A stretch of DNA of 64,000 nucleotides from positions 372,001-436,000 of the forward strand of contig NC_011981.1 of NCBI RefSeq assembly GCF_000016285.1. The letters are read 5' to 3'. This stretch comes from Allorhizobium ampelinum S4 (lineage in GTDB: Bacteria > Pseudomonadota > Alphaproteobacteria > Rhizobiales > Rhizobiaceae). This document shows positions 1-64,000 of this stretch, piece by piece. Position 1 is the first letter of the stretch; each line of letters opens with the position of its first letter. Both the position numbers and the translations under genes were made by a program. A model generated the notes under the pieces. That model searched no databases and was not told the origin of the DNA. It was given only the letters and a program-made list of their open reading frames with translations.

Positions 1-187
1 CAAGCTCCCTGACGCGCTCCACCTCGTCATAGTAGGAGTTGATGGTCATGTCCCAGGGAGCCGCCTTGACCAGAACCCCATCGCAACCGGCCTCAGTGGC
101 GATGTTCGGGATCGGCGACATGTAGGCCGCATCGAGGTAGATCACGTCTTCGGGAATTGAAAACGCATGTCTTTGGCTGGGAAGCAT
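1..187 (-). CDS. class V aminotransferase-like PLP enzyme, N-terminal part only
   Basis: The frame begins with ATG at 187 on the minus strand and runs off the left edge of the window, so only about 62 N-terminal residues are visible. The stretch YLDAAYMSPIP near residue 17 matches the N-terminus of fold-type I, class V aminotransferases (cysteine desulfurase/kynureninase-like), where a leucine-aspartate-asparagine or alanine turn precedes a proline. The start lies 8 bases after the stop of the cyclodeaminase-like gene upstream, so the two are probably co-transcribed. The PLP lysine is outside the window, so the family call rests on the N-terminus alone. Confidence 0.55.
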   Translation of the reverse strand, partial: MLPSQRHAFSIPEDVIYLDAAYMSPIPNIATEAGCDGVLVKAAPWDMTINSYYDEVERVREL

Positions 188-195
188 GTCAATCC

Positions 196-1212
196 TCACA
201 ATGATACTTCGACGCCGAGACCAAGGCCTCTCGCCTTCTGGAAAATGAAGTTGGCAAATAGGATGTCCTGGGCAGGAACACCGAGCGAGCGATAGAGGGT
301 GATCTCAGATGTCGAGGTCCGCCCGGTGATGGTGCCATTCAATGCTGCGCCAATCTCACCGATCAGGTTTGAAGGGCCAATGATGCCTTTTTCTAAAGGC
401 TCGAAAATGTCTGACGCTGCTGCCATTGCCATTGGCATGTAATCGACCCAGATGCGCGAGCGCTTCACACATTCGAGGTCCACCTCCTGGAGAGCTGCGA
501 CACTCGCTCCAACCGCGTTGATATGGGTGCCGGGCGTCAGCCATTCTCCCATCAGCACAGGCGACTTTGCTGATGTTACCGTGCAGACGATGTCCGCTCC
601 CTCCACCGCCGCTCGAGCCGTCCCATAGGGAACCGTCGGGATGCCCAGCCTGGTCTGGTGATCTGCGAAAAACTTTGCCTTCTCGGGATTTCGACCCCAC
701 ACGCGCACACGGGATATGTCGCGGACCGCACGGATCGTTGCAATATGCCGTTCGGCCTGCTCACCATAACCGATGAGTGCCAGTTCGCAGGCGTCGGGGC
801 GCGAAAGCGCACGCGTGGCCACCGCGCTTGCCGCCGGTGTCCGCAGACCTGTAATGGCGGTGGCGTTAATCAGAGCATCGGGCCGTCCAGTCTGCCGATT
901 AAAAAGCAGAACGCCACCCTGATGGGAGGGCAATCCATTCTCAAAGTTTTGCGGGTAAACCGACTGGACTTTAGCCCCAAATGGCTCGGCTTCGCTTGCT
1001 GATCCATACATGATGGAGAGACATGTTCCGGCTGCACCGGGAAGGGTCAGAATCCGACGGATGTCTTGTTGTGCTGTCTCGTCCGATGTTTTTCTCAAGG
1101 CGAGATCCGCAAGCACGATGGCCTCATCAATGGAGACCAGAGACTCAGCGGTCGGTCCATCAATCACCAGAAGTGTGTTCGAGTATCCCGTTCGGGATGG
1201 CGATGAAGACAT
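196..1212 (-). CDS. ornithine cyclodeaminase / mu-crystallin family protein
   Basis: The frame is open from 1278, but the ATG at 1212 gives 338 residues, close to the family norm, and removes a 22-residue leader without homology-like features. An NAD(P)-binding Rossmann motif GYGEQA and a family-type RTPAASAVAT segment are visible. Where ornithine cyclodeaminases have a catalytic aspartate after INAVG, this protein has INAVGASVAALQEVD, so the usual Asp is missing and lysine/ornithine cyclodeamination is doubtful. A ketimine reductase or alanine-dehydrogenase-like role is an alternative. It sits just upstream of an aminotransferase and is divergent from an FAD oxidase-RidA pair, which suggests amine or cyclic-imine metabolism (inference). 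Confidence 0.8.
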   Translation of the reverse strand: MSSSPSRTGYSNTLLVIDGPTAESLVSIDEAIVLADLALRKTSDETAQQDIRRILTLPGAAGTCLSIMYGSASEAEPFGAKVQSVYPQNFENGLPSHQGGVLLFNRQTGRPDALINATAITGLRTPAASAVATRALSRPDACELALIGYGEQAERHIATIRAVRDISRVRVWGRNPEKAKFFADHQTRLGIPTVPYGTARAAVEGADIVCTVTSAKSPVLMGEWLTPGTHINAVGASVAALQEVDLECVKRSRIWVDYMPMAMAAASDIFEPLEKGIIGPSNLIGEIGAALNGTITGRTSTSEITLYRSLGVPAQDILFANFIFQKARGLGLGVEVSL

Positions 1213-1497
1213 TCTGGCCTCGCGCTGGTGGTACACAAGGCAAGAAATACCATCAAAGAGAAACCCCGCGATTGGCAAACTTGATAACCTGGAGAGGCGA
1301 GCTTCTGCCTATTTCTCATAGTCATGTGATGCACTTCCGATCCGGGAAACCTTCATAACTATTGCTTATAAACCGCCCCGTTGTGGTTGTTTGACCCTCC
1401 GCTCCTGCGTCACCCATACATGCTCACATCATTCCATTTATTGCCTTCCGAACTGAGGGTGGAATGCCGGTCGAACTGAGGTCAAGAGGAGAAAAAT

Positions 1498-2628
1498 ATG
1501 CGCGTCGTAGTGATAGGGGCCGGGATCGTTGGCAGTTCCGTGGCCTATGAGGCAGCTAAAGCCGGGGCTCAGGTAACCGTACTTGAGGCTGGGAGGATCG
1601 CTGGCGGAGCATCCACCTCCAGTTTCGCCTGGACCAATGCGACGGGCAAGAGGCCTCAGCCCTACTTCGCGTTAAATGTTGCCGGCATGCGGGCGCATCT
1701 CGATCTTGCTCGTGAATTTGGTCATGCACCATGGTTCCACCAGACCGGCAGCATCGAATGGTATTCGGACGAGAGCGATTGGCCAGCCCAACTCGACAAT
1801 GCCGACCAAATGCGCGACTGGGGCTACGGTGTCGAGTGGATCAGCAAAAGCCGGCTGACTGAGCTGGAACCGGAAATCGATCACGGCGCAATCAAACAAT
1901 CACCGCTCGTCTATTATCCCGAAGAGGGTTGGGTCCATCCAGCTCTCTATGCTGCCTGGCTTCTGCGCGCGGCGAAAGAAAAGTGGAACGCCGATATCCG
2001 ACCGTTCTCCGGCGTCACGTCGATCGATGTTCAAAATGGCGTAGCGAAAGCGGTCAAGACCGTCGACGGAGCGGCCTTTGAGGCTGATGCCATCATCAAT
2101 TGCACGGGTAGCTGGGCGGCGCATGTTTTGGAAGGCGTGCCAGCCATTCCGATGGCATCGAATATGGGCATTGTGGGCTTCACATTGCCGATCGCGACAA
2201 CGCTTCGTCGTCAATTCCATATGGACGATCTTGATGTGCGTCCGGATGGCGCCGGCCGTCTCATGATCCACAAGGTCTCGGTCGACTCTCTCGTCACTAA
2301 GATGCAGCCCCTGAACACGCAAGGCCCGGAAGCCGCCCTCCTGCTGGACGCCGTTAGAAAGGTTCTGCCCGCGATTCAGCCTGACGATATGGAATCGATC
2401 CGCACGATCGTGCGACCGATACCCGGCGACAACCTGACCTGCAGCGGGTGGGTTCCTGGAGTGGATGGCTATTACGTTGCCGTCACCCATAGCGGCGTAT
2501 CGATCGCACCTCATCTGGGCAAAGCGGTAGCTCAGGAGGTGGTCCGCGGGCGTCTCCACGAGAGCCTCACTGATTTCCGCCCTGACCGCTTTCTAGCCGC
2601 AAAGAATGGAATGGGACAAAGAGCATGA
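1498..2628 (+). CDS. FAD-dependent oxidoreductase, D-amino acid oxidase (DAO) family
   Basis: The 376-residue protein opens with a classic dinucleotide-binding motif GAGIVGSSVAYEAA followed by the acidic end of the second strand (VLEA), as in DAO-family oxidases/dehydrogenases that oxidise secondary or primary amines. A GAGGA purine run just before the ATG supports the start. It overlaps the RidA gene by 4 bases (ATGA), so the two are translationally coupled. DAO-type enzymes release imines and RidA hydrolyses them, so the pairing makes functional sense. The substrate cannot be told from sequence; sarcosine, proline or hydroxyproline derivatives are possible. Confidence 0.85.
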   Translation: MRVVVIGAGIVGSSVAYEAAKAGAQVTVLEAGRIAGGASTSSFAWTNATGKRPQPYFALNVAGMRAHLDLAREFGHAPWFHQTGSIEWYSDESDWPAQLDNADQMRDWGYGVEWISKSRLTELEPEIDHGAIKQSPLVYYPEEGWVHPALYAAWLLRAAKEKWNADIRPFSGVTSIDVQNGVAKAVKTVDGAAFEADAIINCTGSWAAHVLEGVPAIPMASNMGIVGFTLPIATTLRRQFHMDDLDVRPDGAGRLMIHKVSVDSLVTKMQPLNTQGPEAALLLDAVRKVLPAIQPDDMESIRTIVRPIPGDNLTCSGWVPGVDGYYVAVTHSGVSIAPHLGKAVAQEVVRGRLHESLTDFRPDRFLAAKNGMGQRA

Positions 2629-2975
2629 CGATTACCCGCATCGCGAAAACCGAACGACTGAGCCGTGTCGTTATTCATGAGAAAGTCGCATATTTCTCAG
2701 GTCTGACTGCCGATGACAGGAGCCAGGACACCGTCGGTCAGACCGAGCAGGTGCTGGCCAAGGCCAACGCTTTTCTCGTTAAGATCGGATCGAACCGGTC
2801 GCTTCTGGTTAGCGCGACAATCTGGCTGCGGGACATCGAGGATTTTGACGCAATGAACAGCGCCTGGACTGCATGGATCGACAAGGACGAGCCACCAGCC
2901 CGCGCAACAGTTCAGGCGGTTCTAGGCTTGCCGGATATCAGGATCGAAATACAATTCACGGTCGCTCTACCGTAA
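2625..2975 (+). CDS. RidA (YjgF/YER057c/UK114) family imine deaminase
   Basis: At 116 residues it has the usual RidA length. The C-terminal RATVQAV segment carries the conserved arginine that holds the substrate carboxylate in RidA proteins, followed by the IEI strand. The start ATG overlaps the stop of the FAD oxidase. The expected role is hydrolysis of the reactive enamine/imine made by the oxidase. The Rid subfamily was not resolved. Confidence 0.85.
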   Translation: MTITRIAKTERLSRVVIHEKVAYFSGLTADDRSQDTVGQTEQVLAKANAFLVKIGSNRSLLVSATIWLRDIEDFDAMNSAWTAWIDKDEPPARATVQAVLGLPDIRIEIQFTVALP

Positions 2976-3428
2976 CAGCGGCTTTTGGCTGGGTAATAGT
3001 TCATCACATTGACCATCAGTTGAAAAGCCAACCCAGGCAGAGAAGGGCTTGTCCCATCCCTCCTTTCGTCAAAAGGGAACAGAACTTGGCTAAAACGTCA
3101 GATGTTTAATCGCGGACTTAGTTCTTTCATCCGGTTGAGAATGCGGACGCCAATCCTGGCTTCTGATTGTCGCAGGGGCAGTCGACAAATGGCAATGTCA
3201 CGCCTCTTGGAACGGGGCAAGCGACCCGTTCTTTTTGGTCTTATTTTTCTCCCGTCCGCCTGGCGAACCAACGCCGCTACTAGAAACCACGGGTAGAAAA
3301 TCCAATGAATTCGCGGGCAAAGCGTCGGCGATGGCAGGCGAATGAGCGGCGCTCGTCGATATCTGACAGGTTTGACAATGCATAGAGCGAGGAGCATGTT
3401 TTCAAAAAAAGTCAAATGGGAGGAGACC
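2976..3428. other. 453-bp non-coding gap between ridA-like and iclR-like genes
   Basis: No convincing coding frame is present. The only structured element I see is the terminator-like stem-loop at 3210-3236. The last bases (GGGAGGAG at about 3418-3425) are the ribosome-binding site of the IclR gene. The promoter of the next operon should lie between 3240 and 3410, but no hexamer pair is clear enough to name. Confidence 0.5.
3210..3236 (+). terminator. Rho-independent terminator downstream of the FAD oxidase-RidA operon
   Basis: GAACGGG (3210-3216) pairs with CCCGTTC (3225-3231) around an 8-base loop and is followed directly by five T. It is 235 bases after the RidA stop, a long but possible 3' untranslated distance. 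Confidence 0.7.
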
Positions 3429-4295
3429 ATGACTTACAAAAGCATCAGAGCACTGGAGCGCGGTATAGACGTGTTGCAGTACCTCAATACGGTTAAAGGA
3501 GCTGCACCGCCGGAGATTGCTGAAAACGTCAATCTTCCACGTCCTACAGTCCATCGAATTCTTGAAACGCTGAGCGAACTCAACTTGGTCTATCGCAGTC
3601 AGCTTGGAGACGAATATCGTCTTAGCTCTGGCGTGCAGCGATTGGCGGGCAACAGGTCATCCGTGCGGCTGAATTGGATTGATGAAATCGCCTTGCCAGC
3701 ACTGCTCGAACTCACATCGGAGATCATTTGGCCGTCGGACATTGCTGTTTGCCACAAAGCTGCAATGATCATCCAGGGAACCACACATCGCATCAGTCCC
3801 ATGTCGTGCGATGTCGGAATGGTGGGCAATCGGCGTTCCATGCTGATGAGCCCGCTGGGCCGTGCCTATCTCAGTCACTGCCCGGATGACGAGCTAAAGT
3901 CTATTCTTTGCGCTCTGAACGCGTCATCGGCATCTGAGGATAAGGGCGCGCGCGATCGCGCTTTCATTAAGGAGATTATTGAAACGGGTCGTCGTGATGG
4001 TGTTAGCGCCTGCAACGAACGACCGCACCCGCGATGCGCCAGCCTTGCTGCACCCATTCGCTTGAATGGGAAGGTACTTGCCTGCATGAACGTTGTCTGG
4101 CGGGCCAATATGCTCACGATTGAAGACGCAATGGATCAGATACGTGACCCATTGCTCGCGACGCGTGACCGGATCGAAGCTCAACTCCACGAACAGTTCG
4201 CACGACCGGCGCTGGGCTCGACAAGCTTCCCTGAAACATACACCCTGCGGACGGGAACGCGTGATCGCTTGCCTCACAGTCTAGCCCTTGCTTGA
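3429..4295 (+). CDS. IclR-family transcriptional regulator
   Basis: The 288-residue protein has an N-terminal winged helix-turn-helix (RGIDVLQYLN, then PRPTVHRILETLSELNLV) and a C-terminal IclR effector-binding domain. The frame is open from 3342, but the ATG at 3429 follows a strong GGGAGGAG site and gives the normal IclR length. It lies upstream of an F420-oxidoreductase-like gene in the same direction, and of the flavin hydroxylase operon at 5643, which it may control. The effector is unknown; IclR proteins of catabolic islands usually bind aromatic acids. Confidence 0.88.
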   Translation: MTYKSIRALERGIDVLQYLNTVKGAAPPEIAENVNLPRPTVHRILETLSELNLVYRSQLGDEYRLSSGVQRLAGNRSSVRLNWIDEIALPALLELTSEIIWPSDIAVCHKAAMIIQGTTHRISPMSCDVGMVGNRRSMLMSPLGRAYLSHCPDDELKSILCALNASSASEDKGARDRAFIKEIIETGRRDGVSACNERPHPRCASLAAPIRLNGKVLACMNVVWRANMLTIEDAMDQIRDPLLATRDRIEAQLHEQFARPALGSTSFPETYTLRTGTRDRLPHSLALA

Positions 4296-4310
4296 TTGCA
4301 TCAATATGGC

Positions 4311-4340
4311 CCGCCCACGAGGGGTTTCCTTCGTGGGCGG
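4311..4340. other. perfect 10-bp stem-loop between iclR-like and reductase genes
   Basis: CCGCCCACGA (4311-4320) and TCGTGGGCGG (4331-4340) are exact inverted repeats with a 10-base loop. No T-run follows, so it is more likely an mRNA-stability or attenuation hairpin than a full terminator. Confidence 0.5.
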
Positions 4341-4369
4341 CCCCTATTGGCTCAGAGGAAGGACAAAGC

Positions 4370-5011
4370 ATGACCAAAACACTTGGATTTCTTGGGGCAG
4401 GTCGCCTCGCACAGATGCTCGCACCAAAAGCGATAGCCGGTGGCTGGCGGGTTATTCTTTCGAACTCGCGTGGACCTGAAACATTGGCTGATTTGGTCTC
4501 TCAACTCGGACCAAATGCCAGCGCAGCCACCAGCAAAGACATGGTGTTGGCCGCCGACATTATTATCCTTGCAATCCGGTGGCCACAAATCGCCGATGCC
4601 ACAGCTGGTCTGCCCTGGGACGGCAAAACCGTGATTGATGCCACCAACAATCGTCTCGGCCCGAAGCCTGAAGATGTCATCGTCATCGGCGATGCAATCG
4701 CCAGTGAACTCGTCGCAGGTTATCTACCCGGTGCAAAGCTGGTCAAGGCTTTCAATCATGAGCCGATCCCTGTGTTCGACAAAACACTTCCTCCCGCCGG
4801 GGATGAAAGCGTGCTTTTTCTGGCTGGCGCAGATGCGGAGGCAAAGAAGCAAGTCGCGCAATTGATGCGGGATCTGAAGGCAACACCGATTGATCTTGGC
4901 GCGATTGACGAAGGCGGCTTGCTCATTGCCATGGGTGGCCCGCTGACGAACAAGTTCAAACTATACACACCCGCTGAAGCCGAAGCTGAAACAAAAGCTG
5001 CGCTTGTCTAA
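4370..5011 (+). CDS. NADPH-dependent F420 reductase-like (F420_oxidored fold) oxidoreductase
   Basis: The 213-residue protein begins with a Rossmann motif GFLGAGRLAQMLA and has the size and layout of bacterial homologues of NADPH:F420 oxidoreductase and ProC N-domains. In organisms without F420 these proteins act on other, mostly undefined substrates. The ATG at 4370 follows GGAAGGAC and is preferred to the longer frame from 4292. It follows the IclR gene in the same direction and ends just before an AT-rich terminator-like hairpin. Confidence 0.75.
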   Translation: MTKTLGFLGAGRLAQMLAPKAIAGGWRVILSNSRGPETLADLVSQLGPNASAATSKDMVLAADIIILAIRWPQIADATAGLPWDGKTVIDATNNRLGPKPEDVIVIGDAIASELVAGYLPGAKLVKAFNHEPIPVFDKTLPPAGDESVLFLAGADAEAKKQVAQLMRDLKATPIDLGAIDEGGLLIAMGGPLTNKFKLYTPAEAEAETKAALV

Positions 5012-5051
5012 TACGAAGACACGGAGAACATGACTGTTCGTATTCTATTTT

Positions 5052-5096
5052 CGAATATCTCAATCATCTGATGCATTTGAGATATTCGGAATTTTG
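5052..5096 (+). terminator. AT-rich terminator-like hairpin after the F420-reductase-like gene
   Basis: CGAATATCTCAA (5052-5063) and TTGAGATATTCG (5077-5088) are perfect 12-bp inverted repeats with a 13-base loop, followed by GAATTTT. The T-run is short and the stem AT-rich, so strength is uncertain; it could also be an operator. Confidence 0.5.
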
Positions 5097-5178
5097 CAAG
5101 ACGAGGATGCGTCGATCTCTTCGAGTCCTTGTATAAGATCTGTTATTCTTCCCGAGAGAGAGCCGCCTCCGGCTCAGG

Positions 5179-5240
5179 ATTGTGTGCGACATTCGTTTCG
5201 ACGGAGAGCATTGTGCGATAATTATCGTTCGCACACAATT
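5179..5240. promoter_or_regulatory. cluster of TGTG(TG)CGA half-sites, candidate operator
   Basis: ATTGTGTGCGA near 5179-5189 is mirrored exactly by TCGCACACAAT near 5229-5239. A third partial copy, TGTGCGA, at 5212-5218 pairs with TCGCACA at 5229-5235. Three related half-sites in about 60 bases upstream of a catabolic operon and downstream of an IclR gene suggest a regulator-binding region. No experimental motif is known to me for this. Confidence 0.4.
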
Positions 5241-5548
5241 TGAATATTCCAGCCTTAATTACCAGTGCGAGATCCTCGGTCATCTACCAATATTGACCAG
5301 AATGATATGTTGCCAGCGCATAGGCGCCCTTGGTCAGCATGCCTCAAGGATGGGCAATGATCAGCCCAGAACTGCAAGCAACACACTTTCCCAAAGGCAA
5401 ATCTAGACCAACTGACCCTGCGCTTTGAACAGGACGGCGCTGTGCCATACATCAAACATGGGACACCCGCTCACCATACTTGGGCGCTCTTCAGGCATAG
5501 ATGCAACCTATTGAATTTTATATATATTTATATTCGACAATCGATTTT

Positions 5549-5569
5549 TGTACGCACGACGGACGTACA
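5549..5569. promoter_or_regulatory. TGTACG-N9-CGTACA palindrome, candidate operator
   Basis: TGTACG (5549-5554) and CGTACA (5564-5569) form an inverted repeat 74 bases upstream of the GTG start of the flavin hydroxylase and just downstream of an AT-rich stretch. The position is what would be expected for an operator overlapping the promoter of that operon. Confidence 0.35.
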
Positions 5570-5642
5570 TTGTCTGATCCTTGTTCGTCTTAAGTCGGCC
5601 TGACACGATGAATGAAGAGTTCAAAACAAGGAGCATTCAGAC

Positions 5643-6932
5643 GTGGTCGCTGCCAAAGAACGCACCGTGGTACTTGCCACAAAGAGCACTCAAAAACAGG
5701 GGACGCCATTGGCGCAACCTGAACCCGGCCTCACACCAGAGCAAATTATACAGCGCGCCATTGACTTACGGCCGCTTTTGCTCGACGGCCAAGCCGACGC
5801 AGAAGAGCGAGGCACATATTCTCCTGAAATGCATGAGCGTTTTCGCAAGGCCGGTTTCTATCGAATCCTGCAACCTGTGATGTATGGCGGCTATGAGTTT
5901 GATCTGACCGTCTTTTCTCGTGTCATCGTCGAAATTGCACGGGGCTGCCCCGGTTCTGGCTGGTGTCTCTGCCTTGCTTCCGGGCATGCCGTAAATGCTG
6001 CAGCTTTGTTTGATAAGGCTGGCCAAGACATTATCTTTGGCAATGACGGCGAATTTGCAGCCCCGGCCCGCGGCGTGCCAGGTGGGACAGCCACGGAGTG
6101 CGACGACGGCTGGATCATTGACGGAACCTGGGATTATTGCTCCGGTTCGCCCTATAGCACACATGCTATCGTTGGCGTTCGCATCGCGGGTCCAGCGAAA
6201 GACGGACCGCCTGAACTCGGAATTGCAATGGTTCCAAGATCTGGGTGGGAGATGATCGACAACTGGCGCGACTTCATCGGCATGCGCGCCAGTGGCTCAA
6301 ACAGTATCCGCATCGACAAGCAATGGATACCAAAGGCTCTGCTCGTTCGCCAAAACTTCTTCGCCGTCAATATCGATGGTGGCACCGAAGGTTACAAATT
6401 GCATGGCAACTCCATGTATTCAGGCCGTATGTTCGGCTTCTTCCAGGCGGAGATCACCTCAATTTTGGTTGGCGTTGGCTTTGCTGCGCTGGACGAATTC
6501 GAACGGATTGTGGGACTGCGGGCAGGGGCTCCGAAACTCGGACCTCCGATGCCGGGTGTACCGGACTTCCACCGCCCCTACGGCGTCGCACTGGGCATGC
6601 TTGAAATGGCATCCAATGCTCTGGCAGCCGGCACTCGTTCCTATCTCGACTATTGCGAACGTGGCGTGAAGGACCCCAGCGCTTATACGGAGTTCGATGA
6701 TCTGCGCATTCAAGCAGGGTTGCAGCACGCAGCGCATCTGTCGATGGACGCGGTGGAGATCCTCTACAGTGCTGCCGGTACGAGCACCTCAGCGAAAAAT
6801 GGCTCGCGGCTTCAGCGCTATTACCGTGACATTTCCATGGCGCGCACCAATCCCGGCCTGCAATTCGACAAAACGGCCATGCAGTTGGCTGCGCGGAGAT
6901 TTCCAGAAGGACCGCAAGGCCCCCGCCCGTAA
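5643..6932 (+). CDS. flavin-dependent aromatic hydroxylase, acyl-CoA dehydrogenase fold (group D monooxygenase oxygenase component)
   Basis: At 429 residues it matches the oxygenase components of two-component phenol hydroxylases such as p-hydroxyphenylacetate 3-hydroxylase C2 and HsaA. Family-like segments are AGFYRILQPVMYGGYEFDL and EIARGCPGSGWCLCLASGH in the N-terminal half and an acyl-CoA-dehydrogenase-type helical C-terminal domain (SAAGTSTSAKNGSRLQRYYRD). Such enzymes use reduced FMN/FAD supplied by a partner reductase, and the next gene is a flavin reductase. The start is GTG with AAGGAG nine bases upstream. It is clearly a paralogue of the hydroxylase at 17696. The substrate is unknown, probably a phenolic. 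Confidence 0.85.
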   Translation: MVAAKERTVVLATKSTQKQGTPLAQPEPGLTPEQIIQRAIDLRPLLLDGQADAEERGTYSPEMHERFRKAGFYRILQPVMYGGYEFDLTVFSRVIVEIARGCPGSGWCLCLASGHAVNAAALFDKAGQDIIFGNDGEFAAPARGVPGGTATECDDGWIIDGTWDYCSGSPYSTHAIVGVRIAGPAKDGPPELGIAMVPRSGWEMIDNWRDFIGMRASGSNSIRIDKQWIPKALLVRQNFFAVNIDGGTEGYKLHGNSMYSGRMFGFFQAEITSILVGVGFAALDEFERIVGLRAGAPKLGPPMPGVPDFHRPYGVALGMLEMASNALAAGTRSYLDYCERGVKDPSAYTEFDDLRIQAGLQHAAHLSMDAVEILYSAAGTSTSAKNGSRLQRYYRDISMARTNPGLQFDKTAMQLAARRFPEGPQGPRP

Positions 6933-6982
6933 GCAACCGGAATTGGAAAACAGGCGCACGCGAAACTCAACGGGAGGTGGGT

Positions 6983-7618
6983 ATGCAACATCACGTTCAC
7001 ACCAACAATGATAAGGTTGCAGCGGACACCAAGAGTGTTCTTCCTGCAACGGACTGGACATCAGAACCACAGCAGATAGAGACCTCGGCGGTAACAAGCG
7101 GGGGCGGGCTGACCGCAGCCGAGGAAAAAGCCGCTCTGAAAGCGAAATTCATCTCTGGCATGGGGCGGGTTGCGGCTCCCGTTTCTATTGTTGCCACCGA
7201 TGGCCCGGCAGGGCGTGCGGGCGTCACAATCTCAGCAATGAGTTCCGTCTCTGCCGATGGAGACCGACCGACCCTGATGATCTGCCTCAACCAGTCCTCA
7301 CGTACATGTCAGGCCCTCGAGAAAAACCGCCATTTCACTCTCAATGTTCTGAATGCACGCAAGCATATCCCCATAGCCGATGCCTTTGCAGGCCGTTTCG
7401 GGACGTTTTTGCCCGATAAATTCGCGATGGGCGACTGGAAGACCAGCCGATTCGGGATTCCAGAGTTGAATGAGGCGACAGCGGTGTTCCATTGCCAAGT
7501 CAACTTCACCCAGATTGTTGGCACACATATGCTCATTATCGCAGAAGTTGACGAGGTCAGTGAAGCTGAAGGAGCACGGGCTCTCGTTTACTGTAGCCGT
7601 GAATATCGTTGCCCTTGA
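6983..7618 (+). CDS. NAD(P)H:flavin oxidoreductase (flavin reductase-like domain), hydroxylase partner
   Basis: The ATG at 6983 follows GGGAGG; the frame also has an upstream GTG at 6977 that overlaps that site and is less likely. The first 50 or so residues are an unusual hydrophilic extension. From about residue 55 a flavin-reductase-like domain is seen (GVTISAMSSVSADGDRPTLMICLNQSS, then FTLNVL), the FMN-binding split-barrel found in HpaC-type reductases. It would supply reduced flavin to the hydroxylase encoded 50 bases upstream and perhaps to the second hydroxylase at 17696, which has no reductase of its own. Confidence 0.85.
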   Translation: MQHHVHTNNDKVAADTKSVLPATDWTSEPQQIETSAVTSGGGLTAAEEKAALKAKFISGMGRVAAPVSIVATDGPAGRAGVTISAMSSVSADGDRPTLMICLNQSSRTCQALEKNRHFTLNVLNARKHIPIADAFAGRFGTFLPDKFAMGDWKTSRFGIPELNEATAVFHCQVNFTQIVGTHMLIIAEVDEVSEAEGARALVYCSREYRCP

Positions 7619-7701
7619 GCGGCTTGCGGGAGGGAGCAAGCCGCAAAATTCAAAGGGAATAATCGTGCAATTTTGATCGCTTTCACACTCTGAAAGCCGT
7701 C

Positions 7702-7729
7702 ACCGATCAGGGCGCGACCCCTGATCGGT
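7702..7729. other. 11-bp perfect stem-loop between reductase and outer-membrane barrel genes
   Basis: ACCGATCAGGG (7702-7712) and CCCTGATCGGT (7719-7729) are exact inverted repeats around a 6-base loop. No T-run follows on the plus strand, so it may be a processing or stabilising hairpin, or an operator for the barrel gene that starts 90 bases later. Confidence 0.5.
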
Positions 7730-7819
7730 CATCGTTGATGAATGCAGGCCCGAATGGGAGCGGGTCAACGATTAGCTATGTCCAAAAAAACGACATGCAT
7801 AACTTGGGGAGGACAAGGA

Positions 7820-10147
7820 ATGTGTTCAAAGGCAGGCTTATGTCTTGCTGCGAGTTGCTGTGCCCTCACTTTGGGGATGGTTTGCGCGGGAGCGTCCGCA
7901 CAGGATGGCGCAGTTAAAATAGCAAAGACAAACCGAAATCCAACGACGGACGCGCAGAAGCTTGATTGTCCCGGCGGTGACCAGACAAAGCGTTCGAAAG
8001 ATCCCAACACCAAGAATTGCCCTGATCTGACGTTGGTGGACAATGGTTCAAGTGTGGGTCCAAGTGCAGCTCCAGGCCAGGGCCCCGGTTCCGGAGCAGG
8101 CCCAGGCCCTGGTCAAGGGCCGGGGCCGGGCACCGGTCCGGGGGCCGCATCTGGACCCGATGGATTGCCGCCGCCGCCCTTCGGAATGATCGTGCCACGT
8201 AAATCGTTCAATCTCGGTCCCCCGCTTGGTGGACCTCCGGCGGTGGGCAACATCAATCCGATCTTTGTGATGCCACCGGGCATGGTTGGAGCGCTGAAAC
8301 CGGATCAAATTCTGATCGGCCTTGGGGACTTGGCCAAACCGCGCCCGGCTCCGGACGGCTTCAATCATATCGGGACTGAGATCTACACCATGGGAGGGTC
8401 CTTCGGGCGCAATCGCGAGACCGTCCAGACCGGCAATTCCAAAGACAATTTCTCTACCTATTTCGCCGGTAGCAGAGTCCAGGATCCGAGCTGGCGTGAT
8501 AATACCGACAGTAAACAGTACGAATTCTATGGTGACCTTGGTTGGCGAAATGAGACGTCAGCTCTGCACCTTTCCTTGAGTGGCCAGGACCTTAAGTCCT
8601 CCGGCAACGGCCTGACACCGGCCGAAATGCTTGCGAAGGACCGTTCAAGTTCCTTCATAGCGCCAAGCGGCGACACGGACAGACGATGGAAGATACAGCT
8701 TTCCGGCGAGCATGAGACGGACTCAGGTTGGAACGTGAATGGCAAAACCTACATTGGTCACGTGTCACGGACCAAGCAATGGGCAGATGGTGAAACCCCG
8801 CAATCCTGCGCCGACAACGCAGCGACACTTTGCAACATGATGGGCTCTCCATACCTGACGCTGAGCGGTGATCGCTTTCCTTTATATTCCAGTTCCTATC
8901 GTTATGCTTCGCTTACCAATTACAGTGAAGACGCTTACACCTACGGTGCATCACTCGAGGGACGAGTCAGCGATACCCTTTTGGGGCGGGCGAACGATTT
9001 CGTCATTGGGGCCGCACTCGACGGATCCACGACCTCTGGTACGGTTTCGAGAAGCCTGGGTGAATATACCAGCGACTATGTCTACACCAATGACCAGGGA
9101 GTTTATCAGACAACCTCGGCAGATTTGCGAGCGCTTTATTTCTCGCTTTATGCTGCAGATCAGCTCGCGGTGACGGATCGGCTGACGGTTGGCAGTGCGC
9201 TGCGATTTAACGTTTCAGACCTCAATCGCTACAACGGTTCGGCAACGAACGTCACCTACGACTATGATCTGAACATGCACAAAACCGACTACAGCGTCGA
9301 TCCGTCAATCGGCCTCACCTACAAGTTCAACAGTGATTTGGTGGGATATGCTGGCTACAACCGCGAAAGCCGGGCTCCTACTTCTTTTGGGACGATGTGC
9401 AGCAATCTCGCATCAACCTGTGCGTTTCCCAACTTCCCGATCGCCGACGAACCGCTTTTGCAGACGCACTCGAACAATTTCGAAGCTGGCCTTCGCGGAC
9501 AAAACACCGTACTCGGCGATGCAACCCTCTCATGGAATGTGCGGCTGTTTTCGCAGATGACCTCGGATACCTATTGGCTGGTATTGCGTGAAACACGCCC
9601 GATGTTCAGCAATGTAGGCGACAGCTGGCGCCGGGGCGTTCGCTTCAATGCGGCCCTGGAAACCGGTCCCTGGACAATCGGCCTTGACTACATCCTGCAA
9701 AAATCAACCTTCGAAAAGGAATTTACGGAATTCAGTTCGGATAATCCCTCTGCAGATGCCATGGGCAATATCACTGTTCCCAAGGGCTCGGAAATGCCCA
9801 ATATCCCAAATCAGATACTGAACGTGAGTGTCGATTATGCCGTCAATGATCGTTTGAAAATTGGCGCTTTGGGTACGGGAGTTGCTGGAAGCTATGCTCA
9901 ATTTGACGAAAACAATACGCTCAAAAAGTCAGACCCTTATGCGCTCTTTTCACTGAATGCGAGCTATAAGCTCAGTGACAATGCTGAAATTTTCGGGCTC
10001 ATAACCAATGTTTTCGATACGAAATATAACGCAATGGCAGCGCTTATAAAAGTCAACTCCATCCCCAGTTTGGGCCTGACAAATTCGTTGGGTTACATTC
10101 CCGGCGACGGTCGCGCCTTCTATGCCGGGCTTCGAGTGACATTCTGA
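7820..10147 (+). CDS. TonB-dependent-receptor-type outer-membrane beta-barrel with no recognisable plug
   Basis: The ATG at 7820 follows GGGGAGGACAAGG; the frame is open from 7742 but that leader is not signal-like. Residues 1-27 form a cysteine-rich signal peptide ending ASA/Q. Residues of about 79-115 are a Gly/Pro-rich tract (PGQGPGSGAGPGPG and similar). From about residue 175 to the end there are alternating beta-strands with aromatic girdles (for example YEFYGDLGW, YASLTNYSEDAYTYGASLEG, VGYAGYNRESRAPTSFG) and a C-terminal RVTF ending in Phe, as in TonB receptors. The segment MGGSFGRNRETVQTGN looks like the first barrel strand after a plug, yet the roughly 130-residue plug with its usual motifs is not found, and no TonB box is clear. 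It is in the hydroxylase operon context, suggesting uptake of the island's substrate. Confidence 0.75.
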   Translation: MCSKAGLCLAASCCALTLGMVCAGASAQDGAVKIAKTNRNPTTDAQKLDCPGGDQTKRSKDPNTKNCPDLTLVDNGSSVGPSAAPGQGPGSGAGPGPGQGPGPGTGPGAASGPDGLPPPPFGMIVPRKSFNLGPPLGGPPAVGNINPIFVMPPGMVGALKPDQILIGLGDLAKPRPAPDGFNHIGTEIYTMGGSFGRNRETVQTGNSKDNFSTYFAGSRVQDPSWRDNTDSKQYEFYGDLGWRNETSALHLSLSGQDLKSSGNGLTPAEMLAKDRSSSFIAPSGDTDRRWKIQLSGEHETDSGWNVNGKTYIGHVSRTKQWADGETPQSCADNAATLCNMMGSPYLTLSGDRFPLYSSSYRYASLTNYSEDAYTYGASLEGRVSDTLLGRANDFVIGAALDGSTTSGTVSRSLGEYTSDYVYTNDQGVYQTTSADLRALYFSLYAADQLAVTDRLTVGSALRFNVSDLNRYNGSATNVTYDYDLNMHKTDYSVDPSIGLTYKFNSDLVGYAGYNRESRAPTSFGTMCSNLASTCAFPNFPIADEPLLQTHSNNFEAGLRGQNTVLGDATLSWNVRLFSQMTSDTYWLVLRETRPMFSNVGDSWRRGVRFNAALETGPWTIGLDYILQKSTFEKEFTEFSSDNPSADAMGNITVPKGSEMPNIPNQILNVSVDYAVNDRLKIGALGTGVAGSYAQFDENNTLKKSDPYALFSLNASYKLSDNAEIFGLITNVFDTKYNAMAALIKVNSIPSLGLTNSLGYIPGDGRAFYAGLRVTF

Positions 10148-10271
10148 CGGTTATAAAGAGCGCAATTTGACCCGCAGGAAAGTGCACGCTTCTATAGCGA
10201 ATGCGGCCTAAAGCCTCCTGATATATGTATACTTCCGGCTGCTTAATGCTCGCATTCGGAGAGACCGCGTT

Positions 10272-10312
10272 TCGTCGTCCGGTTTACCGCCGGACGACGA
10301 TTTCGGTTTTGT
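10272..10312. terminator. strong hairpin between convergent barrel and iclR-like genes
   Basis: TCGTCGTCCGG (10272-10282) and CCGGACGACGA (10290-10300) are perfect 11-bp inverted repeats with a 7-base loop, followed by TTTCGGTTTT. It lies between two convergent genes and probably ends transcription from the barrel gene. Confidence 0.7.
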
Positions 10313-10375
10313 GTCTTGCCCCGATTGCTGCCCGAAACTTTAAAAACGTCAATCAAAAAAAGGATAGGATTTCGA

Positions 10376-11233
10376 TTAAATCAGCTCGTGCTGTTGCCCA
10401 TGATGGACATATTTGGCGGTAAAATTCGTATCATACTCAATTGAGGCATCGTCCAGGAGCTTCTGTTCAATGAAAGATTGTGCTCGTTTGAGAGCCGGTA
10501 AAAACTGAGTGATGCCATCCTGCAGCTTTACAGCACGCGGAAGCCAAACAATGCTCAGACATGCAAGCACACGATTGTCATAACGAATGGGAACGGCGAT
10601 GGCCGCGATCAGTGGATACGAGTTTCGTTGCTCGACAGCGTACCCGTCGCTAATAACTTTGTTGATCAAATTTCGAGTGTGGGCACCGGCACCCCGCTGA
10701 CTATCGGGCCGCTGACTATCGGACTGGGTCCGATCACCAAAATGTCCGAGATGCTCGAGAATCTGCGCCCGCTGTTGTTGGGGGCAGAAGGCCAAATAGG
10801 CAAGACCGCATGCACTTGTCAGCATTGATCGGTGGTTGTCATCAAAATCCAGCAGGTTGATATGATAGGGGTTTAGTGAGTGGGTTGTATCACGCTTGAG
10901 CATTGTACAGCTGTAAGCATCGAAGGTGGTGATCTCACTGGTCCAGACCACTTCCTTTTGTAACTCGAGCAGAATGGGCTCAGCCGCCCAGAGCGCCCAT
11001 ACGTCATCCGTCAGCCCTTCCTTGAGGGCGCGCGTGGCAATGGTCGGTCGATAGACACCATCGTCACCAAGCGAGATAAGGCCACTTTTTTCAAGGGTAC
11101 CGAGTAAACGATAGATCGTGGGTCGCGAGAGCCCGAAATGGGCAACGGTGGCCTGTCTGGTCGCGCCACCGGTCTCGCTGAGAAACTCAAGCACATTGAG
11201 TCCACGGGACAAAGCTCTGATGTTTTCTGACAT
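10376..11233 (-). CDS. IclR-family transcriptional regulator
   Basis: The 285-residue protein has an N-terminal winged helix (LSRGLNVLEFLSETGG, SRPTIYRLLGTLEKSGLI) and an IclR effector domain (WTSEITTFDAY, then SMLTSACGLAYLAFCP). It is related in layout to the regulator at 3429. It is divergent from the isomerase-thiolase-CoA transferase operon at 11454 and likely regulates it. GAGGAAT before the ATG is the probable ribosome-binding site. Residues near 145-160 include an extra Gln/Arg/Ser-rich insertion compared with the sister regulator. Confidence 0.88.
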   Translation of the reverse strand: MSENIRALSRGLNVLEFLSETGGATRQATVAHFGLSRPTIYRLLGTLEKSGLISLGDDGVYRPTIATRALKEGLTDDVWALWAAEPILLELQKEVVWTSEITTFDAYSCTMLKRDTTHSLNPYHINLLDFDDNHRSMLTSACGLAYLAFCPQQQRAQILEHLGHFGDRTQSDSQRPDSQRGAGAHTRNLINKVISDGYAVEQRNSYPLIAAIAVPIRYDNRVLACLSIVWLPRAVKLQDGITQFLPALKRAQSFIEQKLLDDASIEYDTNFTAKYVHHGQQHELI

Positions 11234-11253
11234 GTTGTTATTCCTCCCACATC

Positions 11254-11271
11254 AAAATGGCCACTCATTTT
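11254..11271. promoter_or_regulatory. AAAATG-N6-CATTTT palindrome, candidate IclR operator
   Basis: An inverted repeat with 6-bp arms lies 21 bases upstream of the regulator's start and in the divergent promoter region shared with the operon at 11454. The position suits autoregulation plus control of the divergent operon. Confidence 0.4.
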
Positions 11272-11453
11272 AACGTCTGTCAATATGCTTTGCGCCCAAG
11301 AGCGGACGGTGCCGATAACGGCAACTTTTGTGGATTGGATGGGTCAGACACCAGGCGGACGAGCGCGACATGGGAGTTGGCTCTGGGCCGTGTCACGGTC
11401 AGAAATACGCCCATTGGTGCGCCATCAAGCGCATGCCTATCAAGGGAGCGAAC

Positions 11454-12209
11454 ATGGCAAATGCAGAAACCAATTCGGGGCGGGGCAAAGGGTATGGCTG
11501 GCGTCTGAGTTTGGGCATGCTGTTGCCATCGAGCAACCCGGTGGCTGAGCCGGAACTGACGCGGATGCTTCCGGAGGGGGTTTCACTCCTCACGACCCGG
11601 CTCAAGCTCGCAGGCAGTAGCCGTGAAGAACTCTTGGGAATGACGGGGCAAATCGAAGGTGCTGTTCCGTTGCTGTGCGACGCTGGCGTCGATCGCATTG
11701 TCTTCAACTGCACGGCCGTATCTACGTTCGACGTGGAAATGGGAAATATGCTGCGCCAACGGATCGAAAAGATTGCTGCGCGGCCGGCGACCAGCACCGC
11801 AGATGGTGTGATTGCGGGTCTCAAAGCTCTCGGCGCGAAGCGCATCGCGCTGATCACCCCCTATATTTCATCCGTCGTCGAGCGCGAAACAGCATTCCTT
11901 GAGCATCACGGCTTTGAAGTGGTCCGCGCTGTGGGGCGCGACCTTGACGAAGGCAAGGCGATGTCATCGGTGGAGCCGGGTCAATGGTATCGTTGGGCGT
12001 TGGACCATGCGGGTTGCGGTGCCGACGTTTACTTCCTCAGCTGCACGGCCATCCGCGTCATCGATATCGTCGCCACGCTTGAGCGTGATCTTGGTGTGCC
12101 GGTGCTGACCAGCAATCAGGCAATGTTCTGGTGGTGCCTGCGCAATGCTGGGCTGAACGATAGCCCCGAGGCCTTTGGTCGTTTGTTCACCAAACACTTG
12201 CCCGCGTAA
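11454..12209 (+). CDS. maleate isomerase / arylmalonate decarboxylase-like (Asp/Glu racemase superfamily) enzyme
   Basis: The ATG at 11454 follows AAGGGAG and gives 251 residues; the frame is open from 11328. Two cysteines in the characteristic contexts FNCTAVST (N-terminal half) and LSCTAIR (C-terminal half) match the paired catalytic cysteines of maleate cis-trans isomerases and related racemases. An early GMLLPSSNPVAEPEL segment also fits that family, where it binds a carboxylate. The likely job is cis-trans isomerisation of a ring-cleavage dicarboxylate such as maleate. It is first in an operon with thiolase, DUF35, CoA-transferase and SRPBCC genes, 16 bases before the thiolase. Confidence 0.75.
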   Translation: MANAETNSGRGKGYGWRLSLGMLLPSSNPVAEPELTRMLPEGVSLLTTRLKLAGSSREELLGMTGQIEGAVPLLCDAGVDRIVFNCTAVSTFDVEMGNMLRQRIEKIAARPATSTADGVIAGLKALGAKRIALITPYISSVVERETAFLEHHGFEVVRAVGRDLDEGKAMSSVEPGQWYRWALDHAGCGADVYFLSCTAIRVIDIVATLERDLGVPVLTSNQAMFWWCLRNAGLNDSPEAFGRLFTKHLPA

Positions 12210-12225
12210 ACATTGGGGAAATGAC

Positions 12226-13377
12226 ATGAGTATCCGTGGCAAGGCCTTTATTGTTGGGGCCTACGAGCATCCGGGCCGTAATCTGCCTGACCATTCAGTG
12301 CAGCAAATCCATGCAGAATGTGCGATGGGCGCACTTAGCGACGCGGGCCTGTCCATCAAAGACGTGGATGGTTATTTCAGCAATGGCCAATTGGGGTTCG
12401 GCGGCATTTCCATGGCCGAATATCTCGGCCTGAGATTGAGCTACATCGATTCCACCTTTACCGGCGGCTCCTCCTATATGGCGCATGTCGGCCATGCCGC
12501 TGCTGCCATTGCCGCAGGAAAGTGCAAGGTCGCCCTCATCACGCAAGGGGCCAAGGTGCGGGGTGTCATTCGCGGTGCCAAGCATACTGCGGATACACCG
12601 GAATTTCCCTTCGAGACGGTCTATGGCGAAACCAATGCGGCCATTTATGCGCTGGCTGCGCGTCGGCATATGCATGAATACGGTACAACGGCAGAACAGC
12701 TCGCCGCCGTTAAAGTTGCGGCGGCGGCCTATGCGCAACACAATCCAAATGCGCTGTTGCGCAAGCTCGTTTCAATCGACGATGTTATGAATTCGCCAAT
12801 CATTGCCGATCCCCTTCATCGGCTCGATTGCTGCGTTGTTACCGATGGCGGCGGCGCTCTTGTTCTTGTTGCTCCTGAAATCGCGCGAAGCTTGAAGCGC
12901 CAGAGTGTCAAGCTTTTGGGTCATGCCGAAGCGATCCGGCATGGTGGAGATGGCCCAAGCGATTTTGCCAGCACGGCAGCGGCGCTTTCAGGACCCCGTG
13001 CATTCACTGAGGCGGGCGTCAGCCCTCGAGACGTTCGGTATGCCTCGATTTACGACTCCTTCACCATCACCGTCATCATGACTTTGGAGGATCTCGGCTT
13101 TTGCGGGAAAGGTGAGGGTGGCGCATTTGTTGCCAGCGGCGCGCTGGGGCTTGATGGTCTGCTCCCGATCAACACGGATGGCGGCGGCCTCTGCAACAAC
13201 CATCCGGGCTACCAAGGCGGTATGGTGCGAACCATCGAAGCGGTGCGCCAGCTGCGGGGCGAAGCCAATCCAAATACACAGGTCAAAAACTGCACCATAG
13301 CACTGGCGCACGGAACCGGCGGCGGCATGTCGCGGCACGCCAGCGTTACGCTGGTGTTGGGTCAGGAGGACGCATAA
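12226..13377 (+). CDS. thiolase-fold (SCP2/lipid-transfer type) enzyme lacking the nucleophilic cysteine
   Basis: This 383-residue protein has the SCP2-type thiolase layout: VGAYEHPGR at the N-terminus, RLDCCVVTDGGGALVL in the middle, NNHPGYQGG with the conserved histidine, and a C-terminal AHGTGGGMSRHASVTLVLG. The site where thiolases carry the acyl-accepting Cys reads STFTGGSSY (residues 76-84) and has no Cys. The adjacent gene encodes a DUF35 protein, overlapping by one base (TAATG). Thiolase-DUF35 pairs of this kind act as retro-aldolases (Ltp2 in steroid side-chain loss) or acyltransferases (PhlC/PhlB). An aldolase or lyase role is therefore as likely as thiolysis (inference). Confidence 0.8.
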   Translation: MSIRGKAFIVGAYEHPGRNLPDHSVQQIHAECAMGALSDAGLSIKDVDGYFSNGQLGFGGISMAEYLGLRLSYIDSTFTGGSSYMAHVGHAAAAIAAGKCKVALITQGAKVRGVIRGAKHTADTPEFPFETVYGETNAAIYALAARRHMHEYGTTAEQLAAVKVAAAAYAQHNPNALLRKLVSIDDVMNSPIIADPLHRLDCCVVTDGGGALVLVAPEIARSLKRQSVKLLGHAEAIRHGGDGPSDFASTAAALSGPRAFTEAGVSPRDVRYASIYDSFTITVIMTLEDLGFCGKGEGGAFVASGALGLDGLLPINTDGGGLCNNHPGYQGGMVRTIEAVRQLRGEANPNTQVKNCTIALAHGTGGGMSRHASVTLVLGQEDA

Positions 13378-13799
13378 TGGAAGACCGTCAAGAAGTGCAA
13401 GCGCTTCCCATTCCTGTGCCGGTGGTTTTCCCGGAAACAGAACCGTTCTGGACGAATGCCCGGAAAGGCAAGTTGCTGCTGCCGTTCTGTACGCACTGTG
13501 CGAAGCCGGTTTGGTATCCAAAAGCATTCTGCACCGCGTGCGGTAGCTTTGAGCTTGACTGGCGTGAAGCGTCCGGCTTCGGCGAAATCTATAGCTTCAC
13601 GGAGGTCATGAAAGGTGAGGGTGCCTATCGTGAGACGCCGGGCTACATTCTTGCGCTGATCGACCTTGATGAGGGCGTGCGCATGCTCAGTAACCTCGTC
13701 GACTATAGCCGGGAAACGCTGCGCATAGGTCAGCGGGTAAAGGTCGTGTTTCACAATAGCAGCGACGCCACGGCTCTCCCACGATTCACACCGGCCTGA
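13377..13799 (+). CDS. DUF35 zinc-ribbon/OB-fold protein, partner of the thiolase-fold enzyme
   Basis: At 140 residues it has an N-terminal helix, a four-cysteine zinc ribbon (C38, C41, C52, C55; FCTHC and FCTACG) and an OB-fold (YSFTEV, then YILALIDLDEGVRMLSNLVD). The ATG overlaps the thiolase stop codon. Standalone DUF35 proteins form complexes with Ltp-type thiolases or PhlC-like enzymes and are needed for their activity or stability, and the translational coupling here supports the same arrangement. Confidence 0.88.
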   Translation: MEDRQEVQALPIPVPVVFPETEPFWTNARKGKLLLPFCTHCAKPVWYPKAFCTACGSFELDWREASGFGEIYSFTEVMKGEGAYRETPGYILALIDLDEGVRMLSNLVDYSRETLRIGQRVKVVFHNSSDATALPRFTPA

Positions 13800-13840
13800 T
13801 TTGCCGAATTCAATTTTAGATGTAGTGGAAGGAGGAGGCA

Positions 13841-15226
13841 TTGAACAAGGTCTTCGAAAGTACCAGTGACGCTGTTGCGGATATCAAGGACGGCGCATCG
13901 ATTGCAATTGCTGGCTTTGGCGTTGGCCATTCCTATCCCAACAGCCTGGTGTTGGCGTTGCAGGCACAAGGGGCCAAGAATCTCGCCATCATCGCGAATT
14001 CTCTGGGGGCGGGAGGCGATTTTCGCCCGCAGATCCTGGTGCAGAACGGTCAGGTAAGCAGGCTTGTTCTGTCTTTCTCCGTCCGCCCGGGCATGCCTTC
14101 GCCGGAAGAGGAAAAGATTGCGGCAGGCGAGATTGCACTTGAAATGGTGCCACAGGGCATTCTCGTGGAGAGACTGCGGGCGGCGGGTGCCGGTTTGCCT
14201 GCTTTCTATAGCCCCGTCACTGTCGGAACTCCTCTCCAGGAGGGCAAGGAAGTACGGCGCTTTGGCGAGCGGGATTATGTTCTCGAACATGCTCTGCCCG
14301 TTGATGTTGCGCTGATCCGTGGATACCGCGCTGACCGTTTCGGCAATGTCGAATTTCGCGGCAGCAGTGCGCATTTTCATGCCAGCTTTGCCAGGGCGGC
14401 GAAATTGACCATCGTTGAGGTGGAGCACATTGTTGAAGCTGGCGAAATCTCGCCCGAACGCGTCGGCTTGCCGGGGATTTTTGTTTCGCGCGTCGTGCAG
14501 ACGGTCGCCAAATATCCGGCCCCTGCGGGCCGGATGGGCCGCCGTGCGCCAGAGAGTGGGCGGGAATATTTCGGCAAACCAGCCTTAACCCGGACGAATA
14601 TGGCAAAGCGTGCTGCTGCACTCTTGCCTGAAGGTGCCTATGTCAATCTTGGCTCAGGCCTGCCCACGCTGGTCGCTGCGCACACACAGGACAAATCCAT
14701 CTTTCTTCACGCGGAGAATGGGGCTCTCGGTTACGATCTGCTGCAGGATCCTGCCCAATTCGACGTCGATTTTTTCGATGCGGCAGGAAACTTCATCAAA
14801 ATGCGACCCGGTGGTGCCGTGTTTGACAGCGTAGCCTCCTTCGAAATTGCGCGATCAGGAAAGCTGTCGGCGATCCTTTTGGGGGCCTATCAGGTCAGTG
14901 AAAAGGGTGATCTGGCCAATTGGGCCGTACCGGGCCAGTCCGGTGGGGGCATTGGCGGCGCTATGGATCTCGCGTCGTCCGGGAGCAAGGTTATCGTTCT
15001 CATGGAGCATTGCGATGGCAAGGGTAAGCCAAAGTTTGTGCGTAAATGTTCCTATCCGCTCACCGCGCTTGCGTGTGTCGATACGGTGGTAACTGACCTG
15101 GCGCTGCTGGTGCGTCAGGGAAATAGCTTCGAGGTTACCGCGATTGCTGAAGGATTCACGCCAGATGAAATTCGTGCGCTAACCCCGATCGACATCACGT
15201 TTGCGCAATCACTCGAGGTGATGTGA
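13841..15226 (+). CDS. fused alpha-beta family I CoA-transferase
   Basis: Translation starts at TTG behind a strong GGAGGAGG site. The 461-residue protein joins an alpha-like half (IKDGASIAIAGFGVGHSYPN) with a beta-like half that begins around residue 250 (NMAKRAAALLPEGAYVNLGSGLP). HAENGALGYD contains Glu292, the family I catalytic glutamate that forms the CoA thioester. It most likely moves CoA from succinyl-CoA or acetyl-CoA to a ring-cleavage carboxylic acid, feeding the thiolase-fold enzyme two genes upstream. The acceptor acid is not identifiable. The split subunits of IpdAB-like or 3-oxoadipate CoA-transferases are the nearest functional comparison. Confidence 0.85.
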   Translation: MNKVFESTSDAVADIKDGASIAIAGFGVGHSYPNSLVLALQAQGAKNLAIIANSLGAGGDFRPQILVQNGQVSRLVLSFSVRPGMPSPEEEKIAAGEIALEMVPQGILVERLRAAGAGLPAFYSPVTVGTPLQEGKEVRRFGERDYVLEHALPVDVALIRGYRADRFGNVEFRGSSAHFHASFARAAKLTIVEVEHIVEAGEISPERVGLPGIFVSRVVQTVAKYPAPAGRMGRRAPESGREYFGKPALTRTNMAKRAAALLPEGAYVNLGSGLPTLVAAHTQDKSIFLHAENGALGYDLLQDPAQFDVDFFDAAGNFIKMRPGGAVFDSVASFEIARSGKLSAILLGAYQVSEKGDLANWAVPGQSGGGIGGAMDLASSGSKVIVLMEHCDGKGKPKFVRKCSYPLTALACVDTVVTDLALLVRQGNSFEVTAIAEGFTPDEIRALTPIDITFAQSLEVM

Positions 15227-15339
15227 GCGGCCTGATGTCGCCATTGGGTCGGGATCAGGCAGTGGCGTGAACAAAGGTGGGGACGATTTTTTTTAATCTT
15301 CCGTTTCGTTCCGGGACGGAAATAACAAGGGAGAAGACA

Positions 15340-15768
15340 ATGAAACTATCTCAGTCAGTCGAATTGAAGGCACCCGCAGCAGAGGTCTGGACGTTCATCA
15401 GCGATTTTTACAATTTTCATGCTTGGCAGCCCCATATTGAATCCACGGCTCCGGGGCCAGCCAAGGGTGAGCGCATTGTCAAGATGAAGCGCGGCAACAC
15501 CATCCTTGATCGCATTGCTGTGCTGGACAATGAAAAGCGCACACTGGCTTACGAAATGGTTCCGAACCAGGATCTTCCTCCAGGTGCGCCGAAGCTCGAA
15601 GGTTTTCTGGCGACATTCGTTGTGGGTGAGTCAGGTGCGGGCTCTAAAGTTGAGTATAGCATTGCTGTTGACGTGCCGAGTGCGATCCAGGAAATGGCAG
15701 AAAAAGGAATTGGCAGCGACATCTCCGGTGCCTTGCAGGGGCTGAAGGACAAGTTTGAAGAAGCCTGA
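15340..15768 (+). CDS. SRPBCC (START/polyketide cyclase-like) family protein
   Basis: The ATG at 15340 follows AAGGGAGAAG and gives 142 residues; the longer frame from 15277 lacks a site. The sequence starts KLSQSVELKAPAAEVWTFISDFYNFHAWQP, typical of SRPBCC ligand-binding domains, with no catalytic motif. It is the last gene of the isomerase-thiolase-DUF35-CoA-transferase operon and is followed by a strong terminator. A role in binding a hydrophobic intermediate or catalysing cyclisation or dehydration is plausible, but unproven. Confidence 0.78.
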   Translation: MKLSQSVELKAPAAEVWTFISDFYNFHAWQPHIESTAPGPAKGERIVKMKRGNTILDRIAVLDNEKRTLAYEMVPNQDLPPGAPKLEGFLATFVVGESGAGSKVEYSIAVDVPSAIQEMAEKGIGSDISGALQGLKDKFEEA

Positions 15769-15801
15769 GATCTGAACAGGATTTCAATACCGGGTCATTT
15801 G

Positions 15802-15830
15802 AACCGCCGCTCGCAAGAGCGGCGGTTTTT
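15802..15830 (+). terminator. Rho-independent terminator of the thiolase/CoA-transferase operon
   Basis: CCGCCGCTC (15804-15812) pairs perfectly with GAGCGGCGG (15817-15825) around a GCAA tetraloop, with flanking AA/TT pairs and a run of five T. It is 36 bases after the SRPBCC stop. Confidence 0.93.
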
Positions 15831-16187
15831 CTTTGTGGATGACATGCAGCGATAGGGTTTTGACGGTTCATGACAAACATCAAAGAGTGACGCAGCTGTT
15901 CATTCAGCTCCTCGAAATGCTCGGAGCAAGCGGCAAACCCATGAAGGTCGGATGGGGTATCAAGCACGGTTGCGGCGTCGAGGCTTCAACCAGTTTGATT
16001 AGCACGGGTTGTCTCGGCCCTCAGCAGAATAGGGTTCCGTGGAAGCGACCTGCCCAAACAGGAGAAGGCCGACCTGGCTTTCGCCACCGTCGACCTTCTC
16101 CTGTTGTTTCATTGCGATCTGATCCCGTTGCGGGTCCGTAACCACGCCTGTAAGGCCGGGCGGGCGCGGGCGCCGCCCCTCAACCAT
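15831..16187. other. intergenic region with a long stem-loop, no recognised gene
   Basis: No convincing coding frame. A 12-bp perfect inverted repeat, AACAGGAGAAGG (16057-16068) with CCTTCTCCTGTT (16094-16105), spans a 25-base loop. It is downstream of both the plus-strand operon and the minus-strand MFS gene. It could be the MFS terminator, as TTTGGG follows on the minus strand, or a leftover mobile-element end. Neither is certain. Confidence 0.5.
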
Positions 16188-17435
16188 TTAGGTGGCGTGT
16201 ACCTGGGGGGTGCCGGACAAAAAAGCCCGACGATTGGTTGCCATCAGCACTGCGGCAATACCATTCAGCGCGGCAATGGTCAGGACACTTGGCATATAGG
16301 TATGGGTGTGATCGAACAACTGTCCGACGACGATTGGCGCAACAGCGCTTGCGATCGTCATCATTGAAATGGCAAAGCCGGAGACCGCAGCAAAATGCCG
16401 TGAATCAAAGGTTTCGCTCAGCAGGGCCATTGAGCTTACCTGCACCGCACCATAGCCCGCGCCCAACAAGACGGCATAGGCATAGAGCATGATTGAATTA
16501 TGAGCGTAACCGAGTGTCAATATACCCAAAGAAAAGACAAGAAGGCCAGCCGCGAGAATATTGCGGGTTCCCAAACGCTCACTGAAGGCTCCAACGGCGA
16601 AGTTGCCCAGCAAGGTCGAGGCGGCCATCAGCGATAGTGATGCTGCAGCATCCGTCGGAGCAAAGCTGGAATCATGCAGAAGCGCCAGGCCATGGGCGAT
16701 ATAGAATGAACATCCGGCACCAGCCGTGACAATGCATGTGATCACCAGCCACAGTGCCGGCGATTTATAGACCGATCCCTTCTGGTCTCCTGAAGCATCG
16801 AATTGTGCGAATTTCGCGACATTGGCATCGCTTGCGCCCGGTGGCGTATCGCGCACAACGAAGATTGCCAGAAACAAAGCCAAGGCTCCGGCACCGATGA
16901 AGACGAGCCATCCGGCACGCCAATCGCTAAGGGCAATGGACCGACTGATCAGCGGTGCAGCAACAAAACCGCCAACGCCCATAGTGGCATAGAGAACCGC
17001 AAAGGCCCGAGCCCGCTTTTTATCAAACCAGGCTGCGACACAAGCCTGATTGGCAACGAAACCACCAGCACTCATGGCCAATCCCATGAGGATGCCAAAT
17101 GCAACGACGACCTGCCAGGGCTTTTCAACCCAGAAAGCCATTGCGCTCGCTCCAAGCAGCAGTAACAGGCTGCCTGCGATCAGCACGAGGCGCGAACCAA
17201 AGCGATTGACTGCGGATCCGACGAGCGGCGCTGTAATGCCGGTAACGGCCATGTTGACGGACACGAGCAGCCCGAGGAGGCTGCGATCCCAGCCCAATGA
17301 TGTGACCATGGATGTGTTGATCACGCTTGCGCCGTAGATGGGAAACGCGGCGTTCATGCATAGGATAAGCGAGCATGCGGCCAGGATGGCTCGGCCATAC
17401 CGAGGATGTGGAGAATGAAATGGAAACAGCCTCAT
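16188..17435 (-). CDS. MFS transporter
   Basis: The frame is open from 17486, but ATG at 17435 follows AAGAGGTCGCCC and begins with a typical short cytoplasmic tail before the first membrane helix. The 415-residue protein has about 12 hydrophobic segments, and the motif NRFGSRLVL after helix 2 fits the MFS A-motif loop. The general look is that of monocarboxylate/oxalate-formate-type carriers. It is divergent from the hydroxylase operon at 17696, which suggests import of an aromatic acid or export of a product (inference). Confidence 0.87.
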   Translation of the reverse strand: MRLFPFHSPHPRYGRAILAACSLILCMNAAFPIYGASVINTSMVTSLGWDRSLLGLLVSVNMAVTGITAPLVGSAVNRFGSRLVLIAGSLLLLLGASAMAFWVEKPWQVVVAFGILMGLAMSAGGFVANQACVAAWFDKKRARAFAVLYATMGVGGFVAAPLISRSIALSDWRAGWLVFIGAGALALFLAIFVVRDTPPGASDANVAKFAQFDASGDQKGSVYKSPALWLVITCIVTAGAGCSFYIAHGLALLHDSSFAPTDAAASLSLMAASTLLGNFAVGAFSERLGTRNILAAGLLVFSLGILTLGYAHNSIMLYAYAVLLGAGYGAVQVSSMALLSETFDSRHFAAVSGFAISMMTIASAVAPIVVGQLFDHTHTYMPSVLTIAALNGIAAVLMATNRRAFLSGTPQVHAT

Positions 17436-17695
17436 TGGGCGACCTCTTGATATCGAGAACGTTCCGAATATCGGAGACGGGCGCAATTAACCATTTAACT
17501 GCGTGACTCGAACACTAAAGCCTTCAGCAACACCCTACATCTTGGCTGACGCAGGCGTCCGGCAGATGTATCCGTGTACACATACCGGACATGGCCTTGA
17601 CCCTTGTTGTCGATTGCCAATGGCGGGTTTCAAATCATCCTCAGGAGAGTACTCGTCCCAATTGCGAGGGCTCATGCGGAGGGTGAGGTGCGTTA

Positions 17696-18919
17696 ATGGT
17701 AAATGTTGAGCGAAAGTTCGAAACTGTTGGATTGGAGCCGCCGGAGCCGAACTTGCAGCCAGATGAGATGATCGCGCGAGCTACGGGCATGATCGGCACA
17801 CTCAGAGCGCGCCAGGCGGATGCCGAGGCCGGTGGGCGCTTGCTGGAGGTTACCCATCAGGAGTTCATGCGGGCTGGATTCTATCGTGTTGTCCAGCCAC
17901 GTCGCTTCGGTGGCTATGAATTTGACCTGACCACTTACATGAAGGTGATGATGGAAATCGCCCGCGGCTGCCCTTCGAGCGGCTGGGTTCTGGCGCTTGT
18001 GTCCGGCCATCCCATCATGCTTGCCGACTTTAGCGAACGTGCGCAGATCGAAGCCTATGGCGATGACGGTGATTATCGTTGTCCCTCGGTTGGTTCGCCG
18101 GTTCCGGTAACGCTTGAAAAGGGCGGATTTCGTGTCAGCGGCGGGTGGGACTATGCATCGGGTTGCGATGTCTCCACCCACGCGATGGTCAGTGGTCTGA
18201 CGCCGGAAGCCGACGGCAGCATGACGCCCCGATTGATGCTGGTTGACCGTTCTGATTATGAAATCGTCAATAACTGGGACATGATTGGGATGCAGGGCAC
18301 CGGCTCTCGTCGGCTGGTCGTCAAGGATGTGTTTGTGCCGGAATACCGCACCGCTCCCATCGTTATGTGGCGGGGTGAGCGCGGCGCGGCTGTACATGCA
18401 AACCCAATGTATAACGGCCGTAAAGCATCCTATTTTGTCATTGAGCTGGGTGCGGTTGTCGTCGGCGCTGTGAAGGGTGCGCTGGATATTTTCGAAGACA
18501 TCTTGCGCAACAAGCCGATGCGTTTCTCATCAAAGCAGCGCTTGTACGAGAGCCATGAGTTCCAGCAATATTATGGCGATGCCCAAACCAAGATCGATTC
18601 CGCCGAAGCGCTGCTTTTGAAGGTGACGGAACGCTATCTGGAAGCGTGCAGCCTGCACCAGGAAACTGGCGAGGGTTTTACCGAAGAGACCGACAGACGG
18701 CTCTTTGCTGCCGCCCAGGAGGCCTGCCGCCTTGCATGGGACGGGTTGGAAATCATCTTCACCACGGCGGGCACGAGCACCGGGGCCAAGCAATCCATGC
18801 TCGCCCGTATCTATCGAGACGCGGCCGTGCAGAAAACCCATTTTGTTCAGCAACGGTCGCGCACGGCCGTCAACGCTGCACGCCTTCACTTCGGGCTTGC
18901 CCCGCTCAGCCCGTTCTGA
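17696..18919 (+). CDS. second flavin-dependent aromatic hydroxylase, acyl-CoA dehydrogenase fold
   Basis: At 407 residues it is a paralogue of the protein at 5643, sharing RAGFYRVVQPRRFGGYEFDLT, EIARGCPSSGWVLALVSGHP and the C-terminal FTTAGTSTGAKQSMLARIYRD. It is the oxygenase component of a two-component monooxygenase and needs reduced flavin. No reductase is next to it, so the reductase at 6983 may serve both. GGAGGGTGAGG precedes the ATG. It heads a six-gene operon with two CMD proteins, a dienelactone hydrolase, an SDR and an FAH-family hydrolase, and is divergent from the MFS carrier. Confidence 0.85.
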   Translation: MVNVERKFETVGLEPPEPNLQPDEMIARATGMIGTLRARQADAEAGGRLLEVTHQEFMRAGFYRVVQPRRFGGYEFDLTTYMKVMMEIARGCPSSGWVLALVSGHPIMLADFSERAQIEAYGDDGDYRCPSVGSPVPVTLEKGGFRVSGGWDYASGCDVSTHAMVSGLTPEADGSMTPRLMLVDRSDYEIVNNWDMIGMQGTGSRRLVVKDVFVPEYRTAPIVMWRGERGAAVHANPMYNGRKASYFVIELGAVVVGAVKGALDIFEDILRNKPMRFSSKQRLYESHEFQQYYGDAQTKIDSAEALLLKVTERYLEACSLHQETGEGFTEETDRRLFAAAQEACRLAWDGLEIIFTTAGTSTGAKQSMLARIYRDAAVQKTHFVQQRSRTAVNAARLHFGLAPLSPF

Positions 18920-18924
18920 CTGCT

Positions 18925-19692
18925 ATGGAGACCATCTTGACATCAGCAGGGTCGTCGCTCGATCCAGACTGGATCCGTGCGGAGTTTAAACGTCGGCGTG
19001 GTCACTGGCATGATGACTGGGAGGCGATGCTTTCCTACTCACCAGCCTATGTTGCGGCCTATCTCGATTTCTCCGTCTATTCCGACGAGCAAGGGTCGAT
19101 ATCGCCAAAACTGCGCGAATTGATCTATGTGGCAACGAATTGTTCGCCCACACATATGTTCGAAAAGGGGTTTAAAAACCACGCCCGGCAGGCACTGGAT
19201 TTGGGGGCTAGCCCGTCAGAGCTTCTTTCCGTAGTCGCAACGGTTAGCGCGATGGGCATTCACTCTTATCTGCTCGCCGCTGAAGCAATTGCCGAGTTCG
19301 CGCCCGGTGAGATTGTTGTCGATGAGCCGTCTGCGACGATGGTGCGCAAGGAGCATCTTGCCGTTTTCGGGGCCGTCTTGGAAGAAGTTCAGGCCGGAAT
19401 AAAGCTTGATCCGAAGTTCTATCAATGCTGGCTCAATTTCGCGGCCGCCCCGATGCGGGGTCCAGATGCGACACTGTCGATGAAGGAGGCGCATCTGATT
19501 GCGCTTGCGGTTCATGCGCAGGTCACACAACTCAATCCGGTCGGTGTGCGTCAGCATGTGCGGGCAGCCTTGGAGCATGGAGCAAGTGCACGGGAAGTGC
19601 TCGATGTGTGCAAACAGATATCGAGCATGGGCATTCACGCCATGGTTTTTGGCCTGCCAATCATCAATAGCTTAACACGGGGAGGTGTTTGA
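18925..19692 (+). CDS. tandem carboxymuconolactone decarboxylase (CMD) domain protein
   Basis: The 255-residue protein carries two CMD/AhpD-like helical units, about residues 30-125 and 145-250. The first has SPKLRELIYVATNCSPTHMFEKGFKNHARQALDLG, in which the second cysteine of the AhpD CxxC redox pair is missing. The second unit has no CxxC either. A redox role is therefore unlikely and a lyase or decarboxylase-like role is favoured. ATG at 18925 has little Shine-Dalgarno signal, while TTG at 18937 follows TGGAGACC, so the start is uncertain by four codons. It follows the hydroxylase by 5 bases. Confidence 0.78.
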   Translation: METILTSAGSSLDPDWIRAEFKRRRGHWHDDWEAMLSYSPAYVAAYLDFSVYSDEQGSISPKLRELIYVATNCSPTHMFEKGFKNHARQALDLGASPSELLSVVATVSAMGIHSYLLAAEAIAEFAPGEIVVDEPSATMVRKEHLAVFGAVLEEVQAGIKLDPKFYQCWLNFAAAPMRGPDATLSMKEAHLIALAVHAQVTQLNPVGVRQHVRAALEHGASAREVLDVCKQISSMGIHAMVFGLPIINSLTRGGV

Positions 19693-19693
19693 G

Positions 19694-20398
19694 ATGCGAG
19701 GTGTTGAGCGGCGTTATCACGCCGGAGATACAGAATGTATCGGATATTATGCGGCGGGAGACAGCGCCGCCAAAACCGGCGTTCTGTTGCTGCATGAAGC
19801 GCCGGGGCTTGGCCCCCATATGCGCAGACGCGCCGACATGCTGGCGAGCCTTGGCTATCACGCCTTCGCTGCGGATTTATACGGGGCAGGGCAATTGGTG
19901 AAAGAGCCTGCGCAGGCACGAGCCTTGGTGGGCGCATTGAAAGCGCAGCCCGGTCTGTTGCTCGCGCGTATCGAAGCCGGGTTGAAAGCCCTCTCTGACG
20001 CCGCCCGGTTGGATGTCGGGGCTATCGCTGTCGCTGGCTATTGTTTCGGTGGCTGGTGCGGGTTGGAACTGGCCCGGTCGGGTGTTCCTGTCAAAAGCGC
20101 AACCGTCTTTCATGGCGCACTGACGAGCGATCGAGGTGCGGCAGGCATCAAGACCTCCCTGATGGTTTGTGTCGGTGATGCCGACCCTTTTTCGCCGATG
20201 AGCCAAATACACGGCTTCCAGCAGGACATGAGCACCGCAGGTGTCGACTACCAACTGTGCCTCTTCGGGGGTGTTGGTCACGGGTTCACCGATCCAGATA
20301 TTCATGAGGCTGGCCCCGGCTTTGGCTATGACGCCAAGGCTGACGCCTGCTCATGGGGCGCTTTCATTTCCCTTCTGGGTGGAACACCGGCTGCCTAG
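19694..20398 (+). CDS. dienelactone hydrolase family protein
   Basis: This 234-residue alpha/beta hydrolase has the DLH triad in order: Cys117 in GYCFGG, Asp164 in GDADPFSP and His196 in GVGHGF. The early LLHEAPGLGPH segment is the oxyanion region, with its conserved Glu. The ATG at 19694 is chosen because GGAGG at 19681-19685 lies eight bases upstream and overlaps the alternative GTG. DLHs open enol-lactones formed after ring cleavage, which suits a catabolic operon of hydroxylase and CMD genes. It overlaps nothing but sits one base after the CMD stop. Confidence 0.88.
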   Translation: MRGVERRYHAGDTECIGYYAAGDSAAKTGVLLLHEAPGLGPHMRRRADMLASLGYHAFAADLYGAGQLVKEPAQARALVGALKAQPGLLLARIEAGLKALSDAARLDVGAIAVAGYCFGGWCGLELARSGVPVKSATVFHGALTSDRGAAGIKTSLMVCVGDADPFSPMSQIHGFQQDMSTAGVDYQLCLFGGVGHGFTDPDIHEAGPGFGYDAKADACSWGAFISLLGGTPAA

Positions 20399-20483
20399 AG
20401 TTTGTCAAGGAAAAGCGGACTCCGATCTCCCTGAAAAGACAAACAAAAACAATAGGCTATAGCTGCAACATAGGATGCAACGG

Positions 20484-21329
20484 ATGAAATTCGACGGCAA
20501 ATTGGTACTCATAACGGGTGCCGCGACCGGTATTGGTCGCGCAACTGCACGAAGCCTTGGCCAGTTGGGTGCCCGGGTGGTTATCGTGGATATCAACGAG
20601 GACGGCGCGAAAGAAGCGGCCAAGTCGGTGCCCGGTGGCAAGGCGGTGGCCTTCCGCTGTAATCTCGCCAACGATCAGGAGGTCGCTGACTTGCAGCGAC
20701 AGGTCGAAAGCAGCTGCGGTGTGGTCGATATCCTCATCAACAATGCCGCTAAGCCTCCAGTCACCGGCTCTATCTTGAATGTTGGTCTCGATCAGTTTCA
20801 AGCCGCATTTGATGTCAATGTGCTGGGCTATCTTCGCACCATCAAGGCTTTTTTGCCGGGAATGCTGGAGCGCAACGCGGGCCACATCGTCAACACCTCG
20901 TCTGCATTGGCGCTGCTTCCGGATCCACCGATCCGCTTCATGGGCCCCTATATCACCTCAAAGGGCGCCCAGCTTTCCCTGAGCTATGCCTATGCGCATG
21001 CCCTAAGCGGAACCGGTGTCGGTATCTCGGTTTTCTGCCCCGGTATTACGGCAACCGCCGAGATGCCGGGCGGTGTCCCGCCGAGCCCACCGCCGGGAAT
21101 GCCTGCACCAGAAGAATTTTCCATCGGTGTTCCGACGCGACGCACTGTGCGTGTGCCGGCAGAACATGCTGCAAAGGTCTTGATTGAAGGCCTTGAGCGG
21201 GATGCCTTCCTGATCTGCTCGCAGTCCAATTATCAGCCAGACCTCATCGCATTCGCATCGGCCGGTTATGATCCAGCTTCGATTGTTGGAGAGGCACTGG
21301 GCGAGGCAAAACGAAGCTTGGGGGCATAA
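20484..21329 (+). CDS. short-chain dehydrogenase/reductase (SDR)
   Basis: The protein begins FDGKLVLITGAATGIGRATA with the TGxxxGIG cofactor loop. It has NNAA in the core and YITSK (YxxxK) as the catalytic pair, with serines in NTSSALAL. ATG at 20484 is preferred; ATG at 20475 in the same frame is also possible and adds three residues. Length about 281. A Pro-rich loop (VPPSPPPGMPAPEE) sits in the substrate-binding region and is unusual. It would oxidise or reduce an alcohol/ketone of the pathway. Asp after VIV (residues near 36) suggests NAD(H) preference, by family rule. Confidence 0.87.
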   Translation: MKFDGKLVLITGAATGIGRATARSLGQLGARVVIVDINEDGAKEAAKSVPGGKAVAFRCNLANDQEVADLQRQVESSCGVVDILINNAAKPPVTGSILNVGLDQFQAAFDVNVLGYLRTIKAFLPGMLERNAGHIVNTSSALALLPDPPIRFMGPYITSKGAQLSLSYAYAHALSGTGVGISVFCPGITATAEMPGGVPPSPPPGMPAPEEFSIGVPTRRTVRVPAEHAAKVLIEGLERDAFLICSQSNYQPDLIAFASAGYDPASIVGEALGEAKRSLGA

Positions 21330-21333
21330 GGCG

Positions 21334-21894
21334 ATGGGACGCATAAAATATTTGCGAATGGAGGATCTCCAGCCCGAGCATCGCAACATCCCGCGCATGA
21401 CGTCGAATATTACGCGGGCGGTTGCGCATAGTCCTGTTCTGGCGAATCTTGTTGCAGCAAGGGGAATGTATTTCCGCCATCAAAGCGGGTTGAACCCACG
21501 CCTGCGCGAACTGGCAATCTTGCAAGTCGGCTACAGCACCCGCTCTGCCTATGAATGGGCGCATCACATCGATGTGGCGCTGTCCTTTGGGGTGAGCCGG
21601 GATGATATCCGGGCGATCGGCGTGGAGAGCGAAGGTGGCGAGACCCATCTGGAGCCGCTGGCGCGGGTCGTGCTGGCGGCAACAAGAGAGCTCACAGATC
21701 ACATCACGCTCTCCGGGGAGCGTTTCGATCAACTCGCGCAAGCCCTCAGCAGCGAGCACCTTGTGGATCTGCTGGTCACCATCGGCGAATATATCGGTCT
21801 CGTTCGCGTCATGGCGGCCATCGAGATTGATCTGGAGCCAGAATATATCCCGTTCCTGCAGGAGTTTCCACTCCCCGGGACGGGAAGACTTTGA
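21334..21894 (+). CDS. carboxymuconolactone decarboxylase (CMD) family protein
   Basis: The ATG at 21334 is four bases after the SDR stop and gives 186 residues. The core segment NPRLRELAILQVGYSTRSAYEWAHHIDVALSFGVSRDDI matches CMD-like proteins that contain no cysteine pair, but keep the EW..H pattern. Enzymes of this group in catabolic clusters are often unassigned. It is translationally coupled within the hydroxylase operon. Confidence 0.8.
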   Translation: MGRIKYLRMEDLQPEHRNIPRMTSNITRAVAHSPVLANLVAARGMYFRHQSGLNPRLRELAILQVGYSTRSAYEWAHHIDVALSFGVSRDDIRAIGVESEGGETHLEPLARVVLAATRELTDHITLSGERFDQLAQALSSEHLVDLLVTIGEYIGLVRVMAAIEIDLEPEYIPFLQEFPLPGTGRL

Positions 21895-21953
21895 TTGCCG
21901 GTCAACGGTGAATGCTCAATCCCAGAACCGGTACAAACAGGAGTGCTTAAGAC

Positions 21954-22808
21954 ATGAAACTACTGAGTTTTGAAATCCAGAACCGTAAAAGCTTCGGCGC
22001 TGTCATTGATGACGGCGTTATCGATCTTGGGCGCAAGTTTGAAGGGCGCTATGCAGATCTTCTGGCGGTCCTTGAAGCAGATGCCCTCCGTGAAGTTGAA
22101 GCTGCATGTGTCGGGGTAAAGCCGGACTATGCGTTAACGGATATTACGTTTCTTCCGGTCATCCCCAACCCGCCGAAAATCATCTGTATTGGCGTGAATT
22201 ATGAGGCGCACCGCTCTGAAATTGGCAGAGACCCCAGCAAGAAGCCGATGGTTTTTGCGCGGTTCCCAGCCAGCCAGATTGGCCACATGCAGCCTTTGGT
22301 GGCTCCGCCCGAGTCCCATACATTTGACTATGAAGGGGAGATCGCAATCATCATCGGCAAACCCGGCCGCCGGATCTCGCAAGCCGATTCTTGGAGCCAT
22401 ATTGCCGGCTATGCGCCTTATAATGACGGCAGTATTCGCGAATGGCAGGGGCACACCGGGCAATGGACGCCGGGCAAGAACTGGTATCAAACGGGTGGTT
22501 TTGGCCCCTGGATGTCAACGCGCGGCGAAATTCCTGACAACGCGCCGCTGCATCTCAAGACCCGCGTCAACGGACAAGAAGTCCAAAGTGCGGACGCCAG
22601 CCAGATGATTTTCTCTATTCCGGAAATTATCGAGTATTGCTCGATCTTTACCCCGTTGGAAGCGGGCGATGTGATCGTTACGGGAACGCCCGGTGGCGTC
22701 GGCGTTCGCCGCAACCCGCAACTGTTCCTTAAGGATGGAGACATTGTTGAAGTTGAGATCTCCGAAATTGGCATCTTGCGTAATTCGATCAAGGCAGAGC
22801 AGCTATAA
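21954..22808 (+). CDS. fumarylacetoacetate hydrolase (FAH) family protein
   Basis: At 284 residues it has an FAH domain from about residue 70 to the end: PKIICIGVNYEAHRSE, the metal-binding DYEGEIAIIIG (paired glutamates), GYAPYNDGSIREWQ, and the closing LEAGDVIVTGTPGGVG. A short N-terminal barrel precedes it. FAH-family enzymes hydrolyse C-C bonds in acylpyruvates, decarboxylate, or hydrate after ring cleavage. ACAGGAG lies 13 bases upstream of the ATG. It closes the operon and is followed by a hairpin. A second family member is encoded at 27505. Confidence 0.9.
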   Translation: MKLLSFEIQNRKSFGAVIDDGVIDLGRKFEGRYADLLAVLEADALREVEAACVGVKPDYALTDITFLPVIPNPPKIICIGVNYEAHRSEIGRDPSKKPMVFARFPASQIGHMQPLVAPPESHTFDYEGEIAIIIGKPGRRISQADSWSHIAGYAPYNDGSIREWQGHTGQWTPGKNWYQTGGFGPWMSTRGEIPDNAPLHLKTRVNGQEVQSADASQMIFSIPEIIEYCSIFTPLEAGDVIVTGTPGGVGVRRNPQLFLKDGDIVEVEISEIGILRNSIKAEQL

Positions 22809-22887
22809 AAATCCTATGAGGACAATGATCGGATACGGCTTTATGGCCGTGTTCGATGCCTCCTGAGCAAGGCTTATCTGTTTTCTA

Positions 22888-22926
22888 TTATAGCGTTGTG
22901 CACCATCGAGAGTGCCAACGCTATAA
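22888..22926. terminator. long stem-loop between convergent FAH and monooxygenase genes
   Basis: TTATAGCGTTG (22888-22898) pairs with CAACGCTATAA (22916-22926), and inner GCAC/GTGC bases extend the stem with a one-base bulge. It lies between convergent genes. It has no long T-run, so its strength as a terminator is uncertain. Confidence 0.5.
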
Positions 22927-23056
22927 TGCTTTATAGTCGTTGCATATTTTCCATTTGATCCGATCCATATGTAAAGCCAGATCCAATGAAATTGAGGCCA
23001 TTTAGCATCCAGATCGGTGACGCTGAACGGCCTCAAGAAGGCTGCCGATGGAAATT

Positions 23057-24568
23057 TTACCTTTGCGCCGCCATCCCAATCATGTCTGTCTGCTGACCCA
23101 AAGTGGGAAGCAATTCTGAGATACGGTCAAGGTCTTGCGGGCTATTGGCGATCCCCAAAATGTAACGGTCGGGCCGAATGATAATGGCCATCGCGCCAAT
23201 CTCAGCCAAATAGTCTCCGCCCTCATCAGCAAGGCAGACCAAGCCGACGTCATGCCATCGCCTGCGCGTGTCTTGCGATACCTTGTCCAGCACATCCTGC
23301 GCCCCAAGAACCACGAAAGCATTGCCGACTACGTCATCTAGCGGGCGACCGGACGTGAGGATCGGTTGCCGCGAAATCATGCCTGCCGGGAGCGGTTCTG
23401 ATCCGTGCAATCCCTCACCAAGTTGCGCGTTGATTGAGGTGATAAACCGTCCACCCTTGGCCAGATTCTCATCTCTCTCTCGCGCCAGTTCAGGGTCAAC
23501 TGTCTGAATGATGCTGCCGATCTGAATGGCATTCTCGATATATTTGCGAACGTGTGGTGCTCGTTCCTGTTCATACGTATCGAGGAGCTCCTCCGATGCG
23601 GTGCCTTTGATCACGCTGGCGAGCTTCCAGGCGAGGTTGGAACTGTCCCTGATGCCAGCACAAAGCCCCTGACCAAGGAAAGGTGGTGTCTGGTGCGCGG
23701 CATCTCCGGCAAGAAGCACGCGATCCACCCGCCATGGCTTGGCCATGACAGCGTGGAAGAAATAGGTCACCGCACGCTCGATCTCGCCATCATCGGGCGT
23801 CAGCCAGGGAGAAAGGAGCCCCCAAATACCCTCAGGTGTCAGAAGCTGTTCAAGATCATCCCCGGGCATCACCATAAACTCCCACCGGCGTCGGTTCTTG
23901 ACGCAACGCATGAAGGTCGTGGGGCGCACCGGGTTGCAAAATTGAACCGTACCGTCCGTCAGGCCGTCAACATCCCGGTTCATCAGCAGATCGACCACGA
24001 TCCAACGTTCATGGCTTCCGAGATCCTCAAGCTGGCTCGAGATCATGCCACGAACAGGCGATCGTCCGCCGTCACATCCAACAAGGTAACGGCCTTTGAT
24101 TGATGCGGTTTCACCAGTCTTGCGCGTGCGGTATTGTGCGACAACGCCGTCTTCGCCCTGTTCCAGTGAAACGACTTCACAGCCGGATAATACCTTTGCT
24201 TGCGGGAAGCGATTGAGGCCCTCCCGCAACACCGTTTCCAGTGCGGGTTGGTGAAAGCGATAACTTCCATGCCAGTTCTGCGGCCCCATTTCGGCGGGAC
24301 GCGGCCAGTGCAGGATGACTTCGTGCTGTGCGTTGATAAAGGTCATGCCGGGATTGACGTGTGTGTCGGGCTTGATCTTGTCTGCAAGCCCGAGTGTTTG
24401 AAACACCCGCATCACCTCCCCATCAAAATGGGTCGCGCGCGGCAGCGTAAACATCGTTTCATCGGCCTCAACGATGCATACCGTCAGGTCCATGCTGCAC
24501 AGCAGGTTTGCCAAGGTGGCACCTGTTGGACCCAACCCCACAATGACGACATCAACTGACCCTACCAT
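23057..24568 (-). CDS. FAD-dependent aromatic hydroxylase, MhpA-like (group A monooxygenase)
   Basis: The 503-residue protein has the FAD-binding GLGPTGATLANLL motif at the N-terminus, a DG motif (YLVGCDGGRSPVRG) and the GD motif VLLAGDAAHQTPPFLGQGLCAGIRD, as in 3-(3-hydroxyphenyl)propionate hydroxylase and related enzymes. A C-terminal thioredoxin-like region follows. ATG at 24568 follows GGAGAGGAGAG; the frame is open from 24631. It overlaps the PrpD gene by 17 bases and is the second gene of that operon. It probably places a second hydroxyl on a phenolic ring before ring cleavage. Flavonoid hydroxylases of the FdeE type belong to the same family. Confidence 0.88.
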   Translation of the reverse strand: MVGSVDVVIVGLGPTGATLANLLCSMDLTVCIVEADETMFTLPRATHFDGEVMRVFQTLGLADKIKPDTHVNPGMTFINAQHEVILHWPRPAEMGPQNWHGSYRFHQPALETVLREGLNRFPQAKVLSGCEVVSLEQGEDGVVAQYRTRKTGETASIKGRYLVGCDGGRSPVRGMISSQLEDLGSHERWIVVDLLMNRDVDGLTDGTVQFCNPVRPTTFMRCVKNRRRWEFMVMPGDDLEQLLTPEGIWGLLSPWLTPDDGEIERAVTYFFHAVMAKPWRVDRVLLAGDAAHQTPPFLGQGLCAGIRDSSNLAWKLASVIKGTASEELLDTYEQERAPHVRKYIENAIQIGSIIQTVDPELARERDENLAKGGRFITSINAQLGEGLHGSEPLPAGMISRQPILTSGRPLDDVVGNAFVVLGAQDVLDKVSQDTRRRWHDVGLVCLADEGGDYLAEIGAMAIIIRPDRYILGIANSPQDLDRISELLPTLGQQTDMIGMAAQR

Positions 24569-26033
24569 AATCTCTCCTCTCCAGTTCTGCGGCCGATATG
24601 ATTCCGGCGTTTTGCATGTCTTCCCTGTCATGGTCTGCCACCGTTTTGGGTGTCAGTGAATTGTCTATCTCCGTCATGATCGCCGCCAGTTCCGGCCCAG
24701 CCGTTGGATTGTTCAAGTCCAGACAGCATTGCTCAATGTGCATCGCCAGGCTTTCACGGATGATACCGCGCGCGAGACGGCGAAATTTTCCTCGTGCCAA
24801 ATCAAGATCGAAGGGTTTGGCGGGGTCGCCGAGGGCGTCCGATATGGCAATTGAAGCAATAATCCTCTCATTGATGAAAAGATCGATGCTCGCGGGGTAA
24901 TTCTGAGGGCATTGGTGCGCCAGTTCAGGATCGGCAACAACCTCCACCTTTTTTGCAAACTCCACCACCGCTGGGTCAGCCACGGCATCGGTTCGCTCGA
25001 TGTCGAGCAATTTATCCGGCCAAAATGCCGCCAGAGCGAGATTGTAGCTGCAACTGGTAATGCGAGAAAGGCGGCTCAAACTGACATCATGGTGGCCGAT
25101 CATGCCAGCATGCACGGGTGGGGCTTTCACAACGACCTTGCTCACAGTGTCAAGCGGAACCCCCTGTTTCAGAAGCATTTGAAAGCCGTCGATGGCGGCT
25201 ATGGCGTGCTTGGCTGCGCAATAAGGTTTGATACTGGTGCCCAGGACGGCCGCCTGACCTTCAAAGACATTCAGGAGAATATCTTTCTCCAATGTTACGC
25301 CGTGGCTTCGGGCGGGCCACTCTCCATCCATGAAGCTTCTATCGCCATTGAAGCCTTTCGAGGCACTGAGGGCGGCGATGCAGCCCGTTCTTGCGGCAAG
25401 GCCCGCGAGCAACCAACGCGCAGAGGTTCCCGCGCCGCCAACCACCCCGCCACTCACGCTGCCTCCCGGCCTTCCACTCGACGTGGAAAGCGCAATGGCC
25501 AGTGCATGCGATGTTCTTTCCCAATCCAAGCCCAAAAGCTTTGCGGTGACTGCGGCTGTTGTGACCGGTGCGAGCAGATAGGTGGGCCAGATGCCCTTGT
25601 GTAAGATATCAGGACCGGACACCGCGTCGCCAAGGCGGGTCATGATCTCATATCCCGCGTGGAGTGCATCGATAAACAGAATGGTGTCGGCACGATCCGC
25701 CAGATCGGCCATCAAAGACAAAGCCGTCATAACCACAATCGCGCCCGGCGTTGTGCATGAGGGCATATGCACATCGTCCACCTCGCTCAGCCGTGCGGTG
25801 GCGACCCTCAGTGCAATCGTGTCCAATGTTGAGCGCGTCAGTGGTGCCAATGATTGGGATTTCTCATCTCTGAGCCGTGAAAGACGATGGCCTTCTCGTG
25901 TCGCACGCCCCGCAATCCATGCACCGATAGTGTCGAGGACGTGGATAGACAGGCCCTGCGAAACAAGGGGATCTTGCCGAAAGGGTGCTCCTGAAGCGAT
26001 CCGTTTGGAAACGTCGTCAATCAACGTGGTCAT
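24552..26033 (-). CDS. MmgE/PrpD family protein
   Basis: ATG at 26033 follows AAAGGGA; a longer frame from 26081 is possible. The roughly 493-residue protein has the MmgE/PrpD pattern: an N-terminal helical domain with SEVDDVHMPSCTTPGAIVV and a GRPGGSVSGGVVGGAGTSARWLLAGLAA stretch, followed by a smaller C-terminal lid. PrpD dehydrates 2-methylcitrate, but many family members act as isomerases or decarboxylases (for example cis-aconitate decarboxylase). The neighbourhood suggests a ring-cleavage acid as substrate rather than methylcitrate, since no prpBC is present. Confidence 0.85.
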   Translation of the reverse strand: MTTLIDDVSKRIASGAPFRQDPLVSQGLSIHVLDTIGAWIAGRATREGHRLSRLRDEKSQSLAPLTRSTLDTIALRVATARLSEVDDVHMPSCTTPGAIVVMTALSLMADLADRADTILFIDALHAGYEIMTRLGDAVSGPDILHKGIWPTYLLAPVTTAAVTAKLLGLDWERTSHALAIALSTSSGRPGGSVSGGVVGGAGTSARWLLAGLAARTGCIAALSASKGFNGDRSFMDGEWPARSHGVTLEKDILLNVFEGQAAVLGTSIKPYCAAKHAIAAIDGFQMLLKQGVPLDTVSKVVVKAPPVHAGMIGHHDVSLSRLSRITSCSYNLALAAFWPDKLLDIERTDAVADPAVVEFAKKVEVVADPELAHQCPQNYPASIDLFINERIIASIAISDALGDPAKPFDLDLARGKFRRLARGIIRESLAMHIEQCCLDLNNPTAGPELAAIMTEIDNSLTPKTVADHDREDMQNAGIISAAELERRDYGRVS

Positions 26034-26222
26034 CGATCGGTTCCCTTTGCGTGTTCTTGAAGAGTTTGGCTTGGCTGCCATCTGCTTACGGATGCTGCTG
26101 CGTCCGGCATTGAGGCCAGATTGATTTTATGACGGCGGAAAAACATGGACTCCCCCCAGAGTGAGATCGCGACGTGTCAGCGACGCTAAAAGGTTTTGCA
26201 TGCCTCTTTGAAAATGTCAATT

Positions 26223-26241
26223 AATCTAATATTGTGAGATT
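26223..26241. promoter_or_regulatory. copy 1 of a 19-bp palindromic operator candidate
   Basis: AATCTAATATTGTGAGATT lies in the divergent promoter region of the PrpD-monooxygenase operon (minus) and the GlcG-like gene (plus). It matches copy 2 at 26744-26762 in 16 of 19 positions, and its ends AATCT/AGATT are inverted repeats. Confidence 0.55.
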
Positions 26242-26287
26242 TATCTGATTTTTCGAGAGACTTTCATTCCTAAGGAGAAAACGACAC

Positions 26288-26731
26288 ATGCATATGAGGC
26301 CACACCTGAATGAGATCGACATAATTCTGATGTGCGAGGCAGCCCGCAGATGTGCCGAAGCAAACAGTTGGAGTGTCACGATTGCCATTGTTGACGAAGG
26401 CGGCGCTCTTCTTCGTCTTGAACGAATGGATGGCACCGGCTCTGCCACCAGCGAAATCGCCATTGGAAAAGCGAAAATGGCGGCAATTTCCCGGCGAAAA
26501 TCAAAGGATATGGAGGAAAGAATCGCAGAAAGACCCGTTTTTCTCAAACTTTCATACGGATTGCCGATTCAGGGCGGGCTGCCGATCATGGTTGAAAAAT
26601 GGTGCTTGGGCGGAATCGGTGTGTCTGGGGTTCAGTCCCATCAGGATGAAAGCATTGCCCAGGCTGCCTTGGACGCGCTTTTATCGAACGCCGAGACCAT
26701 CTCTGCGATTTTGCCGGCGAAGGCGCTATAA
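26288..26731 (+). CDS. GlcG/HbpS-like heme-binding family protein
   Basis: At 147 residues it has the DUF336/GlcG fold pattern: MCEAARRCAEANSWSVTIAIVDEGGALLRLERMDG, a central AIGKAKMAAISRRKS helix and a GGLPIMVEKWCLGGIGVSG turn. AAGGAGA precedes the ATG. Members occur in many catabolic operons with no agreed function; some bind heme or cobalamin, others small carboxylates. It is followed by the VOC-fold gene and is divergent from PrpD. Confidence 0.82.
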   Translation: MHMRPHLNEIDIILMCEAARRCAEANSWSVTIAIVDEGGALLRLERMDGTGSATSEIAIGKAKMAAISRRKSKDMEERIAERPVFLKLSYGLPIQGGLPIMVEKWCLGGIGVSGVQSHQDESIAQAALDALLSNAETISAILPAKAL

Positions 26732-26743
26732 CGATATTGACGT

Positions 26744-26762
26744 CAATCTCAATTTGTGAGAT
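26744..26762. promoter_or_regulatory. copy 2 of a 19-bp palindromic operator candidate
   Basis: AATCTCAATTTGTGAGATT lies between the GlcG-like and VOC-fold genes, inside a set of nested inverted repeats (TCAATCTCA with TGAGATTGA; CGATATT with AATATCG at 26774-26790). The pairing with the copy at 26223 suggests one regulator controls both transcripts. Confidence 0.55.
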
Positions 26763-26826
26763 TGATATGGTATTCGATATTGGGAATATCGTTCTGTTAT
26801 CAAAAATGAGTTTCAGGGAGGTAGGA

Positions 26827-27360
26827 ATGCAACAGGTTTCCATCAGCCATGTCGGGCTTTTCGTTCACGATCTCGCGCTCATGCGTGAATATTACATCAA
26901 TGTGCTCGGGTTTATCGTCACAGATGAAGTGCCGGGCAGAATGTGCTTCTTGAGCCGCAACATCGAGGAACATCACCAGGTTGCGCTATTTGCTGGCCGG
27001 ACAGCTGACACCCCGCAGGTGCAGCAGCTTTCGTTCAAGTTGGACACGCTTGAAGAAGTGCGTGAAGTCCATCGTCGTCTTGTTGATGCTGGCACTAAGG
27101 AGATGCGCTGCGTGAGCCACGGCATTGCCTGGTCAATCTATTTCCCTGATCCTGAGGGCAACCGGCTGGAATATTTCACCGACACGGAATGGTATGTCAA
27201 ACAGCCTTGCGCCGATCCGGTCGATTTCACCCTTCCGGCCGATGAGATTTATCGCATATCCGAGGCAACCAATCGTGCGCATGAAGACTTCCAGCCGTTG
27301 CACGAATGGCGCGATCGTTTCAACGAAAAGCTGAAGCAGAAGATCTTGGAAACCCAGTAA
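26827..27360 (+). CDS. VOC-fold (type I extradiol dioxygenase/glyoxalase) family protein
   Basis: ATG at 26827 follows GGGAGG and gives 177 residues; the frame is open from 26737. Two beta-alpha-beta-beta-beta modules are visible, with probable metal ligands His in ISHVGLFV, His in EEHHQVALF and Glu in GNRLEYFTD, the 2-His-1-Glu set of extradiol dioxygenases. The length is short for a two-domain dioxygenase, so it would be a single-domain type, or a glyoxalase. In the setting of MhpA-like, FAH and CMD genes, ring-cleavage is a reasonable inference. Confidence 0.8.
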   Translation: MQQVSISHVGLFVHDLALMREYYINVLGFIVTDEVPGRMCFLSRNIEEHHQVALFAGRTADTPQVQQLSFKLDTLEEVREVHRRLVDAGTKEMRCVSHGIAWSIYFPDPEGNRLEYFTDTEWYVKQPCADPVDFTLPADEIYRISEATNRAHEDFQPLHEWRDRFNEKLKQKILETQ

Positions 27361-27418
27361 CGCTTCGGCGCAAAGTGCCGGATCGGCAATCGTGCGCGCG
27401 TTGACGAGGCACTGGATT

Positions 27419-27445
27419 CTGTCCGGCTCAGATTGAGCCGGACAG
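27419..27445. other. 11-bp perfect stem-loop between VOC and FAH genes
   Basis: CTGTCCGGCTC (27419-27429) and GAGCCGGACAG (27435-27445) are exact inverted repeats with a 5-base loop and no T-run. It is probably an intercistronic stabiliser or partial terminator. Confidence 0.55.
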
Positions 27446-27504
27446 AGTCTAGGAAGCCGGGTTCCATTTTATCCTCGATAAACTCTAGCTTAGAGATCAT
27501 CTTC

Positions 27505-28440
27505 ATGAAACTTGCATTTTTCGATTCCTACAAACTTGGCGTCGTGCGAGGTGACGTCATCATCGACGTTTCGTCCGCAGTCGAGACAATTGCGCATGTG
27601 GGGCCACACGACCTCATGCAAGGATTGATCGAGCGGTTTGATGAGTTTCGCAGCGCGTTGGAAGCCGCTGCAGACGCTGGTGAGCCGATCAGCTTGGCAT
27701 CGGTTGCGCTGCGAGCGCCTCTGCCGAAGCCCAGCAATATCGTCTGCATGGCCGTGAACTACATGGAGGACGGAACACTTGCGGAGCCGCCCGCCATCAA
27801 TGCGTTCCACAAGGCACCAACGGCTGTCATTGGGCCGGGCGGAACCATGGTCCTGCCTGACATTCCCGCAAGGACCTTTGAAGGGGAAGCTGAGATGGCC
27901 TTGGTGATCGGCAAGCGTGCGCATCAGGTTTCTGCTGAAAACTGGCGCGACTATGTTTTCGGTTACGTGAATTTCATCGATGGTTCGGCGCGTGGCACCC
28001 TCCCTGAAAAGAACAATTATTTTCAGATGAAATCGCGTGACACGTTTGCCCCGATTGGTCCCTGGATAGTCACCGCCGATGAAATCCCGGATCCGCAATC
28101 CTTGCAGGTTCGCCTTTGGGTCAATGGCACGCTCAAGCAGGATTTCAACACCGATGACATGGCGCACAAGATCCCGCGTTGCATTGAGTGGCTAAGCCAT
28201 ATCCAGGTTTTGGAGCCGGGCGATGTTGTGGCCACAGGCACAAATCACCGGGGTCTCAATGCACTTCAGGATGGAGATAGCGTAGAGTTGGAAATCGAAG
28301 GTCTTGGCCGGCTTGCGATCAATGTGCGCGATGACCTGAAGAGAACCTGGCCACGCGACACACGTGTTGAGCTTATGGCCAAAGGCGTGAAGGGCCCAGC
28401 CGTTCAACTGACAGGCAAACACGCGCCCGTCAGCCCATGA
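27505..28440 (+). CDS. fumarylacetoacetate hydrolase (FAH) family protein, second copy
   Basis: ATG at 27505 gives 311 residues, with a usual FAH N-terminus (KLAFFDSYKLGVVRGDVIID); the frame is open from 27433 without support. FAH landmarks are SNIVCMAVNYME, the metal site TFEGEAEMALVIGK, GYVNFIDGSARG and LEPGDVVATGTNH. It differs from the family member at 21954, so two related hydrolytic steps, or two branches, are likely. It lies in the GlcG-VOC-FAH-IclR-CMD run. Confidence 0.88.
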   Translation: MKLAFFDSYKLGVVRGDVIIDVSSAVETIAHVGPHDLMQGLIERFDEFRSALEAAADAGEPISLASVALRAPLPKPSNIVCMAVNYMEDGTLAEPPAINAFHKAPTAVIGPGGTMVLPDIPARTFEGEAEMALVIGKRAHQVSAENWRDYVFGYVNFIDGSARGTLPEKNNYFQMKSRDTFAPIGPWIVTADEIPDPQSLQVRLWVNGTLKQDFNTDDMAHKIPRCIEWLSHIQVLEPGDVVATGTNHRGLNALQDGDSVELEIEGLGRLAINVRDDLKRTWPRDTRVELMAKGVKGPAVQLTGKHAPVSP

Positions 28441-28595
28441 TTTGATCAGGGGAGGGAGGTGGGGCACCTTGCACACCTTCCCTTCGGTGATTAGCGTGCA
28501 TTTTTTTGGTCGAGTCTCTCTGCGTGGGATAGGTGCGTCGCAACGGTGCGATGACCCTCACGGATCGGCGCAAACAACTCTACACGCGAGCCTGC

Positions 28596-29369
28596 ATGTC
28601 AAGCCTAACGAAAATGCTCCTGATCCTTGATCTGTTTTCGGTTGATAAGCCGATTTGGTCAGCTGACGAGATCATCCAATATTGCGGGCATTCGCGTCCC
28701 ACCGGCTATCGCTATGTCAAGGAACTCTGCGACGCTGGTTTGTTGCGCCGCGCAGAGGGTGGCTATTCTCTTGGTCCGCGCGTGATTGAACTCGATTACT
28801 ATATCCGCCAATGCGACCCGCTGTTGATCGCATGTCGGCCAGTTATGGTGCGGGTGGCGCAGGAATCGGGCTGCGATGTGCTGCTGGCCAGCATGTATGG
28901 TACGAAGATAATGGCGGTTCACCAGGAGTTGGCGCACGAAACAGGTCAAATCGCATTCGGTCGAGGACGGCCGATGCCGCTGTTTCGCGGCGGCGGATCC
29001 AAGGTCCTGCTGGCGTCGATGACAGCTTCGCAGCTCAAGAAGCTCTATGATCGTTATGGAGCGGAAATAGCCGAGGCGGGGCTTGGAGCCACATGGGCAG
29101 ATTTTCGCAAGCAGATGCTGAAATATCGAAATGACGGCCATGTTGTCTCGATTGGTGAGCTTGACCCGAATGCTGCTGGTGTCGCGATTCCGATCCCTGT
29201 CGGTGACGCACTCGACCCGGCGGCCCTGGTGATTTTAACAACGCGCTCGCGCTTTGATCTTATGGAAAAAGCACTGCTGGTCGATATGGCGATGAATGCG
29301 GCCCGGCAGATCGAAACATCGATGCGCGGCAACCGTGAAGTTCAGGCGAAAGCCCTCCTGCTCTCGTGA
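28596..29369 (+). CDS. IclR-family transcriptional regulator (short N-terminus type)
   Basis: ATG at 28596 begins MSSLTKMLLILDLF, the usual start of a known IclR subgroup; the longer frame (GTG at 28533, ATG at 28551) adds residues without family support. The winged helix is ADEIIQYCGHSRPTGYRYVKELCDAGLL. The effector domain follows, with VVSIGELDPNAAGVAIPI. It has the same direction as the FAH gene and the CMD gene that follows 18 bases later. Of the three IclR proteins in the island, this is the most divergent. Confidence 0.83.
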   Translation: MSSLTKMLLILDLFSVDKPIWSADEIIQYCGHSRPTGYRYVKELCDAGLLRRAEGGYSLGPRVIELDYYIRQCDPLLIACRPVMVRVAQESGCDVLLASMYGTKIMAVHQELAHETGQIAFGRGRPMPLFRGGGSKVLLASMTASQLKKLYDRYGAEIAEAGLGATWADFRKQMLKYRNDGHVVSIGELDPNAAGVAIPIPVGDALDPAALVILTTRSRFDLMEKALLVDMAMNAARQIETSMRGNREVQAKALLLS

Positions 29370-29387
29370 CACTCAGGAAATACGCGC

Positions 29388-29936
29388 ATGCGTTTGACCG
29401 ATCTACAATTGGAAGACATGTCACCGGCACAGAAAAATGTGGCCGAGGAAGCTAAATCTGGCCGACGCGGTCACATTCCAGCACCGCTCAGGGCGTGGAT
29501 CCACAGCCCCGAATTGGGCGCAAGGGCGCAACGCCTCGGCGAATTCGTGCGCTATAACACAGAGCTTGGTGCTGATCTGTCCGAACTTGCGATTCTTGTG
29601 GTTGCGCGCGACTGGGGCGCCGTTTTCGAGTGGGATGCGCATAAGCGGGAAGCGTTGAAAGCGGGCATAGAGCCGCATGTCATTGAGGCAATCCGAACAC
29701 GCACCAGTCCCGCCTTTCCAAGCAACAAAGCCCGCATCGTCTATTGTTATACAAAGACATTATTGGAGACCCGCTTCATCCCAAGCCCGCTTCATGACGA
29801 GGCTGTGACTGTTCTGGGGCAAGCGGGCCTAGCAGAACTCGTGGGTGTGGTTGGCTACTACACGTTTGTTGCTATGACCCTCAATGCCTTTGAGATCGGG
29901 GTAGAAGAGGGCTCTGGGGATTTGGGGGTGAGCTGA
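29388..29936 (+). CDS. carboxymuconolactone decarboxylase (CMD) family protein
   Basis: The 182-residue protein has the CMD core LSELAILVVARDWGAVFEWDAHKREALKAGIEPHVIEAI with no cysteine pair, so it is not a peroxidase-type AhpD. It is 18 bases after the IclR gene and likely co-transcribed. With the proteins at 18925 and 21334 it makes three CMD-family proteins (four domains) in one island. Confidence 0.8.
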   Translation: MRLTDLQLEDMSPAQKNVAEEAKSGRRGHIPAPLRAWIHSPELGARAQRLGEFVRYNTELGADLSELAILVVARDWGAVFEWDAHKREALKAGIEPHVIEAIRTRTSPAFPSNKARIVYCYTKTLLETRFIPSPLHDEAVTVLGQAGLAELVGVVGYYTFVAMTLNAFEIGVEEGSGDLGVS

Positions 29937-29960
29937 TCCTTGCACTGCTTGTCGGTGAGG

Positions 29961-31052
29961 TCAGTTTTTGTTTTTCGTTCTACCGCGCAACAGCCGTCGA
30001 ACCGGGAAAAACTCAATGCCGGTGCGCTCTGAGAACAGGCCCCAGATACCGCGTGGTGCAAACAGCATTGTTAAAATTGCCAGTGCGCCCAGCAATAACA
30101 GATACCATGAGCCAAAATCTGACAGAAGATTTTGCAGGAAAAACAAAATGATCACGCCAACGATGGGCCCTTCGATGGTGCCGATTCCACCCACCACGAC
30201 GATAAACAGTACATAGGCTGTCCAATCTGTGAGTGAAAAGGCGGCATCGGGTGAAATTCGGGCTTTCTGAAGATAGATCAGTGCGCCAGTCATGCCGGTC
30301 AGGGCTGCTGTGAGAAGATAAATCGTCAATTTCAGACGAAGGGCATCCACGCCGAGTGCCGTTGCCGCTGTTTCATTGTCGCGCACAGCAGCAAGGCCCA
30401 GTCCTTGCTTGCTGCGCAACAGCCGATAGACGAAAACGATGGTGAAACCCGTCAACAACAATGCGAGCCAATAGGCCAGTGAATCCAGCGCAACAGCCGG
30501 TTTCATGCCGAACAATGCGCTGATGGTGGAAACGCCAAACATCTCGCGGGTCGCCTCGCGTGGCAGCGACGCCCCGGTGCCGCCGCCCAGCGTTTTCCAT
30601 TGGGCAAACACCAGCCGCCCGACTTCTGCAATCACCCAGGTGCCGATGGCGAAATAGGAGCCGTGGAGACGGAAGGTGAAGAGGGCGGTGGGCAGTGCCA
30701 CGATCGTGGCAAAGACGCCCGCCAGCGGAATGGCAATCAGCGGATTGACGCCAAGCAGAATGACCATTGCAAAAAGCGCATAGGCCCCACAACCGACAAA
30801 CAGTTGTTGGCCGACCGAAATCAATCCGGCATATCCGGCAAGCAGGTTCCAGCTCTGTGCCAATGTCAGCATCGTCAGGATGTAAAACAGATTTTGCACT
30901 GTGCCACGCGACACGAAAAACGGAGCGAAGGCCAGCACTGCAAAGACCAGTATGAGTCCTATCGTAAAGGCTGAAGATAGCCGTGTTCGTGTTTGAATGC
31001 GCCAGCCGGTTGGTGGATTCTCTTGGGTTGGGACGATGTTGGTGGATGTCAT
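29961..31052 (-). CDS. branched-chain amino acid-type ABC transporter permease (LivM-like)
   Basis: The 363-residue protein has about nine to ten membrane segments and a LivM core (GYAGLISVGQQLFVGCGAYA; AVRDNETAATALGVDALRLK). The ATG at 31052 is preferred because GAGGA lies seven bases before it. The ATG at 31070, overlapping the LivH-like stop, is also possible. The C-terminal LFAPRGIWGLF matches the family's usual end. It is the last gene of a five-gene importer for amino acids or, in this context, aromatic acids. Confidence 0.88.
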   Translation of the reverse strand: MTSTNIVPTQENPPTGWRIQTRTRLSSAFTIGLILVFAVLAFAPFFVSRGTVQNLFYILTMLTLAQSWNLLAGYAGLISVGQQLFVGCGAYALFAMVILLGVNPLIAIPLAGVFATIVALPTALFTFRLHGSYFAIGTWVIAEVGRLVFAQWKTLGGGTGASLPREATREMFGVSTISALFGMKPAVALDSLAYWLALLLTGFTIVFVYRLLRSKQGLGLAAVRDNETAATALGVDALRLKLTIYLLTAALTGMTGALIYLQKARISPDAAFSLTDWTAYVLFIVVVGGIGTIEGPIVGVIILFFLQNLLSDFGSWYLLLLGALAILTMLFAPRGIWGLFSERTGIEFFPVRRLLRGRTKNKN

Positions 31053-31062
31053 CTGCTGATCC

Positions 31063-31926
31063 TCAATCATTGGCGCGGGGAAACAAGCCGCGTGGCCTGA
31101 CCAGAAGCACGATCAAGAAGGCGATATGGCCTGCCAAAATCTGCCATTCGGGATTGATGGCTGCACCGAGCGTTTGAGCGATACCCAAAACAACACCGCC
31201 CGCCAGTGTGCCCCACAGTGATCCGAGTCCGCCAATGATGACCGCCTCGAAGGCATAGATCAGCCGCGATGGCCCAGCGGTGGGGTCGAAATTGGCGCGG
31301 GTGCTGAGATAAAGAGCCGCGATTGTGACCACAACCATGGCAAGCCCTGTTGCCATGGCAAAGATACGGTGCGGCCGCACGCCCATCATGCCAGCTGTCA
31401 CCGGATCATCGGATGTGGCCCGAAATGCCCGACCAAGCGAGGTACGATAGATCAACTGGTTGAGCGCGATAATGACGATGATCGCCGATCCGAACGTCAA
31501 AAGCGGCATGATACCGATGTTCAGTCCCGCCAAAGGCAGCGATGCGGTTTCCAAAACGCCTGTCGAAAGACGACGACTATCGGCGGTGAAGCCTTCCAGA
31601 AGGCCATTTTGGATCACGATGGAGAGGCCGAACGTGACCAGCAGTGGCGGCAGGATATCCTTGCCGAGTGTGCGGTTCAAAAGATAGGTCTGCAACAGCC
31701 AGCCAAGCCCAAACATCAGCGGGATGGCAATCAGGGCTGCAAGAAACGGGTTGATCCCGAAGGTATTGGCGAGCATCAGGATCAGGAAAGAGGCGAGGAC
31801 AATCAGGTCGCCATGCGCAAGATTGACCAGTCGCATAATGCCGAAGACCAGACTGAGACCTGCGGCAAACAGCGCGTAGAGGCCGCCCAGCAGCGCGCCT
31901 TGCAGAATGGTATCAAGCCAGTTCAT
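31063..31926 (-). CDS. branched-chain amino acid-type ABC transporter permease (LivH-like)
   Basis: ATG at 31926 follows GGAG and gives 287 residues. LivH features are ALLGGLYALFAAGLSLVFGIMRLVNLAHGD near the N-terminus and AFEAVIIGGLGSLWGTLAGG near the end. It overlaps the LivF-like gene by 14 bases and precedes the LivM-like gene by 10. Confidence 0.9.
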   Translation of the reverse strand: MNWLDTILQGALLGGLYALFAAGLSLVFGIMRLVNLAHGDLIVLASFLILMLANTFGINPFLAALIAIPLMFGLGWLLQTYLLNRTLGKDILPPLLVTFGLSIVIQNGLLEGFTADSRRLSTGVLETASLPLAGLNIGIMPLLTFGSAIIVIIALNQLIYRTSLGRAFRATSDDPVTAGMMGVRPHRIFAMATGLAMVVVTIAALYLSTRANFDPTAGPSRLIYAFEAVIIGGLGSLWGTLAGGVVLGIAQTLGAAINPEWQILAGHIAFLIVLLVRPRGLFPRAND

Positions 31927-32638
31927 GGGATTCGGCTCCGAAATACGCGGCATGAATGTCGTTGCGATCGAGATCGGACGGGCGGCCCGTCAGTGTGATG
32001 CGGCCCTCCATCATGCAATAGACGCGATCTGCCTGTTTCAGCGCCTGACCAATATCTTGCTCGACAATGATGATAGCAGCACCTGCGGCGCGGATGCGTG
32101 GGAATGCGGCATAGATATCCTTGATCACCACCGGGGCAAGGCCAAGGCTCAGCTCATCGCACAACAGGACCTCGGGATTGGACATCAGCGCCCGGCCAAT
32201 CGCAACCATTTGCTGTTGACCACCGGAAAGCGCTGTCGCAGGTCTGTGGCGGCGTTCCTGCAATATCGGGAAAAGCTCGTAAATACTGGCAAGCGACCAT
32301 GGGCCATTGACCGTGCGGCCATATTGGCCGATCAGCAAATTTTCCTCGACGGTGAGCGAGGGGAAAAGCTTGCGCCCTTCCGGCACCAGCGCAATGCCAC
32401 GGGCCATCACATCGGGTGCCGCCAATGCACCGATGGACACGCCTTGGTGCAGGATGGCGTCTGGCTCAGACGCCAGCACCCCGACAATGGCACGCATCAA
32501 GGTGGACTTTCCAGCGCCATTGGCCCCAATCACCGCAATCATTTCTCCGGCGTCCAGCCTGAGATCGACGCCGAACAGAGCCTGAAAGTCGCCGTAGAAT
32601 GCCGTGAGGCCGCGTGTTTCGAGCAGACTGGTCATCAT
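31913..32638 (-). CDS. ABC transporter ATP-binding protein (LivF-like)
   Basis: This 241-residue ATPase has Walker A GANGAGKSTL, signature LSGGQQQM, a Walker B-like VLLCDELSLGL and a switch-type C-terminus usual for LivF. The start ATG at 32638 overlaps the LivG-like stop in an ATGA arrangement; a second ATG follows directly. It energises the LivHM-type permease pair. Confidence 0.92.
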   Translation of the reverse strand: MMTSLLETRGLTAFYGDFQALFGVDLRLDAGEMIAVIGANGAGKSTLMRAIVGVLASEPDAILHQGVSIGALAAPDVMARGIALVPEGRKLFPSLTVEENLLIGQYGRTVNGPWSLASIYELFPILQERRHRPATALSGGQQQMVAIGRALMSNPEVLLCDELSLGLAPVVIKDIYAAFPRIRAAGAAIIIVEQDIGQALKQADRVYCMMEGRITLTGRPSDLDRNDIHAAYFGAESHELA

Positions 32639-33354
32639 ACCTCCAGACCCAGATAGATTTCGCGAACCTCTCGCGAGGCCATGATCGCCTGCGGTTCGCC
32701 AATGCCCAGCACCCGGCCGAAGTTCAGCACAAGGATGCGCTCCACGACGGCTGTCAGCGCGTGCAGCACATGTTCTATCCAGATGACTGCGACGCCACGC
32801 TGGTGAACGCTCCTTATGGTGGCGACGAGTTGACGACATTCGCCTTCCGTCAATCCACCCGCTATCTCGTCAAGAAGCAGCAGTTTTGGCTTTGTGGCCA
32901 GTGCGCGGGCCAGCTCCAGCCGCTTGCGCTCCAGAAGGCCCAGTGAGCCTGCAAGTGCATTGGCTTTGGCAATCAAACCGGTTTCAACAAGAATGTCGGC
33001 ACAGAAATCGGTCATCTCTGCCTCACTGGACTGCGCGCCAAAGGCCCCGGCAACCAAGAGGTTTTCAAAGACGGTGAGCCGCTCAAAGGGCTGGGGGATC
33101 TGGAAAGTTCGTCCCATTCCGGCAAAACAACGCTGCATGGGCGGCATGGTCGTCACGTCGCGGCCATCAAACCGGATTGTTCCAGACGCGACCGAAAGAT
33201 TGCCACTGATCAGATTGAACAAGGTGGATTTGCCCGCGCCATTCGGTCCAATAACCCCCAGTGCCTCGCCCTCTTGCACGGCAAAATCAATGTTGTCAGC
33301 AACCACAATGGCACCAAACGATTTCGATACGCCACTCAGTTCAAGGATTGGCAT
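32635..33354 (-). CDS. ABC transporter ATP-binding protein (LivG-like)
   Basis: The 239-residue ATPase has Walker A GPNGAGKSTLFN, LLLLDEIAGGLTEGE as Walker B, and the LivG insertion GMGRTFQIPQPFERLTVFENLL. The ABC signature is degenerate (GSLGLLERKRLEL), as often in LivG. AGGAG precedes the ATG. It follows the binding-protein gene after a hairpin at 33379-33402. Confidence 0.92.
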   Translation of the reverse strand: MPILELSGVSKSFGAIVVADNIDFAVQEGEALGVIGPNGAGKSTLFNLISGNLSVASGTIRFDGRDVTTMPPMQRCFAGMGRTFQIPQPFERLTVFENLLVAGAFGAQSSEAEMTDFCADILVETGLIAKANALAGSLGLLERKRLELARALATKPKLLLLDEIAGGLTEGECRQLVATIRSVHQRGVAVIWIEHVLHALTAVVERILVLNFGRVLGIGEPQAIMASREVREIYLGLEV

Positions 33355-33378
33355 TCAAAGGCTCCTGTTGAAAACGCA

Positions 33379-33402
33379 CCCGCTCCGCAGTGTGGGAGCG
33401 GG
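33379..33402 (-). terminator. intercistronic hairpin between the binding-protein gene and livG-like
   Basis: CCCGCTCC (33379-33386) pairs with GGAGCGGG (33395-33402). On the minus strand the stem is followed by TGCGTTTTC. Such partial terminators usually raise the level of the binding-protein mRNA over that of the membrane components. Confidence 0.6.
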
Positions 33403-33412
33403 ACGTTTGCGC

Positions 33413-34705
33413 TCACGCGAGAGGTTCGAGCTTGCCGCCCAGCGGCACAGACGGAATGAGGCCGTTTTCGACCACCACAAGGTCATAGCCGCCGCCGGTC
33501 TTGAGCCGCCATTGACCCCCGACCAGCGGGGTCTTGGCCACATTCTTGCTGGCAAACGGCGGCAGCTTGTCGCTGCCCCAGGCAATGGGGCCGACCAGTG
33601 TGTCGAGCTTGGTTTCACCAATCGCTTTGGCTACAGAGTTGGCGTCGCTCACATCCTCGGCCCGCTTCATCACATCGACGGCGAGTTCGAAAAGCGCATG
33701 GGCAAAGCCGATAGGCTGCGTCCAGGGACGCCCTGTTGCCTTGGTGAAGGCCGCCGCGACCTGGGCCGACGTTTGGCCGGTGAGCGAGGATTTAAACGGA
33801 TGCGTTGGTGTCCACCAGACTTCCGTGGAGAGGTTGTGACCGGCATTGCCGAGCGCTTCCACGGCTTGCGGAAACAGCAGCGCTTTGCCGATGGAGGCGA
33901 TCTTCGGCTTCAATCCCTGCTGTTTGGCCTGATTCCAGAATGTGGTGAGATCCGGCGGGATCATCACTCCGGTCAGAATATCGGTGTTCTTCTGCTTGAA
34001 GGCGTTGATCTGGGCAGAAAAATCATCCGTCAGATTCTGGTAGCGCCCGGTGTCCGTCAGTGAATAGCCAAGCTTTTCAAGAACCGGCGGGAAGCCGACA
34101 ACCTTGTCGCCCCAGGCATTGCCATCGCCATCATTGGGAAACAGGCCGCCGACCTTTTTGTCGGTCGCAAGCTGGCTCCACATGCCGGTGTAAACCGCGA
34201 TGATATCTTCCAGCCCCCAAAAGAAGTGGTAGGCATAATTAAACGGCTTCCAGCTTGCAGGATCGGAGGGATTGCCTTGCTGACCGATGAACCAGGATTG
34301 CCAGGGTGCGACAGTGGAAATACACGCCACACCTTCCCCCTCGCAGGTGGTTGAGACAGGATTGGTCGTTTCGGGCGTCGAGGAGACCAGCATCAAATTG
34401 ACCTCGTCATCGACGATCAATTCCTTGGCCACTTGAGCGGCCCGGTTGGGGTTTGACTGGCTGTCCTTGACGATGACCTGATAGTTGAGGCCCATGGCTT
34501 TGGTTGCTGTCATAAACGCATCGATGACAAACTTGTCGGCTTCGCCGAAGCCCGCGAGTGGGCCAGTCTGGGGGCTGACATAGCCAAGTTTGATGGCCAC
34601 ATCCTTGGCAATCGCTGGCGCGGCCAAGCCCGAGGTTGCAAGCACAGCGCCACTGACGGCGGTTGTCTTGATAAAATCACGTCTGGTGAATATCGGTCGT
34701 CCCAT
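33413..34705 (-). CDS. ABC transporter substrate-binding protein, LivK-like, with Tat-type signal
   Basis: The frame is open from 34807. ATG at 34705 (MGRPIFTRRDFIKTT) is chosen because GGGGAGG lies nine bases upstream; ATG at 34711 is too close to it. The N-terminus TRRDFIKTTAVSGAVLATSGLAAPAIA is a twin-arginine signal peptide. The mature part is a periplasmic type I binding fold (GYVSPQTGPLAGFGEA). It is the first gene of the importer operon. A Tat export signal is unusual for Liv binding proteins but common in rhizobial ones. The ligand is unknown. Confidence 0.88.
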   Translation of the reverse strand: MGRPIFTRRDFIKTTAVSGAVLATSGLAAPAIAKDVAIKLGYVSPQTGPLAGFGEADKFVIDAFMTATKAMGLNYQVIVKDSQSNPNRAAQVAKELIVDDEVNLMLVSSTPETTNPVSTTCEGEGVACISTVAPWQSWFIGQQGNPSDPASWKPFNYAYHFFWGLEDIIAVYTGMWSQLATDKKVGGLFPNDGDGNAWGDKVVGFPPVLEKLGYSLTDTGRYQNLTDDFSAQINAFKQKNTDILTGVMIPPDLTTFWNQAKQQGLKPKIASIGKALLFPQAVEALGNAGHNLSTEVWWTPTHPFKSSLTGQTSAQVAAAFTKATGRPWTQPIGFAHALFELAVDVMKRAEDVSDANSVAKAIGETKLDTLVGPIAWGSDKLPPFASKNVAKTPLVGGQWRLKTGGGYDLVVVENGLIPSVPLGGKLEPLA

Positions 34706-35028
34706 TGCCATGCGCCTCCCCGCGCGTTGAGCTCTGTCTGAATGCGGTAGCCGTCGGCAGCAAAGCCCGCATCCGCCGACCGTTAATGCCACACACCCGT
34801 CTTTCATCTCTGGAATCTGGTCAAAAGTGCATTGATCGCTGTTGAGCGACCCTGCGCATCACGCACACGCACTTTTCGAAATAGGTCTCCTCCCCCAATT
34901 CCCGTCTTCCCAGGTCAAAAGCTAACAGCCAGAAACCACATAATTGATCTGAATCGTCGTGGTAAATATGTCATCAGGTTATGAACTGGCATTCGAATGG
35001 CACCGATCATCTCGGTGCCATTGCTGGC
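34706..35028. other. 323-bp intergenic region, promoter area of the ABC importer and end of the hydroxylase gene
   Basis: No gene seen. It holds the terminator-like hairpin at 34996-35022 near the right side and should contain the minus-strand promoter of the importer operon near 34800-34950. No clear promoter hexamers stand out. Confidence 0.5.
34996..35022 (-). terminator. terminator-like hairpin after the TfdB-like hydroxylase gene
   Basis: AATGGCACCGA (34996-35006) and TCGGTGCCATT (35012-35022) form a perfect 11-bp stem with a 5-base loop immediately after the minus-strand stop at 35029. The T-run is weak. Confidence 0.6.
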
Positions 35029-36786
35029 TTAGAGCGCCAAAATCTGCCGCAGCACACGGCGCAAGTCGTCCGCCGGTGTGCCGCTTGCTGCCGTGCTGCG
35101 CCAGCACACATGGTGGTCTGGCCGAACAAGAACGCAGCCGGTGTCGCGGATCTCGCTCAACCGCGCCCAGTCGCCGGTGGGATCGACATAGGTTTGGCGC
35201 GGGCCGATCATATGCGCGTTGATCTCCATGCCCAGTTCGCTGCCCACCGCTGCGGCGGCGTCAATCCAGGCTTTTCCACCCAGGCCCGTCAGCAGCGTGA
35301 ATTTGCCATGGCCGCAGAGATCGAGAGTTGATACTTCGGCACCTCCGACATGTTTGTAGAGCCAGGCATGCGGTAGGCGTGCACCCGGCCAAGTGGTTGG
35401 CTGGTGATGCAGGTCGGCATCCAGCAGGAAGTCGGGTTCGATCTGCCCGTCGGTGACGATGGCATCGGACCGATAACGCTGGTTCATTTCGATGCCATGC
35501 GCGTCAAACTCATATTTCTTGAAGGCGATTGCCTTGCGGATGGCCTCGCGTTGCTGTTCGGCAGCCTCGGTTCCATCCGTGCGGGCTTCAAGATTTTTCT
35601 GCATCTGCTCTGGATCGACGCCTTCGCTCATGCCAAGTGCTGCGAAAATCGGCCCGGTTTCGCCAATCGACTGGTTGGCGCGGCTGACGATCTGCTTGGC
35701 GATTGGGGCGCGTTCGACGTTGAAGCTTTCCAGCAGGCCCTCGCCAGCCTGACCCTTCAGAACCATGGCAAGCTTCCAGGCAAGGTTGAAGGAATCCTGA
35801 ATCGAGGTGTTTGAGCCGAGGCCATTGGAGGGCGGATGCCTGTGGATGGCATCGCCAACGCAGAACACGCGGCCATTGGAGGTGCGGGTGGCATAATAAT
35901 TGTTCACGGTCCAGGTGTTGGCCGCCAACAGTTCAATTTCCAAATCAGGATCGCCGATCAGCTGCCGCGCCACGCCGGTGGCAAGCTCCTCTGTCACTTC
36001 CGGTTCGGGCCCGTTGATGTCATAGCCCCAGACGATGAGCCATTCATTCCAAGGGCGCACCATGCGCACCAGCCCCATGCCAATGCCGCCGACATCGGCA
36101 CCCGGCTGCATGACCCAGTAGAGAACCGAAGGACGATGCGCGACATATTTGGTGAGGTCGGCCTTGAACAGGATGTTCATCGAGCCGCCGACACCCATTT
36201 TGCCTTCAAACGGCAGGTCAGCATGCTCGGCCACCAGCGACTTTGCGCCATCGGCACCGATCAGATATTTCGACTGGATGGTCAGTTCATGTCCCGAAAG
36301 CCGATCCTTGCAGGTGGTCAACACGCCTTCGGCATTTTGTTCGTGGCGCAGATATTCGGTGGACATGCGCGCTTGAGTGCCGCGAGAGCAGGCTGCCTTG
36401 AACAGCAAAGGCTCCATGAAAGTTTGCGGCAAGTCATTCATCTTCGTCGGAGATGACATCAGATGTTCAGCTTTGCTCAGGGGATGATTGCCCCAAGCTT
36501 TCAGGCGGCCAATTTCTTCACCCGCCAGACTTTCGCAGAAAATGTTTTCGCCCATCAGTTCCTGATGCGTCGCAAACAAGTAGGCCTCGTCCTCCACATC
36601 ACGGCCAAGATCGCGCAGCACTTCCATGGCACGCTGGTTGGTAATGTGAGCGCGTGGTGAATTGGCCAACCAGCGATAGCGGTTGACGACCATATTGTTG
36701 ATCCCGTAGGTCGACAGCAGGGCTGCCGCTGCCGAGCCTGCCGGTCCAGTGCCGATAATCAGCACATCCGTTGTAATGTCTGCCAT
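35029..36786 (-). CDS. FAD-dependent phenol hydroxylase, TfdB/PheA-like (group A)
   Basis: This 585-residue protein has GTGPAGSAAAALLSTYGI at its start, RAHITNQRAMEVLRDLG typical of TfdB-like chlorophenol and resorcinol hydroxylases, a DG motif (YLIGADGAKSLVAEH) and GD motif (VFCVGDAIHRHPPSNGLGSN), then a C-terminal thioredoxin-like domain. GGGAGG precedes the ATG. It is 28 bases downstream of the maleylacetate reductase gene, so one transcript. With the hydroxyquinol dioxygenase nearby, hydroxylation of resorcinol or a similar phenol to hydroxyquinol is the best guess. Confidence 0.88.
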   Translation of the reverse strand: MADITTDVLIIGTGPAGSAAAALLSTYGINNMVVNRYRWLANSPRAHITNQRAMEVLRDLGRDVEDEAYLFATHQELMGENIFCESLAGEEIGRLKAWGNHPLSKAEHLMSSPTKMNDLPQTFMEPLLFKAACSRGTQARMSTEYLRHEQNAEGVLTTCKDRLSGHELTIQSKYLIGADGAKSLVAEHADLPFEGKMGVGGSMNILFKADLTKYVAHRPSVLYWVMQPGADVGGIGMGLVRMVRPWNEWLIVWGYDINGPEPEVTEELATGVARQLIGDPDLEIELLAANTWTVNNYYATRTSNGRVFCVGDAIHRHPPSNGLGSNTSIQDSFNLAWKLAMVLKGQAGEGLLESFNVERAPIAKQIVSRANQSIGETGPIFAALGMSEGVDPEQMQKNLEARTDGTEAAEQQREAIRKAIAFKKYEFDAHGIEMNQRYRSDAIVTDGQIEPDFLLDADLHHQPTTWPGARLPHAWLYKHVGGAEVSTLDLCGHGKFTLLTGLGGKAWIDAAAAVGSELGMEINAHMIGPRQTYVDPTGDWARLSEIRDTGCVLVRPDHHVCWRSTAASGTPADDLRRVLRQILAL

Positions 36787-36814
36787 TTGTCAATTTCCTC
36801 CCTCTTCAACTCTG

Positions 36815-37888
36815 TCAGGCGACCGGCGGCTCTCCGGTCCATGCCGCTTGCAAAAGCCGCCTTATCGCGTCCCGCTCCACAGGACGTGGATTCCAGTATG
36901 GATTTTGCGCCGCAAGATCGGCTGCCCGATCAAGGTCGCTCTCCTTCAATCCAAGGTCTTTCAGAGCCATCGGAGCATGCGATGTGCGGGCAAAGTCATA
37001 AAGCTCGGCTCCTGGCTCTTGCCCCCCGAACAGCTCAGCCAATGGGCGCAATTCACCCTGCGCGGCAACGCTGTTGTAGGCGATTGCATGCGGCAAGATC
37101 ACAGCGTGCGTTTCAGCATGCGGCAAATCAAAGCTACCACCCAGCGTGTGGCAGAGCTTGTGGTGCAGTGCCATGCCGACCTGACCCAGCACCGTTCCGC
37201 ACAACCATGCGCCATAGAGCGTTTCACCACGCGCCTTGAGATCGGACGGATCTTTTAGAACACGGGGCAGGGCATCGCGAAAGGCGCGCAGCCCTTCAAG
37301 CGCCATCAGCGTGGTCAAGGGGGTACGGTTTTGCGCATAAAGGCCTTCGGCAGCATGGGCCATCGCATTCAACGCGCTGGTCACGGTCATGCCAACGGGC
37401 AGGCTGCGCACCAGTTCTGCATCATAGAGAATAACTTCGGGCTGAACCTTGGCGCTGGTCAATGTGGTTTTAACGCCATTTTCCGTCTGTCCGAGAATGG
37501 CGGTTGCTTCACTGCCCGCATAGGTCGTTGGAACAACGATTTGTGGCAGATCACTGCGCAAAGCAATGGCCTTGCCAAGGCCGGTTGTGGAGCCGCCGCC
37601 AATGGCGACCAGACAATCGGCGCCAATGTCGCGGGCATAAGCCGTTGCTTCCTCCGATATGTCCACAGGTGTATGCATTCGGGCGCGGGTAAAAATGCCT
37701 GCTGCGTGGTCGCCACACCGGGCCGCGAACTCTTCCGCGACATGCGCCTGTTCCGGCGTTGTCAGGATCAGCGCACGATGACATTCCAACCGTGTGATTT
37801 CTGCGACCAGATCGTGACGCACACCAACGCCGAAACGCACACGCAATGCCGGCCAGGTCGACGCAAACTCTTCGCGGAAATATGACAT
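36815..37888 (-). CDS. maleylacetate reductase
   Basis: The 357-residue protein belongs to the iron-containing alcohol dehydrogenase superfamily, in the maleylacetate reductase branch: FGVGVRHDLVAEI near the start, AIGGGSTTGLGKAIAL for NAD(P), then histidine motifs MAHAAEGLYA and HHKLCHTLGGSFDLPHAETHAVILPH. It reduces maleylacetate to 3-oxoadipate with NADH. AGGAGGAG precedes the ATG. It is first in the operon with the hydroxylase and is divergent from the LysR regulator. Confidence 0.92.
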   Translation of the reverse strand: MSYFREEFASTWPALRVRFGVGVRHDLVAEITRLECHRALILTTPEQAHVAEEFAARCGDHAAGIFTRARMHTPVDISEEATAYARDIGADCLVAIGGGSTTGLGKAIALRSDLPQIVVPTTYAGSEATAILGQTENGVKTTLTSAKVQPEVILYDAELVRSLPVGMTVTSALNAMAHAAEGLYAQNRTPLTTLMALEGLRAFRDALPRVLKDPSDLKARGETLYGAWLCGTVLGQVGMALHHKLCHTLGGSFDLPHAETHAVILPHAIAYNSVAAQGELRPLAELFGGQEPGAELYDFARTSHAPMALKDLGLKESDLDRAADLAAQNPYWNPRPVERDAIRRLLQAAWTGEPPVA

Positions 37889-37989
37889 GGGGCTCCTCCT
37901 GCCGACTGTCTGGCTCCTATGAAGGCGACAATAGATCAGTGAAAGGCGGATATTGATCGGAAGGTGGCGATATAATATAATCTTTTGTT

Positions 37990-38940
37990 ATGAAGATAGA
38001 CAGTGAGCATCTCGAAATCCTGGCGGTCATCGTTGAAAAGGGCGGACTGACGGAGGGCGCTGAAGCGCTTGGGAAATCGCAGCCATCAGTGTCGCGCACC
38101 ATGGCGCTTTTGGAGGAGCGGATCGGCACGCCGCTGTTTGAGGCCGGGCGTCGGCCTCTGCGCCCGACGGAGCTTGGCAATCAGCTGGCGCGGCTCGGGG
38201 CCAAAATCAGAACTCAAAACCTTGAGGCCAGCCGTCTGGTGCAGCGCTATCGTCAGGGGCAGGCGGGCCGATTGCGTCTGGGCGGAACGCCAATTTTCTT
38301 CGATGGCGTGGTTGCCGGAATGGTGGCGGAATTTCAAAACCGCCATTCCGATGTGCAAATCACCCAGACCTATGGCTATTTCGAGGATCTTTCTGCCGGC
38401 CTGCGCAGCGGTGCGCTTGATCTCGCTATCCTTCCGATGCACGCCAATATGATCCCGGCTGACATGCAGTTCACACCCTTATTGGCTGGCCGCAACGTTA
38501 TTGTTGGCAGTGCCACACACCCCTTGGCGCGGCGCGGTGCGATCACGCTGGCGGACATCGAACCCTATTCCTGGATTGCGCCGCCGCCCGACAGCCCGCT
38601 GTTTCGCGATTTGCAACGATCTTTGAAATCAATCGGGCTCGATGATTTCAAAGTGAGTTTTTCAGGAGGAACGCTGGCGTCTATTTTCAGCGTCGTGCTG
38701 GGGTCCGATTCTCTGACGGTGCTGCCCTATTCGGTTGTCTTTACCCACCAACGGGTTATCCCTCTCCAGGCGCTGCCGCTGCGCATTGAGCATCCTGATC
38801 GCCAACTGGGATTGCTGACAGCCACGGAGCGGATGCCGCCGCCAGCGCTGGAGCGGTTTGTCGCGTTTGTGACCGAGAAGTTCAAACATCTCAGCACCCG
38901 CATGGAGCATGAGCAGCAAGTAACCCGCCGCCGCGGCTAA
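37990..38940 (+). CDS. LysR-family transcriptional regulator of the hydroxyquinol module
   Basis: The 316-residue protein has a LysR helix-turn-helix (LEILAVIVEKGGLTEGAEALGKSQPSVSRTMALLEERIGTPLFE) and a periplasmic-binding-like effector domain. It is transcribed divergently from maleylacetate reductase, with 101 bases between the starts. That gap contains GCGATATAATATAAT, an AT-rich promoter-like run at about 37968-37982. The dioxygenase-tautomerase pair on its far side is probably also a target. Confidence 0.9.
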   Translation: MKIDSEHLEILAVIVEKGGLTEGAEALGKSQPSVSRTMALLEERIGTPLFEAGRRPLRPTELGNQLARLGAKIRTQNLEASRLVQRYRQGQAGRLRLGGTPIFFDGVVAGMVAEFQNRHSDVQITQTYGYFEDLSAGLRSGALDLAILPMHANMIPADMQFTPLLAGRNVIVGSATHPLARRGAITLADIEPYSWIAPPPDSPLFRDLQRSLKSIGLDDFKVSFSGGTLASIFSVVLGSDSLTVLPYSVVFTHQRVIPLQALPLRIEHPDRQLGLLTATERMPPPALERFVAFVTEKFKHLSTRMEHEQQVTRRRG

Positions 38941-38950
38941 GCGCATGCTG

Positions 38951-39283
38951 CTATTTTAATGCGACATAGGTCACAGGGTCTAGGTGAGCGATGCGCACCG
39001 CACCATGCGCGCCTGTGGCCGTATTCAGTAGATCACGTAGCTTTTCTGCGGCTGCCCGAATGACAGTTTCGGTGCGCTTGGTATGCGGCAAGATCAGCAG
39101 TTCGATATTGAGTTGAGGCTGGTCTGGCAATCCAACAACCGGGATGACGGCCAGTTGGCAGGCCGATGGCGCGACCTGAAAAGCCTCGCACAGCAGATCC
39201 CGGATCCGCGGCAGCGCCTCGTGAAAACTGGCGCGGGATGCCTCGAAAATGGTTTCGTCGACATATATCTTCAGGTTTGGCAC
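38951..39283 (-). CDS. small tautomerase-superfamily-like protein with N-terminal proline
   Basis: Translation starts at GTG, and removal of Met would expose Pro1 (MPNLKIYVDETIF), the catalytic residue of 4-oxalocrotonate tautomerase and CHMI-type enzymes. At 110 residues it is similar in length to 5-carboxymethyl-2-hydroxymuconate isomerase-like proteins. It starts 13 bases after the hydroxyquinol dioxygenase. A role in keto-enol conversion of maleylacetate (enol form is the direct dioxygenase product) is a natural inference, as this step is usually left to occur without an enzyme. Confidence 0.65.
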   Translation of the reverse strand: MPNLKIYVDETIFEASRASFHEALPRIRDLLCEAFQVAPSACQLAVIPVVGLPDQPQLNIELLILPHTKRTETVIRAAAEKLRDLLNTATGAHGAVRIAHLDPVTYVALK

Positions 39284-39296
39284 CGCCGGCTCACTT

Positions 39297-40133
39297 TCAT
39301 TCTGGTGTTAGCACGAAGTCAAAAGGTGATCGCCACAGGGTTGCAGCATCCTGAAGTCGCTCATAGGGAGCAACGAGCGTTTCCTTCACCCCGAACACCG
39401 CATCGGAGGAAAGATATTCATCGCCGCCGACAAAGGTATGGGTGACCAGCTTGCGAAAGCCGGGTGCGCTGATCATGTAATGCATATGCGCGGGCCGCCA
39501 AGGGTGACGGCCGAGGTGTTCCAGCAGTGCGCCAACCGGCCCGTCATCAGGGATCGGGTAACTCACCGGACGGATGCCCACAAAGCGATAGCTGCCATCG
39601 GCCCCTGTGATGAAGCGACCGCGGTTGTTCCACTTCGGCTGGATGTCAGGCTGCTGGACATCATAGAAGCCATCGGCGTTATCCGACCAGACATCAACGC
39701 ATGCGCCCTCAATCGGTTGGTGATCAAGGTCGAGAATGCGGCCTTCGAACAGGCAGCTCTCACCCTTGCCATCCAGACTGATCACAGTGCCATGGTCGCG
39801 AATAGGGGCGTTTTCAACGTGGAATGGGCCAAGCACCGTGCTTTCCGTGGCACCTTTGGGACGGCGATTGGTGATGGCATCCACCAGCATGGAGCAGCCC
39901 AGCACATCGGATAGCAAAATAAACTCCTGCCGCTCTTGCGTACAGATCTGGCCGGTCTTGGTCAGGAAGCCAATGGCGATCTCCCACTCCTCAGAGGTCA
40001 ACCGGGTATCCTTGACGAAGGCATGCAGATGCTTGACCAGCGCCGACATGATTTCAGCCAATCTCGGGTTCGTATCGTTACCCATGCGGGCGTTGACGAT
40101 AGCGACCGAATCCTCCTCCACGAAGTAGTTCAC
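39297..40133 (-). CDS. hydroxyquinol 1,2-dioxygenase (intradiol)
   Basis: The 278-residue intradiol enzyme has the four Fe(III) ligands in the expected spacing: Tyr157 (GFYD), Tyr192 (SYPIP), His216 and His218 (PAHMH). The N-terminal helical dimerisation region is of the hydroxyquinol/catechol dioxygenase group, and ESTVLGPFHVENAP is typical of the hydroxyquinol branch. The start is GTG behind AAAGGAG. It cleaves hydroxyquinol (1,2,4-benzenetriol) to maleylacetate, the substrate of the reductase at 36815. Confidence 0.92.
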   Translation of the reverse strand: MNYFVEEDSVAIVNARMGNDTNPRLAEIMSALVKHLHAFVKDTRLTSEEWEIAIGFLTKTGQICTQERQEFILLSDVLGCSMLVDAITNRRPKGATESTVLGPFHVENAPIRDHGTVISLDGKGESCLFEGRILDLDHQPIEGACVDVWSDNADGFYDVQQPDIQPKWNNRGRFITGADGSYRFVGIRPVSYPIPDDGPVGALLEHLGRHPWRPAHMHYMISAPGFRKLVTHTFVGGDEYLSSDAVFGVKETLVAPYERLQDAATLWRSPFDFVLTPE

Positions 40134-40599
40134 GGCAATCTCCTTTTGCTAACCAACACTTCCCGTGCCATGTTTTCGACAACGGGCGCGCGGGGGCCTC
40201 CTCCAGACGGCCAAACCCATGCAGCGTATCAATGATATGCGCGTTTCATCGGTCATAAGATTGTTTCATGCGCAAATAATATAACATTAGGTCATGCAAA
40301 AAGTTTGGAGAGGCGACCCCGATTGCGCAGTTTCGCGCAGCGAATGCTCTACCATCGGGGTGGAGTCTCGCCAGCCTCAGGACCTAGTGATCCAAGTGTT
40401 TTGGCTTCTGCCGTTTGTTTGTTTTTGTAAGGCATTGCAAGACAAAGGAATGGCTCCCTGCAGACGACAAGGCTCTTTATTGCAAAGCAACTTCATCGAA
40501 AAAATGTTGCCAAGCATCAAAGACTGGAGGCGCATCTCAACACGATACGGCAAATCCACTCACGCCTTCCGCTCCGCAATCCATAAACTGCAATCTGAA

Positions 40600-40636
40600 C
40601 CGAGATCTCTGCGGGTCTGAATTACAGAGATCTCGG
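40600..40636. other. perfect 12-bp inverted repeat stem-loop
   Basis: CCGAGATCTCTG (40600-40611) is mirrored exactly by CAGAGATCTCGG (40625-40636) with a 13-base loop. No T-run follows on either strand. Its function is unknown. Confidence 0.55.
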
Positions 40637-40698
40637 GAAATCAAAATAAGACATTGGATGATTGCCAACTGATGCGAAATTTCTCGCCTATGATGTGC

Positions 40699-40875
40699 TT
40701 AACCCTGTGAATTATTCAGTTTTGGCAAGGACCTCGCGTGAGCAGCAGCTTCACCGGAATAGGGGAAATCATCCCCGAGTTGCTGGTCGCCCTTAAAGAC
40801 TTTGAACGACGGCCCATCGACCTCCACAATCTTGTAACCGTTTACGTATTCGATCTTCGACGTTTTCCACCCCAA
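40699..40875 (-). CDS. possible small hypothetical protein (58 residues)
   Basis: An open frame on minus has a protein-like composition (GWKTSKIEYVNGYKIVEVDG, then GDQQLGDDFPYSGEAAAHAR) and a TTG start at 40875 preceded by GGAGAG. A longer version would start with TTG at 40908. No family is recognised. The alternative is chance; the absence of an ATG argues for caution. Confidence 0.3.
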   Translation of the reverse strand: MGWKTSKIEYVNGYKIVEVDGPSFKVFKGDQQLGDDFPYSGEAAAHARSLPKLNNSQG

Positions 40876-41057
40876 TACAAGCTCTCCTATTTCAGGCCGC
40901 TGTCTCAAAGACGGGTTTGCGGGTAGCCCATAAGCACAGCTGTATCAGGTGCCTGGCCAAAGAGCCAATTCCCTGAAGCCGATCCGGGATTTCAGGTGAG
41001 AATGACGCAAGATCAACCAGGTCTTTGCCGCGTGTCCAGCTTACAGTTCCCTCATCT

Positions 41058-44000
41058 TCAAAAGAGGAAGCTTGCGAGACCGAAAGGACGGCTTAAGGGA
41101 TCATCCATGTCATCAAGCGGCACCTCAATGGCATTGATTAGGGTTGGCTTGCAGCCGCCTGGCAGTGCCAAATGAAACGCCCCGCGACGGCCAGCTGACT
41201 CCGACAGGCGCAGGACATGTCCTTCCCCATCTTCCGCGGGCTTGAGGGCATGCACACGAACACTTTGACCGGAAAACCCGATGGGTGCGATATCGTAGTT
41301 TTCAGTGGCGGTGGCTGGCGTGAAATGCAGGCCCGCATTGACGAGATCAGCCTCCGCCTGAACCTCTTCGCTCCACCAGCGGCCATCATGCGGCAAAAGG
41401 GCGTAAACGAAGTGGTGGTGACCTTCGTCGGCCAGCATATCAGGAAACATGGGGCCGCGAACAAGGCTCAGTGTCAGCCGGTTGCCCTTGGCAGAAAAGC
41501 CATATTTGTCAGCCGAGAGCAGGGCAGCACCCCAGTCTGTTTCCGAGAGTGACACAAAGCGATGCCCGCAGGATTCGAACTGGGCTTTCTGCCAGCTGGT
41601 ATTGTCATGCGTAGGCCTGCGGGTAATGCCAATGGCCTGATCGAACACAGCATCCTCTGCCAGTACGGTGACGGGGAAGGCTGCACGCAGATAGGTGCGC
41701 CGGTCGTGCCAATCGAGATCAGTGACGAATTCCATCCGTGGACTGTTGGACCACAGCCGGATTTTTTGCCGGATCATGCTGGCTGAAAAGCGTCTGGTGA
41801 TGGTGATTTCTGCCAGATGCGGGCCATTGGCCGTCACCTCCATCGTTTCAAGCGACAGCCATTCCTCTTCACCAAGCTCAAAGCCGGGCTCAATGTCCCA
41901 GGCGTCGAAATTGCGCGGCAGATCATTGCGATACAGCAGCAATTGGTTGCCGGGGCCGTCCATCAGCTCACGGTCTGATCTCTTGTCGATCAGGCTGATA
42001 ATTCGGCCTGCTTCATCCAGAGTCAGCCGGACAAAATCATTCTCCATGGTTTTGCCGTCCGTTGTTACACGGCGCGGGCTTGAACTGCTGACAAAACCGA
42101 GACTGAGTGGCTTCAGATTACGCTCAATGGCCGCAACATAGCGCCCGTTCAGCTCTTGCGCTTGCAAGGCGGCGGGCAGGGGGCTTGCGCTTTCAATCTG
42201 AAACGCAGTTTTTCTGGAGCCTGACAGGTTGGCCACCAGCAATCCGTCAAGATCACCGCTATGGCGTGCCGCAATGGCTTGCAGGCGGGTCTGGATCAGG
42301 GTTGTTGCATCATCGATGACGCCCTCCAGCTCTGGCTCGGTTTGCTGATAGACCTCGCGGATGGAAGAACCCGGCAAAATGTCGTGAAACTGGTTTCGAA
42401 GCAGCAATTCCCACTGCGGTTCCAGATTGTTCACGGCAGGCGCTCCGCCCTCCAATGCATCCAGAACGGAGATGGCTTCTGCGGCCACCAGAGTGGCTTC
42501 CGCCTGTCGGTTGAGCTGTTTGGTGCGCGCCTGCGTGGTCAATGTTGCCCGGTGGTATTCCAGATAAAGCTCGCCACGCCAGACAGGCAGGGCCGCCGCT
42601 TCAAGATCCATTGCCAAGGCCTGAATATGCGGCTCTATGGCTCCATGCTCGACAGTAGGAATGGCGGGCATGAGATTGAGAAGCGGCAGGGTTTCGATCT
42701 GATCCGGGTCCGGCCCACCGCCGCCATCGCCCCAGCCGTAGGAGGCAATGACGGTGTCGGTCATATCCTTGGCGACATGTTTGCCCCATACCTCGCACAG
42801 GGCGGCGGGGGTCATCAGCATATTGTAGCCGTCATTGTCATAGGCGTCGAATGTGTGAACCAGCACCCGCGAGCCATCATTGCCCTGCCAACGGAAAAGA
42901 TTGTCTGGCAGGCTGTTGGTCTCATTCCACGATACTTTGATTGTCACCAATGTGTCGATGCCCGCGTGCCGCATGATCTGCGGCATGGCGGCGGTAAAGC
43001 CAAATGTATCGGGCAGCCACGCCGTGCGGCTGGTGATGCCGAAGTGCTTTTGAAAATAGCGCTGCCCATGCAGAAACTGCCGCAAAAAGGCCTCTGCCGA
43101 GGGCATGTTGGTATCACACTCCACCAACATGCCGCCGATGACTTCCCAACGGCCTTCCGAGACACGCTGTTTGATCTCTTCAAACAGCGCCGGGTCTTCT
43201 TGCTCAACATGCTGATAGTAAAGGGAGGACGATTGCAGAAAACGAAAATCATCGTGCCGCTTGAGCAATGCGTTGACACTGTTGAAGGTTCTGACGATTT
43301 TTCGCACCGTTTCCGGCTGCGGCCAAAGCCAGGCATAATCAATATGGGCGTGACCAGTCACCAGCACGCGCCCCTGTTTCGGGTAGGCATTTCGAAGCTC
43401 AGTCAGCATGGCATCAAGCCTGACGGTTGCCGTCTCAACAGAAGCAAGCGCTTCCTGCGTCAGGGCGTTTGGTATGTCGGTCGGCTCAAAACTGCGCTCC
43501 CATATATCGCGCGCCCAAGTGCGGCTGGCCAGACGAGGGCCGACATCCTGTGTTGCTGTCGGCAGCCGCAAACCTGAGAGAACAATTTCTGCCGCTTCAT
43601 AGAGCGTACGGGCAAGCTCTTTGTCTTTCACCGTGTCGGCGGTGTTGCGTAAAATCAGCAGGCGACGGCGCAAGGCGCGAATTTCGGGATAATATCGATA
43701 AATCTCGGCCATGGAGAGCACGGGGTTGCGATTGGGCACGCCAAACAGACTGCGCGCGGCGGATTCCGCTCTGATTTTGAAGGGAATGCCGCGGGGGACA
43801 TCAAACCTGCGATGACAGGGGTTAGCCGCAAAACTCTCGAGAATCTCGCCATCCAGCCCAATCAGCCGCACAAGGCTTTCACCACCAAAATCAAGCCGCA
43901 GCTCCACGCCGGGTTCTTCTGGTATCATAATTGCGTCTTCCAGCAGAAACGTGTGAATGCCATGGCGGTTTGGCCACGCGTCACCAACACCCATGTGCGT

Positions 44001-44144
44001 CGTCAGCCCTTCCGGCGTGCTGGCGAGGAAAGCCCCAAGGGGTATGCGCTCGCGTAGCTCATACGCTTCCAGTTCATCGGCCCAAACTTCGATGTGACGC
44101 GAGAGCTGTTCAAGGCTACGCTGGCGGTCTCGATAGGCACGCAT
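41058..44144 (-). CDS. alpha-mannosidase, glycoside hydrolase family 38
   Basis: ATG at 44144 follows CGGGAGACC; the frame is open from 44183. The 1028-residue protein has GH38 landmarks: HAHIDYAWLWPQPET (zinc-binding His and Asp, around residue 264), WEVIGGMLVECDTNMP, and AWLPDTFGFTAAMPQIM with the nucleophile Asp (around residue 377), then a long beta-rich C-terminal half. It has no signal peptide, so it acts in the cytoplasm on imported oligosaccharide or glycoside. It is divergent from the ABC import operon at 44575. Confidence 0.93.
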   Translation of the reverse strand: MRAYRDRQRSLEQLSRHIEVWADELEAYELRERIPLGAFLASTPEGLTTHMGVGDAWPNRHGIHTFLLEDAIMIPEEPGVELRLDFGGESLVRLIGLDGEILESFAANPCHRRFDVPRGIPFKIRAESAARSLFGVPNRNPVLSMAEIYRYYPEIRALRRRLLILRNTADTVKDKELARTLYEAAEIVLSGLRLPTATQDVGPRLASRTWARDIWERSFEPTDIPNALTQEALASVETATVRLDAMLTELRNAYPKQGRVLVTGHAHIDYAWLWPQPETVRKIVRTFNSVNALLKRHDDFRFLQSSSLYYQHVEQEDPALFEEIKQRVSEGRWEVIGGMLVECDTNMPSAEAFLRQFLHGQRYFQKHFGITSRTAWLPDTFGFTAAMPQIMRHAGIDTLVTIKVSWNETNSLPDNLFRWQGNDGSRVLVHTFDAYDNDGYNMLMTPAALCEVWGKHVAKDMTDTVIASYGWGDGGGGPDPDQIETLPLLNLMPAIPTVEHGAIEPHIQALAMDLEAAALPVWRGELYLEYHRATLTTQARTKQLNRQAEATLVAAEAISVLDALEGGAPAVNNLEPQWELLLRNQFHDILPGSSIREVYQQTEPELEGVIDDATTLIQTRLQAIAARHSGDLDGLLVANLSGSRKTAFQIESASPLPAALQAQELNGRYVAAIERNLKPLSLGFVSSSSPRRVTTDGKTMENDFVRLTLDEAGRIISLIDKRSDRELMDGPGNQLLLYRNDLPRNFDAWDIEPGFELGEEEWLSLETMEVTANGPHLAEITITRRFSASMIRQKIRLWSNSPRMEFVTDLDWHDRRTYLRAAFPVTVLAEDAVFDQAIGITRRPTHDNTSWQKAQFESCGHRFVSLSETDWGAALLSADKYGFSAKGNRLTLSLVRGPMFPDMLADEGHHHFVYALLPHDGRWWSEEVQAEADLVNAGLHFTPATATENYDIAPIGFSGQSVRVHALKPAEDGEGHVLRLSESAGRRGAFHLALPGGCKPTLINAIEVPLDDMDDPLSRPFGLASFLF

Positions 44145-44574
44145 GATGGTCTCCCGCATTGGTTTTGTTTGGCACTGCAACATTTAATCATTGCTGATGA
44201 TATAATATTTTTGAGAAAACAGGATCGCGATTTTTCTGCTGCATTTGGCGCGATCATAGCGAATTATCGCATAATATCGACCGATATCTCTCAAAAATAT
44301 TGGATTTCTTTGTGTGTTGTGCTCGGCTGATGAACACGCGAATTGCCATTTTGATGCGAATTTTGGCGGAATATCGTCGAGTCCGATGGGCTATGAAAAC
44401 GAATATTTGTTCAATTGTTTGCTTGACAGAGGCGATATAATTCGTGTTAAGAATTTAAATATTGGCAGATAGAGACGTATCTAAAGCGCAGTCGCCAATC
44501 TGGAGTGGGAACCTGGCCTTATCCGTGGCCAAACAAAGGGCAGGCGTGTGTCCGTGCTGCCAATGGAGGTGTCA
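44145..44574. other. 430-bp AT-rich divergent promoter region of the mannosidase and ABC import genes
   Basis: No gene. The region is much more AT-rich than its surroundings and has several near-palindromic motifs (GATATC-type, AATATT-type). TATAAT at 44436-44441 is a good -10 candidate for the import operon; TTGACA directly upstream of it is too near to be its -35. The ROK regulator encoded at 48492 may bind here. Confidence 0.5.
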
Positions 44575-45717
44575 ATGCCCATGCAACGACGTGAATTCCT
44601 GAAATATTCTGCGACGGGTGTTGGTCTGGCTGTGGCTGGTGCAAGGCCCGCCTTTGCGGCCCCCGGTGTTCTCGACATATTCTTCAACAGCGATACCAAT
44701 GTCATTGATTTCTGGACCCAGGTGATCAAGCCGGGTTTTGAGGCGGCCCATTCCGGTGTGACGCTCAATCTTGTTCCGGGCGGTGGCGGTTCCGCGATGA
44801 ATTCTCTGGCTGATCGCGCTATGGCCGCCTTCAAAGCCAAGAAGGACCCACAGGTCGATATGCTGGAAGCTGTAACCCCGTTTTATCCCACAGGGTCGCT
44901 GGAAGCCGGTCTCTGGGTGGATTTTTCCAAGGCTGGCCTGTCCAATTACGACAAGGTCAACCCGGTCGTGGTGCAAAGCCCGGCGCTTTTGCCCTATCGC
45001 GGCTCGCAAGTCGTGATGATGTATAATGCCGACAAGGTCAAAGCCGTCCCCACCACCTTCAAGGAACTTGTGGCGTGGATCAAGGCCAATCCCGGCCAGT
45101 TTGCCTATGCTCGTCCTGATCTTGGCGATTCCGGGGCATGCTTTATCGAGCGTGCGCTTCAGGAAGTCACCGGTCTGAACCCTGATCTGTTCCTGCCGGA
45201 AAATTACACCCCGGCCTATGCCGAGCCGCTGTTTTCCAAGCTCTGGCCTTTGCTCAAGGATATTCAGCCATCGCTGTTCAATGGCGGTGAATACACATCC
45301 GGTAACACAGCGTCCATCCAGATGCTGGCCAGTGGTGCTGTTTCCATGACCGTTGCCTGGTCAGACATGGCCTTGCAGGCGATGAGCCAGGGCGTGGTGC
45401 CTGAGACAACATCTGTTGCGCAGTTGCAGGATCTGGCGTTTACCGGCGGCTTCTCCGGCATTGTTGTGCCAACGGTTGCGGCCAACAAGGATATGGTGCT
45501 CAAACTCGCTGATTACCTGATCACAGCGGACATCCAGAACCACGTTGTGACCGACCTTGGCGGCTTCCCAGGCATCAAGTGGGAGTTCATGTCCAAGGAA
45601 CTTCAGGATAAATTCGCAAAAGTCGCGCCCAAATCCATCCCGCTTTTCCCCGGCACATGGGAGCCTGCACTGTTTGAGGGCTGGTATCGTAACGTCGCAT
45701 CGAACATCAAACGCTGA
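44575..45717 (+). CDS. extracellular solute-binding protein, Fe3+/polyamine-type ABC importer, Tat signal
   Basis: ATG at 44575 follows GGAGGTG; longer frames begin at 44548 or 44563. The 380-residue protein starts MPMQRREFLKYSATGVGLAVAGARPAFA, a twin-arginine signal peptide. The mature part is a type II binding fold like AfuA/PotD (VIDFWTQVIKPGFEAAHSGVTLNLVPGGGGSA). Although this subfamily is named after iron or spermidine, the mannosidase, ROK, isomerase and dehydrogenase neighbours point to a sugar-containing ligand. First gene of a four-gene importer. Confidence 0.87.
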   Translation: MPMQRREFLKYSATGVGLAVAGARPAFAAPGVLDIFFNSDTNVIDFWTQVIKPGFEAAHSGVTLNLVPGGGGSAMNSLADRAMAAFKAKKDPQVDMLEAVTPFYPTGSLEAGLWVDFSKAGLSNYDKVNPVVVQSPALLPYRGSQVVMMYNADKVKAVPTTFKELVAWIKANPGQFAYARPDLGDSGACFIERALQEVTGLNPDLFLPENYTPAYAEPLFSKLWPLLKDIQPSLFNGGEYTSGNTASIQMLASGAVSMTVAWSDMALQAMSQGVVPETTSVAQLQDLAFTGGFSGIVVPTVAANKDMVLKLADYLITADIQNHVVTDLGGFPGIKWEFMSKELQDKFAKVAPKSIPLFPGTWEPALFEGWYRNVASNIKR

Positions 45718-45720
45718 GGC

Positions 45721-46590
45721 ATGGTGATGCAAACGCACGGCCTCTCGGAAGGATCGCGCTGGACCGGATTGGCCTTTGTGGCCATTCCGGTTCTGTCCAT
45801 CGTGATTTTTCTGTTCTATCCGGCGGCGCTAACCATTGTCAGCACTTTCTGGCGTGAAGGCCGTGATGGCGTCCATGCGCTGAATTTTGACAGCTATGTT
45901 TTCTTCTTCACCGATGCCTATAGCCTTGCCAATCTTGGCAGAACGCTCTGGACCACATTCGTTAGCCTTGCGCTGCTGATTGCTATCAATCTGCCGATTG
46001 CGCTTTATATGCGCTTTACCCGTGGGCCGCTGGCCAGCCTCATTCAAGGCTTGGCGCTGTTTCCCATGTTTGTTCCCGGCATTATCATCTGCTACGCGCT
46101 GATCCGCTATCTGGGGCCGAATGGCTGGTTACAGAGCCTGCTATCCTTGATCGGGTTCCATCATTATGCATCGCCCTATCTGACTCCTTGGGGGCCGGTG
46201 ATCGGCCTGCTCTGGGACGGTATGCCGCTCACTTTGCTGATCTTGATCTCCGGCCTGTCCGGCATTTCGGATGCCTCGATTGAAGCGGCCCGTGATGTGG
46301 GCGCGGGGCGGCTGCGGATTCTGGTGCGCATCATCATTCCTCAAATCATGCATTCCCTGTTGATCGTATCGGCGCTGAATTTTCTAGGTTTTTTCGGCCA
46401 AGCCCTGATGCCCTTCATGCTGGGGCCTACAAGCCCGGAAATGATGGGGCCGTTCATGCTGCGCACATTTGCAAGCGTGCGTGATCCGCTGCAAGCCTCA
46501 ACGCAGGCGACCATCACCTTTCTGATCTGCTCTCTTGCTGGCATCGCCTATGTCCGCTCGATTGCCCGCAAGCCCCAAGACGGAGAGTGA
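45721..46590 (+). CDS. ABC transporter permease, polyamine/iron type
   Basis: This 289-residue protein has six membrane segments and the EAA loop EAARDVGAGRLRILVRIIIPQI. It starts three bases after the binding-protein stop (ATG at 45721 or 45727) and overlaps the second permease by four bases. Confidence 0.9.
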   Translation: MVMQTHGLSEGSRWTGLAFVAIPVLSIVIFLFYPAALTIVSTFWREGRDGVHALNFDSYVFFFTDAYSLANLGRTLWTTFVSLALLIAINLPIALYMRFTRGPLASLIQGLALFPMFVPGIIICYALIRYLGPNGWLQSLLSLIGFHHYASPYLTPWGPVIGLLWDGMPLTLLILISGLSGISDASIEAARDVGAGRLRILVRIIIPQIMHSLLIVSALNFLGFFGQALMPFMLGPTSPEMMGPFMLRTFASVRDPLQASTQATITFLICSLAGIAYVRSIARKPQDGE

Positions 46591-47408
46591 TGATGTTCCT
46601 GTCCAGTCGCCGCCATGATGTGTTTGGCCTGATCATTCTGCTGTTTCTGATTGTCTTTATCGTTCTGCCCGTGCTCACGGTTTTTCTCTGGGCCTTTGCC
46701 GAGCAATGGTTCTACCCCTCCGTTCTGCCCACCAAATGGGGTTTTCGTTTCTGGTCTGCGGTCTTGGCCCGCCCGGATGTCTGGGCGGCCCTTTGGACGT
46801 CGGTTGAGCTGTCGCTGACCGTGACAGCACTGTCCGCCATCATCTGCCTGCCAGCGGCCTATGCCTTTGCCCGCATGGATTTTCCGGGAAAATCGGTGTT
46901 CATGCTGTCATTTCTGATGGCCAATGCTTTTCCGCGCTTTGCATTGATCATCTCCATCGCCGTGCTGTTTTTATCCTTCAATCTGGTGGGCACCTTTACC
47001 GGTGTGGTGATCATTCAGCTGTTGAATACCTTGCTGTTGATGATCTGGCTGCCAGCCGCCGCGTTCAGAGCCGTCAGCCGGGATATGGAAGAGGCGGCTC
47101 GCGATGTCGGCGCAAACCGCTGGCAGGTGTTTCGCCACATCACATTGCCCCAAGCTTTTCCCACGATTGCCGCTGCCTTGCTAATGACCTTCGTTTGGAC
47201 CTTCTACGAGACGGAAGGCGCGTGGCTGGTGGGTGCACCGCGCATTCGCACCATGCCGCTGTTGATGATGTCGATGATCAACAATCAGTTGGTGGTGCAA
47301 TACGGGGCTGTGCTGTCGGTCATGCTCTGGGTGCCGTCTCTGGCCGCCATCCTGATGGCGCGCCGGGTGATTGGCGGCGAAGCTTTTGCCAAAGGGCTCG
47401 GCGGATGA
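46587..47408 (+). CDS. ABC transporter permease, polyamine/iron type
   Basis: The 273-residue protein has six membrane segments and an EAA loop (EEAARDVGANRWQVFRHITLPQAFP). It overlaps the first permease (ATGATG across its stop). With that gene it forms the heterodimeric channel of the importer. Confidence 0.9.
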   Translation: MMMFLSSRRHDVFGLIILLFLIVFIVLPVLTVFLWAFAEQWFYPSVLPTKWGFRFWSAVLARPDVWAALWTSVELSLTVTALSAIICLPAAYAFARMDFPGKSVFMLSFLMANAFPRFALIISIAVLFLSFNLVGTFTGVVIIQLLNTLLLMIWLPAAAFRAVSRDMEEAARDVGANRWQVFRHITLPQAFPTIAAALLMTFVWTFYETEGAWLVGAPRIRTMPLLMMSMINNQLVVQYGAVLSVMLWVPSLAAILMARRVIGGEAFAKGLGG

Positions 47409-47447
47409 TGATGATTAAAACCTATTTTCGAGAAAGACACTGAACAC

Positions 47448-48491
47448 ATGTCCACACTCGCCCTCGAAAACGTCTCGAAAAACTATTCCATCGTCACCGC
47501 GATTGAGCCTTTGTCGCTCACGATTGATGATGGTGAACTGGTCTGCCTGCTCGGCCCATCCGGGTCGGGAAAATCAACATTGCTGCGCATTATTGGCGGG
47601 TTCGAGACGCCGTCGGGCGGCAAGGTGCTGATTGATGGCGTGGATGTTGCACGGACGCCGCCGGAAAAACGCCCTACCGCCATGGTCTTCCAAAGCCATG
47701 CCCTGTGGCAGCACATGACCGTGTTTGAAAACATTGCCTTTGGCCTGACGCTGCGCGGCCTGCCGAAAGCCGAGATTGCCCGCAAGGCCTCCGATGCCTT
47801 GGCCATGGTGGGGTTGGCGGATTATGGCAAGCGCCTCCCGGCGCATCTGTCCGGCGGCCAGCGTCAGCGTGTTGCCATTGCTCGCTGCGTCGTGCTGGAG
47901 CCCAAAATTCTGCTGATGGATGAGCCTTTTGCCAGCCTCGATCAACACCTGCGCGACCGTTTGCGCGAAGAGGTGCGGCAAATCCAGAAAAAACTCGGCA
48001 TTACCACCGTGTTCGTCACCCATGGTCAGGATGAAGCGCTCTCTGTTGCTGACCGGATTGTGGTGATGAGCATGGGGCGAATTGAACAGGTGGGCACGCC
48101 GCGCGAAATTTACTCAACGCCCAATTCGCCTTTTGTTGCCAGCTTCATTGGCGATATGAATTCCCATAGCATTCAGATCAACCAAGGTGGCGCGCATCTG
48201 GGTGGCGTTGCTATTGATGCGCCCATTGAGGCGGGCGAGGCACTGTTAACTGTGCGCCCGGAAGATATTGTCCTGTCGCCATCCGATGATCAGCAAGGGG
48301 CGTGTGTGCGGCGTATTGTCAATTACGGCTCTTTCCTCAAGATCGAGGCGCAAGCGCAGGATGGCACCGTCTGGAAAGTTCAAACACCGAAAGACGCCGA
48401 CATCAAGGAAGGGGTGTTCTATACCCCGGTTGTCGCCCGCTACACGGTGTTTCGCGATAACAAGGCCGTGCATCATGCCGGGCCTGCATAA
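47448..48491 (+). CDS. ABC transporter ATP-binding protein (PotA/FbpC/UgpC type)
   Basis: This 347-residue ATPase has Walker A GPSGSGKSTLLR, signature LSGGQRQRVAIARC, Walker B ILLMDEPFAS and a C-terminal TOBE-like domain (LLTVRPEDIVLSPSDD). It is the last gene of the importer. Its stop codon at 48489-48491 directly abuts the stop of the convergent ROK gene. Confidence 0.92.
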   Translation: MSTLALENVSKNYSIVTAIEPLSLTIDDGELVCLLGPSGSGKSTLLRIIGGFETPSGGKVLIDGVDVARTPPEKRPTAMVFQSHALWQHMTVFENIAFGLTLRGLPKAEIARKASDALAMVGLADYGKRLPAHLSGGQRQRVAIARCVVLEPKILLMDEPFASLDQHLRDRLREEVRQIQKKLGITTVFVTHGQDEALSVADRIVVMSMGRIEQVGTPREIYSTPNSPFVASFIGDMNSHSIQINQGGAHLGGVAIDAPIEAGEALLTVRPEDIVLSPSDDQQGACVRRIVNYGSFLKIEAQAQDGTVWKVQTPKDADIKEGVFYTPVVARYTVFRDNKAVHHAGPA

Positions 48492-49757
48492 TCATGACCG
48501 GTCGTCTGCGAGAATCTGCCGGAAATAGAGATGGCGGAAATTATGGCTGGTGGTGACAAAAATCGGCAACATCGCGGCCCCTGTCACCGCCGCATCCTCA
48601 ATCAGCGTTGCAGGCAAAAGCCGAGGCAAGGCCCGGTCACGCCGAGCCGATGGCGTGGGGCGCAGCGGATAGGCGCGATCCACCAGCCGTTCCACCAGCG
48701 CCCGTGGCAACGCACCGCCCACGGCAATAAAGCCGGGATCGAACATCACTTCAATGACTGCGCAGACATCACGCAGTACACTGGCCGCAGACGCCAGCCA
48801 ATCCATCAACCGATGATCACGCCGCTCCAGCAGGCTCAAGATGCTCTGCTCATCCATGGACTGCTCTGATAGACCGCAAGCGGCTGCCAGCCCGCCAATA
48901 GAAAGAACACCGCCCTGAACAGCGCTGCTGGGATTGTCCGGCCAGACCGGATTGGCGCCAAGGCCAAGGATTGGCAACAGCCCGATTTCGCCGGCATTTC
49001 CGCCAACACCCTTGAAGGGATAGCCATCAATAATTAGCCCGGCACCGGCACCATGGCCGATGTAGAAATAGGCAAACGACGCCTCCTGTGCATCGTGGCG
49101 GTGAAGGCGCTCGCCAATGGCTGCCGCTGTTCCGTCATTTTCCACCAGAACGGCAAAGCCGGTCAGGCGTTGCAGGTCTTCGGCAAAGGATGCATCGCGC
49201 CAGGCCTCCCAATGCCGCATGGAAAAATCGAAATCGTAGACATCGGAGCCGAATGTGGGCAGCACCAGACCAAGGCCCCAGATCCGTTCAGCAGGCAGGG
49301 CATTGTCGTGCAGCAATGTTGTTATGGTTTGCGCCAGCATCCGCACGGTCACATCGGGGTTTGCCGTATCACACCGCATCGATTTGCGGGCGCGTTCTTG
49401 CCGTTTCAGGTCAAACACCAGAATATGACACTGGTTCTGATCCAGATGAACCCCGATTGAAAAGCCCGCTTCGGCATTGGCCTCCAGATAGATTTGCGGC
49501 TGACCGCGAAGACCGGAGGACCGTCCGGCCTCGACGATCAATTCCTGCTCGAGCAGTTCGCGGGTGATGGACGAAATGGTTTGGGGTTTCAGCCCGACAA
49601 TGGCTGAAATCTCCACCCGACTGATGGGGCCGCGTTGAAAAATGGTTTCAAACACCAGACGACGATTGTGAATGCGGGCATCTTCAATCCGGCTGCCCGC
49701 AATAATGTCCTCACCGTCGCGGGCAAAGCCTCCATCAAACCGATCCAGAAGTGTCAC
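48492..49757 (-). CDS. ROK-family transcriptional regulator
   Basis: The 421-residue protein has an N-terminal winged helix (SRVEISAIVGLKPQTISSITRELLEQELI) and a ROK sugar-kinase-like domain (GHGAGAGLIIDGYPFKGVGGNAGEIGLLP). The zinc-binding cysteine cluster typical of true ROK kinases is not present, so it is a repressor without kinase activity (inference). It is followed 46 bases upstream on the same strand by the isomerase gene; together they form an operon. It probably senses a sugar and controls the mannosidase and importer genes. Confidence 0.88.
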   Translation of the reverse strand: MTLLDRFDGGFARDGEDIIAGSRIEDARIHNRRLVFETIFQRGPISRVEISAIVGLKPQTISSITRELLEQELIVEAGRSSGLRGQPQIYLEANAEAGFSIGVHLDQNQCHILVFDLKRQERARKSMRCDTANPDVTVRMLAQTITTLLHDNALPAERIWGLGLVLPTFGSDVYDFDFSMRHWEAWRDASFAEDLQRLTGFAVLVENDGTAAAIGERLHRHDAQEASFAYFYIGHGAGAGLIIDGYPFKGVGGNAGEIGLLPILGLGANPVWPDNPSSAVQGGVLSIGGLAAACGLSEQSMDEQSILSLLERRDHRLMDWLASAASVLRDVCAVIEVMFDPGFIAVGGALPRALVERLVDRAYPLRPTPSARRDRALPRLLPATLIEDAAVTGAAMLPIFVTTSHNFRHLYFRQILADDRS

Positions 49758-49803
49758 GGCTGTTCCTTCGTCCTATTGTCGCACGCCACTCTCGGTATGG
49801 ATG

Positions 49804-50670
49804 TTAAATCCCAAGCTCACGCAAGACCTGCCGGTTGTGGCACGCAATCGGAAAAGGCTTCTCCGGAGGGCAGGGATACATATCCTGTTCATAAACGGCA
49901 TAGCCATCAAACCCACGGGTTGCAAGAAAATCCCGAACCTCTGCAAAATCCACCATGCCCTTGTCCAGCTCGCACATAACGCCCGACTGGAAGCCCTCAA
50001 TGAAGTTGATGTTGTTTTGGCGTATATGCGCCAGCAAAACGGGATCTACATTCTTGAAGTGGTAATAGGGAATACGGTCCGCATAGCGCTTCATAAAAGC
50101 CACGGCATCGGCACCGGTATAGGCGTGATGACCAAAATCGAAGCAAAGGCCGACGCTATCTTCCGACGTTTCTTCCAGAAGGCGGATGACTTCGGCCTCC
50201 GTTTCCACGCCGGAGCCGACATGCGGATGAAAAACAAAAGAAAGTCCATGCTCTTCCGTGACATAACGGGCCGCATCCTTGATGTTGCGGATCATCGATG
50301 CCCAGTCGTGCGGGGAAAGCGCGCGGCTTTGGCCGGGGAGGGGCAGGTCTGAATCATCCATCAGCACCACCCACTCAGCCTTCATGGCTTTCAAAAGACC
50401 GCAGGTCTGCTCAAGCCTTGGGCGCAGGGTTTCCATGGCGTCTGCGGGGGCAAGCAGGTGTACAAGGGCTGATCCGCATACGCTCAATCCACGGCTACCG
50501 AGGGCATCTGTCAAATGAGATGGATCGGTGGGCAGATAGCCCCAAGGCCCGGTCTCTGTCGCTGTGAAGCCGGAGTCTCGTACCTCGTCCAGATAGCGCT
50601 CCCAAGGGGTCTGTCGCGGATCGTCTGCATACCAGACGCCCCAGGCGTCGGGCGCTGTCGCAAGCTTCAT
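49804..50670 (-). CDS. sugar phosphate isomerase/epimerase-like TIM-barrel protein
   Basis: ATG at 50670 follows AATGGAG and gives 288 residues; the open frame begins at 50682. Family metal-site motifs are FHPHVGSGVETEAEV, GLCFDFGHHAYTGAD, YYHFKNVDP and the late CELDKG glutamate, as in the xylose isomerase-like AP endonuclease 2 family. With the Gfo/Idh/MocA gene, divergent at 50937, it forms the usual pair for modifying inositol- or keto-sugars. Confidence 0.88.
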   Translation of the reverse strand: MKLATAPDAWGVWYADDPRQTPWERYLDEVRDSGFTATETGPWGYLPTDPSHLTDALGSRGLSVCGSALVHLLAPADAMETLRPRLEQTCGLLKAMKAEWVVLMDDSDLPLPGQSRALSPHDWASMIRNIKDAARYVTEEHGLSFVFHPHVGSGVETEAEVIRLLEETSEDSVGLCFDFGHHAYTGADAVAFMKRYADRIPYYHFKNVDPVLLAHIRQNNINFIEGFQSGVMCELDKGMVDFAEVRDFLATRGFDGYAVYEQDMYPCPPEKPFPIACHNRQVLRELGI

Positions 50671-50936
50671 AGTCGACTCCATTGATTATTAAATCTACAA
50701 TGACACCTTAATCGATCCGATTTGAAAGCAAAAGAGTGTCGCGTTAAAAATGCTATTTTCTTGAAAATCAGACAAAAGAAAGCGAATTCAATCATTAAGC
50801 CATTTCCGTTTTCAAAATTCTGTGCCGAGGCTGCTCATTTCGTGCAAAACATCCCTTGATATAATCATTATTGTGTATTTAATTCGGCCTGAAATATCTA
50901 TCGCATCTTGAAAGCTGGTCGAAGGCGGGAAATCCT

Positions 50937-52013
50937 ATGGTGAAGCTTGGTCTTGTGGGTCTTGGAGAAGTAGCGCAGTTGATCCATCTGCCGATTTTGC
51001 AAAGACTGACCGAAATGTTCACACTTGCGGGCGCTTATGATCCGTCCCCCAGCGTGGCCCAGTCGATCTCGACACGGTGGAGCATTGAGCGCGTATTTGA
51101 CAGTGTCGATGCGATGATTGCGTCACCGGATATTGATGCAATTCTGATCATGAGCCCGGATCAATACCATGGCCGTCATGCCCGTGCGGCCCTGAAAGCT
51201 GATAAGCATGTTTTGATTGAAAAGCCCTGCTGTTTGACGATGGAAGACCTCGCTGCACTCAGTGGTGTGGTGGAGCAGACAGATCGCATTGCCATGGTTG
51301 GCTATATGCGTCGATTTGCGCCCGCCTTTCTGGAGGCGAAAAGGCGGTTGCCAGCCTTTGCCGACATTACCTACGTTCGTGTCCGGGATGTCATCTGCGA
51401 AGGCCCCTGGTATTTTCGCCAAACAGATACGGTTGTCACGCCCAAGGACGATATTCCGGCAAGCCTTATCGAGGAAAGCCGTCAGTTGCGTGGTACGATG
51501 ATGGACAGCGTGCTTGGCCCGAATGCACCCGCTGAACTTCAGACGGCGTATTCTGTGCTGACAGGGCTTTCGTCTCATTCCCTCTCGGCCATGCGGGATC
51601 TGCTGGGCAGTCCCAAGCGCGTGATTGCCGCCGAGATTAAACAGGGCGGCAGCCAGATCACGGCCCTCTTTGACTACGGTCATTTTACCGCAATTTATGA
51701 ATGCATGATTGGCGATGTGGTGCGCTTTGAAGCCGGTTTCGAGATCAACTCTCGCTACAATCGTCTGGCCTTTGAATATCCAACCCCTTACATCCGCAAT
51801 CTGCCGATGGTGCTGGATATTCAAAATTCCACCGATCACGATAACAGCCTCACCCGGCTTGGCCCCTTTCATCAAGACCCCTTTGATGTCGAGTTGCGAG
51901 CATTCCATGCGGCGGTCACGCAAGGCGGCGAGAACCGAACGCCACCATCAGAGTCCATGGCTGATCTCGATCTGTTTGCCGCTATTATCTCTGCGGCACG
52001 CAAGACGGACTGA
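50937..52013 (+). CDS. Gfo/Idh/MocA family oxidoreductase
   Basis: The 358-residue protein starts VKLGLVGLGEVAQLIHLPIL with the Rossmann GLGEVA motif. EKPCCLTMEDL carries the conserved EKP lysine that acts in hydride transfer. The substrate-binding sheet domain follows. It is divergent from the isomerase gene and belongs to the mannosidase-importer module. The intergenic 50671-50936 is AT-rich with palindrome-like runs and probably a shared regulatory region. Confidence 0.88.
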   Translation: MVKLGLVGLGEVAQLIHLPILQRLTEMFTLAGAYDPSPSVAQSISTRWSIERVFDSVDAMIASPDIDAILIMSPDQYHGRHARAALKADKHVLIEKPCCLTMEDLAALSGVVEQTDRIAMVGYMRRFAPAFLEAKRRLPAFADITYVRVRDVICEGPWYFRQTDTVVTPKDDIPASLIEESRQLRGTMMDSVLGPNAPAELQTAYSVLTGLSSHSLSAMRDLLGSPKRVIAAEIKQGGSQITALFDYGHFTAIYECMIGDVVRFEAGFEINSRYNRLAFEYPTPYIRNLPMVLDIQNSTDHDNSLTRLGPFHQDPFDVELRAFHAAVTQGGENRTPPSESMADLDLFAAIISAARKTD

Positions 52014-52177
52014 TGATTGCAACGACTGGTATCGCGGAAATCGCGGGAATGCACGGTGCCAGATCGCACATCTGTGTCAATTAAAGTTCAGTCGTCTTAT
52101 CTTTACCGTCAACTCCGGTGAATGTATTGACGGACACCAATCGCTAACGCCGGATATCTTAATCGAGCAATCATGCC

Positions 52178-52789
52178 TCAAGCGATTGAACCGAGGGCAA
52201 AAAGTCCGAACGAGATCAGTATCAGTCCAGACAAACAGGAAACCCAGCGGGCAAAACTTGGGGGAAGACGCTGTCGCGCCAATGCAATGCCGCCACTCAG
52301 TAGGAACCACCACAGCAACGAGCCAAGGAAAACGCCTGCGACCACGAAAAACGCATTTGTCGTCCCCGATGCGTCAGCAAGGCCAAGACCGGCAAAAATT
52401 GCAGCAAAGGACAGAATGGTCACAGGGTTGGTAATCGTCAGGAAAAAGGTTGCAGCGATGGTACCGAAAAGATCGCGCGCTCCGACCTTGGCCGCGTCCG
52501 CGAGAGGTTTGGGCTTCAGGCTTTTCCAGCCGAGCCACACCATGAAAAGTCCACCGATGATTTTGAGCGGCGTATCGATTGTCGCAAGGGTCGCCGCGAA
52601 AGCGGAAAAGCCAAGCGCAGCGAGACTGGCGTAGACGGCATCCGCCAGAGCAGTCCCAAAGCCGCCCGCCACCCCGGCCCAGAACCCACGTTCAAGAGTC
52701 CGGTTGATGCACAAGGCGCCGATGGGGCCGAGCGGGGCTGCGACAGCAAGGCCAAGCACAATGCTTTTCAAAATGAGTGTCAGCTCCAT
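52178..52789 (-). CDS. LysE/RhtB-family amino acid exporter
   Basis: The 203-residue membrane protein has about six hydrophobic segments and the LysE pattern VAAPLGPIGALCINRTLERGFWAGVAGGFGTALADAVYA, plus TNPVTILSFAAIFAGLG. It is five bases downstream of the Lrp gene in the same direction, so regulator and exporter are in one transcript. Confidence 0.9.
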   Translation of the reverse strand: MELTLILKSIVLGLAVAAPLGPIGALCINRTLERGFWAGVAGGFGTALADAVYASLAALGFSAFAATLATIDTPLKIIGGLFMVWLGWKSLKPKPLADAAKVGARDLFGTIAATFFLTITNPVTILSFAAIFAGLGLADASGTTNAFFVVAGVFLGSLLWWFLLSGGIALARQRLPPSFARWVSCLSGLILISFGLFALGSIA

Positions 52790-52794
52790 CAGTC

Positions 52795-53244
52795 CTAACT
52801 TCCCTTCGGCATGAATGGTCCTGGCACCACGGATGAGAGAGCAATGATTGTCTCGCTACGTGCAAGGAATCTGTTCTGTTTCATTCCCGCCAGAAAGGCT
52901 TCGATTTCCGCCAGCGACGCGACATGAACCTTCATGAGATAGGACCATTGCCCCGTCACATGGTGACATTCCGCAATAGCGGACTGGGACGCAGCATAGG
53001 TACGAAAGCTGGCCTCGTCCGCATCCGCCGCCAAGGCGATCCACACGAAGGCGATCACCGGCAAATCGAATGCGGATGGATCGGCATCAACGGTGACACG
53101 GCGGATCGCCCCACTCGCGGTCAGGCGTCTGATGCGCTCGTTCACCGCCGACGCGGAAAGCTCGACGATATTGCCAATATCGGCAAGCGAGCGGCGGGCG
53201 TCTTCGGCAAGAAGACTGACTATTTTGCGGTCTATGATATCCAT
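52795..53244 (-). CDS. Lrp/AsnC-family transcriptional regulator
   Basis: This 149-residue protein has the Lrp helix-turn-helix (DIIDRKIVSLLAEDARRSLADIGNIVELSASAVNERIRRL) and a RAM effector domain. It lies upstream of a LysE exporter in the same operon, where it probably activates export in response to an amino acid, as Lrp-LysE pairs do. Confidence 0.92.
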   Translation of the reverse strand: MDIIDRKIVSLLAEDARRSLADIGNIVELSASAVNERIRRLTASGAIRRVTVDADPSAFDLPVIAFVWIALAADADEASFRTYAASQSAIAECHHVTGQWSYLMKVHVASLAEIEAFLAGMKQNRFLARSETIIALSSVVPGPFMPKGS

Positions 53245-53399
53245 ATCCGTATAAAGCCACGTAAAATTACAAAATACAAGATATTATGTGGTGGCATTGT
53301 CGTCGCCTTATAATTTAGGGAATCTGGCGAACACAGGGGACGGCTCGTATCCGTTCAAGGCGAAGACGACTGACATCCAGGCAGATGCGGATCAGCTAT
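53245..53399. other. short gap before the IS graveyard
   Basis: No gene. AT-rich promoter-like sequence lies upstream of the Lrp gene (53245-53320, with TATAAT near 53309). The rest is non-coding sequence next to the integrase remnant. Confidence 0.4.
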
Positions 53400-53633
53400 T
53401 CATCCGACCCGGTATGCTGCTTCCCAAACCTGATTGAGGATTTTCACCACAAGCGCCGCCTTGTCCTGCCGTAGGAAGCGTGCGCAATGCTGCTGAACAA
53501 CATCCGATGTGTTCCGACTGGCATAGCTGGCCTGCTCGTAGGATCCGGTCTGTTTGAGGATAGGCGTTGCCAGAATATCCCGAAGATTGTGCGGTCCGCG
53601 TAACAGCAATCCCTTGATGGCACCGCGGCCAGC
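53400..53633 (-). pseudogene. remnant of a tyrosine recombinase (integrase) C-terminus
   Basis: On minus the frame reads GRGAIKGLLLRGPHNLRDILATPILKQTGSYEQ, then RNTSDVVQQHCARFLRQDK, then the stop at 53400. This matches the end of rhizobial site-specific integrases (HxxR box HNLRD, and a QQHYxRF motif). The catalytic Tyr position is Cys (TGC instead of TAC), and an in-frame stop precedes the fragment at 53634-53636. The N-terminal part is missing, so it is a dead relic. Confidence 0.7.
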
Positions 53634-53840
53634 TTAGCGGTTGTAGATGCCATAACGCTGGATCAGCGCCGCCAAGATTTTTTGCCCGACCAAGCAGCAT
53701 ACCGCGATGGCGATCGCAGCCTCTGTCTGTTGAGCAAAGAATGACCGGGCACGCAAACGCAGCCCAATAACGCCGTTGTATCGACCCCGCGCGGTTTCAA
53801 CCAAAGCCCGTCTGCCAGTGACTGCCTTTGAAATCGACCA
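53634..53840 (-). pseudogene. remnant of an IS5-type transposase C-terminus
   Basis: On minus the same frame before the stop at 53634 reads WSISKAVTGRRALVETARGRY, then LRARSFFAQQTEAAI. This is the typical C-terminal end of IS5-family transposases (GRRxLVETAxGRYK ... LRAR ... QQxEAAI). The DDE catalytic part is absent. It is joined in frame to the integrase relic, which suggests a fusion of debris by deletion. Confidence 0.65.
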
Positions 53841-53870
53841 TGACCGCTCAAATCTACCTGTCTGCTTACT

Positions 53871-54107
53871 TCAGACCGCATCTACCTCATGATCATCGAG
53901 GCGGCAAACTAAGCCGAAATTTTGCGACAAAGCCGCTAAAACAACAGCGCTCTGGTTTAGAGGCGCTAAAGCTTCCTCACTCGTGACGAATACTGCCCGC
54001 TTCTGCGATGCTTCATAAGCTGTTTGCAGTGATAAAAAGCGAGGGAAAGCAGATGAAACGATCCCTTCACATTCGATATGTTCGGCAATACCGCTCTCTC
54101 GTCCGGC
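53871..54107 (-). pseudogene. possible gene fragment cut by the IS3 element
   Basis: A minus-strand open frame of about 78 codons starts at the IS end and stops at 53871-53873 (for example AYEASQKRAVFVTSEEALA and NFGLVCRLDDHEVDAV). Composition is protein-like, but no family is recognised. Its missing N-terminal part is not found on the other side of the element, so this would be a truncated gene. It could also be chance. Confidence 0.3.
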
Positions 54108-54130
54108 GGGGGGGCAGATAAAAACTTGGA
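54108..54130. repeat. left terminal inverted repeat of the IS3 element
   Basis: It begins with seven G, followed by CAGATAAAAACTTGGA, and is the partner of the copy at 55693-55715. Confidence 0.8.
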
Positions 54131-54135
54131 GTGTT

Positions 54136-55674
54136 TTAAATGCTCAGGCCGAGGATTTTACGATATTCGACCGGGCTGAGCGATCCCAGCGATATCTTGA
54201 TACGCGTTTCATTGTACCATCGGATATAGGCGTCCACCTCTGCCACGAACTGTTCGATTGTGATGGCCTTCCAGTCTCGTGGATAGAAGAGCTCGGTTTT
54301 CAACCGACCGAAGAACCCTTCGCACGCGGCGTTGTCTTGCGAGCAACCCTTTCGGGACATCGAGCGAACCAGTCTTTCTTCGCTGATACGGGTTAACCAG
54401 CCGGGCCATCGATAATGGGCTCCGCGATCAGAATGGATGATTGGCCGTTCCTCGCCGTTGGCGACGGTTCCGATGGCTGCATCCAGCATGGTGTTGACGA
54501 GACCCGCATCTGGTTGCGTTCCGATCGACCAGCTGATGACCATGCCGTCAAAGCAATCGATGATAGGCGAAAGGTACACCTTGCCAGCTGGGATCTGGAA
54601 CTCAGTGATGTCTGTCAGCCACTTCACGTTCGGCGCTTTTGCATGGAAGTCGCGATTGATCAGGTTCTCGGGCGCTGGACTGATCTCTCCCAGATAGGAT
54701 CCAAACCGCCGTCGACGCGGCCTGGCAACGACCAACTGCTCCTGCTTCATCAAGCGCTGGACAACCTTTTCCGAGATTGTCACGCTCTGTCTGGCCAGCG
54801 ACGCCTGCAGTCGTCGATAACCGGAGCAACGACGGTTCGCTTCAAAGATCTCCACTAGGCTGTGGCGGACGGCGGCTTACTTGTCTGCCAGGCACATGCG
54901 GGCGCGATGGTAGAAGTAGGAGCTGCGGGCAATCCGAAGCTGGGCAAGCAGCTCTGGCAAGCGATAAACTTCCTTAAGGACGTCAATCAGTTGTGTCTTC
55001 TCCCGATTACTCAGGATCTGCAGATCGACGCCCAGGTCTTTTGTTAGGAGTTCGTTGGCCTTCTCCAGGAGATCATGCTCGCGTTGTAACTGGCGGACAT
55101 CACGCTGGAGGGCTTCAAGCTGTCGCTCGAGCTCTTCACGTTCAGGCATCTTGAGGTTGGATTTGCGGCGTTTCACGGATGAGGGAGCCTCGTGACCGAG
55201 TAGCTGATCTTTCCAGCTGTACAATGTCGGCCTTGAGACGCCCAGTCGGTCAGCGACCTGTTGAGCGCTTTCATCTCCACTGCATAATCCGATGACCCCC
55301 GCTTGCCGGACCTCCTCGCAATAGCCAGGGTGCCACGATCGACCGACCATCGATGTCCGCGCCTCCGGAAACGCCTCACCAACCCATGCGGTTAGAGTTC
55401 CTCGACCGGGGCAGCCGAGCGCCCTCATCGTCGAAGAGATGCAACGATCGTGAGTGCGGTAATGCTCAAGGGCAGCCTGCCTCTGAGCCTCGGAAAACTT
55501 TGGCGGTCGAGCTACCGCCCGAACACGCAAGTCGTGATTCTCGACGTACTCGCGGTACCAGCCCCTCAGGGCATTCTTGGTGGGATATCCCAGCTGGCGA
55601 ATGGTCGCGTTAAGTCGCTTGCCAAGTCGGATATAGAGCTCAACAGCTCGAAGTCTGTCTGCGTCGGAATACAT
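54136..55674 (-). pseudogene. IS3-family transposase split by an in-frame TAA
   Basis: The 5' part (55674-54877) encodes 265 residues: helix-turn-helix segments, a long coiled-coil (EREELERQLEALQRDVRQLQRE) and a region ending ARMCLADK. The stop TAA at 54877-54879 is followed, in the same frame, by AAVRHSL and then the 239-residue DDE part (54855-54136). That part has D in LTDITEF, D in HSDRGAHYRW and E in NAACEGFFGRLKTE. Known relatives have a single long frame with DKYA at this place, so TAA probably arose from a Tyr codon (TAC or TAT). Since the frames are the same, this is not the usual IS3 minus-1 frameshift arrangement. Confidence 0.8.
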
Positions 55675-55692
55675 GAACTACCTCCTTGGTGG

Positions 55693-55715
55693 TCCAAGTT
55701 TTCGTCCGCACCCCC
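55693..55715. repeat. right terminal inverted repeat of the IS3 element
   Basis: The plus-strand sequence TCCAAGTTTTCGTCCGCACC with CCC following is the inverse of the left repeat, with four mismatches. Confidence 0.8.
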
Positions 55716-55749
55716 TATCTTGTGCTACCGGGTCAGTTCTCAGTGAAAA

Positions 55750-57228
55750 TCAACAAACAAGCCTACCGATCTGGCTTATATCTTCTCGAAAGCGCGCGAG
55801 TTCTTCGTTTCTCTTGATCTCGTCCGGAATACGCAGCAGGTAGGACGGATGAACGGTCACGAATAGATGTCGCGTGTCGTCCATGACAATTGGACGGCTG
55901 CGGACATCCTCCAAGCGGTCCTTTCGATCCGTGAGCGAAAACAGCGCGATTGCGCCCATGGCGACAATCAGCTTTGGTTTCACCATCTCGATCTCTTGGG
56001 TGAGCCACCATCTGCATTGCTGCACCTCTGCGATATTCGGGCGCTGATGGATGCGGCGCTTTCCCCGTGGCTCATACTTGAAGTGCTTCACCGCGTTGGT
56101 GACGTAGAGCGCGCGCCGGTCCATGCCGGCCTGCGCCAGAGCCTCGTCGAACACGCGGCCCGCCGGTCCGACGAATGGCCTGCCTGCGAGATCCTCCTGG
56201 TCCCCCGGCTGCTCTCCAACGACCATGATCTTTGCATCAACAGGCCCTTCGCCGAACACGGTCTGTGTTGCCCGGCAGGAGAGATCACATCGATTGCAGC
56301 GTCGCGCTTCCTGACGCAGCGCATCTATCGTGTCCGCTTCGGCCACTGGCGCTGCCGGCACACGCGCGGCAGCGTCCTGGAGGCGATGATGGAAAGGGAG
56401 CGGCTCGCTGGCTTGTCGCTGGGCCATATCGATCAGCTTGGCTTCCGCTCCGGCAATCAGGCCGGGAATAAGCTCTGCCTCCGGCAGGTTCTTCCAATAT
56501 TTCTTCGGCATCTCCGTCATCATCATTTTCACCTTCAAGCGGGCGGGATTGAAGATGGATGCATAATATATGCGCCAGAGATCGTCGGTTTCATCGCGTA
56601 TATCAGGCTTTACTGCCGGCTCGGTCGACGTCAGAAGTGTCTGGCCATCCCAGGACGCGGACCCGCGGGGCGTCAAAATAATCCAGTCCATGTCATTGAA
56701 CCGACGTTGAAAAAACGGCGCGACACGTGCGACGATAAAGTGGTCAGGCTCAAACCAGGCGAGAAAGCGCCGCCGGACTGCAACACCGACAGGCAGTGGC
56801 ACTTCCTTGAAGCGCAGGAAGGCTGTCATCTTATGATAATCGCGCCCCACTGACTTCTGCATCCGGTACGCCAGCGCCACATCGGCATCCGTCTTCACCT
56901 CAAGAAGATGGCGTTCCTGCCTCAACCGAAAGAGAAGGCGATAAAGCAAAGCGAAGCGGCCGGGATCGGAATGACACACAACGGCTTCTGCGAGCCGAAG
57001 GAAGGTTGCCGGCACGGACATCTGCGCCGTTTCACCTGTGCGTTCTGCCGGGCTTGGCGTGCTGCCCTCTTTGGATCGGCTTGCGTCAGCACCAAACAAG
57101 CCCTGTTCATCACCGATAAGCTGCCAGTCGATTGCCTTTGGTTCGATCCCAGCCTGTAGGCACCGTCGCGCGGCCTCGCGCCATTCAGACAGATCACCGC
57201 GACCTTCGAGAAAGCAGGTCTCAGTCAT
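55750..57228 (-). CDS. udgX: UdgX-type uracil-DNA binding protein fused to an N-terminal DUF4130 domain
   Basis: The 492-residue protein has two parts. Residues 1 to about 270 are a DUF4130 (TIGR03915-like) domain (GRFALLYRLLFRLRQERHLLE, YYASIFNPARLKVKMMMTEMPKKYW). The rest is a family 4-like uracil-DNA glycosylase with a Cys-rich Fe-S set (RRCNRCDLSC), GEQPGD at 338-343, the KRRIHQRP loop at 390-397 and HPSYLLR from residue 460. The KRRIH loop with its histidine (H394) is the signature of UdgX, which links covalently to uracil in DNA. It overlaps the radical SAM gene by four bases. Shared SOS control with that gene is likely. Confidence 0.9.
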   Translation of the reverse strand: MTETCFLEGRGDLSEWREAARRCLQAGIEPKAIDWQLIGDEQGLFGADASRSKEGSTPSPAERTGETAQMSVPATFLRLAEAVVCHSDPGRFALLYRLLFRLRQERHLLEVKTDADVALAYRMQKSVGRDYHKMTAFLRFKEVPLPVGVAVRRRFLAWFEPDHFIVARVAPFFQRRFNDMDWIILTPRGSASWDGQTLLTSTEPAVKPDIRDETDDLWRIYYASIFNPARLKVKMMMTEMPKKYWKNLPEAELIPGLIAGAEAKLIDMAQRQASEPLPFHHRLQDAAARVPAAPVAEADTIDALRQEARRCNRCDLSCRATQTVFGEGPVDAKIMVVGEQPGDQEDLAGRPFVGPAGRVFDEALAQAGMDRRALYVTNAVKHFKYEPRGKRRIHQRPNIAEVQQCRWWLTQEIEMVKPKLIVAMGAIALFSLTDRKDRLEDVRSRPIVMDDTRHLFVTVHPSYLLRIPDEIKRNEELARFREDISQIGRLVC

Positions 57229-58457
57229 AATAACGATAATTGTTCGGGCTTTGGCATGAACATCGCCCGCAAGTCGGCGCGATCGATCAAGCGATGCGGC
57301 GTCCAGCCCTCAGCGGTGATGAACGGCTGGACTTTTTTGAGGGACACGCCAAGACGTCCGATATCCTCGAGCCGCAGCCGCTTGAACCGCCGTGTTGAGA
57401 GAATGGATGTGACGGTTTTTGTGCCGAAGCCAGGCACACGCAGAAGCGCTTCCTTGTCGGCGAGATTGATGTCGACTGGAAATCGATCGCGATGGCCAAG
57501 CGCCCAGGCGAGTTTCGGATCGAGGTCGAGATCGAGCATGCCGTCTGGCCGTGCCGCCGTGATCTCTGCGATGTCGAATCCGTAGAAACGGTAGAGCCAG
57601 TCTGCCTGATACAGTCGATGCTCGCGCATCAGCGGCGGCTTGATCAGCGGAAGGTTTTTTGACGAATCCGGGATCGGGCTGAAGGCGGAATAATAGACAC
57701 GCTTCAAGCCGTAACTCCCATAGAGCCTGGCACTGGTGCCAAGGATGGTCGCATCGTCGGCAGCGTCGGCGCCAACGATCATCTGTGTGCTTTGCCCGGC
57801 GGGTGCGAACCTCTTTCGCCGTTTGGTCTGTAGGGTCGGGTCGGCCATTTCTTCAATCTTCAAGCGCAAATTACCCATCGACTGGCGAATATTGTCCGGC
57901 CGCTTTTCCGGGGCGAATTTCCCGATGCCCGCGTCGGTCGGTAGTTCGATATTGATCGAAAGGCGATCAGCGTAGAGCCCGGCTTCCTCAATCAGTTGCG
58001 GCGATGCCTCGGGAATAGATTTGAGATGAATGTAGCCATGAAAATTATGTGTCGTACGCAATTCGCGGGCGATGCGGACCATCTCCTCCATTGTGTAATC
58101 GGAAGAGCGGATAATGCCAGAGGACAGAAAGAGACCCTCGATGTAATTGCGGCGATAGAATTCGAGCGTCAGCCAGATGACGTCCTCGACCGAAAACCGC
58201 GCCCGCTCAACATTGCTGGACGACCGGTTGATACAATACGCACAGTCGTAAATACAGAAATTCGTCATCAGGATTTTAAGGAGAGAGATGCATCGCCCGT
58301 CTGGCGCATAGGCATGGCAGATCCCGGAGCCCTCCGTCGATCCCAGCCCGCCGGCGGCTGCTGCGTTCCGCTTTGTCGTTCCGCTGGAGGCGCAAGACGC
58401 ATCGTATTTTGCGGCATCCGAGAGGATGGCGAGGCGTTCTTTGAGTGACTTTTTCAT
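57225..58457 (-). CDS. putative DNA modification/repair radical SAM protein (TIGR03916-like)
   Basis: ATG at 58457 gives 410 residues (MKKSLKERLAILSDAAKYDASCASSG); a longer frame would start with TTG at 58493 but would run through the SOS box. The radical SAM cysteines are C68, C72 and C75 (CIYDCAYC). A helix-hairpin-helix segment (INLADKEALLRVPGFGTKT) follows in the C-terminal third, which suggests DNA binding. Family members occur next to UdgX/DUF4130 genes in many genomes and are considered DNA repair or modification enzymes of unknown reaction. The GTTC-N7-GTTC box lies just before the start. Confidence 0.9.
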   Translation of the reverse strand: MKKSLKERLAILSDAAKYDASCASSGTTKRNAAAAGGLGSTEGSGICHAYAPDGRCISLLKILMTNFCIYDCAYCINRSSSNVERARFSVEDVIWLTLEFYRRNYIEGLFLSSGIIRSSDYTMEEMVRIARELRTTHNFHGYIHLKSIPEASPQLIEEAGLYADRLSINIELPTDAGIGKFAPEKRPDNIRQSMGNLRLKIEEMADPTLQTKRRKRFAPAGQSTQMIVGADAADDATILGTSARLYGSYGLKRVYYSAFSPIPDSSKNLPLIKPPLMREHRLYQADWLYRFYGFDIAEITAARPDGMLDLDLDPKLAWALGHRDRFPVDINLADKEALLRVPGFGTKTVTSILSTRRFKRLRLEDIGRLGVSLKKVQPFITAEGWTPHRLIDRADLRAMFMPKPEQLSLL

Positions 58458-58462
58458 AAAAT

Positions 58463-58477
58463 GTTCACTAAATGTTC
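58463..58477 (-). promoter_or_regulatory. LexA (SOS) box upstream of the radical SAM-UdgX operon
   Basis: GTTC (58463-58466), 7 bases (ACTAAAT), GTTC (58474-58477) is a perfect match to the alphaproteobacterial LexA site GTTC-N7-GTTC. It ends five bases before the ATG at 58457, overlapping where transcription or ribosome binding would begin, so bound LexA should block the operon until DNA damage. Confidence 0.75.
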
Positions 58478-58560
58478 TAATCGTATCTGTCAATATTGGC
58501 GCGGTCTACAGTTCGATCTCCTAGAGTGGGGCCTGACTCCGTCTCGGCAGGGATGATAGC

Positions 58561-58713
58561 CTGAACGCCCACTGGTTTATGAGCCTTGATGACGCAAGGG
58601 CAAAGATGGAGGATTGGCGTAGAGACTATAACGAGTTCCGGCCACACAGCGCGATCGGCAACAAGGTGCCGATTTCGCTCTTGAACGGCTCATCGGCACC
58701 CACGCCAACCTGA
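58561..58713 (+). pseudogene. remnant of an IS3-family transposase C-terminus
   Basis: The plus-strand frame reads LNAHWFMSLDDARAKMEDWR, YNEFRPHSAIGNKVPISLLN and then a stop at 58711. This is the end of an IS3-family (IS407-like) OrfB. Further on, AAAATCGGGGTGCACGTCA (58750-58768) looks like the terminal repeat of that element. The rest of the element is missing. Confidence 0.75.
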
Positions 58714-58775
58714 GCCTTAACCCCGGAAAATTCCAGCTCCCGCTGGCCCAAAATCGGGGTGCACGTCACTGCGTC

Positions 58776-59300
58776 CGCATCTTTGCCAACGAGATCCGTC
58801 GTCGGTCATCCGGTCGGCTTGGGGAAAAGTGGCATCTCGATGAAGCCGTTGTTTCAATCCGCGGCAAGAAGCATTGGCTGTGGCGTGCTGTGGATCAGGA
58901 CGGTTTCGTGTTGGACGTTCTCGTGCAAAGCCGCCGAAATGCCAAGGCGGCCAGGCATCTGATGCGCCAACTGTTGAAGGGCCAGGGTCGCGCGCCGCGG
59001 GTGATGATTACAGACAAGCTGCGATCATACGGCGCAGCCAAGTGGGAGCTCACGCCCGGTGTCGAGCATCGCTCCCACAAAGGGTTGAGCAATCGGGCGG
59101 AGAATTTTCACCAGCCAGTCCGGCGACGAGAGCGGATCATGAAGCGCTTCAAGTCACAGCGACATCTACAACGATTTGTCTCTATCCACGATCCGATCGC
59201 CAACCTGTTTCACATCCCGCGCAACGACATAACCTCCGGCCATCATCGCGAACTGCGCGCGGAGGCGATGAGCCTGTGGGCGAAGATTGCCCGAGCATGA
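58776..59300 (+). pseudogene. 5'-truncated IS6-family transposase
   Basis: The frame reads EIRRRSSGRLGEKWHLDEAVV and then an intact DDE segment with VDQDGFVLDVLVQSRRNAKAA, VMITDKLRSYGAAK, and RAENFHQPVRRRERIMKRFKS. This is most of the catalytic half of an IS6/IS26-type transposase, ending with a stop at 59298-59300. The N-terminal helix-turn-helix (about 60-70 residues) is missing, and the gene is joined to the IS3 end at 58768, so it is inactive. Confidence 0.8.
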
Positions 59301-59361
59301 GAAATATCTGCGGACAGCGTCTTTCGCTGGCCCTGCGTCCATTAAGTTTACGATGCCATGC

Positions 59362-59502
59362 CAGCGTTTCGTCTCAACCCACGGCCAGATTGCCAATCTT
59401 TTCCATCTTCATCGACAACACCTGACCGCCGCCGATCATCGCCAACTCCGCGCCCACGCCAGCACCACCTGGCGTGAGATCGCCTTGTCAATCAAAGCGT
59501 GA
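59362..59502 (+). pseudogene. second IS6-type transposase C-terminal remnant
   Basis: The plus-strand frame reads QRFVSTHGQIANLFHLHRQH then LRAHASTTWREIALSIKA. It parallels the end of the preceding transposase (QRFVSIHDPIANLFHIPRND). It is a separate, more diverged copy of the same C-terminal segment, showing repeated insertion at this locus. Confidence 0.6.
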
Positions 59503-59761
59503 TATTCACGCCGAAGCAACGATCGCGTACTGTGCTCGGTTAAGGCGACGCCACCCTTCTCAGATTGTAAATTAAGTCGACGCGACCCCGGATTTTACCG
59601 CCATAAAAGGGTGTTGATTGAAACGATAGAGAGAATTTTTCGCTTACATTTTATGCGACATTCGCCGCCGACTAAAAAATAGTCTTCTGGTTGCTTGACA
59701 AAAAGCGCAGGGCTATGTGAACTTTGTAAAACGTTTTACTAAACCGCTTTACAGGGTGGAT
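59503..59761. other. intergenic region with regulatory elements before the LacI-type gene
   Basis: No gene. TTGACA at 59695-59700 is a candidate -35 element of the LacI-type gene. The palindromic operator is at 59726-59739. The -10 element is not obvious. Confidence 0.5.
59726..59739. promoter_or_regulatory. LacI-family operator, 14-bp perfect palindrome
   Basis: GTAAAACGTTTTAC has the central CG and symmetrical AT flanks typical of LacI/GalR-family operators. It lies between a TTGACA candidate and the start of the regulator gene, so autoregulation is expected. Confidence 0.75.
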
Positions 59762-60781
59762 ATGGTCAAGGAACGGGTCACTGGGCTAAAGGATGTTGCC
59801 GCCGCCGCTGGCGTGTCGGTGACCACCGTGTCGCGCATGCTGAATGGCTCGCTCGATCTTCCCGGCGAGACGCGCAAGCGGATTGAAGACGCCATTGTTG
59901 CGCTCAAATATCAGCCAAATCCGCATGCAAGACGTCTCAGCCGTGGCCGCTCGGACACCATCGGTCTTGTCGTGCCGGATATTGCCAATCCGTTCTTTGC
60001 AACTCTGGTGGCCGCTGTTGAAGAGGAAGCAGATCTGCGCGGTTTGGCGCTATCGCTTTATGCCACGCTAAACCGCCCGGGCCGCGAAATGGCATATCTC
60101 AGTCTGCTGGAGCGCAACCATGTGGATGGCCTGATCTTTATCACCAATCACCCTGACCAGGGTGAGCTGGCGGCGATCATCAATCGCACTGGAAAAGTGG
60201 TTGTGGTCGATGAAGACGTGCCGGATGCGACGGTGCCAAAGCTGTTTTGTGACAACCGGCAAGGCGGAGAACTGGCCGGGCAACATCTGGCCGGTTTTGG
60301 CCATAGCCATGTTCTCTACATCGGCGGGCCGGATGTGATGATCAGCACCGAGCGCCGCTTTACCGGCTTTGAAGCCGCCATGCGCGCCAAGCACGGTGAG
60401 AATGCTGTGATTGAGCGCTATTGCGGCGATTATACCGCCGAGTTTGGCAGACAGGCCGCGCGGCGTTTTCTGGAGGGAGGCCGCGAGGCGACCGCAATTT
60501 TCGCCAGCTCCGACGAAATCGCCATCGGTGTCATTGAAGTGCTGCGAGCGGAAGGGATCTCCATTCCTGAGCAGATTTCCGTCATCGGCTTCGATGATGT
60601 TGGACCTTTGCATCTTTTTGCCCCGCCGTTGACGGCCATCCGTCAGCCGGTGCGGGGAATGGGAAGCCGTGCTCTTTCGCTGCTTCTCGATACGGATTGG
60701 CAACAGCCTGCGAAAGCATCGGAGGAATTGCTGCCAGTGGAAATCGTCGTGCGGAACTCCGTTGCACCGCCTGCGAAATAA
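59762..60781 (+). CDS. LacI-family transcriptional regulator
   Basis: ATG at 59762 follows AGGGTGG; the longer frame from 59717 would run through the operator. The 339-residue protein has the LacI helix-turn-helix and hinge (GLKDVAAAAGVSVTTVSRMLNGSLDLPGETRKRIEDAI; LKYQPNPHARRLSRG) and a periplasmic-binding-like effector domain (DTIGLVVPDIANPFFATL). It heads the ribose-type ABC transport genes that follow 34 bases later. The effector is probably a sugar or polyol. Confidence 0.93.
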   Translation: MVKERVTGLKDVAAAAGVSVTTVSRMLNGSLDLPGETRKRIEDAIVALKYQPNPHARRLSRGRSDTIGLVVPDIANPFFATLVAAVEEEADLRGLALSLYATLNRPGREMAYLSLLERNHVDGLIFITNHPDQGELAAIINRTGKVVVVDEDVPDATVPKLFCDNRQGGELAGQHLAGFGHSHVLYIGGPDVMISTERRFTGFEAAMRAKHGENAVIERYCGDYTAEFGRQAARRFLEGGREATAIFASSDEIAIGVIEVLRAEGISIPEQISVIGFDDVGPLHLFAPPLTAIRQPVRGMGSRALSLLLDTDWQQPAKASEELLPVEIVVRNSVAPPAK

Positions 60782-60815
60782 CAAAAGCAATGGGCAAACC
60801 TAACCAGAGGATGGA

Positions 60816-61775
60816 ATGATGACCCGGACTTTTACACGTAGAACCATCAATGCAGCCTTGGCTGTCACGGCCCTTACCGGTCTGAGCCTCACGGCAGGAA
60901 TTGCCAATGCTGCGCAAAAAACCTTTGCGCTGGTGCAGATCAATCAACAGGCACTGTTTTTCAACCAGATCAATCAGGGTGCACAGAAGGCCGCTGATGC
61001 GGCGGGCGCAAAACTGGTAATCTTCAATGCCAACAATGACCCTGCGGCCCAAAACAGCGCCATCGAGACCTATATTCAGCAGAAGGTGGACGGCATTGCC
61101 GTTGTGGCCATCGACGTCAACGGCATTATGCCAGCGGTCAAACAGGCAGCGGATGCAGGCATTCCGGTGGTCGCCATCGATAGCATTCTGCCTGCTGGCC
61201 CCCAGAAGGCACAGATCGGCGTCGATAACGCCAAGGCGGGTGCCGATATTGGCAAATTCTTCGTCGATTACGTCAAGAAGGACATGGGCGGCAAAGCCAA
61301 GCTGGGCGTTGTGGGCGCGCTGAACTCCTTCATCCAGAATATCCGCCAGAAGGGCTTTGAAGACACCATCAAGGGCGTCTCCGGCATCACGTCGGCAGGT
61401 GTGGTTGATGGCCAGAACGTCCAAGACAATGCGCTGGCAGCGGCTGAAAACCTGATCACCGGCAATCCGGATATGACGGCAATCTATGCCACGGGCGAGC
61501 CAGCGCTGCTGGGTGCCGTTGCCGCCGTGCAAAGCCAGAGCAAGCAGGACAGTATCAAAGTGTTTGGCTGGGATCTGACCGCTCAGGCGATTGCCGGTAT
61601 TGACGCCGGTTATGTTGCCGCGGTGATCCAGCAGGACCCGGCAGCCATGGGTGAAGCGGCTGTAAAAGCGCTGAAGACCATCTCGGACGGCGGCAAGGTT
61701 GAAAAGACCATTGCCGTGCCGGTCACCATCGTCACCAAGGCCAATGTTGAGCCTTACCGGGCCGTGTTCAAATGA
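60816..61775 (+). CDS. sugar ABC transporter substrate-binding protein, RbsB-like
   Basis: At 319 residues, it starts with a signal peptide (TRRTINAALAVTALTGLSLTAGIANA) and has a type I sugar-binding fold (QINQGAQKAADAAGAKLVIFNANND; IPVVAIDSILPA). It is the CUT2-type binding protein of the operon and overlaps the ATPase gene by four bases. The ligand is likely a monosaccharide or polyol. ATG at 60816 or 60819. Confidence 0.9.
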   Translation: MMTRTFTRRTINAALAVTALTGLSLTAGIANAAQKTFALVQINQQALFFNQINQGAQKAADAAGAKLVIFNANNDPAAQNSAIETYIQQKVDGIAVVAIDVNGIMPAVKQAADAGIPVVAIDSILPAGPQKAQIGVDNAKAGADIGKFFVDYVKKDMGGKAKLGVVGALNSFIQNIRQKGFEDTIKGVSGITSAGVVDGQNVQDNALAAAENLITGNPDMTAIYATGEPALLGAVAAVQSQSKQDSIKVFGWDLTAQAIAGIDAGYVAAVIQQDPAAMGEAAVKALKTISDGGKVEKTIAVPVTIVTKANVEPYRAVFK

Positions 61776-62587
61776 TTTCCGGTGGACAGCTCCCAACCGC
61801 TGTCCCTGGAGCCGGGGGAGTTGATCTCCCCCGGCAACCCGGAGAAGGCGGTGCGCGTGAACCCCGGATTTCGCTTCGTGGTATCCGCAAAACCTTTGGT
61901 TCGCATCAGGCGCTGCGTGGTGTTGATCTCGATCTGTTTCCCGGCGAATGCTTAGGCCTGGTCGGTGACAATGCGGCGGGGAAATCAACGCTCACCAAAG
62001 TGATCTCCGGCACCTACATCCCCGATGATGGCACCATCACGCTGGATGGCGAGGCGGTGCGGTTTTCCGGTCCCGCCGAGGCGCGCTCACGCAATATCGA
62101 AATGGTGTTTCAGGATTTGAGCCTGTGTGACCATATTGATGTGGTTGGCAATCTGTTTCTGGGCCGGGAATTGACCAAGGGTCCGTTTCTGGATCGCGCC
62201 CGGATGCTGGTGGAAGCCCGCAAGATGCTGGATGCGCTGGAAATCCGCATTCCGCGCCTCACCGCCAAGGTCGAGAAACTCTCGGGCGGCCAGCGGCAGG
62301 CGATTGCCATTGCCCGTGCGGCGTCGTTCAATCCCAAAGTGCTGATCATGGATGAGCCAACCTCGGCGCTGGCCGTGGCGGAAGTGGAAGCAGTGCTGGC
62401 ACTGATCAACCGCGTCAAGGCCCGAGGCGTATCCGTGGTGTTGATCACCCATCGCTTGCAGGACCTGTTTCGCGTCTGCGACCGCATTGCTGTAATGTAT
62501 GAGGGTACGAAAGTGGCCGAACGCCAGATTGGCAGCACCAACCTTGAAGATCTGGTGAAATTGATCGTCGGGGGGGAAAGACATTGA
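61772..62587 (+). CDS. sugar ABC transporter ATP-binding protein, single-domain CUT2 type
   Basis: The 271-residue protein has one ATPase domain: Walker A GDNAAGKSTLTK, signature LSGGQRQAIAIARA and Walker B VLIMDEPTSAL. Most CUT2 transporters have a fused double ATPase (RbsA); this single-domain form is like FrcA. The Walker A has Asp-Asn-Ala in place of the usual Glu-Asn-Gly. It overlaps genes on both sides by four bases. Confidence 0.9.
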   Translation: MISGGQLPTAVPGAGGVDLPRQPGEGGAREPRISLRGIRKTFGSHQALRGVDLDLFPGECLGLVGDNAAGKSTLTKVISGTYIPDDGTITLDGEAVRFSGPAEARSRNIEMVFQDLSLCDHIDVVGNLFLGRELTKGPFLDRARMLVEARKMLDALEIRIPRLTAKVEKLSGGQRQAIAIARAASFNPKVLIMDEPTSALAVAEVEAVLALINRVKARGVSVVLITHRLQDLFRVCDRIAVMYEGTKVAERQIGSTNLEDLVKLIVGGERH

Positions 62588-63588
62588 CCGCCTATACTGA
62601 ACGCGCCAAAGGCTCTGCCTTCGCTGACTTTATCACCGAGAATGCCCAGGTTCTGTCGATTGCGATTTTCTTCTTTGCCTGCATGGTGTTCTTCTCCGTC
62701 ACGACCGATACATTTCTCACGCTCGGCAATATTCTCAATGTGGTGCGACAAGCTGCCCCCATTCTGATTGTTGCCGTTGCCATGACACTGGTGATTGTTA
62801 CCGGCGGTATTGATCTTTCCGTTGGCTCGCTGGTGGCGCTGATCAATGCAACGGTGGCGATTGTGCTGGCAACCGGCCTGTCATGGCCCTTGGTCGTGCT
62901 GCTCATGCTGGTTCTGGGCGGCGTGATTGGCCTGATCCAGGGTTGGTTCATTGCCTATCAGGGCATTCCGGCCTTTATCGTCACGCTGGCTGGCCTGTCG
63001 ATCCTGCGCGGCGTGGCGCTCTACATCACCCAAGGCTATTCCATTCCGATCAACGACGTGCCGGGATTCTTCACGCTGGGTCGTGGCGAGTTCTTAAGTC
63101 TTCCGGTTCCGGCCCTGATAGCCATTGCCGTGACAGTCTTTGGGTTTGTGTTGGTCTCCTCCACCAAATATGGCCGTCAAGTGGTGGCCGTCGGCTCCAA
63201 TCTGGAAGCGGCGCGCCGGGTAGGCATGCCAGCCAAGTGGATTGTCGCTTCAGTCTATCTGGTGTCCGGCGTGGCTTGCGCCCTTGCCGGATTGTTGATT
63301 GCCGCCCGGCTTGGCTCCGGCTCTTCCAACGCCGCCGTCGGCTTTGAATTGCAGGTGATTGCGGCCGTGGTTCTGGGTGGCACGTCGCTGACGGGCGGGC
63401 GCGGCACCATGCTGGGAACACTGCTGGGCACCATGACCATCGCGGTGATCGGCAACGGACTTATTCTCATGCATATCTCGCCGTTTTTCACGCAGATTGT
63501 CACGGGCGCGATCATTCTGGTGGCGATCTGGCTGAACACCCGGATCTTTTCCGCAAATTTCCGCTTTGGCGCAGCGAAGAAGGGGTGA
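62584..63588 (+). CDS. sugar ABC transporter permease, RbsC-like
   Basis: Translation probably starts at TTG (62584), overlapping the ATPase stop as TTGA, with GGGGGGAAAG in front. The 334-residue protein has eight to ten membrane segments and the CUT2 permease features VTGGIDLSVGSLVALINATVA and VLGGTSLTGGRGTMLGTLLG. It precedes a phosphotriesterase-like gene by three bases. Confidence 0.9.
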   Translation: MTAYTERAKGSAFADFITENAQVLSIAIFFFACMVFFSVTTDTFLTLGNILNVVRQAAPILIVAVAMTLVIVTGGIDLSVGSLVALINATVAIVLATGLSWPLVVLLMLVLGGVIGLIQGWFIAYQGIPAFIVTLAGLSILRGVALYITQGYSIPINDVPGFFTLGRGEFLSLPVPALIAIAVTVFGFVLVSSTKYGRQVVAVGSNLEAARRVGMPAKWIVASVYLVSGVACALAGLLIAARLGSGSSNAAVGFELQVIAAVVLGGTSLTGGRGTMLGTLLGTMTIAVIGNGLILMHISPFFTQIVTGAIILVAIWLNTRIFSANFRFGAAKKG

Positions 63589-63591
63589 GAT

Positions 63592-64000
63592 ATGACCAGT
63601 GAACTCTCTGAGGCTCATATCCGCTCCGGCAAAGTGATGACGGTGGCCGGCCCCATCTGCGTGGACGAGATGGGCGTAACCTTGATGCACGAGCATATCC
63701 TCAACGATTGCCGTTGCTGGTGGCATCAGCCCAAGACGCCTGAGAGGCAATATCTGGCGGAAGGCTTTGTCTGCATGGAAATTCTGGGCGAATTGCGCCA
63801 GGACCCCTTCGTCAACAAGCACAATATCACCCTGGATGACGAGCCTTTGGCGATCACCGAGCTGATGGATTTTGCCAAAGCAGGTGGCAAGACTGTGGTG
63901 GAGCCAACCTGTCAAGGCATTGGCCGAAATCCTCTGGCGCTGCGCCGGATCGCAAAAGCCTCCGGGCTGAATATTGTGATGGGAGCTGGCTATTATCTGG
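63592..64000 (+). CDS. phosphotriesterase-family metal hydrolase, N-terminal part only
   Basis: ATG at 63592 follows AGGGGTGAGAT. The 136 visible residues start with MTVAGPICVDEMGVTLMHEHILND, in which HEH is the first metal-binding motif of the phosphotriesterase-related amidohydrolases. VVEPTCQGIGRNPLALRRIA and NIVMGAGYYL match the next two strands. The gene continues beyond the window. As a member of a sugar importer operon, it is more likely a lactonase or glycoside-related hydrolase than an organophosphate hydrolase (inference). Confidence 0.88.
   Translation, partial: MTSELSEAHIRSGKVMTVAGPICVDEMGVTLMHEHILNDCRCWWHQPKTPERQYLAEGFVCMEILGELRQDPFVNKHNITLDDEPLAITELMDFAKAGGKTVVEPTCQGIGRNPLALRRIAKASGLNIVMGAGYYL

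What the first reader, a model, noticed from the sequence alone, without database searches (positions are those of the whole stretch)
3429..34705. Large catabolic island of unknown substrate with three IclR regulators and its own import systems
About 25 genes point to one degradation programme: a barrel, an ABC importer and an MFS carrier for uptake; three flavin hydroxylases of two types; a VOC-fold protein; two FAH hydrolases; a dienelactone hydrolase; PrpD; a maleate-isomerase-like enzyme; and thiolase-DUF35-CoA-transferase for the acid stage. The MhpA-type, VOC, FAH, CMD and PrpD set resembles, from memory, the flavonoid (Fde) A-ring degradation clusters. I recall no characterised pathway with this full gene content, so a new substrate or a branched route is possible.
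Basis: inference. Interest (0 to 1): 0.72.

Follow-up and report, generated by a model that had tools for sequence, protein, structure and literature searches.

The report
Grapevine bacterium's plant-phenol degradation island
A 37-kilobase block of genes on a plasmid of the grapevine bacterium Agrobacterium vitis looks like a ready-made kit for taking up and breaking down a still unidentified plant phenol, and related kits occur, rarely, in distant soil bacteria.

Summary
The window is Agrobacterium vitis plasmid-type DNA and the genes listed are there. The unit is larger than stated: one A. vitis plasmid lacks it, with its flanks meeting within about 7 bp, so it runs from about 3.13-3.24 to 40.67 kb.

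The upper genes form a conserved programme: 24 of 34 island genes have a counterpart in one Pseudomonas marginalis block. Its core (flavin hydroxylase, VOC protein, FAH hydrolase, IclR) recurs in Variovorax and Paraburkholderia. I infer hydroxylation, extradiol opening and hydrolysis of a resorcinol-type plant phenol. The substrate is unknown; a flavonoid A-ring is plausible but untested, since no Fde sequence was reachable.

Two oddities: Gln replaces the second metal His of extradiol dioxygenases in 45 of 48 aligned VOC relatives, and the 'thiolase' lacks a nucleophilic Cys. Ten searches of an open-licence library showed no matching pathway. New variant of a known kind.

The parts
3132..40668 (.). 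whole island
   Evidence: right edge 40668/40669 from the plasmid without the island (T60/94 pAt); left edge where homology to the VAR03-1 (3132) or VAR06-30 (3243) plasmid begins
3429..4295 (+). IclR-family regulator 1
   Evidence: Pfam HTH_IclR/IclR_C; start from annotated relatives
4370..5011 (+). F420/NADP-oxidoreductase-like protein; 55% identical counterpart in P. marginalis
5643..6932 (+). HsaA-like flavin monooxygenase, oxygenase 1
6983..7618 (+). flavin reductase partner
7742..10147 (+). TonB-dependent outer-membrane receptor
   Evidence: no counterpart in the P. marginalis block
10376..11233 (-). IclR-family regulator 2
11454..12209 (+). maleate-isomerase/arylmalonate-decarboxylase-like protein; two Cys motifs conserved in 6 of 6 sequences aligned
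12226..13377 (+). thiolase-like protein (SCP2/lipid-transfer type) without Cys in the nucleophile stretch
13377..13799 (+). DUF35 partner (ChsH2-type zinc ribbon plus OB fold)
13841..15226 (+). 3-oxoacid CoA transferase, A and B subunits fused
15277..15768 (+). SRPBCC/polyketide-cyclase-like protein
16188..17486 (-). MFS transporter
17696..18919 (+). HsaA-like flavin monooxygenase, oxygenase 2
18925..19692 (+). double-CMD-domain protein (annotated start in relatives near 18937)
19685..20398 (+). dienelactone-hydrolase-family protein
20475..21329 (+). short-chain dehydrogenase
21397..21894 (+). CMD-family protein 1
21954..22808 (+). FAH-family hydrolase 1 (core cassette)
23057..24568 (-). group A (MhpA-like) flavin monooxygenase (core cassette)
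24552..26033 (-). MmgE/PrpD-family protein
26288..26731 (+). HbpS-like protein
26827..27360 (+). single-domain VOC protein, putative ring-opening dioxygenase with Gln in the metal triad (core cassette)
27505..28440 (+). FAH-family hydrolase 2; nearest solved relative maleylpyruvate hydrolase
28596..29369 (+). IclR-family regulator 3 (core cassette)
29388..29936 (+). CMD-family protein 2
29961..34693 (-). Liv-type ABC importer (two permeases, two ATPases, binding protein)
35029..36786 (-). FAD monooxygenase, probable resorcinol-type hydroxylase
36815..37888 (-). maleylacetate reductase (iron ADH family; name from annotated relatives)
37990..38940 (+). LysR regulator of the lower module
39297..40133 (-). 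intradiol dioxygenase (hydroxyquinol 1,2-type, inferred)

Best explanation
A single catabolic island of about 37.5 kb on an Agrobacterium vitis megaplasmid, for degrading a plant phenol that carries a resorcinol-type (1,3-dihydroxy) ring. Three parts. (a) A core cassette of FMO, VOC, FAH1 and IclR3, extended by PrpD, FAH2, the maleate-isomerase-like protein and CMD2. The group A flavin monooxygenase adds a hydroxyl to make a catechol or triol; the single-domain VOC protein opens the ring in the extradiol manner; the FAH hydrolases cut the resulting diketo acids; the two-Cys racemase-family enzyme isomerises a cis double bond of the acid. (b) A second oxygenation and side-chain module: two HsaA-like oxygenases with a flavin reductase, the DLH, SDR and CMD proteins, and a CoA transferase with a Cys-less thiolase-like/DUF35 pair, which activates a keto acid and cleaves it by a retro-aldol or thiolytic reaction. 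(c) A lower module common in rhizobia: Liv importer, resorcinol-type hydroxylase, hydroxyquinol dioxygenase, maleylacetate reductase and LysR, feeding 3-oxoadipate. Shown here: gene content, the island's edges relative to other plasmids, conservation and separability of modules, residue patterns. Inferred: every reaction, their order and the substrate class.
For: A plasmid without the block, with its flanks meeting within about 7 bp. Upper programme conserved in P. marginalis: 24 of 34 island genes with a BLASTP counterpart in one block, 19 of them at 47-69% identity, and contiguous in Agrobacterium a22-2 without the importer or lower module in the 80 kb compared. Core of VOC, FMO, IclR and FAH together in Variovorax EBFNA2 and VAI-C and Paraburkholderia PGU19; FMO, VOC and FAH in Sphingomonas tagetis and Variovorax 2u118. 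FMO and PrpD relatives share 7 identical longest-contig lengths between the two homolog lists, as expected if they lie on the same contigs. FAH2 is nearest to maleylpyruvate hydrolase among solved structures; the racemase-family protein to putative maleate isomerases, with two Cys motifs in 6 of 6 aligned sequences. The VOC protein keeps five of six positions aligned with the catechol-dioxygenase active site (site residues recalled). Counterparts of the hydroxyquinol dioxygenase (53%) and maleylacetate reductase (51%) also adjoin the P. marginalis block.
Against: No substrate, activity or expression data. The VOC lacks the second His metal ligand, so dioxygenase activity is not assured. The lower module is separable: in a22-2 its monooxygenase lies on another contig, so its functional link to the upper part is not proven. 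In P. marginalis neighbouring genes that look like a hydroquinone pathway could explain the hydroxyquinol genes independently. Only one plasmid without the island was examined, and its stretch does not match the window's own left flank. No operator word shared by three or more of 16 intergenic stretches was found. Several assignments rest on family resemblance below curated cut-offs.
Confidence: 0.5

Rival explanations
1. It is a flavonoid (flavanone, dihydroflavonol or flavan-3-ol) A-ring pathway of the Fde kind: C8 hydroxylation, extradiol A-ring opening, hydrolysis, then lactone opening, CoA activation and cleavage of the leftover keto acid. This is a special case of the best explanation.
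For: Hydroxylation then glyoxalase-fold ring opening matches what is reported for FdeE, FdeC and the ifc genes. DLH, CoA transferase and thiolase-like genes would suit a keto-lactone product (recalled chemistry). The host lives on grapevine, which is rich in flavan-3-ols (recalled).
Against: No Fde or Ifc sequence could be compared. The small cassette in Variovorax and Paraburkholderia sits beside transporters of kinds used for small acids (TTT binding proteins, MFS; that use is recalled). No enzyme specific to flavonoid C-rings was recognised in the scans.
Confidence: 0.3
2. The upper genes degrade a simple alkyl- or acyl-resorcinol or phloroglucinol (orcinol-type meta pathway): hydroxylation to a triol, extradiol cleavage, then two FAH hydrolases cutting trioxo and acylpyruvate acids. 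Also a special case of the best explanation.
For: Two FAH hydrolases plus FMO plus ring-opening enzyme fit the classical orcinol route (recalled). The minimal cassette occurs alone with small-acid-type transporters. A resorcinol-type module is attached.
Against: Does not explain the two HsaA-like oxygenases or the CoA transferase with the thiolase-like/DUF35 pair. No orcinol gene reference appeared in the search listing.
Confidence: 0.3
3. The block is two or more unrelated catabolic clusters side by side on a gene-rich plasmid, so there is no single pathway.
For: Modules are separable. Three IclR and one LysR regulators suggest several regulons. No shared operator was found.
Against: Upper genes stay together in Alpha- and Gammaproteobacteria with rearranged order. 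The whole 37.5 kb is missing as one block from one A. vitis plasmid and present in the others compared, and CG5 has upper and lower parts together too.
Confidence: 0.25
4. It is a steroid-type (Hsa) pathway.
For: HsaA is the best NCBIfam match of both acyl-CoA-dehydrogenase-like oxygenases; ChsH2-type DUF35 partner and lipid-transfer-like thiolase.
Against: 130 and 205 bits against a cut-off of 450; no HsaC- or HsaD-type partner was recognised in the scans.
Confidence: 0.03

Closest known systems
Fde naringenin pathway (Herbaspirillum seropedicae) and ifc isoflavone cluster (Variovorax V35)
   Same: Flavin hydroxylase followed by a glyoxalase-fold ring-opening enzyme
   Different: No sequence comparison was possible; ifc uses cupin enzymes IfcD1/IfcD2, which the island lacks; HsaA-like pair, PrpD, two FAH and the CoA transferase set are not mentioned for ifc in the Results read
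Rhizobial resorcinol/hydroxyquinol module with Liv importer
   Same: Same genes in the same order in Rhizobium SL42 (76.5% nucleotide identity over most of a 6.75 kb query); related sets in Martelella, Paracoccus and A. vitis T60/94
   Different: Here joined to the upper programme, which is not within 14 kb of it in SL42 and is replaced by another cluster in T60/94
E. coli mhp pathway
   Same: Group A flavin hydroxylase family (32% identity to MhpA)
   Different: E. coli partners mhpB-mhpF have no counterpart recognised in the island; FAH hydrolases instead
HsaAB and p-hydroxyphenylacetate two-component monooxygenases
   Same: Family and flavin reductase partner
   Different: Far below equivalog cut-offs; two oxygenases and one reductase in the island
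Type I extradiol dioxygenases
   Same: VOC fold and positions aligned with first His, catalytic His, His, Tyr and Glu
   Different: Single domain; second metal His is Gln in 45 of 48 aligned sequences

Membership tests
Fde flavonoid A-ring pathway | orthologs of FdeE and FdeC | not testable with these tools
   No reference sequence reachable; no Fde name among the rows shown (60 and the best 120 of 7110; most rows carry no name)
Fde flavonoid A-ring pathway | flavin hydroxylase, VOC-fold ring opener and FAH-type hydrolase encoded together | tested here: met
   (that FdeD is FAH-type is recalled)
ifc isoflavone cluster | cupin enzymes IfcD1/IfcD2 | tested here: not met
   No cupin domain in the 34 island proteins scanned
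MhpA 3-(3-hydroxyphenyl)propionate hydroxylase | closer to E. coli MhpA than to other group A enzymes, with mhp partners | tested here: not met
   32% to E. coli MhpA against 37-63% to the eight other FMOs compared; no mhpB-F partners recognised
Steroid HsaA | score above the HsaA equivalog cut-off (450 bits) | tested here: not met
   130 and 205 bits
Type I extradiol dioxygenase | 2-His-1-Glu metal site | tested here: not met
   His38 and Glu145 present, second His is Gln97
Type I extradiol dioxygenase | VOC fold with catalytic His/His/Tyr positions | tested here: met
   48 of 48 keep His80, His128, Tyr135; model matches VOC structures
Degradative thiolase | nucleophilic Cys | tested here: not met
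   No Cys in the GGSSY...AAAAI stretch in 3 of 4 orthologs and none at its start in all 4; P. marginalis has one Cys later in the stretch (expected place recalled)
Resorcinol/hydroxyquinol module | FAD monooxygenase, intradiol dioxygenase, maleylacetate reductase and LysR together | tested here: met
Resorcinol/hydroxyquinol module | activity on resorcinol and hydroxyquinol | not testable with these tools
   needs enzyme assay
Integrative mobile element | direct repeats at the edges, integrase inside | tested here: not met
   No exact direct repeat of 9 bp or more between the left edge of VAR03-1 and the right edge of the window; no integrase among the island proteins

The most novel reading that the evidence does not exclude
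The island encodes an undescribed complete route for a grapevine polyphenol unit (for example a flavan-3-ol from condensed tannin), in which the A-ring is opened by a new single-domain extradiol dioxygenase family with a His-Gln-Glu metal site and the remaining side chain is released by a Cys-less thiolase-like/DUF35 lyase. It gives the crown gall bacterium a private carbon source on its host.
Probability: 0.18. Interest if true: 0.68.

Novelty: new variant of a known kind. Interest (0 to 1): 0.45.

Why it matters
If the reading is right, A. vitis carries an exchangeable kit for a plant phenol of its host, built round a three-enzyme core that recurs in several bacterial groups. The Gln-for-His change in a whole family of putative ring-opening enzymes is a clean biochemical question: does an extradiol-type dioxygenase work with that metal site, or is this a different reaction? 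Testing one flavin hydroxylase could reveal the substrate.

Tried and rejected
Rejected: steroid pathway (scores far below cut-off); MhpA function (32% identity); the view that the ABC importer serves the upper genes; a mobile element with terminal direct repeats.

Led nowhere: an exact-word operator search over 16 intergenic stretches gave no gapped word in three or more; 5 of 20 shuffled controls gave 2 to 4 such words, so the test is weak. A motif taken from two conserved promoter blocks upstream of the two HsaA-like operons gave 9 matches against 4.1 expected (2 of 100 shuffles reached 9), and its best two sites are its own sources. Literature searches on catechin, grapevine, orcinol, hydroxyquinol and A. 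vitis catabolism listed no matching cluster; a search for extradiol enzymes with a Gln ligand listed 2 papers, neither read. The Variovorax 2u118 region, fetched as a possible ifc cluster, showed no ifc-like cupins by eye in the first 70 residues printed per ORF and was not scanned with profiles.

Distribution counts: PrpD at E <= 1e-40 in 1 of 398 Pseudomonadota genomes, the window's own. In Rhizobiaceae 7 of 394, of which only the own genome and one congener (72%, with two in-frame stops reported) are close; the other five are 30-35% identical. The P. marginalis PrpD at E <= 1e-60 in 1 of 298 genomes of its genus, itself. Against rarity: the protein database lists relatives at 50-54% named as Pseudomonas, Variovorax, Massilia, Rhodoferax, Polaromonas and Robbsia.

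Rows left out: the VOC count uses the window, 45 of the 60 homologs and two loci; 15 homologs were not aligned. The contig-length comparison used 117 and 118 typed lengths of 120 rows each; one FMO row and two PrpD rows have no length and two FMO rows were missed.

Full report
What it is in. The window lies in a 6.32 Mb genome of 7 contigs. The 24.7 kb tested matches A. vitis plasmid records at 92.7-97.2% identity: 5 of 72,556 records, from four strains if the two records of 514,751 bases are one plasmid. The four plasmids whose regions I fetched carry replicon type rep_cluster_287. I therefore take the window to be Agrobacterium (Allorhizobium) vitis plasmid DNA; this is by homology, since the contig itself is unnamed.

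The genes.

Boundaries. In A. vitis T60/94 plasmid pAt the alpha-mannosidase gene and a small hypothetical gene stand next to an NADH:flavin oxidoreductase gene, with no island between. Window homology to that stretch starts at window 40669 (T60 locus position 15773); the left flank of the VAR03-1 plasmid ends in it at locus position 15780. The two flanks thus meet within about 7 bp. Limits: this is one plasmid, the left flank compared is that of VAR03-1, and the window's own left flank (196-2975) has no match in the T60/94 stretch. In VAT03-9 that amino-acid gene set lies between the NADH:flavin oxidoreductase and the island, so it looks like a separate insertion. The left edge in the window is placed where homology to VAR03-1 (3132) or VAR06-30 (3243) begins. 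In the four island plasmids and the window the right neighbour is the mannosidase, while the left neighbour varies: NADH:flavin oxidoreductase in VAR03-1, the amino-acid gene set in CG78, VAT03-9 and the window, other genes in VAR06-30. No exact direct repeats of 9 bp or more were found at the edges; an integrase lies about 7 kb off in VAR06-30 and an IS6 transposase about 9 kb off in VAR03-1. Whether T60/94 lost the block or the others gained it is open. Another A. vitis record, CP146241.1, has the mannosidase region but no island match; I did not look at it.

Modules. T60/94 carries, elsewhere on pAt, the same importer (74-85% identity per protein), resorcinol-type monooxygenase (73%), maleylacetate reductase (60%) and two dioxygenases (45 and 54%), joined to a different upper cluster. 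Rhizobium SL42 has importer, monooxygenase, reductase, LysR and dioxygenase in the same order with no upper genes in the 14 kb flanks. In all, 414 plasmid records match some part of the 6.75 kb query and 14 hold at least 80% of it in one place. In Agrobacterium a22-2 the upper genes are contiguous on one contig, their two halves in swapped order, without the importer or lower module in the 80 kb compared; its monooxygenase homolog (91%) is on another contig, and whether an importer lies beside that one was not checked. In Rhizobium sp. CG5 upper and lower parts are together as in the window. So importer plus lower module form one unit and the upper programme another, joined in A. vitis and CG5.

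Upper programme. In P. marginalis one block of about 28 kb (19003-46564 of the 60 kb compared, on a 6.4 Mb contig) holds counterparts of 24 of the 34 island genes. The 10 missing are IclR2, the TonB receptor, HbpS, the five importer genes, the resorcinol-type monooxygenase and LysR. Five of the 24 are weak (MFS 35%, CMD2 27%, flavin reductase 32%, VOC 37%, IclR1 43%); the other 19 are 47-69% identical. Beside it lie an aldehyde dehydrogenase gene and a gene pair that looks to me like a hydroquinone dioxygenase; the NCBIfam scan gave only weak or no hits for the pair. PrpD of that block was found in 1 of 298 genomes of the genus sample, its own.

Core cassette. FMO (47-48%), VOC (37-42%), FAH1 (54-56%) and IclR3 (35-42%) relatives stand together in two Variovorax plasmids and one Paraburkholderia plasmid. 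FMO, VOC and FAH relatives lie within a few kb of each other in S. tagetis and Variovorax 2u118. Mesorhizobium L-8-3 has the FMO (40%) and an FAH (44%) with a VOC protein of 301 residues between them. Rhizobium ACO-34A has the FMO (43%) beside a VOC protein of 326 residues and, by annotation only, an FAH-type gene and a regulator. Seven longest-contig lengths are shared between the FMO and PrpD homolog lists, including records named Variovorax ginsengisoli and Massilia, which suggests FMO-PrpD linkage there too.

The VOC protein. In the alignment to catechol 2,3-dioxygenase the window protein keeps the first His (38), a His (80), a His (128), the Tyr (135) and the Glu (145); the residue aligned with the second metal His is Gln97. 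Among 48 aligned sequences Gln is found in 45 and His in 3; His38 is kept in 47 with one gap, the other four positions in 48. The VOC proteins next to the Variovorax, Paraburkholderia, P. marginalis and S. tagetis FMOs also have Gln (5 of 5). The longer VOC proteins of the Mesorhizobium, ACO-34A and T60/94 clusters show a His in the corresponding motif by eye. The model (mean pLDDT 87) matches VOC structures, single-domain glyoxalase-like ones first and then homoprotocatechuate dioxygenase. I did not place a metal or check the site in three dimensions. Residue roles in catechol dioxygenase are recalled.

Other enzymes. FAH2 is nearest to maleylpyruvate hydrolase among solved structures and FAH1 to a predicted hydratase of the FAH family. 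The racemase-family protein is nearest to putative maleate isomerases, then arylmalonate decarboxylases, and has two Cys motifs in 6 of 6 aligned sequences, which fits a two-Cys isomerase better than a one-Cys decarboxylase (recalled). PrpD is only distantly related to solved cis-aconitate decarboxylases. The thiolase-like protein scores above the cut-off of a generic thiolase-domain subfamily and is related to lipid-transfer/SCP2-type and benzoylsuccinyl-CoA thiolase structures. At the place where I expect the nucleophilic Cys (GGSSY) it has none in 4 of 4 orthologs; the P. marginalis protein has one Cys three residues further on. With its ChsH2-type DUF35 partner it may be an aldolase.

How it most likely works. 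See Best explanation. The logic for a resorcinol-type ring is that FAH hydrolases act on diketo acids, which arise when a ring with 1,3-hydroxyls is hydroxylated and opened; this is chemical inference. Flavonoid A-rings and simple resorcinols both fit, and the data do not separate them, so the first two rivals are special cases of the best explanation and their odds are not exclusive of it.

Literature. I read the abstract, outline and Results of PMC11069340 and passages of PMC11303751; PMC4440368 was searched for fde and five other terms with no hit. Everything else was seen as search listings with the start of abstracts. Searches listed no description of this cluster; the library holds open-licence papers only.

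Noticed in passing
L050 (A. vitis T60/94 pAt 44725-70161): A different upper catabolic cluster (FMO, FAH, two VOC proteins of about 295 residues, amidohydrolase, acetolactate-synthase-like enzyme, HsaA-like protein) joined to the same importer and hydroxyquinol module: the lower module seems to be shared by exchangeable upper pathways.
   Followed up: partly
window 5007-5137; also 53817-53934: Stretches of about 120-130 bp match other places in the VAR06-30 plasmid region at 76-85% identity; possibly a dispersed intergenic repeat.
   Followed up: no
L034-L035 (Rhizobium sp. CG5), 36095-42829 of the concatenated stretch L033-L035: Between PrpD and HbpS three extra genes, by eye a TRAP transporter, and a second racemase-family gene next to the FMO; the P. 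marginalis copy is closer to this second one (71%) than to the window's (57%), so the island in A. vitis seems to have lost it.
   Followed up: partly
G719:C22:53970-55466 (L041): The only other close PrpD relative in the Rhizobiaceae sample (72%) is reported with two in-frame stops; possibly a decaying copy.
   Followed up: no
window 196-2975: Ornithine cyclodeaminase, DAO-type oxidase and RidA genes just left of the island; another left neighbour in the VAR03-1 and VAR06-30 plasmids.
   Followed up: no
L032 (P. marginalis) 6519-9637: Aldehyde dehydrogenase and a gene pair that looks like a hydroquinone dioxygenase beside the P. marginalis block.
   Followed up: partly
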